Both the position numbers and the translations under genes were made by a program. Under the pieces are notes generated by a model, which saw only the letters and a program-made list of their open reading frames with translations, did not search any database and had not been told where the DNA came from. A DNA stretch of 64,000 bases from Anagrus nilaparvatae (lineage: Eukaryota; Arthropoda; Insecta; Hymenoptera; Mymaridae), in NCBI GenBank assembly GCA_022575985.1, contig JAKSXM010000263.1, positions 12,504,001 to 12,568,000 on the forward strand, read 5' to 3'. Positions 1 through 64,000 of the stretch are shown one piece after another. Within the stretch, counting starts at the first letter, position 1. Every line of letters starts with the position of its first letter.

Positions 1-1846
1 ATCGCCTCTAGAGATACCGTGTGGTATCCGCAGGTGATCCTCACTGCCACCTGCCTCTGTACCGACGATATTTTTCGTCTGTACTTGGCAGTTTCTTTGG
101 TCTTCGCCCAGACTTCTGATCCGTAGAGCAGGACAGAGTTGACGACTGACATCAGGAGCCTCCGCTTCCCTGGTTTGGGTCCCCCAATGTTGGCCATGAG
201 CTTTGACAGGGAGGATGCGGCCGACGCTGCCTTTTCACACGACCTCTGAAATTGCTCCCAGAAGGTCAGCTTGTTATCAAGCTGAACTCCCAGGTATTTC
301 ACCGATGTTCTGGTTCGGATCGTGTAAGGGTTTCCGCCGTCGTCGATAATTACATCGAAGTCGGTGGGTACCCTTCGAAGGGTCAGCAGTACGATCTCCG
401 TTTTTGGGATCGCAAGTTGGAGCCCGTGATCGCCCATCCAGAGGTTGATCCGTCTCATGACTAGATTCAACCTCTCCTGGGTCACTTCCATGTCCCTGCC
501 AGTTACGGTCAGGGCCACGTCGTCGGCGTACATGATCAGGGAATCTCCTTCCGTGAGTTGGACGCGCAACAAGCCATCGTAAAAGGCATTCCACAGGCCC
601 GGTCCGAGAACCGAACCTTGCGCGATGCCTGCACTCAAAACCCTTTCACGCCTTCCATCCAGCGTATCGTAGAGCAGTCTCCGGTCCCACAGGTAATCCT
701 TTAGTACGCTACCCAGATACCTGGGTATCCGGAAATCGTACTCGAGGGACCGGATCATGTCATCCCACCTGGCCGAGTTGAAAGCGTTTTTGACGTCCAG
801 CGTTACCAGAAGGACGTCCTTGCGAATTGAAGGCCGCCTTTCCCTCTCAGCCTCTACGGTATCTACGACACGCGGAATGGCGTCTATCGTGGAATGCCCT
901 TCACGAAAACCATGCTGCTCCTCAGAGAGACCACCGCCCTGCTTGATTGCCCTTCTGAGCCTTGCCCGGAGCAAGCTCTCCATCACCTTACCAATGGTAT
1001 TTAACATACACAAAGGTCTGTAAGATGATGGAGAGTCCGGGGCTCCCCCCTTGCCCTTGTTCAAGAGCACGAGACGTGCCACCTTCCACTGCTTTGGGAA
1101 TACTCCAGCCACCAAACAAGCATTGAACATGCTTAACAGGATACCAGGGATTACTTTGACCGCTCTTTTGAGCACTTACGCTGGTATCCCGTTCGGCCCC
1201 CATTTTTCATGTCCAGTATTTCACTGAACAGCGGTACTTCCTCCCTGGGTATCACCTCAACCGGGTTTTCCCGGATGGGCCTTTCAGGGAAGAGAGCACC
1301 GACGATCCGTTCAGTCGACGCCGCATCCATCATGTTGTCGGACCCCCGGTTCAATTTGCCCATTACGACTTTGTAACCTAGGCCCCAGGGGTCCTTGTTT
1401 ACATCTTCGCGTAATGAACGCAGACATCGAGCCTTGCTTTGATGGATGGCCTTGGCCAGTCGGTGTTTGGCGTACTTATGTTCCTGAGAAAGAACGGCGG
1501 CCTCAGGTCTGTCCCGTGCTCTTTGTGCCTTTCGTCGTGTCCTGTGGCATTCCTTCCGGAGCTCAGCTATTTCAGGAGTCCACCAGTACACTGGCTTTCT
1601 CCCTTTCCAGTGCCTGCTGCGAGGCATCGAGGCATCACAAGCCCCGCATAATAGAGACGTTACTTTCTTAACTAAGATTTCAGCCTCATGGGGACTTGTG
1701 GCCCCTCCATGCCAAGCGGGGATGGACGCTGACTCGATTCGAGGATACTCTTCGAATCCGTCTTCGTCCATTTTTGGGACGTTCCAACCCAAGGGGCGCC
1801 TCCTGTGCCGAAACATTACTACATCATTTTTAATACATGCAATCAT
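1..1846 (-). pseudogene. R1/Jockey-like non-LTR retrotransposon ORF2 fragment (reverse transcriptase)
   Basis: The minus strand encodes the linker and reverse transcriptase of a LINE ORF2, which would copy its own RNA by target-primed reverse transcription. Visible motifs are YWWTPEIAELRKECHR in the pre-RT region (near 1590), FREGHSTIDAI (near 890), LDVKNAFNSARW, AGIAQGSVLGPG, and the catalytic YADD at 519-530. The copy is broken: a frameshift sits in a C-rich run near 1195-1205 and an in-frame TAA lies at 1176-1178. The endonuclease half is missing upstream, and the 3' part runs off the window's left edge. It is far more GC-rich than its surroundings. The clade (R1 versus Jockey) is inferred from motif style only. 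Confidence 0.85.
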
Positions 1847-1893
1847 ACTGGTTATACAAATTTTTACATTAATTTACTATTACTAAAAAAAAA

Positions 1894-2807
1894 ATGTCAA
1901 AAGCTGCGCTCGTGGACGAAATTCATAAACCTGCGTGAAAAAATTTTCCACGCAGACATGTTCTTGGTTTGGACGATCTTTGGATGGTAGATTTGATTGA
2001 TTCACAGTTGTACAGTAGATTCAATTCAGGATATAATTATGTTCTAATAATAATAAATGCATTCTCGAAGTATTTATGGGTTGAACCTTTGAAAACAAAA
2101 AATGCAAAATATGTGACTAGGGTTTTTGAAAAAATTTTAAAAGAATCGAAAACGCGTGTAAAAAATCTGCAGGTGACCAAGGTCCCGAATTTTATAATAA
2201 GGAGTTTAAAAAATTAATGAAAAAGTATAATATAAATATGTATTCGAGTTTTACGCATATAAAAGCTAGTATGGCGGAACGTGCAATTAAAACTCTCAAA
2301 GGAATAATATGGAAGAGATTTAGTCTCAATGGAAGTTACAAATACATCAATTTTCTACAAGAAATTGTTTCGAAATATAATGCAACAAAACATCACACGA
2401 TAAATATGAAACCGAAGGACGTAAAGAAAAATCCCGAAAAAATATTGTTAAGTACAGTTTATAATTACGACTCTATACGTATTAAGAAACCTAAATATCG
2501 AGTGGGGGACAAAGTACGCATATCTCGATACAAGGGGATTTTTGAAAAGGGATATCTGCCTTCTTGGTCCACAGAGCTTTTTACAATCGCAGAAATTCAA
2601 AAAACGAATCCAGTGACATATATCTTAAAAGACTATCAAGATAATTTAATATCCGGGGCTTTTTACGAATATGAGATTTTAAAAACAAAATATGATGATA
2701 CTTACCTTGTTGAGAAAATTTTAAAAACAAAACCCGATAGCTATTTTGTGAAATGGCTTGGATTTGACAGTTCACATAATAGCTGGATAAAAAATCAGAA
2801 TTATTAA
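1894..2807 (+). pseudogene. Polinton integrase with C-terminal chromodomain (broken)
   Basis: This is a retroviral-type (rve) integrase of a Polinton/Maverick. The chosen start is the ATG at 1894, because it is followed by the family N-terminus MSKAALVDEIHKPA. A TGA at 1936-1938 interrupts it just before KNFPRRHV. The core reads GLDDLWMVDLIDS and then INAFSKYLWVEPLK; the middle aspartate motif DQGPEFYN is reached only after a frameshift near 2172. The downstream frame holds SFTHIKASMAERAIKTLKG with the catalytic Glu, then a C-terminal chromodomain-like end (YLVEKILKTKPDSYFVKWLG) that in related elements binds chromatin. It converges with a polymerase remnant on the other strand, as in the second Polinton. 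It is non-functional as it stands. Confidence 0.88.
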
Positions 2808-2849
2808 AATAAATAAAACAAAAATTATATATTTTAAAAAAAAATGTTT

Positions 2850-4623
2850 TTATACATTGAATTTCCCCACCCTCAATTTCCTTTATTTTGTAATGACCCC
2901 AGGGCAGAGTTTCCACAGAATCTGGAAAATGCCATCTTTTATCATCCTTAAATCGCAATGCGACTTTCTTTTCACAAATTGTATAAACATTATGATTTTT
3001 TGATCTAATGCTAGACTGTTCACATGTAGTAATTTTATTTTCAAAAATACATTTTTTATAATTTTCAAATCTTAATTTATTTTCAATTATTTTTTTTTTG
3101 ACACCCTTAGCTCTTTTCATTTCCACATCGTCCTCTGTTGAAACCGCATACATTTTTGCACAAATCGTGACGATTTCCCTAATTATACGATCAGATGTTT
3201 CGCATTTCATTAATCCAAGCGCGCCTTTATTTAAAATCGGAATTTTAAACTTATTTTTTGGTGAAAAATTACTTGTGTCAAATTTTTCTATATTTTCGCG
3301 TATAATTCTATATGGGTCGATTTCTCTAAATCGGTATATCAGTGAATCGGTATCTGAATAGGCCATTTCAGCCCTTTGCCTGCAAAGCGGCGAAATAAAA
3401 TCATAATGGAATTTATTTAATATATATTTGGCCAAATCTAAAATACAAAAACATAAGTAAATTGGTCTATTAAAATTGATTAATAGCTTATTTAACTCAA
3501 CAGCTGCAAATTCATCGTCAAAAAGCTCGATTCTTTTAAAATTTGGTCGGGAAATCAAATTTTCAAGGCCGCATTGACCAGTCCATTTTCCGGATAAATA
3601 AATATTGCTCCATTAACGTATTTGTTCACAAAATTTTCCGAATAGCCCATTTAAAAGATTTTTCCGAAAGTTTTTCTCGAATTCGTTAGGCGCATTTTTT
3701 CTCATTAATATGCAAAATTCAATATACGGTCGTAGCCATGGTTTTTGATCGAATTTCATTACTTTATGAATTTTTTTAATTTGAATTCTATGCGTAATCG
3801 CTTGTTTTAAATTTTTATAATGAATAATATAGTTGAATTTATCGTTCAAGTCGGTCAAAAGCTTTTCAGTTTTACTTCCTGGGGGTTTAGCTCGCGTAGG
3901 ACACATTGGCAAGTCTTTAAATTTATCAACATTTTCTAAAAAACTAAATTCTCCTACGGGTAAAAATCCGTCATAGATGTAGAATACAATGCGTTAATGT
4001 CAAAATACGTCTGGAAGCTCTGAATTATAGTCGGGCATATATGAATTATCTGCTTTTACATAATTAATATTTGATGTACATAAACCCCCGCCCATAGCAC
4101 GTTCAAAAAACATTAAATGATCAATGTCAGTTAAGAGTCCCAGAGATACGCCAGTATACTTAAGTGCAGCGTAAAATGTAAAGCCGTTTAAAGAGATGTA
4201 ATACGTTGGATCTAAAGTAAAATATTTCATCATATCATCACGAAAGTTTTCAAAAATATCGCAGAGTAAAATTACATCGCAGCGTAAATACAACATATAA
4301 TAATCCTTAATCGTTCTACAGTTAAATTTATTCTAAATATGTTGAGCTCTAATATATTCCTGCTCGGTTATGTGCGAATCTGTCAATGACGAATAAAAAT
4401 GTTTTTTTTCAGGTAGCTTGCACTCATTTAGCTTTTCTCTCGAGTCTACATACTCGTAAGGACATATACCTTTTAAGGATAATAAATCGCAATCTGTTTT
4501 GTTGGGAAATTCAGATCTTAATGTTTTTTTCTGATCGTCTGATAAGAAACTTGCTAATTTTTCCAGTGATGCGTTTAAAAATCGTAAATTATCGATAAAT
4601 TGAAATTTTATTCTTGTGCCATG
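2850..4623 (-). pseudogene. Polinton protein-primed DNA polymerase B remnant
   Basis: This is a family-B, protein-primed polymerase remnant of the first Polinton. All pieces lie in one minus frame but are separated by stops. From the 5' side they read FQFIDNLRFLNASLEKLASF (about 4600), LRCDVILLCDIFENFRDD (about 4280), KFDQKPWLRPYIEF (about 3750), NGLFGKF (about 3630, KxxNxxYG-like), then SRPNFKRIELFDDEFAAVELN and the metal-binding MAYSDTDSLIY (about 3355). The segment that should carry catalytic motif A (between about 4000 and 3900) is missing. The end, WGHYKIKEI near 2880, matches the end of the second Polinton's polymerase. The N-terminal exonuclease and zinc-binding parts were replaced by a BEL/Pao fragment at about 4623. 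Confidence 0.85.
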
Positions 4624-5578
4624 CACATATTTAACTATTCTAGGTAAGGTTATTAGGGATCTGCCAATTAGAAAATGAGCTGGTGTCAATATTGGCAGAT
4701 CATCAGAATTGTCAGTCATCTGAATAAGAGGGCGAGAGTTGAGACAAGCCTTGATACACGATAGTAATGTTGACAATTCTACAAAGGTTAATGTAGATTC
4801 ACCTAAAACGCGAACTAAGTGTCTTTTAGCAGATATGACAGCTGCTTCCCATAATCCCCCAAAGTGTGGAGCACTAGGTGGATTGAAATGCCACTGAATA
4901 TGCATGTTGGCCAAATTATTAGCGATTGGTGGTATTGAAATCAACATCAGAAAATAATTTCATTAACTCATTGCTAGCCCCAACAAAATTTGTATCTTAG
5001 TCTGAATAAACATGTGAACATAAGCCTCTTCTTGAGATGAAACGTTTGAAAGCCATGAGAAAATGATTAGTGTCTAAGCCGGCTTCTAAATGGACGGCCT
5101 TAGTAACAAAACAGACGAATACGCATATGTAATCTTTAAAGGATTTTTGACCTCGCCCAGCTGAAGTACGCACCTTAATTGGTCCGTCGAAACCAACACC
5201 AGTATGTTGAAATGGCATGCTGATATTTACTCTTGCTGCAGGTAAATTACCTATGATCTGATTAACAGTTTGCCCTTTGTGACGTATGCAAGTATGGCAT
5301 CAAGAAATATTATGTGATATAGTACGTCGTCCACTAATTATCCAATATGAAATACGTATGGATGCTAAAGTTAATTGAGTAGTACCATGCAAAGTGATAT
5401 TTAAGTGATGATGTAATATAATTAAATTTGTAATAAAACTATTTGTAGGCAATATCATAGGATGTTTTGGTTTTTCAGACATAGAAGAATTTTTCAACCG
5501 GCTACCTACTCTTAATACATGAATATTTGAGTCAAGGTAAGGACTCCCAAGCCTTACGTAAGCGCCTGGTAGAAACAT
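4624..5578 (-). pseudogene. BEL/Pao retrotransposon integrase fragment
   Basis: Three minus-strand pieces read as one BEL/Pao integrase. The first is the zinc-binding N-terminus with KHPMILPTNSFITNLI and RISYWIISGRRTI (5578-5300). The second is the catalytic core with GVGFDGPIKVRTSAGRGQ and FVCFVTKAVHLEAGLDTN (5218-4997). The third is the C-terminal part with HFNPPSAPHFGGLWEAAV and LNSRPLIQ plus LTPAHFLIG (4920-4650). Stops separate the pieces. RT, protease and LTRs are not present here. At about 4623 the reading frame runs without interruption into Polinton polymerase sequence, giving a chimeric ORF at 4333-4947. Confidence 0.85.
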
Positions 5579-5587
5579 GAGTAGTAC

Positions 5588-5880
5588 CCCACTTAGACTA
5601 CTGTAATGTAGTATACTCTGACATTAACAATCAACTGACTGACCAACTGCAAAGACTGTCAAACTCCTGTGTACGTTATATTTTTGGCCTAAGACGACAA
5701 GACCACATCACACCTTTTAGACGAAAACTTAATTGGATAAGTATAAAAACCCGTACCAATTACTTTGCAGCCTTAACCTTGTATAGACTAATACGCATGA
5801 AGGAACCTCCTTTTCTTCTATCTTTATTTGAATCTTACAAATCCGAAAAACCATCACGCGTTAAAATTACTTTTAAATTA
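5588..5880 (+). pseudogene. CR1/Jockey-type LINE ORF2 C-terminal fragment
   Basis: The plus strand reads PHLDYCNVVYSDINNQL, then LSNSCVRYIFGLRRQDHITP and LNWISIKTRTNYFAALTLYR. This is the post-RT C-terminal segment seen in CR1-, Kiri- and Jockey-type LINE ORF2 proteins (H-DYCN, LQ--NSCVR, L-W---R). There is no start codon and only about 95 residues remain. It abuts the BEL/Pao fragment directly, so one inserted into or truncated the other. The clade cannot be settled from this fragment. Confidence 0.65.
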
Positions 5881-5967
5881 AAATGGTCAAATACGTTAAC
5901 ATTAAACATTCATGTTATGGTTTAAAAACTAGAAAACAAAAATTACAAGGAAAATTACAAAAATTAC

Positions 5968-6714
5968 ATTTCACTAGATATGAAAAGTCGTGGGTTCGAG
6001 TCCCACCGGCTCCGACATATTTTTATTTTTGAGAAACATTCATTATTTATTAATATCACTTTTTTTCAATTTATTTGTGTTTATAACAACATTACACAAT
6101 TTTTCGGTGGCAAAAAATTATTGAAAAATTGAAAAATTTTTCGATTAAATTTTCCAAGCATATGTTACTGATATCTACTATGTCGAGTATTTAAATGCAT
6201 ACCACATTCAGTTGTAGTATTATTCAGTATTATTAACATCTTTGTTCGTAAAGACCAATTCTAATTTTAATTAATTTGTAAAAATATAACGAACGATAAA
6301 TTCTTAGATTTATTAAAAAAAATGGCACTAGGTCGAAGAGTTGCCCTCTCAAAAATTAAGAAGATGTCAAAATAAAGCCGGTTGGTTGGCTCGGATGCCG
6401 TAGCTTAGTTGGCTAAAAGCGATTTCACTAGATATGAAAAGTCGTGGGTTCGAGTCCCACCGGCTCCGACATATTTTTATTTTTGAGAAACATTCATTAT
6501 TTATTAATATCACTTTTTTTCAATTTATTTGTGTTTATAACAACATTACACAATTTTTCAGTTGCAAAAAATTATTGAAAAATTGAAAAATTTTTCGATT
6601 AAATTTTCCAAGCATATGTTACTGATATCTACTATGTCGAGTATTTAAATGCATACCACATTCAGTAGTAGTATTATTCAGTATTATTAACATCTTTGTT
6701 CGTAAAGATTCTAA
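5968..6714 (+). repeat. Direct repeat of about 300 bp (two copies, spacing 454 bp)
   Basis: A block beginning TTTCACTAGATATGAAAAG and ending near ...CGTAAAGA occurs at about 5968-6262 and again at about 6422-6714, with only a few substitutions and small indels. Both copies begin inside a tRNA-like sequence (B box GGTTCGAGTCC) and continue into the same AT-rich 3' flank. Only the second copy keeps the 5' half with the A box. This looks like a tandem duplication of a tRNA-derived SINE or of a tRNA-like locus with its flank. Confidence 0.8.
6392..6469 (+). tRNA. tRNA-like sequence / tRNA-derived SINE head (probably not a functional tRNA)
   Basis: The sequence contains a perfect pol III A box (TAGCTTAGTTGG, 6401-6412) and B box (GGTTCGAGTCC). 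A T-stem GTGGG/CCCAC and a D-stem GCTT/AAGC can be drawn. The stem TTTCA/TGAAA would present loop CTAGATA, giving anticodon AGA. The acceptor stem GATGCCG/CGGCTCC has two mismatches, and there is no long variable arm as a serine tRNA would need. I therefore favour a tRNA-derived SINE or pseudogene. tRNAscan-SE would settle it. Confidence 0.4.
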
Positions 6715-6719
6715 GAATT

Positions 6720-7522
6720 CTAATTTTAATTAATTTGTAAAAATTACAAGGTTTTGAAATACACGCAGTGATATATTTTTGTCAAAATTTCTCTAATTTG
6801 ATCCTTCCAAAAGGTTTTTTCTAGTAAAAAAGCACGATAACTTGAAGTTTTGCCAAAATTGAATTTTATGTCGTATGAAAAATTCCATGTTCACTGGTAG
6901 GTTATCGTTTAAAATAGTATACAAAACAAGAAAATCCATGCGGGGTAATTGTTCCTTCAGTTTTAAATTTTACAAAAATTTGAGCCCTCCAAGGGCTTCA
7001 ATTTTTTAGGAATCGACAAATACTTTTTATACTTTTTTTATAACCGATTGTTTAGCTTCCAGAGGTCTCAAAGCATATGCTTACATACAAGAAAATCAAA
7101 ATTAAAATTTTACTTTGGTTTTTTTATTTTTTCCAAACAGTTGATACTCTCCTTGTAACCCCCTGAACTTTAATTATTCTAAGTCCCTAAATTTAAATTA
7201 TACTAAGAACCTAAACCCGGATTATTCTAATGGTTTAATTTTTATATTTTAGACCACTTCCTTTGATTATATGTATGGGTATAAGTCTTATCGTGTCTTT
7301 TTTTTTTTAATAGCCCCATTTCTTAAGGAGTTATGAGGGTAAATAAAAATGATGACAGAAGTGAATGAAACTGGGAAATTATTAAATTTAAACATTTTTA
7401 AAGTTGAATAGAACTTGGTTTTACCTTTGTTACCACATTAATTTTCATTTTATTGCAAATTAAAAATAGGCAGTTTAACATTGCTCTAATGGAAATTCAT
7501 ATTTAGAGCTTACAAAAAGTAT
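6720..7522. other. AT-rich intergenic DNA left of the giant LTR element
   Basis: No ORF or RNA gene is visible. It ends with GTAT, the target-site duplication of the LTR element. A stretch at 7321-7343 (TTAAGGAGTTATGAGGG and following) recurs inverted on the far side of the element at about 25755-25779. The LTR element may therefore have landed inside an older foldback repeat. Confidence 0.6.
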
Positions 7523-8125
7523 TGTAACGGTTAAGGGTTTTCGTACCGATTACAAACTGATTTTACTGTATGTTTATACTGGATTCTAATGTTTACTATA
7601 TTTTTATGTTGGATTCAACTAATGGCAGTTATTCCCGTTAGGAATAAGGCAAACTGTACTAAAGGACAAATGAATAGGGTTGGAAAGTACTAAATGAAAC
7701 TTATACCTTTATTTAAAACTGAGAGTTTATTATAACTAATTACTTAAATGGTTTACACGTAAATTACAATAAATTATTACAAGTCAACAATTAAATAGAC
7801 AAGTAGCTTAAATAGAGTTTAGGATAGCTATTTGCGACTGTTCGTTAGCTCGACCGGAGATCGAATGCTGTTAATACAATTTTGGCAGTATTTATATGAT
7901 TCCTGATGAGCTGGTTGCTAGTGGGGCATCAAGGATCTCCAAACAGGACCCGTTTCACTTTTTGTGGTTGACCTCATTATTACGTGGCCTGATGCTCCAG
8001 CTTACTTTCGTTTTTAAGTATTAACGGCGATTTTAATATCTGTGTTTTTCTTCTTGATCGACGCAAGATGACTCTTGGTCGGTGATTTATGGTAAAGCTG
8101 GCTTTATGCTTTGCCAGCTGTTACA
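7523..8125 (-). repeat. 3' LTR of the giant retroelement
   Basis: This 603-bp terminal repeat reads TGTAACAGCTGGC to CCGTTACA in element orientation. Reading it against the copy at 24883-25485, I found no difference. It is directly preceded (element sense) by a purine tract and followed by the host duplication GTAT. Confidence 0.97.
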
Positions 8126-8136
8126 CCCCTCTTCTT
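8126..8136 (-). other. Polypurine tract (plus-strand primer)
   Basis: In element orientation the sequence AAGAAGAGGGG lies immediately against the 3' LTR start TGTAACAG. This is the expected position and composition of the RNase H-resistant primer for plus-strand DNA synthesis. Confidence 0.85.
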
Positions 8137-9486
8137 ACAAAAAAAAACTTTTCATAAAGTTTTTTATAGGGTGGCTTTTTTCTAGACTTAATTACTTGCT
8201 AATTTAATTGCTTGACCTGTTTTATGAACTAATTGCTTATTTATTTTAAGTTTTGACAATTTCTCTCGTTTGATTTGTTTTTTGTAATCTCAAAAAATTT
8301 TGGCTCTATATAATACAAAGTATGCTGATTTATGGCTCTATATAATGTACAAGATTGCTGACTTGATACAATAATAAATGATTCTATTTTTATGTTTCTA
8401 TATAATTTTAGTATTTTTGCAAAGTATAATTGTATTTAATTAATTACTATAATTTTTTAAATAATGTTTTTAGCCTTGAATTTCTTAGCTGAGATCTGAA
8501 AAAAATTTAATTAGTGTGGGAGGAGATGTAAAATTGCTAATTTAATTTGATTTTATTTTTTTAGTAAAATATGTCTATTTTACATCCCCTTATCCCTTCT
8601 GCGCTACTGAAAAAAAATACTGAAAGTATTTTTTTCATAAAAATTGTCAAATTTTTGTGTGTTTAAAAATATAAAGTTACCATCACCTTAAAAAATTTTG
8701 AATAACATTAGAAATTTATTAATCCGGTTTTTTGAATGATTGAGATGTTTCGACAGGTATTTGACAGTGTCTTACTAATCCTTCTTAATTGTACATCTCA
8801 ATTAATCAAACAAAAAAGTTTTTGTGTTTTACCGGTATTTGTATATTTAAAAGAAAAAATGTGTACTGAAGTAAGTATAATATTATATATAAAAAAAATA
8901 AAAATAATGTTAAGTCATTAATCATGATCATATTTATCTAATAATTAATTTATTATTGACTTATATCAATCATGCAAGGTAAGCTTATAGTGCATACACA
9001 AAAAGAAGCGAGAAAGACCCGTTATTTTACATATTTGTAACTTGTATACGAGCCGAGTGTTCTCGTAAACTTTCGTGAGCGTTCGGAAGTGTCGAGTTTT
9101 TCGTTAAAAAAAATGTGTGTAATATATATGTAAACGTATATATATATCAATGTATATTATTGCCGTATCACTTCTTTTTGGTTAATTATTATGATTATTA
9201 TTAAATTTATTACTGGTATTAATTATTATTATTAATATATCGTTACTATTATCATTATTATTTACATATTATTATTATATTTTTTTTTGTGTGTGTATTT
9301 CTTATATGGAAAAAAAAATTCAATAATAATAATAATAGTAAAAAAAAATTTATTGAGGTAGTTATTTATCTTAATTGCTATGTTAACGTTAATGACCCGT
9401 AATTTGTTATGACACGTATAATTTTTATTCAATTAAGTAAGAGAAAGTGTGTATATATTTTGCTAGATACAAAAAAAAAATTTTAA
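8137..9486. other. Non-coding 3' segment of the giant retroelement
   Basis: About 1.35 kb of AT-rich sequence with no persuasive ORF on either strand. It includes low-complexity ATT-rich stretches (about 9180-9330). Possible splice donors such as CAAG|GTAAGC at about 8978 suggest that 5' untranslated exons of the plus-strand JmjC-like gene could lie here, but I cannot assign one. Confidence 0.5.
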
Positions 9487-9592
9487 TTTACGCGGAGTAC
9501 TTCGCTAAAATGACGTAGTGATTTTTGTTTCTCTCTTTTACCCATGTAAAAAAAATTTTCTTTTTTTGTTTTGAACTGAATGGATGACAAGA

Positions 9593-9623
<31 letters not shown>

Positions 9624-9770
9624 TTTCTTTATCTCTCTCTCACTTAAAAGATTATTTGATTTAGGCGGAGTACTTCGCTAAAATGACGTAGTGATTTTTG
9701 TTTCTCTCTTTTACTTTAAAAAAAAAAATCTTTGATTTACGCGGAGTACTCCGCGAAACTGACGTCACGA
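9487..9770 (+). promoter_or_regulatory. Three-copy palindrome + CRE-like repeat, candidate antisense promoter
   Basis: A composite motif occurs three times: GCGGAGTACTTCGC then AATGACGTAG (9492-9518), the same again (9664-9691), and GCGGAGTACTCCGC then CTGACGTCA (9741-9767). The first part is a near-perfect palindrome; the second is a CRE/ATF-type site, perfect (TGACGTCA) in the last copy. The block lies about 160 bp upstream of the first recognisable exon of the plus-strand JmjC-like gene. The promoter or enhancer role is inferred from position and motif. Confidence 0.5.
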
Positions 9771-9931
9771 AAAAAAAATTTTTTTTTTTTACAAAGGTAA
9801 TAAGGGTTTTTATTTTTTTTTTGTAAAAAAAAAATCTTATTTCCTTATACGTACTTCCGGTTTGGTTATTTTCGGAGAAAAAAAAAATTTGATGATTGCT
9901 TTGATATACCCAAAAAAAATTATTCTTTTAG

Positions 9932-11372
9932 GCAGAAAATGTTTTATTTGGCCGTTCTACTTTATGTGTGGTTAAGGATAGGCTGAGTTTGGACGATCTT
10001 GGCTTATTTTTGAAGCGTAATTCTGTGGGATTGCAGTGGAATTCTGCAATGCTGGTAAAAAAAATTTTCTTAGATTTATTTCTTTTCCTTTTGTTGTATT
10101 TATTTTCTTCACAATTGGTTTAGTTTCCAGGTATTTTGCCGGTTGACGGAGGTGTAGATGTAGGTCTATATTTGGACCAGATTCCTGCAGAATCAATTTT
10201 CCGGGAGATGGTACGTGTTGGGCGTATTGGCCGTTTCGAAAGACTGCTTTTATCTCCGGATAGTGTTTCGGTATTCAAGGAGTCTATGGTATCAAGAAAT
10301 TCTTATGTCCCGTATTCTGGTGTTATTGGTCCTCAGTATCTGACGGAGTTGGCTACTGATGCGCTAGATAAGAGGGCCAAAAGTGGCGAACCTTGGTTGA
10401 TGGCCCGAGATTTGGAGCTGCCTTTTGGTGGAAGTGCCTTTGGATTTCGGACGGAGCATTATGTGACTGACGTTTTGCATAGCCATCTTTCATCTGCTCC
10501 GGGTAAAATAAAAAAAATTTTGTGTTATGATTATTCCTTATTTTACTGTAATTATATTTTTAGGTTATAATTCGTCCATGTGGTACGTTGGTGAGAGGGG
10601 CTCGAGCACAGGCATGCTTATGAGTAGAGGAGCCATGCCTTTGATTAATCTAAGTAGATATGGTGGCCCTACTGCTTGGAGGGTCATCTTAAGCACTAGC
10701 GTGCCTCGCTATTGCCAACTGATTGGTTCGATGCGAATGAAGACTAATCTATGTACTCAGGCTTCTTGTAGAGATGGAGCTCCTTGTGCTATCTGTTCAT
10801 GTGATATGGCGGCTCTGCATAGTCCTGGGCTGTTTCCTGACTCTTTATTTTTGAAAAAGAATAGAATTGCCTACTATGACTTTTTGCAACAGCCCGGAGA
10901 TTTAATATATATTAGTCCGTGGACTCCGTATTTTTCCGTTAACTTGCAAGGGAATATTTCGGAGTCTACCAACATTTTGCCGCGATTGTTGACTGCGGTA
11001 AAAACGCCTTATGTGTCTTGTAAATGTCCTGTAAGCCTTGGTGGTTTGAGGGAACTAGCGGTGAGGCGATCTCTCGTACTGGTTGACGAGATTCATGAGC
11101 TGACCTGTCCAGAGAAATATTGTGGTAAACAGTTTCGTGGTCCAGCAGCTCTTGATGTACACAAGTTGGCTGCTCACGCTTATCGTTGCGAGCTTTGTGA
11201 CCATAGTTTTTCTAGAAAATTTAATTTGACAAAACATATGGCTACTCATGACCAGACTTTGAGAAATCAGCACGTTTGTGAATGTGGAACTAGGGTGGTA
11301 GCTGGAGGATTGGTTAGGCATCGTGCGACAAAGAGTCACCGGAAGAAATTGTTGATGTTAGGTGTCTTATGA
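9932..11372 (+). CDS. Antisense gene: JmjC-like domain lacking iron ligands plus C2H2 zinc fingers
   Basis: I see exons at 9932-10054, 10124-10502 and 10564-11372, joined by short introns with GT-AG ends and intact frame (at least 436 residues). The start is uncertain: an in-frame ATG lies at 10049, but the exon opens with a splice acceptor, so upstream exons are likely. The middle resembles a JmjC domain of the KDM4/JARID2 type: NSSMWYVGERGSS, SRYGGPTAW, LHSPGLFPDSLFLKKN, then FLQQPGDLIYISPWTPYFSV and NISESTNI. The HxD/E...H iron triad is absent (GMLMS and PYFSV at those places), so demethylase activity is not expected. The C-terminus has zinc-finger motifs CPEKYCGKQF, YRCELCDHSFSRKFN and VCECGTRVVAG with His pairs. 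A polyA signal AATAAA lies at 11394. It is nuclear and DNA/chromatin-binding by inference. Confidence 0.6.
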
Positions 11373-11490
11373 TTGTTATTTTGTATTTATTAGAATAAAA
11401 GATTTTTATTGTTTTTTAAAAAAAAATAATTTGTTTTGTTACCTTTTTTTTTTTTGTTTTCTCTTAGTACTCTTGTATATCAATCTTTTT

Positions 11491-11820
11491 TTACTCGTCC
11501 TCGTCCTCTGTACTGATATCACTATCACTACTGTAGCCTAATATATCTCCTGATGAATACCCGTCATCTGGAATGTGTAATCCGTACACGTGTATGGACT
11601 CCCAAGCCCACTTCCATAGCAATCTTGATATAGGCCCGCTGAGTTCACTATTCATTTTCCTTATTATTACCAGTTCATCTCTTACATCCGATTTTCTGAG
11701 ATCATATGTTGTTAACGGCAGTTTCTCAATTTTTTTTAATGTTAACAAAAATCTAAATTTGTTATGTAAATTTTTTCTTAAAGATTTCTGATATAATCTT
11801 AGCTTGTTCAAGGCACTCAT
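11491..11820 (-). CDS. Orphan accessory ORF (109 aa, basic N-terminus, acidic tail)
   Basis: The ATG at 11820 is chosen because the longer reading frame begins only with GTG. The protein has a Lys/Arg-rich N-terminal third (NKLRLYQKSLRKNLHNKFRF), a Trp-containing middle (LLWKWAWESIHVYGL) and a Ser/Asp/Glu-rich tail (DSDISTEDEDE) that looks like a casein-kinase-type acidic region. No family is recognised. It is in the sense orientation of the element, after the env genes, so it would need a spliced subgenomic mRNA. A possible acceptor TTTTTGCCAG lies about 30 nt upstream. It is tail-to-tail with the JmjC-like gene, about 90 bp from the latter's polyA signal. Confidence 0.6.
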   Translation of the reverse strand: MSALNKLRLYQKSLRKNLHNKFRFLLTLKKIEKLPLTTYDLRKSDVRDELVIIRKMNSELSGPISRLLWKWAWESIHVYGLHIPDDGYSSGDILGYSSDSDISTEDEDE

Positions 11821-12097
11821 GTTGACGATCACTGTTCTTAAATTGTACTGGCAAAAATAAATAACTTTATTGCGTTTCTAGTTTTTTATTTTCGAATATA
11901 TATATTTTTTTTTGTATTTAATGATTTTTTTATTCTTCTACGAAATCTTAATTTGAATAAAAAAAAATTCTTTATTTTATGAGTTTGTTGCCCCGAACTT
12001 TGGATTTTAATATTGGTCCTTTCTGATTGATTCCTTTAGTACCAATTTATACCTTGTGTGAGTAGCTTCGATAATTAAACTGATATAATTTAAAAAT

Positions 12098-12520
12098 ATG
12101 CGAGTTATGGATCTTTGCAACCACAAAGGCCGTTATGTGGCCGTGCTGAATGATGGAGATGCCTTTGAAGTGGAGTATCTGGTATGATTAAAACTGTTGT
12201 TCAAAATAAATGGTTGATTTTTGCTAAAAGATCTTTCTCTTTTTGTATTTTTGTAGTGGGACTATTGTTGTATTTTGTCTAAGTTTTCCAAAAAGACTCC
12301 TTTACAGCATGTATTGCAACGGATCCCTTATCGAGGAGATCAAGACGAATGGTGGTATAATTTGGTAAGTTGTTTCCTGTGTGTGTTTACTCCTTATAAT
12401 AGCAAAAAAAAATGTTTTATTTATATATTGTTTTAGTTTGATACTTATAACCGCATCTGGTTGTATGAAGAAGGTCAGCTTTCGGATTCACAAGGTGTTT
12501 TTGACCTCTTTTTTGACTAA
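12098..12520 (+). CDS. Antisense three-exon microgene A (91 aa, Trp/Asp-rich)
   Basis: Exons 12098-12181, 12257-12364 and 12437-12520 are joined by introns with canonical GTATGA...TTGTAG and GTAAGT...TTTTAG ends. All exon lengths are multiples of three (84, 108 and 84 nt), giving 91 residues with a good ATG and TAA. Exon 2 starts at a Trp (WDYCCILSKF) and ends QDEWWYNL. The gene is paralogous to the microgene at 17233-17644: the same three exons, phase-0 introns and a 108-nt exon 2, with conserved W, P, VL and D-EWW positions. No known family is recognised. It lies between two sense ORFs on the opposite strand. Confidence 0.75.
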
Positions 12521-12634
12521 TCTATGTAATTTTATTTATTTGTACGAATAATCTAATATATTTCTTATTTATTTTAAACTTGATTGATTATACTTAATTT
12601 TATTACCCGTATACCGAAATTATTTTATCCTTAT

Positions 12635-13363
12635 TTACTTAACTACTACTTCTTGTATGGTTACATATCCTCTCTTAAAGACTTCTTTTTTGTTTATTCT
12701 TAACTTTTTCGTGCATTTTGAACAGTGTGATATTTCCAAAAAATTTACCACTTTCCTTTTACAATTGAGGCATTTGCTGACTCTTTTCCTAAAAACTAAT
12801 GCATGTGAACATCCTACTAGATTCCAACTTACTATGTTCCAGTTTAAATTCGAATAACAGTCTTGGCAGAGTAGCTTTAATCTTTCTGAATTATGTGACA
12901 GCTTGGCTTTAGCAATAAATACTGTTTCTTTAGATGTTTTCATGCAATAGTAGTGAGTATCAATTTTGGTTAATGATTTAGTTATATTCTCAGCATATCT
13001 GTCCAGAAGTTCTAAGGTGTCATAGTTTATATCATATAACCAGCGGGGTGGGTTGGCAAATTTTAACTGATTGTCGATTTCCTCTACCGCTTCAGTGATT
13101 GCTTTAAAAATCTTTCTACGATGTTTGCTTAAGGCTAGTATTTGAGTGAAAATTATGGTGGGGTTGGTAGGCGTATTAACTTCTTGTGTTTTTACTATTT
13201 CGCATATTCCCTCAAGTATATGCCTTTTCGAGATCTTACTGGTTATGATTTTCATTAACTTCTCGGTCTTAAAAGGGCAGTGACCTTCTGGTTCTGAAAT
13301 TGCCCTAATAAGTGATGGGATAGCCTCCTTGACTAGATCTACGTTGAGAATTGAGCTTGCCAT
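12635..13363 (-). CDS. Orphan accessory ORF (242 aa) with cysteine-rich C-terminus
   Basis: An intact ORF with an ATG at 13363. The N-terminal 150 residues look helical and mostly charged. The C-terminal third holds paired cysteines: LCQDCYSNLNWN, GCSHALVF, SKCLNCKRK and SHCSKCTKK, suggesting one or two structural zinc sites. It ends in a Lys-rich segment. There is no signal peptide or membrane span, so it is probably intracellular. It follows the F-like env on the sense strand of the element. I do not recognise the family; a regulatory or nucleic-acid-binding role would be a guess from the zinc-like cysteines. Confidence 0.65.
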   Translation of the reverse strand: MASSILNVDLVKEAIPSLIRAISEPEGHCPFKTEKLMKIITSKISKRHILEGICEIVKTQEVNTPTNPTIIFTQILALSKHRRKIFKAITEAVEEIDNQLKFANPPRWLYDINYDTLELLDRYAENITKSLTKIDTHYYCMKTSKETVFIAKAKLSHNSERLKLLCQDCYSNLNWNIVSWNLVGCSHALVFRKRVSKCLNCKRKVVNFLEISHCSKCTKKLRINKKEVFKRGYVTIQEVVVK

Positions 13364-13512
13364 GTTAAAAATTTATTTTTATTTCTTGATCAAGCTGTAT
13401 GTCTGCCTATGAATAAAAAGAAAAGAGAGCGAAGACTGATAAATTTGTTTTTTTTTTTTTTTTTGATATTATTGTAAAAAGGTAAGAGTGATAGTAAGAA
13501 GAGGTATTGTTC

Positions 13513-14899
13513 CTAATTTTTAAATTCTACTGCACTTACGTAACTCTCGCTAATGAGATTTGGGTCGTTAATTCTTCTATACCTTCTTTTTGAGTATAAG
13601 TAACGTGCTAGACAGCCTACGATATTTAATGTGACAATGACTAGCATCACTCCGAGCCACAGATTATCATTCTGAGGATCTTTTTCGTTTTCTATGATTG
13701 GCTCCGTGATAGTTTCGGGAGTTGCTAAAAATTCTGATATATCTCCAGATTCTAGATTGCCATGGGGCGTGACTAAGCGTGGCATAGTGTTGTCTGTCCC
13801 CTTATAAATTTCGGATCCTATTATGATTTCACAAGAGGAGGGGAGTTTCACTACTCCGTAACCTTTCAAATATTTGATTTGATTGAAATTAACGCACTTG
13901 ATTTTTGTTTTTGCTTCGTCTATAAATGAATAGACGATCCCTGACCTAGTTCTTTCAATAACCGGTCCGGTAGCAATTTGTGTTTCGGTGGGGCACCTTA
14001 ATGTATTTAATTTTAATAATTCTTCTTCACAGCTTATCTTTGTGCTAATTATAGGTGCTCTTTTTAAATATAAATCTTCGCTATTGCAGTCTATCGAGTG
14101 TTGCATTTCGGATTCGGATAAAAAAAATGACCGGCCCCCTTCTTGAGTGATGGCTAGAAAATCGTTTTTATAGGCTACTCTTATAGCTAATGTTTGTTGT
14201 CCTATTTCTAGAAAGTTTGGCATACGGTGTAGTCTATATGCGGTGAATTCTTCATTCTGTACTGTTGGAACTTTGAGGATGAAAGCTAGGGTGTTATTGC
14301 TTAGTTTCTTTACTTCCATGTCTATCCTAAATTTGCATTTTTCTATGGGCAATATTTCTTCCTTAAAAAATCGGTCAAGTCTATTGCGTATTCCTATAAT
14401 CTAGAGGCTGTTCGAATTTTCTTGTGATTTCCATTATTTCTGTGATTTTTTCTAAAATTTCAGTTAATGCTTCTGTATCTGATTTGCTGACATTGGTATA
14501 TGAGTATGTTTCAGCCCAGATATTTTTGAGCTGTAATTCGTATTTATTTAAGAAATATATTGCTCTTGGGTCGTTTGTAAATTGTATTTCTGTTTCGTTG
14601 CTCAATGCTTCAAATTTACTGTTTTCTTGAATTTCTACGTCTCGCATAAGAGAGCGGAATTTGTTGCCGACATAAATGAGTCTTGAGGCATTGGTTGATT
14701 TTTTTATATGTAACTGGACTAGATCATTTTGTATGTTTAAATCAAATAGTGTGAATATTTGTATAGGTTGGTTAAGAATCTTGATTTTAGCTTCCTCTTC
14801 GTAAAATATTCCGGCGTTATTTTGTAAATCGAAGATTTTGGGTCGGTTTGATGCTAGTGCTTGTCCTAAGCATAACGTAATCCAAATTGTGAGAATCAT
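13513..14899 (-). pseudogene. env: Baculovirus-F-like (errantiviral) Env, split by a frameshift
   Basis: Two minus-strand ORFs (14899-14381 and from about 14400 to 13513) in different frames overlap by a few codons, and together resemble the F-like Env of insect errantiviruses. The first begins with a signal peptide (MILTIWITLCLGQALAS) and the family-like LQNNAGIFYE. The second holds spaced cysteines (KISCEEELL, TLRCPTE, IKCVNF, PSSCEIII), then a transmembrane segment (WLGVMLVIVTLNIVGCLA) and a short basic tail. The second ORF has no ATG at its head, which supports one broken gene over two genes. Such proteins are class I-type fusogens in the envelope. As written the sequence cannot make one continuous Env unless the shift is programmed or a sequencing error. 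Confidence 0.7.
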
Positions 14900-14998
14900 C
14901 TTGAATTTTAATTATATACATTTTTTATTAGGAACAATAATATTATATATTTATAAAGAATAGAGACAGAAAGAGATATTTATAGTAAAGTAAAAAAG

Positions 14999-15002
<4 letters not shown>

Positions 15003-15034
<32 letters not shown>
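15003..15034 (-). repeat. A(32) tract just downstream of the glycoprotein stop
   Basis: In element sense, a run of 32 A residues begins 9 nt after the glycoprotein stop codon. A second A-run of about 18 (13448-13465) lies about 50 nt after the F-like Env stop. These may be simple homopolymers, or relics of poly(A) tails from mRNAs captured into the element. Confidence 0.8.
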
Positions 15035-15035
<1 letters not shown>

Positions 15036-15043
15036 TTAATGAA

Positions 15044-17032
15044 TTATTCATTAATGATATTTTCGGGTTGTCTTCTGCCTAGTAGTGGATATAGCGTATG
15101 TGTGGCGTCTATTTCTATGTGTGGTTCCACTACTGGTTCGGGAGCGGTGGGGATTGTGACTGGATTTTCAGTGGGTGGATTCTCTGTTTGACGATTTAGC
15201 TCCGTTCCTATGTGTAATAATAATTGCGTTAATGAATCCCAAACCGCGCCGATTATATGAATCGAGAATCCATAAACGCTATAAAGTGCTACAGCATGTA
15301 AACTAGTATCTATAAAGAATTTTACTAGCCTGCATATTACGAATATGCCTAATATACCACTAGATAGTGTGCCGAAAGCTACGAAACGGCCCCAAAAATG
15401 CTCCCATGTTGATTTTATTATTTTTTGTAAGGATTCTGAGTTAAATAAATATGATGGGTTGTAATTTTCACCTGTTACGTTCCTTCCTAACATGCCTCTG
15501 GCTATCGTATTTAAAACTGCTGCTCTTTCTAATGGGAACATTACGTAGTCCTTTAGCTTTTTCAATTGTGATGGGGTATATATTCCGGCCTCGGCTAGAT
15601 TTTTTGGATCGACATATTTCCATGAACCTTTGGTTTCTGGGGATAAGATCTGTGGTGCAGGGGCTTCTACGGCTTCAGGCATGAGTTTGAACCATTTTTG
15701 ACCTAAGTAGTACATTGGTGGTACCAGTGCATTGCAAGTGGTTCTTGTTCCGGTAGTTAGTAAGATGTGTGACCGAGGTGTCATAAAATATGGCTTACCG
15801 TCCTTGTAGACAGGCATTTCTTGGTAGCAGGTGTCTACCTTTCGGTAGGTTACTGGTACACCTACACATTTTATGAGGTTTATGGTTTCTCCACTGATTA
15901 AACCCATGTGGCCTCCACGGTTAAGAACTTGCATGCTGAATAAGTCTGGTTGCAATTGCGCTATATTTAGTGCATTTCTAATTACCTTCTTCTCGAGGTT
16001 GCATTTTTGTAAAAGCAAATCGTGATATAAGTTTTGCATTTGTACCTTCAGGTGTTTTTCAACGTAAATGAATTTAGAATTCATATAGGTTAAAAGGTCA
16101 ATATTTTCTGGAGAAGTATCTTCAGGAATTTCCAATAATTCTGGTCTTTCTCCTTCGTAGATGGTAATCCTCGGATGTGATGTCCTATATAGCTGATTAG
16201 AGCATATAGTGGTTGTGCCTTGAACCGTAAAAGCGAATACTATTGATGTCTCTAAGGCAAAAACGGGATTATCTGGTTTTAGCGGGTCTATAATTTTGTC
16301 CACTATGCCGGTATATAACTTTGAGTATTTTTCTCTACAGTTATCTCTTGGTGTAGCGTCCCAGTAGACCTCTCCTCCGTAAAGATCCGTACAAGATTCG
16401 TCTGATAGTTTGCAACGAGTTCCTGTATTTAAGATTACTTGATCGTTGTTAAGATATACTGTGGCATAATAATCCTCTAAAGTTATTTTTACATAACCAT
16501 CGACTATTACTTCGGTCCAAGCTCCATACGGGTCTATGTAAGGAGCATTCGTGCATTTAGTGCCCTTTTCGCCTTTGTGTCCTGCTAGTTGTACTGGTGT
16601 AGTAATAGATCCATTAGCTCTTAGCCCAGGGATAGTTATTGAATTCCTAAATGCTAAGGTCCTAGTGCGATGCATTTGGTCACATATCATTCTTGTTGTG
16701 GGTTCAATATACGATACTTTTCCCATTTCGATATCTTTAGGAATACTTGATCGATACCATGACTCATCACAATAAGATATTTGTCTGGTAACTTCTATTT
16801 TGCATAAATATGTTTTTACTTTTGAATAATCATTTAATTGTACAAGTGCTATCTTTGCTTTTTCTATTATTACATTTGGTTTATCTGGGATACGACATTC
16901 TCCCACATCTATAAGTGAAAAGGTAGTTACGTTTGTATATTGTTGTCCGCAATCGTAGGCTATTATAGATTGTGCAATGATTATTTTTAAATACGTAGCC
17001 AGGCATAGAATTGCGATACATATTAACTGCAT
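15044..17032 (-). CDS. Chuvirus/mononegavirus-type glycoprotein (second envelope gene)
   Basis: An intact 662-residue type I membrane glycoprotein. It has an N-terminal signal peptide (residues 1-20), then the family-like start YDCGQQYTNVTTFSLIDVGEC and many paired cysteines, for example VKTYLCKIEV, ISYCDESWY and GTRCKLSDESC. NGS and NVT sequons can be N-glycosylated. A hydrophobic region at about 570-630 (FGTLSSGILGIFVICRL and following) is the membrane anchor, followed by a Pro-rich cytoplasmic tail. Length and pattern fit glycoproteins of chuviruses (Jingchuvirales), which are known to have been captured by arthropod retroelements. In the element it would mediate entry, unlike the F-like Env beside it. 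A pyrimidine-rich acceptor (TCTATTTTTTTTAG) lies 9 nt before the ATG, consistent with a spliced env mRNA. The assignment is from pattern memory, not a search. Confidence 0.7.
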   Translation of the reverse strand: MQLICIAILCLATYLKIIIAQSIIAYDCGQQYTNVTTFSLIDVGECRIPDKPNVIIEKAKIALVQLNDYSKVKTYLCKIEVTRQISYCDESWYRSSIPKDIEMGKVSYIEPTTRMICDQMHRTRTLAFRNSITIPGLRANGSITTPVQLAGHKGEKGTKCTNAPYIDPYGAWTEVIVDGYVKITLEDYYATVYLNNDQVILNTGTRCKLSDESCTDLYGGEVYWDATPRDNCREKYSKLYTGIVDKIIDPLKPDNPVFALETSIVFAFTVQGTTTICSNQLYRTSHPRITIYEGERPELLEIPEDTSPENIDLLTYMNSKFIYVEKHLKVQMQNLYHDLLLQKCNLEKKVIRNALNIAQLQPDLFSMQVLNRGGHMGLISGETINLIKCVGVPVTYRKVDTCYQEMPVYKDGKPYFMTPRSHILLTTGTRTTCNALVPPMYYLGQKWFKLMPEAVEAPAPQILSPETKGSWKYVDPKNLAEAGIYTPSQLKKLKDYVMFPLERAAVLNTIARGMLGRNVTGENYNPSYLFNSESLQKIIKSTWEHFWGRFVAFGTLSSGILGIFVICRLVKFFIDTSLHAVALYSVYGFSIHIIGAVWDSLTQLLLHIGTELNRQTENPPTENPVTIPTAPEPVVEPHIEIDATHTLYPLLGRRQPENIINE

Positions 17033-17232
17033 TATTATAAGCTAAAAAAAATAGAGTTTTAATTAAATATTTTTAATAAAAAATAAAAAACGTGATTTTA
17101 AAGAAATGTAAAAACTAGAATCTGTCTTTTGCCCCTTCCATTTTTGTATGGTGAAAGTGGCTGAAGAAAAAAAAATTTCAAATTCTCTACAGTCTGTCTT
17201 TAACTATCGTAAAGGTGAAAGAGAAAAAAAAA

Positions 17233-17644
17233 ATGAATCGCGAAGTTTATATGAATAACCATGCTGGACGAAATATTACAAGAATCGTGGATAAAACTAC
17301 TATGAATCGTTTGGTAAGTTCTAAAGAGACGAATATTGTTGCTTGTTTATTTTTTTCTCTTTTTGACTAAAAAAACAATGTATTATTATTTATAGTGGAA
17401 CTTTGCACTGATAAGGGCGTTTTATGACGGGGATACACCCTTTGCATGGGTGTTACGGCAATTAGATGGATATCAGGACGATGATGAGTGGTGGTGGCCG
17501 ATCGTAAGTAATTATATCTAATTTATTTTATATAAAAAAAAAACTTGAAAGTTTTAAAGTTTTTATTGTTTTTTCTAGCTATGTAAACGGGAATTACGCT
17601 GGTTAAGGGGTCTTGATCGTTTCGAGGATCATACTTTATTTTAA
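17233..17644 (+). CDS. Antisense three-exon microgene B (84 aa, Trp/Asp-rich)
   Basis: Exons 17233-17313, 17396-17503 and 17579-17644 (81, 108 and 66 nt) have GTAAGT...TATAG and GTAAGT...TTCTAG introns, both in phase 0. The 84-residue product starts MNREVYMNNHAGR. Exon 2 begins WNFALIRAF and ends DDDEWWWPI. It aligns with microgene A (12098-12520): a Trp opens exon 2, then a P-x(2)-VL(R/Q) block and an acidic EWW near the exon end. It occupies the pol-glycoprotein gap on the opposite strand, and its polyA signal (AATAAA at 17644) faces the pol 3' end. The function is unknown; I recognise no family. Confidence 0.75.
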
Positions 17645-17749
17645 ATAAAAATGATAATTGTATGTGTGTAAAAAAAGTTGTGTACTGTTTTTAATAAAAT
17701 TATTTTAAAAAAAATTTTATTCCTGCTTTATTTTTATTTATTAGATTAT

Positions 17750-20700
17750 TTAATCATCTAAAGGAAATTTGGCCAATATGTTTGATTTTCGAGCTCTATT
17801 GGAATGGATTATATCGTAATGATCTGGCCCTGTCTTGATTTTTAGATTCCCATCTGGGTAAGTTTCCGCTACGGCGAAAGGTCCTCTGCTTTGGTCGCTG
17901 AACTTATGTATTTTACCTCCCTCCGTCAAACAAATATTGTCTCCTACTTTAAAATCAACGCAAACCAGTCTTTGGTCGTAATATTGTTTGTTTCTTTCCT
18001 TTGCTTTTATGATGTTTTCTCTTGCTATTCTTTGAATTTCATGTAGTTTAAGAAGGAGATCTTTCAAGTAATCGTCGATGGTTGATTCTGGCTCAGGGTC
18101 ATTGACATTTGATGGAATTCTGGCAACCCTAGCGAAAGTCAGCTCGAACGGAGTTGCTTTAGTTGCCTCGTGATATTGGGTGTTGTAAGAGAATGTTGCG
18201 AGATCAATGAACTCGTCCCAATTATCTCTCTGTTTATTGATGAACATTTTAAGGTGTTCAGTCAAGGTATGATGAAAACGTTCCACGGTGCAGCTTTGGT
18301 GGTGGTAGCTACATGTTTGTACTTGCTTTATTTTAAATACTTTTGCTACCTGTGCAAACAACTTAGACATAAAATTAGATCCCTTGTCACTCAAAACCAC
18401 GGCCGGAGATCCGAAATAACAGATGTATCTCTTAATTAGAGCGTCAGCGACGGTGCTAGCTGTTGAATTTGGTAAGGGTACGGCGACGCTAAACTTGGTC
18501 AAGTTGTCCATTATTGTTAGGATGCAGGTGTTGCCGTTTTTAGTCTCTTTTAATGGACCTACAATGTCCAGGCAAATTTTGTAACCTGCCTGCTTAGGAG
18601 TATCCGTTAAAATCATTGGCTGTTTTGTTTTTACTCTGACCAACTTTTTTAGTTGACAATCCAAGCATTGGTTTATGAAATCTTGGATTTGCTCCTGCAT
18701 TCCTTCCCAAAAATATTTCGTTTTGATTCTGCGTAATACTTTGGTGCGTCCCTTGTGACCTCCTATAAGTGACTCGTGGTAGTATCTTATTATACTTTCC
18801 CTTTCACTTTCTTTGGGTATCGTGATTTCGCCTAAGCATATTATTATCTTTGATTCATTATTGTCTTTAAAACTATTTTTCAATAGCCTTAAGACATCTA
18901 TCCAATCTATATTACATATGACCTTTGATTTGGCCATGCTAAACGATTTTATGTTTTTATCTATTGTAAGTTTACATAATTTTTCGAATAATGTTTTTAA
19001 ATTTTCAGTTGCTTGGGATATGCTTATGGTCGTATCACCCCGTATGGGAAGTATAATGTGTGATTTCGAACCAATTTTCATGAATTTTGGTATGCAGAGT
19101 TCTAATTTTATGTTTTTAGGGAGATAACCAGTGACTTGTAATTCTGTTGAGCCGATATCACATGGTTCTCCTTTTGTTGACGTAAAATATACCCAGTAGT
19201 CTTTTCTCATGTACATCTTTTCTCTTGACGACACAAGGTTGTCGGATTTCAACATATTTCTGTAAGCATTTATCTCTGACGTATTTAATTCTGCGTTGGC
19301 GAAAGGCAAGTTTTTGAAATATACAAGCTCTTCTTCCCCTTCTACCTCTCTGGACGGACCCTGCTCTTCTTGGTAATCAGCGGTTGATGTGTTTGGGACG
19401 TCATGAATGTTTGAGGTCGATGTGCTGGGAACGTCATGAAGAGTAACGGGATTTTCGCTTTCAGGAGTTACGTCTTGAGTATTTACTTTTACTTTTTGCT
19501 TTTTTCTTGGTTTTAAGGCGTCAATGGCCTCTTGGTATTTTTGGCTTTTGCCTCTGTTTCTTGTTTGCATTTTTGTCGGTACCTGAGATTCTGCGATGAT
19601 TTCTTCTGAATTTTTTTCTATTATTTGTGTTTCTGGGATGCTTTCTAAATTTCTTATTGGACAAACTGGTATCATATCGAAGTGCAGAACGTTTCTTGAT
19701 AAAGCGTCTGCATTAACGTTGCTCGCTCCTGGTTTGTATATTACCTCGTAGTCGTAGTCAGCAATTTTCAACCTCCAGCGAGCTACCCTAGAATTAGGAT
19801 CTTTTTTCGATTGCATGAATATAAGCGCTTTATGATCAGTCACTAAAAGAAATTTTCTGCCGTATAAGTAAGGGCGAAAATATTCTACTGCCCAAACGAC
19901 AGCAAGTGCTTCCTGATCAGTGACTGAATATCTTTGTTCTGCATCGTTCAGTACACGACTTGCATAAGCAACAGGTAGATCTTTACCAATTTCACCTTGT
20001 GAAAGTACTGCTCCGATACTTTTTGTACTAGCGTCTGTTGTTAATATAAAATCTCTGGAGAAATCGGGGTATTGAAGTATTGGAGCTTCACATAATTTGT
20101 CTTTTAAGATCTCAAAAGATTCCTGTGCCTTTTCATCCCACACGAATTCTTTGTCTTTTTTCAACAAAGCCGTGAGTGGTTTGGCTATTTTTGCGTACTG
20201 AGGTATATGTCTCCGATAATAACCTGTTAGCCCTAACCATTGTTTAATATTTTTCTCGTTTTTCGGAGTAGGAAAATTTCTTACTGCTTCTAATTTTCTT
20301 GGATTTGGCCTAACTCCGTCTTTAGATATTATGTGTCCTAAATACTCGACCTCTGCTTTTAGAAAAACGCATTTTTCAGGTTGTAGTTTTAAATTGGCTT
20401 CTTTTAACCTTCTCATGACTTCTTTAATTAATTCCAGAAGATGTTCAAGTGTCTTGGCATGAATTAAAAAGTCATCGATGTACGCTATCACATTGGCCAT
20501 GTCCCCAAAAATGCGTTGTATGAGACGCATGAAACTAGCTGGTGCGTTCCGAGAACCAAAGACTAGGCGGGTGTATTCGAATAACCCGTACATAGTGGCA
20601 AATGCAGTTTTGTGCCTGTCTCTTGGGTCCAACTCAATCTGTAAAAATCCTGATGCTAAATCTAAAGTACAGAAGTATTTTGACCCGTTGATAGAGTCTA

Positions 20701-22171
20701 ATAGATCCAAAATGTTAGGGAGAGGATATGCGTCTGGAATTGTGTGTTTATTCAAATTTCTCAGGTCCAAAACTAATCTATGTTTAATTTCGCCTTTAGC
20801 GTTGGGTTTTTTGGGTACTAGGATCACTGGTGAACTGTATGATGAGTGTGACGGCGTTATGATCCCTTGGGCCAATAGCTTATCAATTTGTTCTTTAAGT
20901 TCTTCGGCAAGCAGTGGCGATATTTTATACATACGTGAGGTAAGAGGCACTGTATTTGTCGTTATTATTCTATGCTGAAAGACGTTAGTGCTTGGTAACG
21001 GTTCATCTGGTAACTGAAATCTTTCTTGATTTTCTTCGAGAATCTTTTCCACTATTTTTCTTTCTTCTGTATTTAAGTGGTCTAGATTTGAAAGTTCTTT
21101 TATCTTTTCGATCCTTTCACTCTCGGATATCTCCATGGTAAGAATTTTTATCGGTTTTTTGTTTATAATTTCGGATAGAGTCGCTACGGCTTTAGTAAAT
21201 ATCTCTGTCGTATTTACCTTTTCTCGGAACGGTAATACCGCTAATATTCTGTCCAAGGGTTCGACGAATTCCTTAAGTCCTTGACAGCTGACGAATTTTA
21301 TTATTTCAGAAGTTAAAATTCGTATATCTTCTAAATTTTCGAATTTTTCGGATTTTATGTTTTTTATTAACAAATTTTTCAAAGTTTGACAATCTGCTAG
21401 TTGCTTTTTTTGATCTGGCAACGTTTGTCCGGATTTGCGAAGTTCTTTTATTAACTTGACCTCGTCTTCGGGAGCGCGTGGCTCATTTTGCGGCTTTCTT
21501 GCCCTGAGGAAATAATTTTTATTATTTCTGCGAGTTTTATTTATTTTTTTATTTTTATAATATTTTACGAGTCTATATCGGATTCCCATGGAATATTTAA
21601 TTTTTGTTTTAACGGACTTTTTATTTTTTGCTTTCACGGATTTATGAATTTTTAATTTTACGACTTTATTTTTTTTGATTACTAAATTAACGGATTTTTG
21701 TTTCGGATTTATTTTTTTTATTTTACTGACTGGTTGTTCTCCTTGATGGTTGTTGACCTCGGTTTCTGACGGAGAATTACACGTGTCCTGAGTTTCGTCA
21801 TCTTGTGCTGATATTGAGTAAACTTTCTGGTATCTATGAAACGGTATTTTGTGTCCTGAAACCTCGAATATATTTTCTTCGAAGCATAGTTTTGCTTTAT
21901 TCTCCTTGAAAAACCCATTTCCTAGAATGCCATCTTCTGTTATTGGAAAGTTGTCCTCGACAAGATGGATTTTTGTCTCGTGGCCATAAATTTTTGTTGA
22001 TATGCTACCTAAAGAATATACCGGTTGGTTGGTAATGCCACGTAATCTGACTATTTCATTTTTATTGATTGTTTCATTCTCAGGGATGGCACTTTTTACT
22101 AGCAAATTTGTGTTAGCACCGGTGTCCAAGAGAAATTCGCAATCTTTAATTAATGTATCGGAGGTCAACAT
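17750..22171 (-). CDS. pol: Pol polyprotein: protease, reverse transcriptase, RNase H, integrase (Ty3/gypsy)
   Basis: This is a 1473-residue reading frame counted from the first ATG; the real product is probably a Gag-Pol fusion, because the frame is open upstream into gag. Domains in order are: aspartic protease with LLDTGANTNLL (about 14-24), a basic linker (about 150-240), RT with DLASGFLQIEL and the catalytic YIDDFLIHA (about 560), RNase H starting TTDASTKSIGAVLSQ (about 712), a 300-residue linker with STSTS-type low complexity, and integrase with the HHCC zinc site (YYHESLIGGHKG...CLDCQ, about 1127-1175) and the D, D, E core (DIVGPL, SDKGSNFMS, VERFHHTL). The C-terminus resembles errantivirus integrases. 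No stop interrupts it, so replication enzymes are potentially active. Confidence 0.96.
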   Translation of the reverse strand: MLTSDTLIKDCEFLLDTGANTNLLVKSAIPENETINKNEIVRLRGITNQPVYSLGSISTKIYGHETKIHLVEDNFPITEDGILGNGFFKENKAKLCFEENIFEVSGHKIPFHRYQKVYSISAQDDETQDTCNSPSETEVNNHQGEQPVSKIKKINPKQKSVNLVIKKNKVVKLKIHKSVKAKNKKSVKTKIKYSMGIRYRLVKYYKNKKINKTRRNNKNYFLRARKPQNEPRAPEDEVKLIKELRKSGQTLPDQKKQLADCQTLKNLLIKNIKSEKFENLEDIRILTSEIIKFVSCQGLKEFVEPLDRILAVLPFREKVNTTEIFTKAVATLSEIINKKPIKILTMEISESERIEKIKELSNLDHLNTEERKIVEKILEENQERFQLPDEPLPSTNVFQHRIITTNTVPLTSRMYKISPLLAEELKEQIDKLLAQGIITPSHSSYSSPVILVPKKPNAKGEIKHRLVLDLRNLNKHTIPDAYPLPNILDLLDSINGSKYFCTLDLASGFLQIELDPRDRHKTAFATMYGLFEYTRLVFGSRNAPASFMRLIQRIFGDMANVIAYIDDFLIHAKTLEHLLELIKEVMRRLKEANLKLQPEKCVFLKAEVEYLGHIISKDGVRPNPRKLEAVRNFPTPKNEKNIKQWLGLTGYYRRHIPQYAKIAKPLTALLKKDKEFVWDEKAQESFEILKDKLCEAPILQYPDFSRDFILTTDASTKSIGAVLSQGEIGKDLPVAYASRVLNDAEQRYSVTDQEALAVVWAVEYFRPYLYGRKFLLVTDHKALIFMQSKKDPNSRVARWRLKIADYDYEVIYKPGASNVNADALSRNVLHFDMIPVCPIRNLESIPETQIIEKNSEEIIAESQVPTKMQTRNRGKSQKYQEAIDALKPRKKQKVKVNTQDVTPESENPVTLHDVPSTSTSNIHDVPNTSTADYQEEQGPSREVEGEEELVYFKNLPFANAELNTSEINAYRNMLKSDNLVSSREKMYMRKDYWVYFTSTKGEPCDIGSTELQVTGYLPKNIKLELCIPKFMKIGSKSHIILPIRGDTTISISQATENLKTLFEKLCKLTIDKNIKSFSMAKSKVICNIDWIDVLRLLKNSFKDNNESKIIICLGEITIPKESERESIIRYYHESLIGGHKGRTKVLRRIKTKYFWEGMQEQIQDFINQCLDCQLKKLVRVKTKQPMILTDTPKQAGYKICLDIVGPLKETKNGNTCILTIMDNLTKFSVAVPLPNSTASTVADALIKRYICYFGSPAVVLSDKGSNFMSKLFAQVAKVFKIKQVQTCSYHHQSCTVERFHHTLTEHLKMFINKQRDNWDEFIDLATFSYNTQYHEATKATPFELTFARVARIPSNVNDPEPESTIDDYLKDLLLKLHEIQRIARENIIKAKERNKQYYDQRLVCVDFKVGDNICLTEGGKIHKFSDQSRGPFAVAETYPDGNLKIKTGPDHYDIIHSNRARKSNILAKFPLDD

Positions 22172-22212
22172 AATGGTTGGCGCGTGGCTGTCTTGATTTA
22201 AATTGACTTGAA

Positions 22213-24327
22213 TTAGTTCTGCTGAGCAGCTGCTGCCTCCCGACTCGCGCCTGTTGTCGGTTGGCTGTTGGAGTTTCCCTGGTTTTGTTGAGCCATTCTT
22301 TCATATCTTATCCTTTTTCTGCAGACTGCAATCTTATGCTCTTTTGCATGGCAATAATAACACTCGACGTTTGCTTCTCTGTTAGTATTAGCCGGTGTTG
22401 GGTTGGTATTATTATTAGATTGCACTGCTGGTTTTTTATTCGCTGGGTTAGAAAAACACTTGTCAATTTCATGACCTGGTTTCCCGCAATGATTGCACTT
22501 TAATTTCGATCGGCAGTCCGCGGCTGAATGATACAGTTTATTACATATTTGACACTGCACTGGCTTATTCTTGTCACTGACTTGTTTTACTGACACTTTT
22601 TCGCACTCGGATGCGAGATGTTGGTTTGAGTTGCATATTTGACATCTCTCTTTATTTCCTGCGTTAACAACCTTTACTTCTTTGTCTGACACTTTTACCT
22701 CATCGTATATACAAGTATCTCTTTCTACTCGTATAGCCTCTTTAATATTATCTTCGAGTGAAGCATACGGTATTATTCTGTTACGTATTTCGAATCTCAT
22801 GCCTTTAAGAAAGAATTTAGTCAGATCCCTTTCTATTTCATCGTCGTCAGCGTGTCTACCTTCTATTAATCTTGCCTTTTTGATCTTGCGGCCTACTTCT
22901 TTGATTTTATTAGCAAAAATTATGATGGTTTCTTTTTCTTTTTGCCTGAGTTGTGATAACTCGCCATTTAGCTCGTTTGACGTTTTTGGATGTCCAAAAG
23001 CAAATTCCATAAATTCTGTTAGTTTATTTACGTTTACAAAGGCTTGATCCAATGTGGCCCTACTTGCCTCACCCAATAACCTAGTTTGTATCAATTGAGT
23101 GAGTTCATACTCATTTTCTGGTGGGATCATATTTCGGGCTCGGCTACATCCTATCACGAAGGCTTCAAGTTCTTCTGCCTTCCCACTAAATTTTGGGATC
23201 ATTTCTAACGTGTCTTTTATTGAAAAGGGTCTAATTTTCGCTAAACTAGAATTTTGGCCGTAGATTGACCTTGAGTTGCTAGTGCGACTATCCATAGTTG
23301 GTCTTTGATGCCTGCAACTATTTTGTCCATGAGCGAGGTTACAATATCTGCATGGTTCTTCTATGTTTTCTGATGTGTAATACATTGTAGAGCACGGTGT
23401 TCTTACTGGCATGGTGCTTCTATTTGGCCTGTAATTTGTACTGTGAGCGAAGTTTGTACTTTGCTGATGTGTCAGATGTGTTAAATTTCCTCTTTGAGTA
23501 GCAGTGTCCTGAAAAGTTTGATACTGACTTTCGTTTGTTTGACTTACCCCAAATTTTTCATTATAGAATTCGGTTGCATCTAAATTGAAAGCTATTTTCT
23601 TTGATTTTCGGGGTAGAACTGGGGTCTCGATGTATTGAGAATTTCCTATTCTTATCATTTCGATCTCTACCGATAGCTCTGTGATCAGTAGTTCTGGTTT
23701 TAGGTCGTTATTGTATAACTCTATTAATATTGCACATGCTTCATAGTTTTTTAGTGCTTTTTCTAATAATTCTTGATCTTCATCCCCTACTTCTAATACG
23801 TTGAAAAGTTCTTCTGCTGGTATAGTTAATTTCCCTTCAATTGACTCGTCATTAACTTTAACCGCTAGGTATTTAATGTAGTCGTGAGTGGTTGGGTCTA
23901 TATTATCTTTTGATACTTTACAATGTTTTTTAAATATATTTCTAAAACGTGAATCTAAGTAAATGTTTAAAGGATTTTCTTCTTTTTCTAAATCTAATAT
24001 TATGTTAATTATATCTGATGGGTCAATGGCGTTAGAAATTAACTCTTTTAAAATATTTACAAAGGTTGTGTCTTTGGCTAATTTTTCTACTTTATCTACG
24101 GAGGAAGAACCTTTTAATGTATCAATAAGGGATTGATCCGGTACGTTAGCTAGTTTGCTTGTGTGTTCACTATAGTATTTTTGGTATTTCTTAATTAATT
24201 CTTTAAACCCTATTTCGCTAATATTGCCAAAATCGGCCGGCGCGTGACCTACTAATATGTCGTATGCTTTCTCTGTCATAGCGTCTTTAGTTTCGTATAA
24301 TTCGGCTAGTCTATTTATTACGCTCAT
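22213..24327 (-). CDS. gag: Gag polyprotein with CCHC zinc knuckles
   Basis: The 704-residue structural polyprotein forms the particle core. The ATG at 24327 opens an uninterrupted frame. The N-terminal half is an acidic, helical region of unknown type. A capsid-like retrotransposon Gag domain lies at about 365-500 (PFSIKDTLEMIPKFSGKAEE). Four zinc knuckles follow at about 560-690 (CQICNSNQHLASEC, CQICNKLYHSAADC, CNHCGKPGHEIDKC, CYYCHAKEHKIAVC), which package RNA. An additional Cys/His cluster, CRYCNLAHGQNSC, lies near residue 335. The tail is Asn/Gln- and Ala-rich. At 704 residues it is longer than usual for gypsy Gags (about 300-450). The stop lies inside the pol frame overlap. Confidence 0.92.
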   Translation of the reverse strand: MSVINRLAELYETKDAMTEKAYDILVGHAPADFGNISEIGFKELIKKYQKYYSEHTSKLANVPDQSLIDTLKGSSSVDKVEKLAKDTTFVNILKELISNAIDPSDIINIILDLEKEENPLNIYLDSRFRNIFKKHCKVSKDNIDPTTHDYIKYLAVKVNDESIEGKLTIPAEELFNVLEVGDEDQELLEKALKNYEACAILIELYNNDLKPELLITELSVEIEMIRIGNSQYIETPVLPRKSKKIAFNLDATEFYNEKFGVSQTNESQYQTFQDTATQRGNLTHLTHQQSTNFAHSTNYRPNRSTMPVRTPCSTMYYTSENIEEPCRYCNLAHGQNSCRHQRPTMDSRTSNSRSIYGQNSSLAKIRPFSIKDTLEMIPKFSGKAEELEAFVIGCSRARNMIPPENEYELTQLIQTRLLGEASRATLDQAFVNVNKLTEFMEFAFGHPKTSNELNGELSQLRQKEKETIIIFANKIKEVGRKIKKARLIEGRHADDDEIERDLTKFFLKGMRFEIRNRIIPYASLEDNIKEAIRVERDTCIYDEVKVSDKEVKVVNAGNKERCQICNSNQHLASECEKVSVKQVSDKNKPVQCQICNKLYHSAADCRSKLKCNHCGKPGHEIDKCFSNPANKKPAVQSNNNTNPTPANTNREANVECYYCHAKEHKIAVCRKRIRYERMAQQNQGNSNSQPTTGASREAAAAQQN
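22273..22279 (-). promoter_or_regulatory. -1 programmed frameshift heptamer (gag-pol)
   Basis: In the gag frame the sequence reads G GGA AAC, a canonical X XXY YYZ slippery heptamer of the kind used at simian retrovirus gag-pro junctions. It lies about 60 nt before the gag stop. The -1 frame is open from just upstream of it straight into the protease of pol. Whether a stimulatory pseudoknot follows was not tested. Confidence 0.75.
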
Positions 24328-24882
24328 TTTAAAAAAAGGAATTTTTTTAAAAATGAAAGTATTATGTATATTTTGGTTCTACAGAAGAATTACTGGTTTT
24401 TTGAAGGCGTAAAAAAAATGAAAGTTAAAAAAAAGTTTCTTAGTCTGCCAATACCGTTGTATTTGCTCGGTTTATGGAAACTTGGTGCTTCCCCGTCGAC
24501 TAAGAAATTTTATGTACAGTTATTCTGCGAAAACTTGCGTTTTCAATAACTTTATAACAGAAAAAATAGCGTATAATTAGAACAGTTTCTTGATCTGCAA
24601 GTACCTATGTATTTGCTCGGTTAATAGAAACTTGACGTTTCCCCGTTGATTAAGAAAAGAAAGAAAAAAAAAATTTTTGTCTGCAAATACCTGTGTATTT
24701 GCTCGGTTAACGGAAACTTGATGTTTCCCCGTTGACAAAATTTTCGAGTAAAGTTATTTTGTAAAAACTTTCGTTTTTATAACTTTATAAAAAGAAAAAA
24801 GTAATAGTATAAGTAAGAAATAGTAATAATAAACCTTAAACTTTGTCTCCTTAATACAGTTCGTCCGGATGATGGGCCCCCA
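24328..24882 (-). repeat. 5' leader with three hairpin-forming repeats
   Basis: The untranslated leader between the primer-binding site and gag carries three imperfect copies of a roughly 60-bp unit at 24443-24507, 24594-24657 and 24679-24738. Each shows a GTATTTGCTCGGTTAA core followed by GGAAACTTG...TTTCCCCGTTGA, which can fold as a hairpin. A second motif, AAAACTTGCGTTTT, recurs at 24529 and 24763. Candidate roles are packaging signal, translation control or, by analogy with the gypsy leader, an insulator-like protein-binding array; all are inference. Confidence 0.7.
24865..24882 (-). other. Primer-binding site
   Basis: Directly after the 5' LTR, in element sense, comes TGGGGGCCCATCATCCGG. 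TGG pairs with a tRNA CCA end and the position is exact. I could not assign the tRNA. Confidence 0.7.
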
Positions 24883-25485
24883 TGTAACGGTTAAGGGTTT
24901 TCGTACCGATTACAAACTGATTTTACTGTATGTTTATACTGGATTCTAATGTTTACTATATTTTTATGTTGGATTCAACTAATGGCAGTTATTCCCGTTA
25001 GGAATAAGGCAAACTGTACTAAAGGACAAATGAATAGGGTTGGAAAGTACTAAATGAAACTTATACCTTTATTTAAAACTGAGAGTTTATTATAACTAAT
25101 TACTTAAATGGTTTACACGTAAATTACAATAAATTATTACAAGTCAACAATTAAATAGACAAGTAGCTTAAATAGAGTTTAGGATAGCTATTTGCGACTG
25201 TTCGTTAGCTCGACCGGAGATCGAATGCTGTTAATACAATTTTGGCAGTATTTATATGATTCCTGATGAGCTGGTTGCTAGTGGGGCATCAAGGATCTCC
25301 AAACAGGACCCGTTTCACTTTTTGTGGTTGACCTCATTATTACGTGGCCTGATGCTCCAGCTTACTTTCGTTTTTAAGTATTAACGGCGATTTTAATATC
25401 TGTGTTTTTCTTCTTGATCGACGCAAGATGACTCTTGGTCGGTGATTTATGGTAAAGCTGGCTTTATGCTTTGCCAGCTGTTACA
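24883..25485 (-). repeat. 5' LTR of the giant retroelement
   Basis: This 603-bp LTR appears identical to that at 7523-8125. The right-hand flank begins GTAT, matching the left flank of the element. Confidence 0.97.
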
Positions 25486-27607
25486 GTATGATAAAAGTAT
25501 CATAAATAAATTGTCAGGTTTACACAATAGGTTACCACATTCAATCATTAATTATTCGGTAAAAACCAAGTTTTAGCAAGTAACATAACCTAAAATAATA
25601 ATGTTTTTTCATAATTTATAAAATTAAAATAACTTTGTTTTGCAATAATATTACATATATACACATTTTTTAATATTTTTACGACTAATTTTATTTTAAA
25701 CTGCAAATTATAAAAAAAAAAATAGCGTCGGTAATGTGGATATTAACTTAAATTTTCTATTTACCCTCATAACTCCTTAAGTTATGTTGGTATAAAGATT
25801 TTTGTGTCGTTGCCTTAGTACACGCCTTTTCCTTAGGTTAGGCTTGCGTAATAGTTTTTTTATTACAGGTTACTCCTATAGTTTATGTGAACGTAAGGTT
25901 CGTGTATTGAAGTTTTTTTTACTATAGACTACATTCTTAGTTATTGTGGGTTTAAGGCTTGTAGTGTTGTTTTTTTATTACAGACTTCTTGCTTAAGAAA
26001 TTATTTTTGATAAAGCTGTCTATAGAAATTAATAAAATAATAATTGAGCGCATAATCAGAGCAAATGTAATAATGAGTAACTCTTAGTAGAACTTACCTA
26101 AGCGACAGATATATCTTTTGAGCCGTTAAAGAAAACCTATTCGACTGGATTTAGTGTGTAAAAATATGATATGTTGCTAAAATTTAAGTGTCTATAGATT
26201 CAATGATTTCAAAATGGCAGCTGTTTACAATTTTAATATTTTTACGAATTTGCTGGAAAAGTCTGAGCTAATTTTTGGATTTAAATTTTTTTGCGCTCTA
26301 CAAAAGGCTAAAAAAATATTTTCAATAGGAGTTATGTAAAATTTCCCGCTTAATCCGATCGTAATTGAAAAATTCCATTTGAAAAATTAGCTCAGATTTT
26401 CTCAGAAAATTTGAAAACATTGTAAATTGAAAAACAGCTGTTATTTCGAGGCTATTTGAACCTAAAACTTTTTAAAATAGTTTTAGTAATGTTAATATCT
26501 AGAAATAGAAATTTTGAAGTCTATTGATCTAATGTGAAAATAGAATATTAAGTATTAAAGGTATAAAAGTTTTGTTATTATCGTTTCCGCTAACCCGAGG
26601 GCTCAGCAAAGCTGTGTACAATCGGTATGTATTCACGCTAGTGTCTAAAGTTATTCGTCTTTGGCCCTTAAAATATTTTTTGCCTGTCTAGTCGTAAAAC
26701 AAGTGCAGAGAATTTTTTGCCAACTTACGAGTTTTACGCCCACCAGTGCAAATTAGAAGTTTTATATTGGAACTGAAAACTATAAAATTAGTTTTTATTA
26801 TGTTATCATTATTTGATAATTAATATTTATATTAGATATGTAAATTAGATATGTAATTAATTTGTAAAAACGTAATTTAAATATACGTATAATTATATTT
26901 TTTATTATATGAATGGAATTAAATTCTAATTTTATTATGAATTTCTAATTTATTTCTAATTTAAAATAAAATAATAAGCTTCCATTATCAGAAATAAAAA
27001 AAAATTATTTTTTAACCTGTTCGGGCGCATTTTTTGACCTTTTTATGTAAAAAAATATATTTTAAATTACAGGGCAAATTGATGAGCTTGATTTTTGCAT
27101 ACAAGGTTGATATCAAATTTTGTCCCTTTTTTTAAAAATAGCTGCTTCTTGTCTGAAAAATTGTATGCGATACTGTGTCTAGAAAAACTGGATTAAGAAT
27201 TGCGGGCATGCTTTTTTTTTGACATGGGTAAACGAATTTTCTCAAAAACGTTTTAAGTACGAAAAAAGAAATATTTTCTGTCCGCTGACAAAGAAAAATC
27301 GTATACGAACCTTGTCCATTTATAGGATTGCCCTGAATCTCAGTAATTCACTTACGATTTGGGCAGATTTTTAATTTTCTGGCCCTATATTCGTAATTAT
27401 CTACTATTTGGATAAAATAATATTGCATTTTTTGTAAAACTTAAAAAGTATATGATTAGATATACCGTTTAAGTTAAATAAAAAAAAATCTGAAAAAAAT
27501 AAGGTCAAAACTAAAATATGTACTATTTTTATTTATTTTTAAATAATGGAAATAAAATTAAGTTATTTGTAAATTATTATGAAAATATGCACTGTAAAAC
27601 AGCTGCT
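25486..27607. other. AT-rich intergenic DNA right of the giant LTR element
   Basis: No gene is seen. Apart from the inverted match to 7321-7343, it is unremarkable AT-rich sequence. Confidence 0.6.
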
Positions 27608-28466
27608 GTGGCTGAGCCGCATTCACTTCATGTCTCTCGCGCGCAAAATTTTATGTGGATCAGACACACAAAATTTTGCGCTCACGAATCGTACAGAGCA
27701 TGCGCGTCATTTATAATGTTTTATTGTATGTATATACACATGTGTTGATTATCGAGTTAAACAAAGTTATTATAAAAATAATTTACTTTTTGTTAAATTT
27801 TTCTTTTTATGAAAAAAATATTAATTAAGTTTTTTATATATAAATAACTAATATGTACTTCATGTAAAAAGAATTTTATTATTTTCACAACAAATAACCA
27901 TTTCTTTTTTCACTTAATAAATTACATACTATGTATATGCAATAATAAAAATAAACAACCACTTAACTTATTTAATAAATAAGTAAGAAAGTTTTCTTCC
28001 ATTTTTTAATTGTCTGTATATTGATATTTTATGTATATAAAAAAACTTAATTAACACTTTTTTCATAAAAAGAAAGATTTGACAAAAAGTAAATTATTTT
28101 AATAATAACTTTGTGTAACACGATAATCAACACACGTGAAAATACATTACAATAAAACCACAATAAAACATTATAAATGACGCGCATGCTCCGTACGATT
28201 CGTGAGCGCAAAATTTTGTGTCTGAGCAGAGAAGCCGTTTATGGCATAATGGTGTCTAAGTTGGTAACATTTTTTATATGTATCTCTTGTGGGAGCAAGT
28301 GAGATGAACAATAGTATAAATGTGTTGGCATCACTTGCTCCCATAAGAAAAGCATTGTAAACAATGTTACCAACTTAAACACCATTATGCCATAAACGGC
28401 TTCTCTGTGTCTGAGCTACATAAAATTTAGCGCGCGAGACACATAAAGTGATTGCGGCTCAGCCAC
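27608..28466. mobile_element. Foldback/MITE-like palindromic element (host of a nested hAT MITE)
   Basis: Left end GTGGCTGAGCCGCATTCACTT and right end AAGTGATTGCGGCTCAGCCAC are inverted copies. Long internal stretches also match in inverted orientation (GCGCAAAATTTTGTG near 27670 and 28208; the AATTTACTTTTTGT region near 27785 and 28095). No coding capacity is seen. A clean target duplication was not found. The right arm is interrupted by a separate 181-bp MITE. Confidence 0.7.
28227..28407. mobile_element. hAT-type MITE (181 bp) with 8-bp target duplication
   Basis: Terminal inverted repeats CAGAGAAGCCGTTTATGG / CCATAAACGGCTTCTCTG bound the element. The 8-bp sequence TGTCTGAG occurs at 28219-28226 and again at 28408-28415. 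CAG-starting termini and an 8-bp duplication are the hAT signature. It sits inside the right arm of the older foldback at 27608-28466. Confidence 0.88.
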
Positions 28467-28561
28467 ACAAGATTATGTGGCGTTGCCATCGAATTCATTC
28501 CCAGTGTTGTCAAGCAGTACTCTAAGATAAGTATTTTAAATGGAAAAAAAATTTGGATAAT

Positions 28562-29503
28562 GGGTAATTCCATGGATAAATAGCACAAAATGATACGCAA
28601 AGTCTCAAAAATAAAAAATTTGTTTTCAATAAAACAACTTATAAATAGATGATAAATGATTGTTTTAAAGTTTTTGGTAAAACTTCTCTCCTCAGCCACC
28701 ATTTTTGAAAGTTCCATAAAACAGCTCTAGAATATGTTAAAAAAAAAAAAAGAAATAGGTTTTCCAACTGAAATTTGATGAGGAAATCAAATTTTCAGTC
28801 AGATTTTCCCCACTCTGTGTCGATTTGCGGGAAAAAAGTGAAAATACCCGATAAGTTTTTTCTCTAAATTTTCCAAAATTGCATATATTTAACTGTAAAA
28901 AATTTCCCGAGGACATTTTTTGTTATAAGCGCGTAGTACCCAATTTCGTAAATTTTCAACATTTTTCTATTTTGACTTGTTAGTTATTTTGCTAATTTCC
29001 CTTTTATTCTTGTGAATTATCCATAATTTTTATTTTCCCAAAAGAAGTACTTTTTTTTAGGTTTTCTATGCTTTTAAGCTAAAAATTTAAATTTTATTTG
29101 ATCACGTGACTAAGCGGTAAATCAGCAAAATAACTAACAGGTCAAAATTAGTGGAAAACTTTTTGGCTATGTTCACGTGAAATTGGCCGCAAATTTAGAT
29201 TTTCCCGCGAATCGACACAAAGTGGGAAAAATCTGACGGAAATTTCGAGATCCTCATCAGATCGAAAACCTATTTCTTTTTTTTTTTTTACATATTTTCT
29301 AGGTTTTATGGAACTTTAGAAAATGGTGACTGAGGAGAGAAGTTTTACCAAAAACTTTAAAGCAGTATAACGCCCTTAAAAATTTATAAAAAGCCTTTAG
29401 ATTATGTAAATAATCTATTTTAAGTAGCTTTATCAAAAAAAAAAATTTTTTTATTTTTGAGACTTTGACTATCATTTAGTGCTATTTATCCATGGAATTA
29501 CCC
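28562..29503. mobile_element. 942-bp foldback element
   Basis: The ends GGGTAATTCCATGGATAAAT and ATTTATCCATGGAATTACCC are inverted. The arms (each over 250 bp) remain recognisably complementary, for example AGAAATAGGTTTTC versus GAAAACCTATTTCT. The superfamily is not identified, and no clear target duplication was seen. Confidence 0.75.
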
Positions 29504-31554
29504 TTGTTAGAGCGAGATAAAGTAATAGCAGTGAAATATGAAAAAGCGTTAACAGGCACTGTTAACGCAAATGCGATAAAGCTTGCTTGAACGCATTTTA
29601 GACTTAACTACAAAAGAGAAAGGCGTTTTTTATAGAATAAACGCAAAAGCGTTAAACTCTCTGTTTAACGCATTAGATGAGTAAGAATTTTTATGTCTCA
29701 TGGTTTTATCAACGGATATAAAATAAATATAAGTGCTAGTTAATTTGGCCTTATTACAAGTCTAGGAATTGATTATTAAGAAAGGACAAAGATAGAAGCC
29801 ACAAGATTGCTAATCAAGAGGCCCCCCTTTTTCATGACGAATTAAGATTAACACGTCGATCAGTCAATCATATAATTGTAGCCAAAAATGTCAAAACGCT
29901 CGCTTGTCTTTTTTATTTAGACGCTCAATTGTCTTTGAAATTTTAGCCGCAGGTCATTATCACGTTTCGCTAAATTATATCTGGATTTTTACTAAGTCTT
30001 AAAAAAGTTATTAATTAAAATTTACTTTGGTTTATATTGGAAATTCAGAAATTAATTATTATACACGGTTAGTTATGAGTAATAAGTATATTTATATTAA
30101 CATATTAGTTATTTTTATAACAAGTTTATTAAGCTTCTACATTTGTATCTATCAATAAATAACTTTGTTTTAAAGAGTTATTTTAGTAAATTAAAAATAG
30201 TTTTCTTTATTTCTATCCTCTATTCTATACAAATAATCTATCCTATGTTCTTACCTATCACATATATATATATATATACACTAGCAAAAGTTGGAGGAGG
30301 GGGGGCTCCGCCCCCCCTGTGTCACATTTCCTTCTGTTTGTGTTGCTTCAAAAAATCATTTTTCATTGTAAATTAATAATTATGCAAACTTATTCAGATT
30401 TTTCGAATGAGACTCAGTCCCTCCTGTTCACATTTACTTCAATACTTTTCTGTTGCTTAAAAAATGATGTTTCTCTACAAATTTATAATTATGCAAACTC
30501 ATTCAAACTATTCAGAGCAGCGTAGGTGATAGGCTCTGATTGATTCTCTAGGTATAATAGAGAAAATAAAAAAATGTAACTGAGTACGTATAAATTAGTG
30601 CGAAATTAAGCAATACCAATTGTGACAGTAAAATTTAATCATATTTTTTAGGTATTTCATTTTTTAAGCAAATTTTCAAAAAACTTTATATATTCTAAAA
30701 ATAGTAAAAATTGAATATCTTCAAAAGTAAGAAAGATGAGTCAGAAAACTATAGCCTATGTTATCCGAATACTTTTATTCTTTATTATGACACTGGTTTC
30801 ATATCAAGTGGTTCGGCTGTTGTTATTGATTTTTTATTATTATCATGTTGTTATTGTCCAAAATATATATCAATGCCAAAAAAAATTAACGCCTTGAAAT
30901 AAGCTAAAATTTTTTTCTTAATGTAGAACTTTTACCAGTTCAAATGTGACCAATAAGATAAATTTTGTAGTAAATTCAAAGGAATGGCGTAATTTTGAAA
31001 ATGGGCCAAATCAGGCTATTTTTGGACCTTTAAACAGACATATTTCGGGCCCATGAGGTGCTAGAGGACTAAAACTTTGGTTGAGGGACTTTTTTATCAC
31101 CCCAAACTATACCCTAAAATTTGAGTTGAATATATATAATATATAGTAAAAAATTTTAACTCATATGAATATTTGCATTGCTTAAAGAACTGTAGTGCCA
31201 ATAATTTGGCAGCGTTTTTCTTATATTTTAATTTAAAAAAAATTTTTAAATATCGTAGAAAATGTAATTAAAACTAATATTAACTAATTAATTTTTTTAA
31301 CGAAAAAAATTATATTGTATCATTAATTTCTTGAATTTGTCTTATTTTTTATTATAATTATTTTTAAAAACCAAACAAACTCCATCAATTTTTTTTTTTT
31401 ATTTTAAAGAAACGTACGTTTTTAATAAAAATTGAACTAAGTACGCATAAATTACATTTTAATATAGAATATAAATTACATTATAATGTACACAGACCCA
31501 CAAATAAATGATTAAAAATACCATAAAAAATAAAAAAATGAAAAAAATTTTTTC
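29504..31554. other. AT-rich intergenic DNA
   Basis: No supported gene. A short TA repeat (about 30262-30280) and a G/C-run palindrome GGAGGGGGGGCTCCGCCCCCC (about 30297) are present. Confidence 0.5.
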
Positions 31555-31912
31555 ACCAGCTTTAAAAATATTTTATAAAATTTTAAAGATACCTCCGTTT
31601 TGAATAAAAATTTAAGAGAATACGTAAAAATTAGTGTTGAATTGAATACTATGAAGTGCGATGGCAAAATTGTTCGATAGTCTCGAGATATTTCATTTTT
31701 TGTTAAAATTTTTAAAAAATGGTATCAAGTTTAAAAATACTAAAAATTAAATATCTCAAAAACTACTAAATTGAAATATCTCGAGATTATCGAAAAATTT
31801 TGACATCACACTTCATAGTATTCAATTCAACACTAATTTTTACGTATTCTCTTAAATTTTTATTCAAAACGGAGGTATCTTTAAAATTTTATAAAATATT
31901 TTTAAAGCTGGT
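31555..31912. mobile_element. 358-bp foldback MITE
   Basis: The sequence is a near-perfect palindrome from ACCAGCTTTAAAAATATTTT to AAAATATTTTTAAAGCTGGT with a short loop near 31735. It directly abuts the gag remnant that follows, which suggests insertion into or beside that element. Confidence 0.8.
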
Positions 31913-31924
31913 ACGTTAGAACAA

Positions 31925-33048
31925 TGACTTTTGTCCCTATACGACTCTTCGGTTAGTATGAGACAAGGGGAAAAAGAGTACCAAAAAACGAGAACAAAAC
32001 AAGAATCGTTAGAATGTTTTTTATACGGATTAAGGGATCCGCCGGAATATAGAGTATCGGCTAAAAAACCGACCACACTACGGGAAGCTGCAAATATAGC
32101 AGTAAATTTGGAAGGCAGGAGTAAGGTACTCCAAAGACTCGAAAATTGCGCCGCAAAACCTGATAAAAATATTGCGACCTTACACACTGTGGACCCACAA
32201 ACTAGAAACAAGAGTTATAATAATTACGATTCAGATCCAAATAACTTTCAAAACACCGATTTAGGAAACCTTTGGGCTCTTTTAGCCTCAGTGACGGCAA
32301 ACGTTAAGACCGCAGCAACAGCAAAAATAGAATGCGTTTTCTGAAAAGGAAGTCATCAAGTTCAAAATTGTCAAAAACTATTTAAAGCGATCGAATCAGG
32401 AGATATTCCAACATAAGAAAAATGCAAGAAATGAAAAATCAAGAACAAGGACAAACAAGTCAAAATTATCGACCTTATCCATACCCGTTTTGGTCAAACT
32501 ATCAAAATAATATGAACCAAGGATATATGGGGCCGCGAAATAATTATAATCTACAAAATCGTTTTTCAGATTTTAATTATAACAGAAACATTGACAACCA
32601 AGCAAACTTTAGCAGTAGATTCGGAAATAATAATTTTTGAGGTAACAATTTTGTAAATAATCGAAACCCTGATTTTAAAAGACAAAATTTTAATCGTTTT
32701 AATAATCAATATCAAAGCTTAAGTTCGAATCAAAATGGTTTCCGTGAAAGAAACACAAACAATTTTAATCGAAATAACAATAATTTCGCAAGCAACGAAA
32801 ATAGACCAAATTACAATAACAATGGCAATTATCACAGAAATAGCATGCCACGTAATGACAATAATGGTAACTTTACAAATGCAAATAATTTTCCGAGAGA
32901 AAATCAGCCAAGATATAACAATACTAACCAAGAAAGAAACATAAACAACGGAGATTTGAATAGTAATACCTACATGAGAAATGAAAATTCTAATGATCAA
33001 CAGAATTTAAACTTGTATGCCGCTCGACGCCGAGTGTTGTCAAGCTAA
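31925..33048 (+). pseudogene. Ty3/gypsy gag remnant
   Basis: The reading frame at 31931-32344 holds the late capsid region of an insect gypsy-type Gag: QESLECFLYGLRDPPEYRV and KKPTTLREAANIAVNLEGR. A decayed zinc-knuckle region with stops (CVF...KGSHQVQNC) follows, then a very Asn-rich, Tyr/Phe-spaced tail in two frames to 33048. The N-terminus is missing; the foldback MITE begins just upstream. Confidence 0.7.
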
Positions 33049-33083
33049 ATATTTTTCAAAACATCCCTACAACCGCAAAAGTT

Positions 33084-33413
33084 ATGTTCGCAAGCGCAAA
33101 GAAAATTCCACCTGTAGTTGGATTAAATAGTGAAAATCTTATCGGGGGAAAAGGGACCTTTTATATTGATAGTGGAGCTGGTATTAGCTTAGTAAAAGAA
33201 TCTGCTCTGCGATATTCAGAATATGTTAATACACGAGTTCAAGTAAAAATCTTAGGAATTACACAAAAAGAAGCCCTTACAAAGGGATCTGTTATGTTAA
33301 AGATAAATAATTTACCCTGCCTATTTCACGTTATTGACGCTAATTTATCATTCGGAGCAGATGCGATATTAGGTCTAGATAACTTACAGAGATATGAAGG
33401 GAAAATCGATTAA
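33084..33413 (+). pseudogene. Retroelement aspartic protease (same gypsy remnant)
   Basis: A 109-residue frame with the active-site motif TFYIDSGAGISLVKESAL and, at its end, the flap/hydrophobic-Gly motif GADAILGLDNL. The frame ends where RT should begin; RT and most of RNase H are deleted. Confidence 0.75.
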
Positions 33414-33575
33414 GGTAGGACGCGACTACACTTTCGTGAATTTATTTTACCATTCTTACAAAGAGAAAAATTTTTAATTCAAACCAACTCTTGCGAGAAC
33501 ATATACTTATGCGTAAAAAATTTAGATATAAGAGAGGGATATATACCCCATTTAGATTTAGATCCAAATTTAATT

Positions 33576-34853
33576 ATGGAAAATGCACTCGCGACAAATA
33601 TAAACGGACAAGCATATGTGAGATGCATAAATATTTCAAACGAAGTTATCGAGTTAGAAGCTCCGATTGTCAATCTCTTAAACTACGAAATCCGACAAGA
33701 GCAGAAAGAAGAGTATTGGGACTCGGAAATGGAATTCGGAATTTTACATAGACCAGGAAAAGATAATTTAGCAGCGAACTTACTCTCAAAAAATTCTCTA
33801 ACAGGGAAAAGTCAAGCATATCCAGACCAACTAAAATTTAAACCCTTTGAAATGTCAAAGAAAGGTGTATTCAATAATATTTTAGAGTCCGATTCAAAAA
33901 ATTATACACGTTTGTTTAAAATCGCAAAGGTAGAAAGTAAGCTAACTAATAAGAAAAAAGTTAACTTTACGCAAGAATCTGGTTCTGACTCAGATTACGT
34001 AATTCCAAAAAAAACCAGAATTACGAAGAAAAAGAAAACAATTGTTACGAGAAGGAAAAGATTGATACAACCAAGATCAATAACAAAACGTAAGCTTGTT
34101 GAAAATGTATTAAACGAAGCCCTACCATTAAAAAGATCTGTGGGTAGACCAGAAAAAATTCGACCCGAAATTCCATACCTACCACCTAGACAATTACTAG
34201 AATTAAAAATGCAAAATCAAGAAAACTCAAAAATGGAAATTTCAAAGAGCATAGATTCCATTAAAAAAGAATACAAAACACCACCTGCAATGTTCTTTCA
34301 ACAGGTGCTGCAGAAGTTAGAAAAGCCTAAAATTAAAATTATAGGGGATGTAAGTTTAAATAACGAAAGTAAAAAAATAAGCCCACAAGGTATAATCAAG
34401 AAAATATTTTATAATAGTAATCTAAAAAATAATAATAAAGAAAATTTTAAAGGAGAAGATAAAATAATAAATAAAAATATTGAAGTAAATAAAATAAATA
34501 AATCTAAACATAATAAAAATAATAATTATGAAAATAATAAAATTAAAAAATATAAAAAAGCCGACTTGAGGACATACAAAAATATATGCCCAAGCAACGG
34601 CTCAGATAAATTAAAAAGAATAGTAGAAATACCTCTCAAAGAGAGAGAAATAAATAATAAAGACAGAAATAGTCACGTGCCGAATTTTAACAGCGATCAC
34701 GTGAAATATTTACATACTGTCGTGTGCGCTGAACTTGAAGAAACTTTTATAAGAGATTTAAAAATTAAGTATGATAAGGAATATTTATTTCACATATTAC
34801 TCGTATTAATGGAAAGTGATTTAAACTTTCATAAATTAAAAAATTATTTATAA
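33576..34853 (+). pseudogene. Gypsy pol tail: end of RNase H plus Lys-rich linker
   Basis: A 425-residue frame. Near residue 50 it carries FGILHRPGKDNLAANLLSKN, the characteristic RNase H end of Ty3/gypsy Pol. The rest is a highly basic, Asn/Lys-rich region with GSDSDYVIPKKTRI and LPPRQLLELKMQ, similar in style to the linker before integrase. No integrase follows. The internal deletion joins protease nearly directly to the RNase H end. Confidence 0.65.
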
Positions 34854-34921
34854 TATAGTAAACATATACAAGTAGCCAAGGAACCCAAAGAAGCCAATAA
34901 TGTATTAAACAAGAAAAATAC

Positions 34922-35455
34922 TTGCGGGAACGCAGATGCGCTATTTGTTTTTTTAAAATTAACGTATGCGTACAAATGTACGATTTAAATAAAAATAAAA
35001 ATAAAATTAAAACAATTACCTATGTACATCATACGGGTAATAATAATAATTCAGATTTTATACATTTACATTTAAGCGAAAACCATTATACTCCTCTATT
35101 AAAAATAACTACAAAGGGCAAATTGAAACAAAAAACTGATAAAGAGCTAGTAATTAAATTAGATAAAAGTGAGGTCGAAAAATATCAAAACCAACGTAAA
35201 GCTGTACAAAAAAAAGATCTTGTAATAAAATTGGACAGAAAAGAAATCGATAGTTACCGGAAATCTCAAGATACAAAAAACGAAAAACCTGTAGATAAAG
35301 AAAATCATCTACGACCGGAGCGTAAGCCTCCATGGAGACTTAAAAGACGAAATCTCCGAATTTCAGAACCTATAAAATGTATGAAAACTTCAAAGAGTCA
35401 ACTGTTCTTTAATTTTAAAACATTTTATAGACAAAAGTGCTATGAGCAAAATTAG
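34922..35455 (+). pseudogene. Basic ORF, possible OTU-protease remnant
   Basis: The frame opens without an ATG (first Met near 34976). It contains DFIHLHLSENHYTPLLK, resembling the catalytic-His end of OTU-type cysteine proteases, and an upstream piece in another frame (CGNADALFVFL) could be the preceding strand. Two copies of a LVIKLDKSEVEKY-like repeat follow, then a basic tail. OTU-like domains occur in some insect retroelements, but the call is tentative. Confidence 0.35.
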
Positions 35456-38292
35456 ATAAAACAAAAAAAATATTTTCAAAATTGTTGGATAGATTGAAAG
35501 GAAGAAAAAATTTCTTGATAGTGAGAGATCAAAATTTATTTAACGAGATTGAAAATCTTTTCCATGTATAAAAACTTAACCAATATCTAGCAAAAGATGA
35601 ATAATATAATAGAAAAACCGAAAAAATTAAACTAATACTAGGAAATAAGGAACCTTATAATTAATAAATAATTTTAATTTTTATCAAGAAACAAAATAAA
35701 ACAAAAAAAAATAAATATTTCTCTGTAAAAAAAAATATTATAAAATAAATAAAAAAAATATTACATGTATTAACACTAATAAATAAGACGGACACATATA
35801 CGCTAATATAACAAGTTCGATTAGTCCAAGTAGAATTTCGTATTTTTCAGATGTTTAAAAAAAAAAAATGTAAGATCAATTCAAATACGAGTAATTTGCA
35901 AGAGAGAATTTGCGTATGTATTCGCAGATAATTTTGTACGTAAGAAAGAGATGGAAATATATACGACAAAAAAAACGCAAAAGGAATTCATAAAGTAAAG
36001 GTCAAGAGTAAAAAAAATTAAATATTGTGAAATCATAATTTTGTTAAGCATCTTATATAATATACTAACACAGTAGTGCCCATGAAGAAGAAAGGGAGAA
36101 GAAAGTTAAAAGCGTAAAAGCAAAAACCAGACGTGCACGTGACTCAACTTTTATCTTACTGAGAATATTTTGTATGAAGCAGAAAAACAATACTCCTAAT
36201 AAAATATGTGTTAAACGAAATACCCAATAATTTATAATAATTAATGTAAAAAAAGAGAAATGATTACCTAATTAAAGTAAAAAAATTTTAAATTAATTAA
36301 ATTTATTAATTCTTAGAAGAACTAAGTAAATAAACAAATAAATAATTATAGACCTTACTTAAATTACAAAAAAGTAGCATTAATTTCCCCGATAATTAAA
36401 CACAATCTTCAACGATACAATCCAACGCCGTTATCAACACAAGATTTTGCTTAGCCCCCTCAACATGTTGATTCTTCGTAATTAGCTTATAATGGAAATT
36501 TCAGGAAAACTAATGTTTTTCCTAAGCGAAATTTTATATTTTTAGGACTGCGAAAATATATAGAAAAACTCTATAACAAATTTAAACGTTCTAAATACTG
36601 GATACACTTCAAATAAAAGCAGGCTTTTAATAAAAATAGATTATTAGTATGAATCTAAAAAACTGAAATAACAAGGATCCTACAAATTTTAAGTCTCTAT
36701 TTACACTTATTCGAGACTGCGAAAATGTACAAAAAAATTTACAAAAAAAATAAACGAAAAATATCTGCCTTTTTCCTAAATAGTAGCACGAGCATATGAT
36801 ATAATATTTTTACTTACGCTCCATAACAGGCTTATTCTACAACGAATTTCTTAAACTTAAAATCAATTTTTTTTAGGACCAAAAAGAAAATCCGAATTCA
36901 AAATGATATTTTTAGATCTGCATAACGGTAAAGAACAGTTTAAGTACACTTTCGGCTCTAAAAATACTGTTAAAAACCTTATTCCACGAATAGGTCTATT
37001 AAGAATATAATATAATATAATATAATATAATATAATATAATATAATATAATATCTGCAAAAATACGATAACTTTAAAACTAATTTTCGGGAAAACTAAAA
37101 CGAATGGAAAATCGCTAATGCACATTTTTAGAACTGCGAAATGGTATAGAATAAACTCATTATATAATTATTCCAAAGAAAAAACGTTGTAAATGCCCAG
37201 ATAAGCGCAGCAGCCTTTAAATTTTTACGAATGTATAAGAACAAAACGCAACAGACCTTACGCTGTAGGGAAATACTTTAAATTTTATTTTTCTTCCATC
37301 TTAAAAAATTTATCGATATAAATAATAAACATAATGCTATTACGAAATAAATAGAGGGCGCGGGAAAATAAATAATAATAATATAACACTTAATGAATTT
37401 TCACTAACTTTTCCTTGAGTTACGAAATCGTGTAAACTAAGGACGAATTAAAAGAAAAATATAGGATTATTATAAATTAAGATAAAAAAGATCAAACCTT
37501 TTTGCATATAATAAAATAATAAAATTATCGGTTATAAAATTAAGAATAAATATGCAATTATCATTACTATGAATTAAGATAAGAAATATCATTTTTTTTT
37601 CTTACGCATAAATAAAACTTGTATAAATCATTTGGAATATTAATGGATAAATATGAAACTATCAATAATAAGAAAAAATTAAATGCTAAATAAGCAGTTT
37701 AATTATAATTATAAGAATTTGAACAATGTATATTAATCTGGCAGGTATCAAATAATTACATGCATAAATATAATATCAAATATCAAATATAAAATTTGAT
37801 AAAGAATTTTTGTATTGTCTAGACTTATTTATCTTATGGAATATATAAGATACAAATTATGAATAATTACTTAGAATAAAAACTGCTGGTATATAAGATC
37901 ACTAATTTGATATGTATACCTTTGATTTTTCTTATAATTTCTATATACATGTAACTAAATATTTTTTTTTTCTCATTGAATAAGCATTAAATTTTTTTTA
38001 ATAAGCATTAAATTTTAATAAGCATTAAGAAGCATTAATTTTTTTTCTTTTTCTTCTCTTTTAGAAAGAGATAGAATTAGAAGATCTTTAATTTAAAATA
38101 CAAAACAATTATACGATTTTTATAAGGAAGGAGAAGGAGAAATAGAATAAAAAAGCATAAGAAAATTTTTTCTTTATTAAATATTTTTCTTTTCTTCTCA
38201 AGGGTGAAATATTATGTAAGAAATATGTATATATAAAAAATATAAATTTTTTTGCCGTCAATGGTTAAGCCAAGGATACGGGGCAGAGTAAT
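35456..38292. other. AT-rich DNA without genes
   Basis: No ORF is supported. It includes a TATAATATAA microsatellite (about 37006-37052) and several loose copies of a GACTGCGAAAA-containing segment (about 36545, 36716, 37130) that may be the decayed 3' part of the preceding retroelement. Confidence 0.5.
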
Positions 38293-38518
38293 TGTTGGAG
38301 TGGGTGGCAAGGAAATAGGAAAATAATATAAGATAACTGATGAAACCAATTAATATAAACCAATATTTATTATGTCTTAATCAAGCGGGAGTCGAAGCCG
38401 CACTGGGGCGGCAATGACGATCCGACTATAAAAATGAAGTGAGGCGCACGCACACACACATTTACACTATTTTACACTATTTACATATATACAAACATGT
38501 ATCACATGTAACACAACA
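38293..38518 (-). repeat. LTR (left) of the non-autonomous element
   Basis: 226 bp, TG...CA ends. It contains the distinctive GCGGGAGTCGAAGCCGCAC and an (AC)n run. Confidence 0.93.
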
Positions 38519-41458
38519 TTACCACCCACCCATTTTAATAGAATTAAAATGCCAAAAAAGACCAAGTGTTACATGGAGGGTTGGCAATGCAGTGCACATG
38601 TAATACAACAGAAAATTATTATAAAATAATATCTTTAAGTTTTTATCACAATAAACATATGAAACTCTAAATTGAATACATTTTTTTAACAAAGATATAT
38701 CATATAATAATACAATCTAGTTCATCATATTTTAATACATTAGTTTTTTTTTTTTTTTTTTTATCCATTATAAAAATTTATAATTATTTTCAGGAATAAT
38801 AAAAAAAAATTTACATCAATTACAAAATACAAAAGTTAACATATAAATAACAATTACAATTATATAAATTTTTTACAAATAATATAATTTAATTTAATTT
38901 GAATCTTGAATTGATGACCTGGTCCTGAATTGAACCACAACATACCAGACCACCAAGACCACTATAAACCCCAATGTCCATAATTAAACAACCATAAAGA
39001 TGACATAATATCATTGGAGCTTCTATCAATTAAAGATTAATTAACCAATCAAGATATCACTTTATTAAATTCAATAAATTAATCAGCACAATATGATTTA
39101 ATTATAATATCTATTTATCCCTCCCCAACCAAAAAAAAGAAAAATATTTCTACTAAAAGTGAAGGAAGCCAAAATTTTGTATTTTAATTAAAATATAAAA
39201 AAAAATGTATATTTTTATCCAATTATTTAGATCATACCCAAAATTTTATATTTTAATAAGCCAATACTTTACTCAAATGAGTTCAAAGTCCAAAAAATTA
39301 AAATATAGAATTAATGACTAAAGCATATTTTAGTCATATATTTAAACAACCAAAAATTCTATATTTCATAGAAGGATAAATAAATTTCTAAAATCATCAC
39401 ATTATGCTACTAACCAAAAAATCAAAAGTAATAAATCTAAATTCTGTCAATTCTAAAAAGTTACAAAATTTTATACCAAGATCAGAGTAACACATTAATA
39501 AGGTATTATTACCTAAAAATAAATCACAAAATTTCCAAATCAATGTGTCACCACCCACCTTGATCGTTCTAAAATAAAATTTTACTAAAAAATTTAAATA
39601 TATAATTAAATTATAAAATTTAACCATAATTCAACCCAAAATCTACAAAATTCTACAAATGTAGATAACAAGACTAGATATTAATAATATAAAATGATCT
39701 TAAAAAAAAAATAAAAATAAAAATAAAAATAAAAAAAAAAATAACTGATATAATTTATGTCCCTTTTTAAACAAAAAATTTATTAATACTTAGACTTATT
39801 AAAAAAAAAAAAAAAAAAAAATTATAAAAGGTCCAATGATTCATGAGCACTTTCTGGCCTGCAGTTATATTAACATCCAAATCACCCAAGAAAAGGTCCA
39901 TTAGGGCCTATGCAGTCCAAGGTAGTCCAGTAGTGTAGCTCCATCCAAAAGCCAAGACAGCAATTAACAAGTCCAAATATCTAAAGGAACATCCATATAC
40001 ATTAGTTCAAGTTTTAATTAAATAAAAGATAAATTAACATTTGTTTTTAATTTTTTCTTCTTTTTTTTTAATAATAATACTAAAAATCCAAAATAATAAA
40101 AAGATAACCAATTTTTTTTTATTTTTTTTAGAATCTAAATGTATATTAATTAAGATTTGTTAAAATAAAAAATTTTTTAATTTTATTTTATATTTTAATT
40201 ATTAATTTACCTATTTATTTTTTATAAGAAATTTTAAATTAAAATTTTTAAATATTCATTAATTAATTAAAAAAAAAAAAAAAATTTTTTTTTTAAATAA
40301 ATTTATTCAATTTAATTATAAAAAGAATTTATGAACTTTAATCATTTAACTTTTTCTATTTGTTAAGTTTATAAAGTATAAAAAGACTTACACATAATAA
40401 ACATTAAACATACCACACTATGCGCACCACCACTTTGTATTTATCAAATATATTGCCAAATGTTGAAAAATTACAACAAAAAAATTAAATATTTTGAAAA
40501 TATAAATATATATAAAAAAAAATTTACAATACTATTTCAATTTAATTTTATAAATAACAAAAAGGAAAAGAGAGAGAGAGATTGCTAACTCGGCCTCTTT
40601 TTACCATAAATTTAATTCCAAAGATTGCGCAAGTCCAAAAAGGACAACGAAGAGAGAGAAATTACAAGATTTACTTATCTAATCGCATAATGATGTTGAT
40701 GATCACGTGCGTGCTCCAAAATTCAAAAAAAAATAAATATGGCAGCTTTCAACATAACGTACTAGAATATCTCTTGACTAGAATTGCCGGAGAAGAAACT
40801 GAAATTGACCACGTGATACAAATTCTTTTCCGGTCCAAAACGCCAAATGATGTCGTACCAATAATTCAACTAAACTTCTTCTGAACCGCCAAAGTACTTC
40901 CTTTTAATTATTGCATATTTCCTCTTTCTTTCTTCTTTATATCTTTTCGATGTGCGTTGACTCCCACCATAAATAAAAAAATAAATTTTTGAAAAAATTT
41001 CTTTCTTTTTTATCTTGAATATTTTTCTTGATGAAATACAAATTTTTTAATTATACTTCCACATATTTTAAATACGTCGCCATATTATGACGTTATGATT
41101 TAAAAAGAAAAATTTTTCGCTATCGTTCTCTTCTATTTTCGCCGGTACCTGCTGTACCGGTGTTTGATTAGAAAACGCCATATTTGTTTTTTTTTAAGTA
41201 ACATGTAGCACATAATTATTTTACACATAAAAAAAATATTTTTTTAATAATGTTAATACATTTTTTCCAGTTTTTTTTGATTTTTCTTTACAATAAAATA
41301 AAATCTTGAAAATAAAATATTTCACTTTAAAAATCACAAAACCATTTTATACACATCACCAGACTTTCCTTTTATTTTCTTCACTTCCCGCCGTATATTT
41401 TCTTTAAATTTAAAGAAAGATTTTCCTTTTTATTTAAAAAACCACAAGAGATGCCAAA

Positions 41459-41684
41459 TGTTGGAGTGGGTGGCAAGGAAATAGGAAAATAATATGAGAT
41501 AACTGATGAAACCAATTAATATAAACCAATATTTATTATGTCTTAATCAAGCGGGAGTCGAAGCCGCACTGGGGCGGCAATGACGATCCGACTATAAAAA
41601 TGAAGTGAGGCGCACGCACACACACATTTACACTATTTTACACTATTTACATAGATACAAACATGTATCACATGTAACACAACA
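41459..41684 (-). repeat. LTR (right) of the non-autonomous element
   Basis: Nearly identical to 38293-38518; one clear difference is CATAGATACA versus CATATATACA. Confidence 0.93.
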
Positions 41685-41689
41685 GTAAT

Positions 41690-42367
41690 TATATTCAAAT
41701 CATAATTTTACCTTTTTACTAAGAATAATAACGGGAATGATTTTTGAAAATGAAAACGACTAGTTTATAACTATATTCCCAGAGGGGTAGGTATTTACCC
41801 CCCCTATTTACATAAAAATAATAAAATTTATCTAAATATATTAATGATGGGAGTAGAGTAGATATCTAGAAAAGTCAACTATTTTGTGCGCATGCGCGAA
41901 AATAGGGGGTGGCCTCCCTTGCTAAATCCCTTTAGGGTGCGCGTTAAAGTGGAAGTAATTAGGGGTTCTGTAGTTATACGAGGGTGTTGTGCGTTGATGT
42001 CTAATTAATGAGATAAGACATGACCCAAATAGGGCGTGCGTTAAGGTCCTTGAGACATAAATGGCGGCGTTGCATACATAGTTGCACAAAGTTATTTATG
42101 TATTGAATGATATGATAATGTATGTTGCAAATAGGGTGCACGTATAGACAGGAGGGGGTGTGATTATGGAAGCTCTGATTGACTTGTTTCAACAGGTCCT
42201 ACATTGGAGGGTGTTTTTTTGAATTTTGAAACGAGGAAAGAATATGCAACAGGATGTAATTTATGTTTAGTAGTGTCTCGAGTCTTTAGCGAATATGTTT
42301 TTTTTATTGATGGTGAAAATATTTAATTTTGTGTATTTTACAAAAGTTTGTGAGAGAGAGGACGCTG
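41690..42367. other. Non-coding region before the second Polinton's first gene
   Basis: No ORF is supported. It may contain the left end of the Polinton, but I could not find a terminal inverted repeat partner at the right side. Confidence 0.4.
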
Positions 42368-42694
42368 ATGGAGCCTTTGAAAGAGGCTGAGAAAAAAGAT
42401 CTTGAATTGGTGGAGTGTAGCGTCTGCTTGGAACCAATTAAAGACGCCTGTACATTGGACTCTTGTGTTCATAAATTTTGTTACGGCTGTATTTTTAAAT
42501 GGGCAAATATTAAGCAAGAGTGCCCTTATTGTAAAATTAAATTTCAATCTATTACTCGACTTGTTAACGGTATTGTTGAGATAACGTTGATTGAATACAA
42601 ACCAAAACTATATTCGAGTTATGAAACAAATCGTAGAAGATACAGGGGAGATTTGAATCGGCTACAAAGGCGGCTTTTTATTGATTATCTTTGA
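42368..42694 (+). CDS. RING-finger protein 1 (Polinton accessory)
   Basis: The ATG at 42368 is used because the longer frame begins with TTG. The protein (108 aa) holds a C3HC4 RING: CSVCLEPIKDACTLDSCVHK, then FCYGCIFKWA and CPYCKIKF. RING domains recruit E2 enzymes and act as ubiquitin ligases. The short C-terminal tail is Arg-rich. It is one of two tandem RING genes only 24 nt apart, so it probably arose by duplication. The link to the Polinton rests on position and orientation next to the polymerase gene. Confidence 0.75.
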   Translation: MEPLKEAEKKDLELVECSVCLEPIKDACTLDSCVHKFCYGCIFKWANIKQECPYCKIKFQSITRLVNGIVEITLIEYKPKLYSSYETNRRRYRGDLNRLQRRLFIDYL

Positions 42695-42718
42695 TTTCAG
42701 CAAATAAAAAAAGTGTTG

Positions 42719-43048
42719 ATGGAGGGGGAAAAAGCAGAGGAAAAATGTTGTATATGTCTGGAAGTCCTTAAGGACGTTGCCACGCTCAACTCATGCGATC
42801 ATAAGTACTGTTATAAATGCATTTTAGAGTGGTCAAAAATAAAACCAACATGTCTATATTGCCAGATTGAGTTTAAATCGATATCTCATTTGGTAGGTGG
42901 TGTTATCGTGAGTGAATCGGTTGAACCTAGCAATCCATGGTCAGATTTCAGTTCTGATATCAGCTCTGGTTCAGAAGTTTTCCCGTATGTAATTCTTATA
43001 CCAGACATTTTGTACTCGATAAGAATCATACTACCTGACAACGTTTGA
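42719..43048 (+). CDS. RING-finger protein 2 (Polinton accessory)
   Basis: The ATG at 42719 starts MEGEKAEEKCCICLEVLKD. The RING continues as ATLNSCDHKYCYKCIL and CLYCQIEF. It is the paralogue of the preceding gene, with the same spacing and the same KSISHLVGG/QSITRLVNG segment after the RING. A splice-acceptor-like TTGATTTCAG lies just upstream and TTGATTTACAG just downstream, so it may be an exon in a longer transcript. A putative E3 ubiquitin ligase by family. Confidence 0.72.
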   Translation: MEGEKAEEKCCICLEVLKDVATLNSCDHKYCYKCILEWSKIKPTCLYCQIEFKSISHLVGGVIVSESVEPSNPWSDFSSDISSGSEVFPYVILIPDILYSIRIILPDNV

Positions 43049-43062
43049 TTTACAGTAGTGAA

Positions 43063-43105
<43 letters not shown>

Positions 43106-43140
43106 TTGATAACCGTTTTTATGGCTGCCGTGATGATGAA

Positions 43141-43185
<45 letters not shown>

Positions 43186-43272
43186 GATGATGATGATGAC
43201 CGTGACACAACATCATTCCCTCGCAGGTGCGGTTGTAATATTTATTTAAAATGTTATTGCGGATATTATTAA
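43045..43272 (+). repeat. GAC/GAT microsatellite encoding an acidic poly-Asp stretch
   Basis: Runs of (GAC)n at about 43064-43104 and (GAT)n at about 43132-43198 are open as poly-Asp in one frame, with VDNRFYGCRDDE between and a Cys-rich end (RRCGCNIYLKCYCGYY). The frame follows an acceptor-like TTGATTTACAG, so it could be the acidic tail exon of the RING gene. Equally it may be only a microsatellite. There is no ATG. Confidence 0.5.
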
Positions 43273-43284
43273 TTGTCGTAAACA

Positions 43285-46200
43285 ATGGTTGATGTGAAAT
43301 CAGAGTTTTTGAAGTTAGAGGAGGAGTTAGATCGCCTCTCTGGTTCGATAAACAGTCAGTCAAGTCTCAATGAATTTGTGGCACGTTGCGACGATGCTGT
43401 AAATCGTTTGAAGCTTTTTTTTCAAACGAACATGCGCCAATGGGTGTTAAATTTTGTTTGGAATCTATAATGTACCGAATAATATTTAAGAAAATATTTG
43501 CTTTGGAGAAAAATTCAAATTTACCAGTTGCATTTCAAGAGACACAATCGATTTTTCAAAGTCGAATTCGTACAGACATAGTTGCTAATCTTCGAAATGT
43601 AGATGCTAATATTTTTCTGGATGCTTCTGAAAATGTAATTCGTAGCTTTGTTGAAAGAGCTTTGAAAGAATTAAAAAATATAAAAGTCAACGTAACTTTT
43701 TATGCTGATTTTGAAATACCAGATAAAATTGAAGAAAAGCAGTTTGCTGTAAAGTATAGCGAAATATTGCCAACTACGAATTTTAGAAAGTGGATTGGTA
43801 GTGTGAAGGAAGAAATTTTGATGGCAATAGATGATTTTGAAGTCCAGCGCGAGAGTGGGTGGTCATTTAAACAAGCCAAGTTTTTAAGTATTAAAATAGT
43901 GAAATATTCACCATTGTCCACTGGTTCTTATTTAGATGTACCAGACTGGGTTTCAAAAAGTGGAGGGATGATTAATATTCAAACGGATGAAAACAATTGT
44001 TTCGAATGGTGTCTTTTGGCCGCATTGGAAATCCCGCATATGACGAATCTCCATTTACCCAGTAGATATGCAAAAATAAAAGGAAAAAAGTATAATTTTA
44101 CTGGTACCTCTAATCCTATTAAACTAAATCAAATACCGTTATTTGAAGAAAAAAAATAAAATATCCATCAATGTGTTATTTATCGACAATGACTCAGAGG
44201 GGAATGAGATTATTGCGACCGCCCACTTGTGTAAAAAATTATACAAGAAACACGTTAATTTATTGATGATAACATCGGAAAATGGAGTAAATCATTTCTG
44301 TTTGATTAAAGATCTGTCGCGTCTTTTACGTCGTTTTTCACCAAACAGTAATAGGAAAAGATATTATTGCGATAGATGTCTTCACTTTTTCTATAAGGAA
44401 TCAAAAATGATTGTACACAAGGAAGCTTGTAAAAATGTATTTAAATGTGCAATTACGTTACCCCGTGAAGGGGAAAATGAATTGAAATTTAAAAATCACA
44501 AAAGACAATTAAAGGTTCCATTTGCAATTTATGCGGATACCGAAGCAATTTTGTCTAGAGATGTTGGTGAAAATATGTGCACAGATGCCTATAGACGTCA
44601 TGAAATATTTTCATTGGGCTACTATTTGAAATGTGATTTTGACGATAATTTATCTAACTACAATTTTCATCGCGGCCCTCAATGTGGAAGCTGGTTTGCT
44701 CAAGAATTATTAAAAATTGCCACTCAAGTTCAACAAGTAAGTTTTTTAAATTGAAAAAAAAAAAATGAATGAATACAAGTATTGATTTTTATTTCAGGTC
44801 AGGGCACAACAAAAGAGTATGAATTATGGGGCAGCAGAGCGTGCTATACAGGATGCACCTGTCGCAGCATGTCACGTTTGTAATAAGGTGTTTGCAGATG
44901 GCGAGATACGAGTCAGAGACCATTGTCATTTAACAGGTATGTGGGATTTTATTTTTGTTATTTTCTTCTATTATATATAAATATATGTATATATGTGTGT
45001 GTTTAATCGTAGGCTTATATAGGGGACCCGCACATGTCAGGTGTAATTTAAACTATAAGAACGTTTATGACATTCCAATTTTAATGCATAATTTAACCAG
45101 GTAAAAAAATTTTTTTGATATAAAAAAAAATTTTTGATAAAAAAAATTTTTTGTTTTTTTTTTACAGATACGACATGCATTTGATAATTACTGAAATTGC
45201 TAATGAGATTCCTGGACAGATTGACGTGATACCTCATAACACTGAGAATTATATATGTGTCAGAAAACGGGTCGATGGAACGGGAATTCGCTTTAATTTT
45301 ATCGATTCGTTCAAATTTCTAGCTTGTTCAATAGAGAAACTCGCGCATTATTTACCGAATGAACAAAAGACTATTCTAAGAAAATATTTCCCAAAAGATG
45401 ACGAATTTAATATGCTAACCCAAAAATCAGTGTTCCCATATGATTTCGTGGACGGTTTAGGAGCTTTAAACGAACCGAGACTCCCTTCGAAAGAATTTTT
45501 TTATAACACGTTAACAGAGAGCCATATTTCAGATGATGATTATAATAGGGCAATCAGTACTTTTGACTTTTTTAGATGCGAGAGCATCGGACATTATTCA
45601 GATTTGTATTTAATGAGCGATGTCTTACTTTTATCAGACATATTTGAATCATTTAGATCGAGAATGATTAATTCACACGGATTAGACCCCTTCCACTACA
45701 TTACGTTACCGGCGTTCAGTTTTGACGCTATGCTTCGTTTTACGAACGTAAAATTGCAATTGCTGACGGATATCGAAATGGTAATTTTCTTTCAAAATGC
45801 GATTCGCGGTGGGTTAAGTTATTGTTCAAAAAGATACGCCGAGTCGAATAACAATTACATGGGGTCAGAATTCGACCCAGCGAAACCAGAGACTTACCTT
45901 TTTTATTGCGATGTAAATAATTTATATGGCCAGGTTATGACGGAGCCTTTAGCGCACTCAGAATTCAGCTGGGTACCTCCAGAATCCGTAAATATCCTTG
46001 AAATTCCTGAAAATTCCGATTACGGATATTTTATCGAAGCGGATTTTAAAGTTCCTCAAGAAAAACACGACTTTTTTAACGATTTACCATTTCTACCTGT
46101 TAAGGAGACCCCTCCGAATTCCAAGTTCCCAAAATTAATGACGACCCTTGAGGACAAAACCCATTACGTTTTACATTACAAAACTTTCCAACAAGCATTA

Positions 46201-47191
46201 AAATATGGAGTACAACTTCAAAAAATACACAGAGTATTGAGATTCAGACAGTCTCAATGGTTAAAGAGTTACATTCATTTAAATACTATGTTTAGGTCAA
46301 CTGCAACGAATGATTTTGATAAAAATCTATTTAAACTTTTAAATAACGTAAGTTAAAAAAAAAAAAAAATTTAAATTTAATTTGTATGTTTAATTTTTTA
46401 TATTTTTTTAGTCAATTTTCGGAAAATTTTTGGAAAATCAATTAAGCAGAAGAAAGATATACTTGAAATGTCAGTATGATGGCGCTTTTGGAATTCAGGC
46501 GTATGTTTCTCGTCCAAATTTTCACAGAATGACAGTATTTTCACCAAATCTTGTTGCTGTTGAATTAAAAAACGCCAATATAAAAATTGACCGACCGATT
46601 TACGCAGGCGCTTCTATTTTGGAATGTCAAAAGTCTTAATGTACGAATTTTTTTACGGGTTTTTAAAAGCCGAATGCGGGGAAGACTTTAATTTATGTTA
46701 TCTTGATACTGACGCATTTTTTCTTGAATTTAGAGGGCATGATATTTATGAAATTATAAAAAGAAATTATGATAAATTTGACACTTTTGAATATGATGGA
46801 AATAATATATTTAATATCAAAAGATTGAATAATAAAATATTGGGTTTAATCAAGGATGAAGCTAAAGGACGCATTATTATTATTATATTAAAGTTTGTTG
46901 GTTTAAGGAGTAAAATGTACTGTTGGCGCACGAAATGCAAGATGAAAAAGGTTTTAAAGGGTATACGTGGTAAATAATAAAATAACTTTTGAAGATTACG
47001 AGTCTTGTTTGTTTAATAAAGAAATTTTAAAATGCACTCAAAACTCAATACGATCAAAATTACATCGCGTTTATTCAGTAAGACAAACAAAAGTCGGTTT
47101 AAATCCTTTTGATCAAAAAAGATGTATATGTAACGATGGTATTCATACCTTAGCATTTGGTCATTATAAAATAAATACACAAAATGTTTGA
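43285..47191 (+). pseudogene. Polinton protein-primed DNA polymerase B, five exons, broken by frameshifts
   Basis: Exons are about 43285-44736, 44798-44936, 45013-45100, 45168-46347 and 46412-47191, with GT-AG introns that keep phase. The N-terminal part is unassigned. The exonuclease motif is FAIYADTEAIL (about 44525). A zinc/HNH-like site follows (CHVCNKVF, RVRDHCHLTG, CNLNYK) across exons 2-3. Polymerase motif A is YCDVNNLYGQ, motif B LLNNSIFGKF spans intron 4, and motif C is CYLDTDAFF. The end, LAFGHYKINTQ, matches the first Polinton's polymerase. Frame changes occur near 43430, 44150, 46630 and 46965; the one near 44150 is in an A run. The enzyme would replicate the element from a terminal protein. 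Confidence 0.85.
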
Positions 47192-47214
47192 AAAAAAAAT
47201 GATTTTTTATTTAT

Positions 47215-47755
47215 TTATTTATTTCCATTTTTAAACTTAGATTTTAAGAGTTCTGGTTCATAAAAACGACCGAGTATATTTTCTCCAGATAAGTCTTCAA
47301 GTTTATATTACGTCAATGTATTTAAAAGTACCTGTAGAAGTAAAGTGTTTCCATAGCTACCCTATCAATGTTCTATTATACCTCTCCGCCATCGAAGCCT
47401 TGATAACGGAGTAAGTTGAAAAATGGTGAATTTTATATTTGTGCATGAGAGCTTTGAATTTCGAGTTATAGTATTCTTTTCCATGGTCACTGTTTAATTT
47501 TAAAGGCTTGTACTTTATTGATTTTAAAATATCGTTCATTGCACAAACAACATTGTCAGCCCCTTTAGATTTTAATGGTCTAACCCAGGCAAACTTACTA
47601 AAACAGTTGATTAAAACGAGTATGAACTTGAATCCTTTATTTTGTCTTGAATACTTGCTCATGTCAATCAAATCTGTTTCAAACAAGTCATCGATAGATT
47701 TAACAATCCCTTCGTCTTCTTGGAAAGTTACGCCGGGCGGCAGAATGAAGCTCAT
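47215..47755 (-). pseudogene. Polinton integrase with internal deletion
   Basis: The frame 47755-47357 carries the rve core: DDLFETDLIDM (first Asp), INCFSKFAWVRPLKSK, LNSDHGKEYYNSKF (second Asp) and SVIKASMAERYNRTL (Glu). Then most of the C-terminal half is missing. The expected Polinton integrase ending LEDLSGENILGRFYEPELLK appears in another frame at about 47310-47215. The gene converges with the polymerase, as in the first Polinton. Confidence 0.85.
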
Positions 47756-47770
47756 TAGCGAGTTGCTTAT

Positions 47771-47953
47771 TCATTTTGAAAATATCGATACAAACGTTAC
47801 GAGGAGATTACAGACAGCAGCTATAAATATGATTGCAAAGGAGATACACACGTCTCTCTTGAAAAGCGACAGTTTTTTGTTGCAAATCTCACAATCGCTG
47901 ACATGTGATATGGCTCCCTCGCATTCTGGTTTGTATATACTACACACATCCAT
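47771..47953 (-). CDS. Small membrane protein 1 (60 aa)
   Basis: ATG at 47953. It has a Cys pair (CEICNKKL), an FKRD turn and one hydrophobic segment (ISFAIIFIAAVCNLLVTFVS). It is a paralogue of its upstream neighbour, which shares C-x(2)-C, KRELALYNRD and the membrane segment. The function is unknown. Small membrane proteins are common in Polinton-like viruses. Confidence 0.65.
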   Translation of the reverse strand: MDVCSIYKPECEGAISHVSDCEICNKKLSLFKRDVCISFAIIFIAAVCNLLVTFVSIFSK

Positions 47954-47959
47954 TCTGAT

Positions 47960-48160
47960 TTACGTACGTAGAAAAAATGAAAAAACTGCTGCAAATAGAT
48001 TACAAGCAGCTGAAATCAATATTTTTGAAAATGCCACGCACATATCTCTGTTATAAAGAGCTAATTCACGTTTGCACGTCCTACATTCCAGTAAGTGATC
48101 GTGTCGGTAAATACTCCACGAATTTTTATTATAAATGGACGAATCTATAGATGAACTCAT
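47960..48160 (-). CDS. Small membrane protein 2 (66 aa)
   Basis: The ATG at 48160 (MSSSIDSSIYNK) is preferred to an upstream in-frame codon. It has the CRTCKRELALYNRD motif and a C-terminal hydrophobic segment (SKILISAACNLFAAVFSF). The gene lies just 6 nt upstream of its paralogue, so the pair is a tandem duplication. Confidence 0.65.
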   Translation of the reverse strand: MSSSIDSSIYNKNSWSIYRHDHLLECRTCKRELALYNRDMCVAFSKILISAACNLFAAVFSFFLRT

Positions 48161-48276
48161 TGTAAATAAAACCCGTTGCCAACAAAAATAGTATAAATGC
48201 AAGCAACGTGTTTAAACGCTTGAATTTACACTGGTCGTTGTGTAATTGGTTTTCAATGTACAGAACGTTGATTTTT

Positions 48277-48745
48277 TCATCCATTACAGTCGAGTGATAA
48301 TTGATTTTTCAGATACAACGCGTTTCTAAGTGCACAGACGTTGTCGTATTTTTTGTGTCCTATGCAGAAAATACCGTTTTTTATTTCTTTAATTCTGTAG
48401 TTAACACCATAAGCCTCGATATTCTGGGCGTTAATGCAGAGACACTTTAGAAATTCCTTTTTTTGGTGACCCTTGACAAAAACGATGCAAATGCCATTTT
48501 TCGAGTTCAAGCTGTTTTGTATTTTGTTAATTGAATCTAAAAAGGGACCCTGATTCCCAGAGGAGACCGTGGTAGCGTCGTTCAAGCCACTTGATATTTT
48601 TCAAGTCCCTGCTATTTAGTTGGATGTCTGGAGGGGGTTTGAAAATAAAATGGCATATGCGCGAGTCCTCTGTGACGACGGCGTATTCTTTAATAATGTA
48701 TTCCCCTCCAATCTTAAAAAATTGCATGTCTGCAAAACCAGCCAT
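48277..48745 (-). pseudogene. Conserved Polinton/insect protein of unknown function, frameshifted
   Basis: Two overlapping frames (48745-48527 and 48585-48277) together resemble an uncharacterised protein common in insect Polintons: MAGFADMQFFKIGGEYIIKE and FIFKPPPDIQL, then WLERRYHGLLWESGS. Then, in the other frame, GICIVFVKGHQKKEFL. The switch point is near 48540. I do not know the function. Confidence 0.6.
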
Positions 48746-48752
48746 CTCAGAA

Positions 48753-49951
48753 CTAATTGCTTTCGACGATGTTTGTTAAAGGGTTGTAAAGTATCGATTG
48801 TTCTGTCACGATTAAACAATAACCAGTACAATTTTCACTCGTTATATTTTCGTGAAATTCACATTCTAATCTAACGTCAATGGATCCTGCCTTTAAAACA
48901 GGTTCGACAAACATGCAATTGAATACAAACAGAGGGTAATTTTTAACATAATTATCTACTGAGAGGGCTGTTTCGTCGATGTCTCTTCCAAGATAAAATT
49001 TTCTAAAATCTGAAAACGATTTATAAGCTTCCGAAATTTTGTTATCTGCAAAATCAAACAACTGTTGTTCGTATGGAATTGACTGCGAGTTTAAGTGCAA
49101 TTTGAGGTTTCGAATTTTCATAGAATCGAAATGCGTAAAATCTTTTTTTAAATTGTCAGCCCTGCCGTCAGAAAATGCTAAAATGACAAAGATTGGTCGG
49201 TTGCTTAGAGCCAGAGACTGCACTTGCCAAAAAATTGAGTTGTTTTAGGGACTTTTGGATGCACAAAAAGTTTGTGACTTCTGAAATTCATTTCCAGCGG
49301 TCGTCCATTTTCCAATATTTTCAAAAATTTCAATCGTGGTACGGGTGCTAATTCGACATGCGGTACACTCAAATAAACATTCTTGAGAGTAATTTCAACA
49401 GTCTCAGCGTTTGTCTCACTGAAAAAACAATTTTCATCGGATCTGGATCTTTGCAAAACAATTTCCGGTTTAACGAAAGCCACAATTTTTGTGTAATCGG
49501 CACAGAAACCGAATATTTCTTTCAAGGGTAAACAAAAATCAAATTTGGCATTGTTTTTTAATATGTTTTCGGAGGGGTACCATCCTAAGCTCGTTGATGA
49601 TTTAGATTCGCATACACTCTTGAGAAGCAAATTTTTTATATTCGCCACGACGCCCAAATTTTTCACAGAATCTATACAGTGTCCCGAAATCTGAAGCCTG
49701 CATTCTTGGAAGAGATAAAATGGATAGTTTTTAACAGTTTTGACTCCTGTTTCCGTATGCGTTTTTAAAACTCCCGATACATAAATGTATCCTTCAGCAA
49801 GATGTAAAAATAAATCGGAACATTGTATAGGTATTCTAATTTCATCAGATTTACCAATCTCATTGGGAGAATATGGCTTGTAATGATGGAAATTATAACC
49901 TATAATGGATTTTTCATCCAAAATTTTCTGATGTACGCTTAAGATGTCCAT
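48753..49951 (-). pseudogene. Polinton major capsid protein (double jelly-roll), frameshifted
   Basis: The start is the ATG at 49951 (MDILSVHQK), as the longer frame begins with TTG. The first frame shows GYNFHHYKPYSPNEIGKSDE and IRIPIQCSDLFLHLAEGYIY, then NGRPLEMNFRSHKLF. The second frame (to 48753) shows NRPIFVILAFSDGRADNLKK and LKLHLNSQSIPYEQQLFDFA. This order and wording match hexon-like capsid proteins of Polintons. The break lies in a T/A homopolymer near 49230. Confidence 0.78.
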
Positions 49952-50120
49952 TTTCACGAACTTTGTATCCAAGACTTTTTAAAAATTTCACGTTTATTTC
50001 ACTTAAACGCGCTGGTTTTTTTCCTCCTAAACACACTGGTTTTTTTAATGTTTCCTCTGCAACTATTGCAGGCTGAATGTCGTTGCGGAACAGACGTCCA
50101 GAATTATATATTTTAGGCAT
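49914..50120 (-). CDS. Small Polinton protein (68 aa) overlapping the capsid gene
   Basis: ATG at 50120; the stop lies 38 nt inside the capsid gene. It is basic and contains GGKKPARLSEINVKFLKSLG, a motif I associate with a short protein between penton and capsid genes of insect Polintons. Function unknown. Confidence 0.55.
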   Translation of the reverse strand: MPKIYNSGRLFRNDIQPAIVAEETLKKPVCLGGKKPARLSEINVKFLKSLGYKVRENGHLKRTSENFG

Positions 50121-50124
50121 TATT

Positions 50125-50817
50125 TTATTTTTCTAAGATGCTTCCGTTTTGGTCGTGCAGAGTTAACGTGATATTGCTGATTTCGTTTGTCGACACCGGT
50201 AAATATATTAAATATGAAGGGAAATCATGAATTCGATACCAAGGGGGCTCTAAAACCGACACCTGGTGTAGAATTTGTGACTTGTTAGAGTTCAAAAACG
50301 AGTTGTAAATAAGCGAACAAGAAATTTCAATAGTTTCGACAACTAAAATCCTAATAATGTCTTGACTGAAACATTTTTTAAATGGCTCGGCTTTCTGGCT
50401 TTTTGCGAACCCGAGAATTTGACCTATATTATTTGGTTTTGAGAAATCGACTGAATAGCGGGAGATTAATTCACACTGAAAAGTCGTACTATGTCCAATG
50501 AGAATTATGGCTTCATCTCCTAAATCAATTTTTTGGTCTGGGCTTAAGGGATGTTTGGAATGATCCAATTTCAAAGCTTGCTGTAAAAATCTCTGAATAT
50601 CCGTTATCTCGTACGCACCTTCCGGAATCTGTATAACCTTTTCAGACGAACCGTCAAAGTAATAAAAGCAATTGTTTGTTGAATTAATGTTGCAAATTGA
50701 ATTCCAAGATTGAAAAGATAACAAAGCTATCTCGTGTGGGCCGTCGAGTAAAATTGATGGAAAATATTCTGCAGAAATTATAGACGTATTTCCAGAAAGT
50801 TCGAGTACAAATGACAT
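50125..50817 (-). CDS. Polinton minor capsid (penton-like) protein
   Basis: The ATG at 50817 starts MSFVLELSGNTS, a typical opening. The text YFPSILLDGPHEIALLSFQS, ICNINSTNNCFYYF and IQIPEGAYEITDIQRFL, then IGQILGF, fits the single jelly-roll penton protein of Polintons, which closes capsid vertices. It has 230 residues and is intact. It begins 3 nt after the protease stop and is followed closely by the small ORF and the major capsid gene, so it sits in a morphogenesis cluster. Confidence 0.75.
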   Translation of the reverse strand: MSFVLELSGNTSIISAEYFPSILLDGPHEIALLSFQSWNSICNINSTNNCFYYFDGSSEKVIQIPEGAYEITDIQRFLQQALKLDHSKHPLSPDQKIDLGDEAIILIGHSTTFQCELISRYSVDFSKPNNIGQILGFAKSQKAEPFKKCFSQDIIRILVVETIEISCSLIYNSFLNSNKSQILHQVSVLEPPWYRIHDFPSYLIYLPVSTNEISNITLTLHDQNGSILEK

Positions 50818-50819
50818 GA

Positions 50820-51095
50820 TTAAACTAAACTTGATTTCAAAAATTCGATACACAAGAGACCGCAATTGGTTTGACTAAATTTTTGAAATCTTTCTCTCGT
50901 ATATTTAATGTCACAATTAGTAAAATATTCGACAAGTTCTTTTGGAGGGTTTATATTACCAAAACTGTCAAAATAAATGACATTACTGCCATTCTTTCTA
51001 TATGCAACCCAATGAGATCCTGCGTTATTTTTATCATCCAAGTTTATTATAGCACACTCGTTTTTAAGCGGGCGTTGGGGCAAAGCATTTCTCAT
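50820..51095 (-). CDS. Adenain-type maturation cysteine protease (5' end uncertain)
   Basis: The visible 91 residues hold the catalytic pieces of an adenovirus/Ulp1-like protease: His in NAGSHWVAYRKNG, Asp/Asn in VIYFDSFG, and the Gln/Cys end SQTNCGLLCIEFL. It would cleave capsid precursors. The family N-terminus (KNIKNFRGIYMRNALP) continues upstream of the ATG at 51095 in frame, but meets a stop with no ATG, so the true start is lost, spliced or altered. Confidence 0.78.
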   Translation of the reverse strand: MRNALPQRPLKNECAIINLDDKNNAGSHWVAYRKNGSNVIYFDSFGNINPPKELVEYFTNCDIKYTRERFQKFSQTNCGLLCIEFLKSSLV

Positions 51096-51155
51096 ATAAA
51101 TACCGCGAAAATTTTTTATATTTTTAGCTAATTTGAAAAGCTGACTAGCTGTTTG

Positions 51156-51815
51156 CTATTTTCGTCTTCGTCTACGCTTTTTTGTTAAACCTTTCCCCCT
51201 CTCGTATGGCTTTAGACGGAGACCTTTACCTTTGCTGGCAGTTTTCTCCATTTCCAAATTATGACGAATTTTTTCATCGGCTAATTTTTTGTTTTGTTTT
51301 GAATCTTTATGCGCTTTATAAAGGCTGGCTGCCGCCCCGGCGGCCGCCGCGATAGGCCCCACATATTGTAAAAAACCGCCGCGCCGAGTAGCCAGCGGAA
51401 TCTTGCGGCAGCGTTTCTTACGCGTGCTCCTACGTAATCCCATGCCAATCTTACGCTTCAAATTAATTAAAGAAGCTACAGTAAGCGCCGAAGCTCTTTC
51501 ACCCAAAGATGAATCTGACGCGAAAATTCGCTTTTTAGCCGCTAAAAATAGCTCTTTATCAGCTTTGTGGCGCGATTTTAAATCTTTAAAATTATGATAT
51601 TGAATATCATGCGTCAAACACGCTGAATCGAGAGGATTCTTTGGTTGTATATTGTTCTTAATACGGGATTCCAAACGGGTACCGGGACCTTTGAAGAAAA
51701 AATATTTTATACATAAAGATGTGAAATTTTTTTTTATAATATCGCACTTACCACAATAATTATAACTAGGTAAATGTATCTCTCGATTCAATTTTCCAAG
51801 AAAATTATTGAACAT
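51156..51815 (-). CDS. Virion protein with phospholipase A2-like domain and basic core-like tail
   Basis: Two exons, 51815-51752 and 51688-51156, with a 63-nt GTAAGT...CAAAG intron that cuts the Ca2+-loop motif YNYCG/PGTR. The PLA2 catalytic motif DSACLTHDIQY is intact, as in parvovirus VP1 and some Polinton/adintovirus proteins that breach endosomal membranes. After it come a basic segment (GLRRSTRKKRCRK), an Ala/Gly hydrophobic stretch (YVGPIAAAAGAAASLY) and an Arg/Lys tail ending KKRRRRRRK, like DNA-condensing core proteins. Reading straight through the intron also stays open, but it breaks the motif, so splicing is favoured. Confidence 0.78.
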   Translation of the reverse strand: MFNNFLGKLNREIHLPSYNYCGKCDIIKKNFTSLCIKYFFFKGPGTRLESRIKNNIQPKNPLDSACLTHDIQYHNFKDLKSRHKADKELFLAAKKRIFASDSSLGERASALTVASLINLKRKIGMGLRRSTRKKRCRKIPLATRRGGFLQYVGPIAAAAGAAASLYKAHKDSKQNKKLADEKIRHNLEMEKTASKGKGLRLKPYERGKGLTKKRRRRRK

Positions 51816-51849
51816 GCGTTTACCGTGAATGTCGAATTAAGACTGACTG

Positions 51850-52626
51850 GACAAGTACAAAAACGTTCACATTTATGCCCTAGTTTTCATTAAAAGGGAG
51901 TTTGTTGAACAGAAAGAAAAAATTCATAACGTAAATTACGATATTTCAGGTAGTTCGAAACTACCTCCAAAAAATGGCAAGTTTTTAGGGGGTAGCTTGC
52001 AAGCAATTATCTCAGGTCCGTAAAATTGTGGCAAAACTAATCTATTAATTGCTCTAATAAATAGTCTATTTGGTTTTCATTTTTTCCGAATAGTCATATT
52101 CACAAAAACCCCTTTTCAACCTAAATATGAACTTTTAAGACGGATTTTCAATCATGAATCATTAAAAAGAGTTCGATTAAATTTTTTTACAAGCGATGAA
52201 GAAATTCCAGACCCTGAAAATGCCACAAGACATACGCTCATGGTATTTGATGATGTCATAAATTGCACTCAGAACGTTGCCAAAACATACATGTGTTTGG
52301 GGCGACATTCTTTCACAGATTGTTGCTATTTGTCGCAAACTTATTCAAAGACACCTAAACAACTAATTCGTGATAATATAAACAAGATTGTTGTATATCC
52401 TCAAGACGATTTAAATTTGAAACATATTTATGACGATCACGTGACGTCACATCTGTCCTTTACTCAATTTAAAAAACTTTGTCACAAATTTTGGAAGAAA
52501 AAACATAATTTTTTGGTTATTATGAAGGAGTTTGATGTAAACTACGGAATGTTTCGATCTGGTTACAGTACATATATCCGTCTTAAACCAAAACGATTGT
52601 CTGAAATTAAAAAAAATAAAAAATAA
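51850..52626 (+). pseudogene. Polinton genome-packaging ATPase (FtsK/A32-like) with a stop in the Walker A motif
   Basis: The frame is open from about 51848 without an ATG. The P-loop reads SGP, then TAA (52021-52023), then NCGKTNLL, so the stop lies inside Walker A. Walker B is HTLMVFDDV (about 52230), followed by GRHSFTDCCYLSQTY with the sensor Gln and LIRDNINKIVVY. These match packaging ATPases of Polintons. The stop codon overlaps the ATG of the next gene by one base, showing tight organisation. Confidence 0.8.
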
Positions 52627-53567
52627 TGGAGACTGCAAAGTTAATTCAGCAAGCTCGTTCGAATATTCGCAAAAAATATAAGGCATTAAAACATCACGAC
52701 GCGCAACTCGATTTAATGGCAAAAAAAACTTTTGCCCCTATAATTGAACCGTTAAAAAGCATAGCAAAAAAACAGGAAGATAAAAATTTGATTGATTTTA
52801 AAGAATGTGAAAAGAAAGATGAAAATATAATGGATTTGGTCGATATTTCTGATGCTATCACTAGCGGTACCAGTAAAGCATCAAAAAAACGCAAAAAGGA
52901 TAACACCTCTTTTTTTGCAAATGAATCTCTCATAGATAACGAAATTAAAAGACCAGCACACGCACCGGCTGAATTGTCAGAGCTAGGACCTATTGCTGGT
53001 AAACTTTTTCAAGATTTAAAGGCAAACCCAAGTAAATTTGACTCAGTCTTTGGACCAAAGATTTCCGCCCAATCACATCATATGCTGGGTTCTAAACGTT
53101 TAATTATTTTCAAAAATGACAATTTCTCAGTCGGTTCAAAGACTTACACGGGGACCAAAGGATTGTTCTCTTTGATATATAACAAAAAACCGCCACCAGA
53201 TTCTTACACGGAAGCTGACAAGGCCAAATACGGTGAAATTTTACGTTTTACAAATGCGCATAAACAAAACGGTCAAGAAAATGGAAAGGTTTTAGCTTCA
53301 AAAGGTGAAAAATATCTCAATATCATACGGGATTTAGTAAACGTCCCGTCGGCAACCGGACGCGGGCTAATGAAAAAAATAAATAAATATACTCTTATGA
53401 ATTTTGATAAAAATATTAAGACGTCATTTTCTTATTGGGACAATCCAAACGAGTTGGTAGACAGGTTAAAGCTTCTAGTGTCAGAAACGCAAGCTGGTCA
53501 TAATTATTTGGACAACGAAATTCATGAAATAATTGATGAATTATCTGAATCTGGCTATATATATTAA
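52626..53567 (+). CDS. Conserved Polinton protein (313 aa, WDNPNELVDRL type)
   Basis: Intact ORF with ATG overlapping the ATPase stop. The N-terminal half is charged with a Lys-rich nuclear-localisation-like stretch (KASKKRKKDN). The C-terminal half contains GPIAGKLF, KTYTGTKGLFSLIYNKKPP, SYWDNPNELVDRLKLLVSE and AGHNYLDNEIHEIIDELSES. The last blocks recur in an uncharacterised protein of many insect Polintons. The function is unknown; position suggests a virion or DNA-binding role. Confidence 0.72.
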   Translation: METAKLIQQARSNIRKKYKALKHHDAQLDLMAKKTFAPIIEPLKSIAKKQEDKNLIDFKECEKKDENIMDLVDISDAITSGTSKASKKRKKDNTSFFANESLIDNEIKRPAHAPAELSELGPIAGKLFQDLKANPSKFDSVFGPKISAQSHHMLGSKRLIIFKNDNFSVGSKTYTGTKGLFSLIYNKKPPPDSYTEADKAKYGEILRFTNAHKQNGQENGKVLASKGEKYLNIIRDLVNVPSATGRGLMKKINKYTLMNFDKNIKTSFSYWDNPNELVDRLKLLVSETQAGHNYLDNEIHEIIDELSESGYIY

Positions 53568-53581
53568 AAAAGCGTGAAAAA

Positions 53582-54115
53582 ATGAATAGGTTTGGCGAAA
53601 AATTGAGAGAAACTTCGCAAGATTTTTCAGCTTTAAGCAAAAGATTAACGAATTTAAAGTTAAAACTCGAAGCTTTAAACCCTAGTAATAATCTTCGTAT
53701 TGATTCAAGGTTAGGATTTTTGGAAGAAATTTTGGATGTGGCTCTAAACCAAAAAGAACCTATGAGTGAATTACCATACACACAGATCAAAGAATTAATT
53801 TCAAAATTTATCCCTGACGTCAGTGTACGTATGCGTATTTTGGAAGAGCTTTTAGGGGTTGTTAAATATCATAAAAGCGACGATGTAAATGATATTTCTT
53901 ACAGCGATTTAAAAACATACATTGCAGACATCATACCGAAAATTGCAACTCGTTTAACAGCAATGGAAATAGCTCTTGGATTTTCCGATGTTAAAAAACC
54001 AGATTCAATAACCCATCTGGAATTGTTAAAACTTGTAAGGTTGAATATCCCTGAATTCGGGAATCGAATTACCCGTATCGAAAAAATTTTGGAAATTGAA
54101 AATCCAAAGCCTTGA
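53582..54115 (+). CDS. Repetitive helical protein (177 aa), possible fibre or coiled-coil
   Basis: An intact ORF starting 15 nt after its neighbour. It is built of about four repeats near 45 residues long, each with an Ile-Pro turn and an R-x(3)-LE helix: SRLGFLEEILDVA, IPDVSVRMRILEELLGV, IPKIATRLTAMEIALGF and IPEFGNRITRIEKILEI. The spacing suggests a trimeric or bundle-forming structural protein. No family is recognised. Confidence 0.65.
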   Translation: MNRFGEKLRETSQDFSALSKRLTNLKLKLEALNPSNNLRIDSRLGFLEEILDVALNQKEPMSELPYTQIKELISKFIPDVSVRMRILEELLGVVKYHKSDDVNDISYSDLKTYIADIIPKIATRLTAMEIALGFSDVKKPDSITHLELLKLVRLNIPEFGNRITRIEKILEIENPKP

Positions 54116-55110
54116 ATAATTTTTTTTTTCAAACTAAATAAAATGTATTTTTTAAAAAAATGATCAAATAAAAAAATTTTTTTAAACTAAAAACTGTGTT
54201 GTTATTTGCGTTAAATAATTTACAAAAGTTATTAATTTCAATACATTAATCGTTTATATTTTATTTTTTTTCCATACATTTTTTGTTATATCTAAGTTCT
54301 TATGTCTAAAAAATTAAAATCTATCGTTTAAATTAATTTTGTAATAAAGCTATTCAAAGTATCTAAAATTAATGAAATTTAAAAATCATAATATAATTAA
54401 TAATTTTTTCTTAAATCGATGCAATTTTCGTTAATTAATTTGAATACATTTATCGTTTTAACTTATTTTCAAAATACATTTTTTTTTATTATAAAATTCT
54501 TATGACTAAAAATTAGAATGTATATATCGTTTAAATTTTTATTTTGTAATAATTTTGCAGTAAACTTTCTATTCTAAATATCCTACGTCTAAAAATCTAT
54601 CATCTTAAAATCTATCGTTTAAATTAATTTTGCAATAAAGCTATTTTAAGTATCTAAAATGAAATTTAAAAATCATGATATAATTAATAATTATTTCTTG
54701 AATCGATGCAATTTTCGTTAATTAATTTGAATACATTTATCGATTTAATTTATTTTCAAAATAAATTTTTTTTTTTATTATAAAATTCTTATGGCTAAAA
54801 ATTAAAATGTAAATATTGTTTAAATTTATTTTGCAATACATTTTGCAATAAAATTTCTATTTTAAATATCCTACGTTTAAAATGAATAGCATTTAAAATA
54901 TCAGAATTTTTTCTTGAATCGACACAAAACGAACAAATACAAATTTGTTTTCTTACGTTAAAATTTTCGTTGAAAGTTACTCGTTTACAATTCTGTTTCA
55001 AGAAGAAAATTAAAATGTACGCAAATTAATTCGTATTCAATAATCTCATTATTTTTAATTGTATACAAAAATTTTTTGCGCAAATCTTCGTTCGTCTGTC
55101 CAGTCTTGGG
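54116..55110. other. AT-rich DNA with a duplicated segment
   Basis: No gene is seen. A stretch of about 180 bp at about 54300-54540 recurs at about 54590-54850 (shared GATGCAATTTTCGTTAATTA and TTTGAATACATTTATCG). It may lie beyond or near the Polinton end. Confidence 0.55.
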
Positions 55111-55566
55111 CTATTTTTTAAATTCGTCTAAAAATTTTTCAACTCTAGGGATATAAGTTTCCAATTCCTTCTTTAATTGATCAATGAAAGGAAACCAAGT
55201 AACTAATTTGTTCAAAGTTGAAGCATGTATAGACACATATAAATTCTCTTGAGTAAATTTATATCCAAACCAGTTATTATCTATTTTTACGGATTCGATG
55301 ACAATATTATCAAGTTCTGGTAAATTATCAGGGTCCATGTCATGTTTCAATTCAAACAAATCATCTTTCAAAAATGTGATTTTCCCACCTTTTTTATTGA
55401 GTAATAATACGACAACGCAAGCCTTGCCGTTTTCAAGACTAATTGCCACTTGTAAATCAGACGAGGATGTCAGAGGTAGAAGTCGATTTTGAATTAAAAC
55501 CCTAAAAATTTAATTATTTGTTTTCAGAAAAATAAACGAACAATTTTGAATTTATTTCAACTTACA
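55111..55566 (-). CDS. Spliced small gene of unknown function; start codon formed at the exon junction
   Basis: Exon 2 spans 55501-55111. The frame reads VLIQNRLLPLTSSSDLQ and then AISLENGKACVVV, ending YIPRVEKFLDEFKK. No ATG lies in exon 2 at its head. Exon 1 ends ...AAAAGAT at 55566, a 64-nt intron (55565-55502, GTAAGT...TTTTAG) follows, and exon 2 begins GGTT, so joining creates ATG. The 130-residue product has no recognised family. It may be a Polinton gene or a neighbour. Confidence 0.5.
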
Positions 55567-56729
55567 TCTTTTATTGCGATTCACTCAAACAAGAGAAAAC
55601 AAACAGGTTGATTTCAGAAACTATACTGCAAAGTCAATAAATGTTTAAGTGACTTTTATGCAAAATGACGCATGCGCGTTTATAAAACTCTGCACGTGCA
55701 AAAGCTTCAAATAAAACGTTAAACACTCGATAAATTTAAATTAAAAATAATACCCCCTGTGGTCAAAACCGATTAGAGAAACCCTTTCAAAAATATAAGT
55801 TATTAAACATACCTAACACATGGTTGTCCAAGCGTTGAATTTCAAGATTAATGACCTCTTTTGCTTAAATTAGAGTTGAAAAATCAAGATAATGATTTTT
55901 TAATTTTATCGCATTTTCAACTTTTTAAAATAGATCAAAAATTTTTTATCTTGCATTTTGTGATACATCACTGGGTAAATTTTTTTTTTTAAACTTCACT
56001 TCACCACCCCAAACTTTTATTAAATTAAACATGATAAAAATAACAATCATTTATATACTTATAAAATATAATTTGTTTTTTTCTCACTTATGAAATATAG
56101 CAAGCTAAAGGACACATGTTTAATTAAAAAAAATTTTTTTTACACTTCAAATAACAAACTTTTTCTACCACTGTATAAATTTTTTCACACCATTAAACAA
56201 ATGAGTATATTTCCACTCAACATAAAAAACTTAAACTTTTTTTATTTAATTAACGCACTTTATAAAAGTGACCAAACATTCAAGAGGTTTTAAAAGCTAC
56301 CTGGGAATTTCAAATTTGTACTGTGAGAAAAGGTGAAAAAAGGGGTAGATTTAAACTTTATGAAGAATTGAAGTCAGCCATTAAAAAACGCCACCCTAAA
56401 AATCTTTAAACAATTTTTTTTCAAACATAGTCACTGCCCACTTTCTTAAATGAAGATTTACACGAAAAAAGTAAGACCTCTTTTTAAAATAAGCACTACC
56501 TACATAAATGAATAATTTACACAACTGAAGATACTCCTTCCATAAATTTAAATTTAACTGCAAATAAAAAATTTTTACAGGGCAAATGACTTTTAAAATG
56601 ATAATTATTGCAATCAATCGATTAATTGTTCATCTGACCAAATTAAAAAACAAAATGACTTCCAATGATATAAAAGATTGAATGACCACACATTTCAATC
56701 AATTGATAACAAAAATTTGATCACTAAGC

Positions 56730-57348
56730 ATGTCTTTTCAGTATTCAAAAGTGAAACAGATTTTAAACTGTTTAAATTCATCAAAACGTAACCAGTGTTG
56801 TAAAAAATTTTTAGATTTTTTACTAAATTTTAAAGAGTGTTCGATATTAATTACGTTAAAAAGATATAGTTACTTAAATCAACTTCAAAGGGATGTAATA
56901 TTAGTTAGCGATTTGAGGCAATATAAAATCGAAGGTGATACAAATTTGGACCTAATCTGTTCAGCTAACCTCTCAAGCCAAGAGGAAATTGAGGAATATT
57001 TTGAAGAAATTTTAAGATATCAAAATGTTACTTATTGATAGCTGTTCTTGTGATAAACAATTTATTCGAAAGCAGTCTGCACAGTTTCAGTATTTTCATT
57101 TAATTTTCCACCGTGTGACACGCTTCATAAACAATAAAAAAATTTTTATCAAATTATTTTATTACTACAAACACCTATTATTTCAGATAGCATGTTTGGA
57201 GATATATGTGGAATCTAATATGGATTTGGTATCTAAAAAGAAGGTTATATTTAATAAATCCATACGCGATATATTTTCTTACTTACATGAAATGACACAT
57301 AGACGCCGAGAAATTTTATTAAAAATTGTATTCAAACAAGAACTTTGA
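56730..57348 (+). CDS. One or two small ORFs of unknown function (possibly exons of one gene)
   Basis: Frames 56730-57038 (MSFQYSKVKQILNCLNSSKR, ending acidic SSQEEIEEYFEEILRY) and 57025-57348 (ending HRRREILLKIVFKQEL) overlap by 14 nt. A splice-acceptor-like TATTATTTCAG lies at about 57177-57187 before ATAGCATGTTTGGAG, so the second frame may contain an intron. Neither is recognised. The higher complexity than flanking DNA argues for a real gene. Confidence 0.4.
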
Positions 57349-57893
57349 AGATTAGTGTTAGTGAAATGTGAAAAAAATAGAAGTAATTAAAAAAATGCAT
57401 CTTTTTCAATTAAATTTAAATTTTGATCATAATAATTTCTCAATGAGTATGTATTTTTAATATTAATCTTTATTTAAAAAGTTAACACATAATTATAACC
57501 ATTTTTTATTAGATAAATTAGATTTGTAATTAAAAAAAATATTGTGTTCAAGACATTTTAATTTAACCATGAAAGAAAACAGAGTATATTCAAAATAAAA
57601 TTTAAAATATTTATTTTTTTACAACTTGTTCATTAGAGAAATTGTATTCAAAACAATATTTTGTTATTAATCTTTATTAAAACAAAATAAAATGATTTAC
57701 CTCAAAATAAAATCATTACTTGCAAATTATAAAAATTTATAATCTAAAGTTTGAAAATTATCATTATCAAAAAATATGTCAATTGAATTTAATTTAAAAT
57801 TTTAAAAGCTTATTCTAAATATTTATTTTTTACAACTTGTTCATTAGAGAAATTGCATTCAAAACAATATTTTGATTTTAATCTTTACTAGCT
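57349..57893. other. AT-rich DNA that recurs after the Helitron-like block
   Basis: Part of this segment (about 57716-57890, with ATGTCAATTGAATTTAATTT and AAAGCTTATTCTAAAT) recurs at about 63020-63145 and again at about 63360-63525. It holds no gene. Confidence 0.6.
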
Positions 57894-58689
57894 GATTGGC
57901 CTCGCTACGCTCGGCAGAATGTAACAGTAATATTGAACATTTAACTATCACACTATCCGTTAATGTCTAAAAATAAAAAATATTGCTGTGCGAAATAAAA
58001 ATAATTTTTGTTTTTCATTTAAAAATTGTTTTAAAAAATATTTTAATCATAAAATCCTATCCTATATATATTAAAATGAAATAAACGAAAAAATGGATTA
58101 TTTTTAATATATTTCAGCACTAATTTATGAAGAGCTGTATGGACGAAAATACATGAAAGTTGTTTTAAATTAATTTTTAAAGAAATATCCCCAGCCGTTT
58201 TTTTAATTTTTAAAAAATATTCAAAAGATTTTGAGATATCAAACTCAGAAGTTAGTGGTCGAAATCATAAAAAAATTTCATTTTTTTTCACTAAAACTGA
58301 TTTTTCTCAAGATCTAAGAGGTCTTAAAACTTTGAAAAAATTCTATCAATGTCTGTTTGTTTTTTTTTAATTTGAGCTCTCGGTTCAGAGTTACAACTGT
58401 TTAAAGCTAAGAAGTTTAAATTTAAAAACTCAAAAAGTTGTCATTTTTGCCACTTGATAACTTAAAATGGTTTGTATCAAAATGTAAAAAGCAAATCGCT
58501 TTGTATTTACTAAGCACTTTTCTAAAACCACTTTTTTTTGTTTTTTATTTAATGCATTCATTAAAGAGAAATATCAAAAAAAAGACTTATAGTCAAATTT
58601 TTTGAATTTTTGGGTTTTTAATGTTTAAGACAGCCGATATCCAATTTCTTATTCCATGAAATTTTTCGAATTTTTTCATATATAAAACA

Positions 58690-59733
58690 CCCGACAATAT
58701 AGATTGAAATATTTGAAATATTTTCATGATGTAGACATGAAATGTTGTTTCAATTATTTTTATGCAATAATAGCATTGAAATATTAGTATTTCAGATTAT
58801 TCCCCACTTAAATGTTCTCGAATACTGAACTGTTTTATAGAAATGTTGTAATTTCAATTGTTTTTATGCAGTAATAGCATTGAATTATTAATATTGAATT
58901 TATCAAAATATACCCCACTTAAATGTTTTCGATTACTTTCCTGTTTTATAGAAAAGTTGTAATTTCAATTACTTTTATGCAATGATAGCATTGAAATATT
59001 AGTATTGAATTTAGCAAAATAAACACCATTTTAAATGTTTTCCCCTGTTTTATAGTAAACTTATAATTTCAATGTTTTTAAGCATTGATAGCATTGAAAT
59101 TTTAGTATTGAATTTAGCAAATTTGAACCACTTAAATGTTTTCGAAAACTGTCCTACTGTTTTATAACATTGAATTATTAGTATTGAATTTAGCAAAATA
59201 TACCCCACTTAAATGTTTTCAAATATTGTCCTGTTTTATAGAAAAGTTGTAATTTCAATTATTTTTATTCAATGATAGCATTGAAATATTAGCATTAAAT
59301 TTACCAGAATATTCCCCACTTAAATGTTCTCGAATACTATCCTTTTTTATAGAAATGTTGTAATTTCAAGTGTTTTTATGCAATAATATCATTGAATTAT
59401 TACTATTGAATTTAGCAAAATATACTCACTTAAATGTTTTTGAATATAGGTCTCTTTTATATAAATGTTGTAATTTCAATTGTTTTTATGAAATAATAGC
59501 ATTGAATTATTAGTATTCAATTTAGCAGAATATGCCCCACTTAAATGTTTTCGAATACTGTCCTGTTTTATAGAAATGTTGTAATTTTAATGGTTTTTAT
59601 GCAATAATAGCATTGAATTATTAGTATTGAATTTATTAAAATATACCCCACTTAAATCTTTTCAAATATTGACCTCTTTTATAGAAATTTTGTAATGTAA
59701 AATATTTTTATGCAATGATAGCATTGAAATATT
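58690..59733. repeat. Minisatellite, unit about 115-130 bp
   Basis: Around eight diverged tandem units share ATAGCATTGAAATATTAGTATTG, CCCCACTTAAATG and TTTTATAGAAATGTTGTAATTT-type segments. The array continues after an insertion, at about 60803-60950. Confidence 0.85.
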
Positions 59734-60802
59734 CACACCTAGCTTGAACGAGCGTGAAGTCGAAAAAAAATGACGACAAAATCTGATACTGCAAAGTATT
59801 CGGGAATAGTTTGTTACTTTCATATTTCCATAGCAGTAACTCGGAGCTGCTCGTCTAAAAAATTTTTAGTCAATTTTGTGGGTGACTGAGAGATCAAAAT
59901 CTGAAAATTTTATTTTTAACAATAAATCATTATTAAATTTAAAGAAATAGATAAAAAATTTGGATTGCCAGGGAAAATCCACTCCAGAAGAAAAAAAAAC
60001 TTATCTTTTTACGATGAAATTTAGCCAAGTTATCGTCAATTTAAGATTTTGCCCAAATTCGTCTTAAAAAAGATTGAAAATGTATTGAAAAAAGCCTATT
60101 TCTGAACTTTAAACATGCATTACTCGTTTGATTTTCATCGTAAAAAAATAATTTTTTTTTTTAAATCGATTAATTTTTTCCTGGCAATTCATTTCTTTAA
60201 GAAAAAAATCATTTTTATTGACAAAATTTCAATTTTTAGGTCAAAAACTGTATTATTAAGTAAATCTTGCTACTTACTATTTTCAAGGCTTTTGACCTAA
60301 AAATTGAAATTTGGTAAATAAAAATGATTTTTTTCTTAAAGAAATGAATTGCCAGGAAAAAATTAATCGATTTAAAAAAAAAATTATTATTTTACGATGA
60401 AAATCAAACGAGTAATGTATGTTTAAAGTTCAGAAATAGGCTTTTTTCAATACATTTTCAATCTTTTTTAAGACGAATTTGGGCAAAATCTTAAATTGAC
60501 GATAACTTGGCTAAATTTCATCGTAAAAAGATAAGTTTTTTTTTCTTCTGGAGTGGTTTTTCCCTGACAATCCAAATTTTTCATCTATTTCTTTAAATTG
60601 AATAAAGATTTATTGTTAAATATAAAATTTTCAGATTTTGATCTCTCAGTCACCCACAAAATTGACTAAAAATTTTTTAGACGAGCAGCTCCGAGTTACT
60701 GCTATGGAAATATGAAAATAACAAACTATTCCCGAATACTTTGTAGTATCAGATTTTGTCGTCATTTTTTTTTTGACTTTTCGCTCGTTCAAGCTAGGTG
60801 TG
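59734..60802. mobile_element. 1,069-bp foldback element with about 520-bp arms inside the minisatellite
   Basis: The ends CACACCTAGCTTGAACGAGC and GCTCGTTCAAGCTAGGTGTG are inverted, and the arms are nearly perfectly complementary up to a centre near 60270. Flanks TATT on both sides may be a 4-bp target duplication. No ORF is supported; the ORF-like frame at 60115 lies across the palindrome. Confidence 0.85.
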
Positions 60803-60954
60803 TATTAGTATTGAATTTAGCAAAATATACCCCACTTAGTTTTTTTCAAATATTGACCTCTTTTATAGAAATTTTGTAATGTAAAATATTTCATGCAATG
60901 ATAGCATTGAAATACTAGTATTTAATTAAACAAAATAAACACCACTTTAAGAGT

Positions 60955-62570
60955 ACCACTTAAAAAAAAATATTTTATTGCAAAAGTCATATTGATTGTC
61001 CAAAACTTATAAAAGTTTTATATATGAAAATTTCATAAAATTTCATCTGTCTTTTTTAAACACGAAATAAATAAATTTCCTAAAAATATTTTATTGACAA
61101 AGTCATATGGATTGTCCAAATCTTTATAAATTTCCAATTTATATTTTACTTCATTTTATATATGAAAAGTTCGTAAAATTTCATTCGTTTATTTTAAATA
61201 TGAAATAATAAAAATTTTCAAAAAAAATATTTTATTGCAAGTCATATTGATTGTCAAAAATTTTATGAAAATATCTTAAAATTTCATTTTTTTGTTTTAA
61301 TTAGGAAATAATAAAAATTTTCAAAATAATTATTTTATTGCAAAAGTCATATTGATTGTCCAAAACTTAATAAATTTCCAATCTATATTTTACTTCGTTT
61401 TATATATGAAAAGTTTATAAAATTCAAACTGTATAAATTGTCAATTTATCTTTTTTTTTTTTTCGTCAATGTAAATATCATTTAAAAAAAATATTTTATT
61501 GCAGAAGTCATATTGATTGTCCAAAAGTTAATGAAAATTTCATAAAATTTTATCTGTCTGTTTTAAACACGAAATAAAGAAATTTACTAAAAAAATATTT
61601 TATTGCAAAAGTCATATTGATTGTTCATAACTTTATAAATTGTAATTGTTTATTTTATTTAGTTTTTTCTATAAAAATATCATAAAATTTCATTCGTTTG
61701 TTTTAAATATGAAATAATAAAAATTTTCAAAAAAAATATTTTATTGCAAAAGTCATATGGATTGTCCAAAACTTTATAAATTTCCAATGTATATTTTACT
61801 TCGTTTTATATATGAAAAGTTCATAAAATTTCGGACATTCGTTCGTCTGTCTTAAACATGAAAAAATAAAAATTTCCAAAAAAAATCTTTTATTGCAAAA
61901 GTCATATTTATTGTTCACAACTTGATAAAAGTCAAAAAATTTTCAATATATATTTCTTGTTTCATCTCATTTCAATATTTCATTTCTGTGTTTTAAACAC
62001 GAAATAAATAAATTTATTTAAAAAATATTTTATTGCAAAACTCATACTGATTGTCCGAAACTTTATAAATTTCATAATATTTCATTTCTGTGTTTTAAAC
62101 ACGAAATAAATAAATTTATTAAAAAAATATTTTATTGCAAAAGTCATACTGATTGTCCGAAACTTTATAAATTTCCTAAAATTTCATTTGTGTGTTTTAA
62201 AAAAAAAATTTTAAATTTAAAAATTAAAAAACTAAAAAATTTAAGAATTAAAAAATTTCATAAAATTTCATTCGTTTGTCTTAAACATGAAAAAATAAAA
62301 ATTAAAAAAAAAATCTTTTATTGCAAAAGTCATATTGTTTGTCCTAAATTTCCTAAAATTTCATTTGTGTGTTTTAAAAAAAAATTTTAAATTTAAAAAT
62401 TAAAAAATTAAAAAATTAAAAAATTTAAGAGTTAAAAAATTTCATAAAATTTCATTCGTTTGTCTTAAACATGAAAAAATAAAAATTTCAAAAAAAAATC
62501 TTTTATTGCAAAAGTCATATTGATTGTTCACAGCTTGATAAAAGTAGAAATTTTTTAATATACATTTTTT
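60955..62570. repeat. Second minisatellite, unit about 110-140 bp
   Basis: At least ten tandem units share AATATTTTATTGCAAAAGTC, ATATTGATTGTCCAAAAC and ATAAAATTTCATTCGTTTGT. The units are unrelated to those of the first array. Confidence 0.85.
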
Positions 62571-62654
62571 GTTATATAAAATAATATAATAATATATATA
62601 TTTTGTCTCAGACATTAATTTTTTAAAAGATAAATTTTTTTGTAATTTAACGTA

Positions 62655-63004
62655 AATTTGTTTTCTAGAGATTTCTCTTTAATGAAAGGGTTAAATTTAA
62701 AAACCAAAAAAACTTGTTTTAGATAACGCACTAACAAATACATAGCACTTTAGTTTGATCATTTTGGTGACATAGATTTTGAGTTACACACTGATTAGGG
62801 TGACAACTTTTTTAAATTATTTCATTTTAAATTGGTTTTCTAGAGATTTCTCTTTAATGAAAGGGTTAAATTAAAAACCAAAAAAACTTGTTTTAGATAA
62901 CGCACTAACAAATACATAGAACTTTAGTTTGAACGTTTTGGTGATATAGATTTTGAGTTACACACTGATTAGGGTGACAACTTTTTTAAATTATTTCATT
63001 TTAA
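62655..63004. repeat. Two tandem copies of a 175-bp unit
   Basis: The unit starting TTTTCTAGAGATTTCTCTTT and ending ACAACTTTTTTAAATTATTT occurs twice with about four differences, just before the right end of the Helitron-like block. Confidence 0.88.
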
Positions 63005-63014
63005 TATATATAGG

Positions 63015-64000
63015 ATTAAAAAAAAAATAAAATCATTACTTGAAAATTATAAAAATTTATAACTTAATGTTTGAAAATTATTATTATCAAAAAATATGTC
63101 AATTGAATTTAATTTAAAATTATAAAAGCTTATTCTAAATTTTCAAGTATAACATTACATGAAATACAGTGCTTTAAAATAAATAATCTTTTAAAAATAT
63201 CAAATTTATTTTCAAAACTTATTCGTATGGAATCTTAGATAAATTAGATTTGTAAAAAAATTTCAAAAAGTTTTAATTTTACCATGTAATAAAAAAGTTA
63301 TTTGAAAATGAAATTTAAAATATTTATTTTACAACTCATTACCAAAACATTATTTTGATATCAATCTTTATTAAAAAATAAAATGATCTATTTCAAAATA
63401 AAATCATTACTTGAAAATTATAAACAATGTACAAAAATTTATAAGTTAATATTTAAACATTATCATTAACAAAAATATATCAATTGAATTTAAAATTATA
63501 AAAGCTTATTCTAAATTTTCAAGTATAATATTATATGAAAATACAAAGCTTTCAAATAAATAGATTTCAAAAAATAACAAACTACATTTATTTCATCAAA
63601 TCCATTTAAATCCCTTCACCTTCTACATAAAATTACAAACAATTTATTACAATATGTATTACAATTTTATAGCAGAAAAAAACAATAGGAAACAGAATTA
63701 AAAATATTATTCGTATCTTCTTTAGCAAATTATCGTTGTTTAGGCATTTCACTGAAAAAAGAAATAAAAAAATGTATAATTTCAAAATAAAATGTTTTTT
63801 TCTTTAAAAAGCGAAATCTTTGTTACCATAAAATATATATCAAAGCTAGATGTCGTTAGTTACAAGGCTTGTCGTTAGTTACAAAATATTCATTGCTTTG
63901 TCATAAAAAGGCTCCATCGATTTGAAATTTACGCTGCTTGCCATCATTGTGGCTCCGTAGATTTAATAAAGCTCGTTTTGTTATCCCCGTTGATATTCAA
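63015..64000. other. AT-rich flank; possible unassigned transcript start on the minus strand
   Basis: Mostly AT-rich with the repeats noted at 57349. The last 150 bp are less AT-rich and carry, on the minus strand, a short frame beginning MMASSVNFKSMEPF (about 63943) that stops after 22 codons. It could be a 5' exon of a gene beyond the window or nothing. Confidence 0.3.

What the first reader, a model, noticed from the sequence alone, without database searches (positions are those of the whole stretch)
7523..25485. An 18-kb ambisense retrovirus-like LTR element carrying intron-containing antisense genes
Exact LTRs with GTAT target duplications enclose gag-pol, two env genes and two orphan ORFs on one strand, and three genes with spliceosomal introns on the other. 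It is two to three times larger than usual Ty3/gypsy elements. Antisense introns would not be removed from the genomic RNA, so such cargo can be transmitted intact. I know of no described element with this layout.
Basis: partly seen in the sequence, partly recalled or inferred. Interest (0 to 1): 0.92.

Follow-up and report, generated by a model that had tools for sequence, protein, structure and literature searches.

The report
Ambisense insect retroelement with spliced antisense genes
This is an unusually large, recently inserted retrovirus-like jumping element, probably in an ant-, bee- or wasp-like insect, that carries virus-type coat genes on one strand and three intron-containing extra genes on the other, a layout close to what a few retroviruses do with one antisense gene but more elaborate.

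Summary
Two identical 603-bp LTRs (7523-8125, 24883-25485) with GTAT duplications bound a 17,963-bp Ty3/gypsy-type element read on the minus strand: gag, pol, a jingchuvirus/mononegavirus-type glycoprotein (G), a weakly supported baculovirus-F-like env in two overlapping frames, and two orphan ORFs (X, Y). Three plus-strand genes carry seven GT..AG introns: A (JmjC domain without iron ligands, plus C2H2 fingers), B and C. B and C proved to be paralogues (middle exons both 36 codons, 11 identical, 0 of 200,000 shuffles as good). The antisense genes lie at three places between sense genes, which argues against one chance nested insertion. Relatives of A (72%), X (68, 61%) and G (82%) exist elsewhere, but no second whole element could be read: the own-genome search did not complete. 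The three G relatives with a species name are Hymenoptera; one, from Osmia, joins a Ty3-like protease to G. Best reading: a complex retrovirus-like element whose spliced antisense genes are accessory regulators, working like HTLV HBZ and plant Retand antisense ORFs without belonging to either. Expression and function are untested. New variant of a known kind.

The parts
7523..8125 (-). 3' LTR (in the sense of gag-pol), 603 bp; GTAT target duplication at 7519-7522
24883..25485 (-). 5' LTR, identical to the other; GTAT at 25486-25489
24859..24882 (-). putative primer binding site (starts TGG directly after the 5' LTR; primer tRNA not identified)
8126..8136 (-). purine-rich stretch next to the 3' LTR, putative polypurine tract
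22213..24327 (-). gag, 704 aa, with several CCHC-like knuckles; weak Retrotrans_gag match only (E 0.086)
17750..22171 (-). pol, 1473 aa: RVP, RVT_1, RNase H, Integrase_H2C2, rve in Ty3/gypsy order
15044..17032 (-). G-type env, 662 aa, Monjiviricetes_fusion (PF24664) over residues 7-649; hydropathy peaks at the N-terminus and at residue 556
13513..14911 (-). F-like env in two overlapping ORFs of different frames (stop to stop 14381-14911 and 13513-14400); hydropathy peak (possible membrane span) in the second; F identity tentative
12635..13363 (-). ORF X, 242 aa orphan with conserved Cys/His; relatives P0002 and P0003
11491..11820 (-). ORF Y, 109 aa orphan with acidic tail; no Pfam match; not searched for in protein databases
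8859..11372 (+). antisense gene A: 4 exons (8859-8870, 9932-10054, 10124-10502, 10564-11372); JmjC domain lacking iron ligands plus C2H2 fingers; AATAAA at 11394 (one of 17 on this strand of the element)
12098..12520 (+). antisense gene B: 3 exons (12098-12181, 12257-12364, 12437-12520), 91 codons plus stop
17233..17644 (+). antisense gene C: 3 exons (17233-17313, 17396-17503, 17579-17644), 84 codons plus stop; middle exon paralogous to that of B
9473..9808 (+). three direct repeats (85% and 63% to the first) in intron 1 of gene A, each with a GCGGAGTACT(T/C)CGC palindrome and a TGACGT (CRE-like, name recalled) motif; 3 of the 8 TGACGT in the element on this strand
24431..24743 (-). three imperfect 77-nt repeats in the leader before gag

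Best explanation
A recently integrated, retrovirus-like Ty3/gypsy element, most likely of a hymenopteran insect. Shown: one LTR-bounded unit with gag, pol, a negative-strand-virus type G glycoprotein, an F-like env in two frames, two sense orphans, and three antisense genes with GT-AG introns in the DNA. Inferred: after integration the plus strand is transcribed from inside or beside the 3' LTR and from internal starts, and its introns are spliced, while the sense genomic RNA carries the same introns in reverse, unspliceable orientation, so the genes survive retrotransposition with introns intact. Gene A probably makes a nuclear DNA-binding factor with a dead, KDM4-like JmjC fold that acts on chromatin or transcription of the provirus (either protecting it from silencing or turning sense expression down, as HBZ does); B and C are a duplicated pair of small accessory proteins of unknown role.
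For: Identical LTRs and TSD; pol domains; G at 637 bits (7) with 14 relatives among 5342 candidates, one of them an Osmia model that starts with a retropepsin 33% identical to this pol over 98 residues; 7 of 7 modelled introns GT..TAG with low GC (94); B/C exon 2 paralogy with equal length and phase, 0 of 200,000 shuffles; gene A relative at 72% that also lacks any HxD/E (11, 32, 64); the KDM4A stretch HAGFN aligned with YFSVN (26; ligand role recalled); alternation of sense and antisense genes (coordinates).
Against: No transcript, promoter or protein evidence. No second complete copy read; the relatives of A, X and G come from separate short contigs, so linkage in them is not shown. B, C and Y were not searched for in protein databases (searches spent on A, X, G), and Pfam knows none of them. 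The JmjC match is 34.5 bits and the KDM4A match has E about 0.7. Three of six short introns lack an in-frame stop before their own acceptor. B/C similarity is strong only in exon 2. The F-like env is frame-split, so this copy may be partly dead. Structure models were unusable. No RT tree was made.
Confidence: 0.6

Rival explanations
1. Chance composite: an ordinary env-bearing Ty3/gypsy copy into which host genes or another transposon inserted, so that the antisense genes are passengers of this copy only.
For: Only one copy could be read; gene A looks like a chromatin protein of host origin; the window holds other transposons, including a Polinton-like one.
Against: Three separate sites, none overlapping a named sense ORF; B and C paralogous and 4.7 kb apart; no convincing insertion boundaries in 8126-12700, though only the 25 longest of 356 inverted pairs were shown and the surroundings of gene C were not scanned; relatives of A at 72% and X at 68 and 61%.
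Confidence: 0.15
2. The plus-strand models are not expressed genes: open frames and splice-like signals in an AT-rich region, or dead remnants.
For: No RNA data; 138 of 1735 GT..AG intervals of 55-90 nt on this strand are as AT-rich as the modelled introns, and three of six short introns have no in-frame stop before their acceptor; exon 1 of A is only 12 nt.
Against: Gene A exon 4 has a relative of 265 aa at 72% with JmjC called in it independently; B/C exon 2 similarity; exon phases fit across all seven introns.
Confidence: 0.12
3. The antisense genes are real and conserved but serve transmission rather than regulation, for example as packaged accessory factors.
For: No accepted domain was found in the B and C middle exons, X or Y.
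Against: Gene A has C2H2 fingers and a JmjC-type domain, usually nuclear (recalled); X and Y show no hydropathy peak, and B and C were not tested for one.
Confidence: 0.13

Closest known systems
HTLV-1 HBZ and HTLV-2/3/4 APH genes (PMC10186651, passages)
   Same: Accessory gene on the antisense strand near the 3' LTR, spliced, encoding a mostly nuclear regulator.
   Different: One gene, bZIP in HBZ and not JmjC/C2H2, in Retroviridae; here three antisense genes, two of them far from the 3' LTR, in a Ty3/gypsy element; antisense promoter untested.
Retand LTR retrotransposons of plants (PMC11963269, passages)
   Different: Plants, TRP28 domain, the word intron does not occur in the text searched, no env recognised.
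Anakin, BEL/Pao plus chuvirus glycoprotein (PMC7642597, passages)
   Same: LTR element that captured a chuvirus-type glycoprotein as env.
   Different: BEL/Pao not Ty3/gypsy; mosquitoes; the word antisense does not occur in the text searched.
Jingchuvirales glycoprotein insertions in Hymenoptera near Gypsy fragments (PMC10084718, abstract, Results and Discussion)
   Same: Same glycoprotein type, and probably the same host order.
   Different: The authors report no clear capture by Gypsy; here G lies inside a complete Ty3/gypsy-type element.
Insect endogenous retroviruses / errantiviruses (PMC12992720, passages)
   Same: Ty3/gypsy gag-pol plus F-type env.
   Different: No antisense gene of the element in the passages seen; the F-like env here is weakly supported and frame-split, beside a second env type.
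Giant or ORF-rich LTR elements: planarian Burro (PMC6431247, passages), orchid AlkB elements (PMC9289625, abstract and passages), bdelloid rotifer elements (PMC5408684, passages)
   Same: Large or carrying captured extra domains; the orchid one carries a 2-oxoglutarate dioxygenase domain, a relative of the JmjC fold (kinship of folds recalled).
   Different: No antisense intron-bearing gene set in the passages seen.

Membership tests
Metaviridae / Ty3-gypsy | pol order protease-RT-RNase H-integrase | tested here: met
Metaviridae / Ty3-gypsy | LTRs TG..CA with 4-6 bp target duplication | tested here: met
Metaviridae / Ty3-gypsy | placement in an RT tree with Ty3/gypsy clades | not tested
   no reference set at hand; Pfam profiles only
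Errantivirus / insect ERV | intact F-type envelope | tested here: inconclusive
   PF12259 E 0.018, below cut-off, and gene in two frames
Anakin (BEL/Pao plus chuvirus glycoprotein) | chuvirus-type glycoprotein as env | tested here: met
Anakin (BEL/Pao plus chuvirus glycoprotein) | BEL/Pao polymerase | tested here: inconclusive
   the six Pfam matches of pol include none peculiar to BEL/Pao (which profiles are peculiar to BEL is recalled), so it leans to not met; no tree
Troyka | CG..CG termini and 3-bp target duplication | tested here: not met
   TG..CA and 4 bp; definition from PMC12440569, parts 1-2 of 5 of the text
Retand | antisense ORF with TRP28 domain | tested here: not met
   no such match in the antisense pieces given to Pfam: gene A exon 3 and exon 4 stretches, B and C middle exons; A exon 2 and the outer exons of B and C were not given
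HTLV-type antisense gene system (works like) | spliced antisense gene | tested here: inconclusive
   splice signals, phases and GC contrast in the DNA; no RNA
HTLV-type antisense gene system (works like) | antisense promoter in the 3' LTR | not testable with these tools
   needs stranded RNA or reporter data
JmjC demethylases (KDM4 type) | HxD/E...H iron ligands | tested here: not met
   no HxD/E in exons 2-4 or in P0001; KDM4A stretch HAGFN aligned to YFSVN

The most novel reading that the evidence does not exclude
A lineage of complex, ambisense retrovirus-like elements in Hymenoptera that has evolved a conserved set of intron-bearing antisense regulatory genes, including a paralogous pair and a pseudo-demethylase DNA-binding factor that counters or imposes chromatin silencing of the provirus, with introns serving as a built-in switch: expressible from integrated DNA, never from the packaged RNA.
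Probability: 0.4. Interest if true: 0.87.

Novelty: new variant of a known kind. Interest (0 to 1): 0.72.

Why it matters
Retroelements are thought to lose introns each time they copy; genes placed antisense escape this. An animal element with several such genes would be a natural, testable case of how complex retroviruses gather regulators, and a transposon-borne dead JmjC/zinc-finger protein would be a direct handle on how elements bargain with host silencing. It would also supply the Gypsy capture of a jingchuvirus-type glycoprotein that Dezordi et al. 2023 looked for and did not clearly find (PMC10084718, Discussion).

Tried and rejected
Own-genome copies: the genome search was asked the same question 14 times and never answered, so copy number is unknown. 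Viral contigs was scanned with gene A exon 4, X, G, gag, pol, a G alignment and a gene A alignment: no relative confirmed in 7 of 7. Genome contigs (prokaryotes) with the X alignment: none. Structure prediction of A exon 4 and of X gave mean pLDDT 28 and 40, so no fold search was made. X against solved structures: three kinase matches at E about 0.9, taken as chance. NCBIfam match of X to hypA (E 0.002, 18.2 bits against a cut-off of 88.1) taken as chance. Copies elsewhere in the window: LTR, leader, 8126-9900, gene A, X and the ORF Y/gene B stretch were compared by DNA, and A exons 3-4, X and Y by protein; only one 46-bp DNA match (just after gene B) and one ORF X match at E 0.30; gag, pol, env and gene C were not compared there. 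The exon 2 peptides of B and C matched each other at E 1.7e-5; the next best place in the window, 52321-52380, had E 0.036. Empty site built from the flanks: no other copy in the window, but a 28-bp inverted pair about 440 bp apart brackets it. Of the 14 G relatives, P0016 and P0017 (26-27%) were left out of the G alignment. Troyka membership considered and rejected. An alternative first exon for gene A at about 8974 was rejected because its phase does not join (read by eye).

The primer tRNA was not identified; comparison was from memory only.

Full report
What is there. The element runs from 7523 to 25485 (17,963 bp). Its LTRs are 603 bp and identical at every position, end in TGTAAC..GTTACA and are flanked by GTAT. 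The sense strand is minus. After the 5' LTR (24883-25485) a sequence beginning TGG follows directly (possible primer binding site; tRNA not identified), and a purine-rich stretch precedes the 3' LTR. Identical LTRs mean a recent insertion (established knowledge).

Sense genes. Gag is 704 aa with CCHC-like knuckles and only a weak Pfam gag match (E 0.086). Pol is one 1473-aa frame with RVP, RVT_1, RNase H, Integrase_H2C2 and rve. G is 662 aa and matches PF24664, Monjiviricetes fusion glycoprotein, at 637 bits over residues 7-649. The F-like env is two overlapping frames with a hydropathy peak in the second and a sub-threshold Baculo_F match; the F assignment is tentative. X (242 aa) and Y (109 aa) have no accepted family.

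Antisense genes. Gene A has exons 8859-8870, 9932-10054, 10124-10502 and 10564-11372. The exon 4 stretch matches JmjC (34.5 bits, cut-off 24) and zf-C2H2. Gene B and gene C each have three exons. All seven modelled introns are GT..TAG; the six short ones are 61-82 nt, the first of gene A is 1061 nt; intron GC is 0.13-0.24 and exon GC 0.33-0.49; exon phases fit. Against: 138 of 1735 GT..AG intervals of 55-90 nt on this strand are as AT-rich, and of the six short introns three hold an early in-frame stop, two are open up to their own final TAG and one has no in-frame stop though its length shifts the frame. The models were chosen with splice sites in view, so none of this is a blind test. The independent evidence is the B/C paralogy: middle exons both 36 codons, both bounded by phase-0 introns, 11 of 36 identical, 0 of 200,000 shuffles as good; exon 1 is weakly similar (57 of 5000 shuffles as good) and exon 3 is not (3164 of 5000).

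Relatives. X: 2 of 297, 68% and 61%. G: 14 of 5342, the best 82%, the other 13 at 26-43%. Three of the 14 carry a species name, and all three species are Hymenoptera (Osmia lignaria, Temnothorax longispinosus, Venturia canescens). The Osmia model P0009 (981 aa) begins with a protease-like stretch 33% identical over 98 residues to this pol and continues into G, so G sits next to Ty3-like coding sequence in a bee as well, if that gene model is sound. P0001-P0004 lie on contigs of 1.6-4.1 kb, so whether A, X and G are linked in them is not known.

Gene A protein. Neither it (exons 2-4) nor P0001 has an HxD or HxE motif, and the KDM4A stretch HAGFN aligns with YFSVN (E about 0.7). Loss of the iron ligands (their role is recalled) in both relatives suggests a conserved, non-catalytic JmjC fold joined to DNA-binding fingers. 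JmjC-family proteins acting on heterochromatin, such as fission yeast Epe1, are known (search listing only, PMC6576747; that Epe1 is catalytically unusual is recalled); the comparison is an inference.

Nested insertion or integral set. The antisense genes lie at three places: C between pol and G, B between X and Y, A between Y and the 3' LTR. None overlaps a named sense ORF. One insertion would not give this, and B and C being diverged paralogues fits long residence together. No convincing boundaries were seen in 8126-12700, but only the 25 longest of 356 inverted pairs were shown, the sequence is AT-rich, and the surroundings of C were not scanned. What is missing is a second full copy: the genome search was asked 14 times without answer, and seven scans of viral contigs and one of prokaryote genomes found nothing (calls listed under tried and rejected).

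How it probably works. Shown: layout and intron signals in DNA. Established: sense genomic RNA holds antisense introns in reverse complement, so they are not spliced out. Inferred: plus-strand transcription after integration, splicing, and regulatory action of A. The parallel is HTLV, where spliced antisense hbz and aph RNAs start in the 3' LTR and encode mostly nuclear regulators (PMC10186651, passages), and plant Retand with antisense ORFs predicted to bind DNA (PMC11963269, passages). Three CRE-like motifs in three repeats inside intron 1 of A (3 of 8 such motifs in the element) could be an antisense enhancer; untested.

Novelty. Ten searches of the paper library listed no paper whose title or shown start of abstract describes an animal LTR element with several spliced antisense genes, or a JmjC gene in an LTR element. 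The lists were capped at 4-20 rows, the library holds open-licence PMC papers only, and none of the listed papers was read in full. Antisense accessory genes, big gypsy elements and chuvirus-type env capture are each known, so the combination is a new variant, not a new kind. Dezordi et al. 2023 state that they found no clear evidence of such capture by Gypsy (PMC10084718, Discussion).

Noticed in passing
window 42329-53567: A Polinton/Maverick- or adintovirus-like element: viral-type DNA polymerase B, integrase core, double jelly-roll domain, phospholipase A2-like domain and a RING finger (element name recalled).
   Followed up: partly
window 2217-3558: An ORF with a chromodomain match below cut-off (21.7 bits against 25.1) and, on the other strand, an ORF that by eye resembles a DNA polymerase B piece but has no Pfam match; perhaps a second Polinton remnant.
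   Followed up: no
window 5968-6708: Two 287-nt direct repeats (5968-6254, 6422-6708; 99% alike), with a tRNA-Ser gene at 6394-6468 overlapping the start of the second copy.
   Followed up: no
window 7307-7349 and 25754-25796: Inverted repeat pair on the two sides of the element; with the element taken out they lie about 440 bp apart, as if the element had landed in a small inverted-repeat transposon.
   Followed up: partly
window 24431-24743: Three imperfect 77-nt repeats in the leader between 5' LTR and gag.
   Followed up: no
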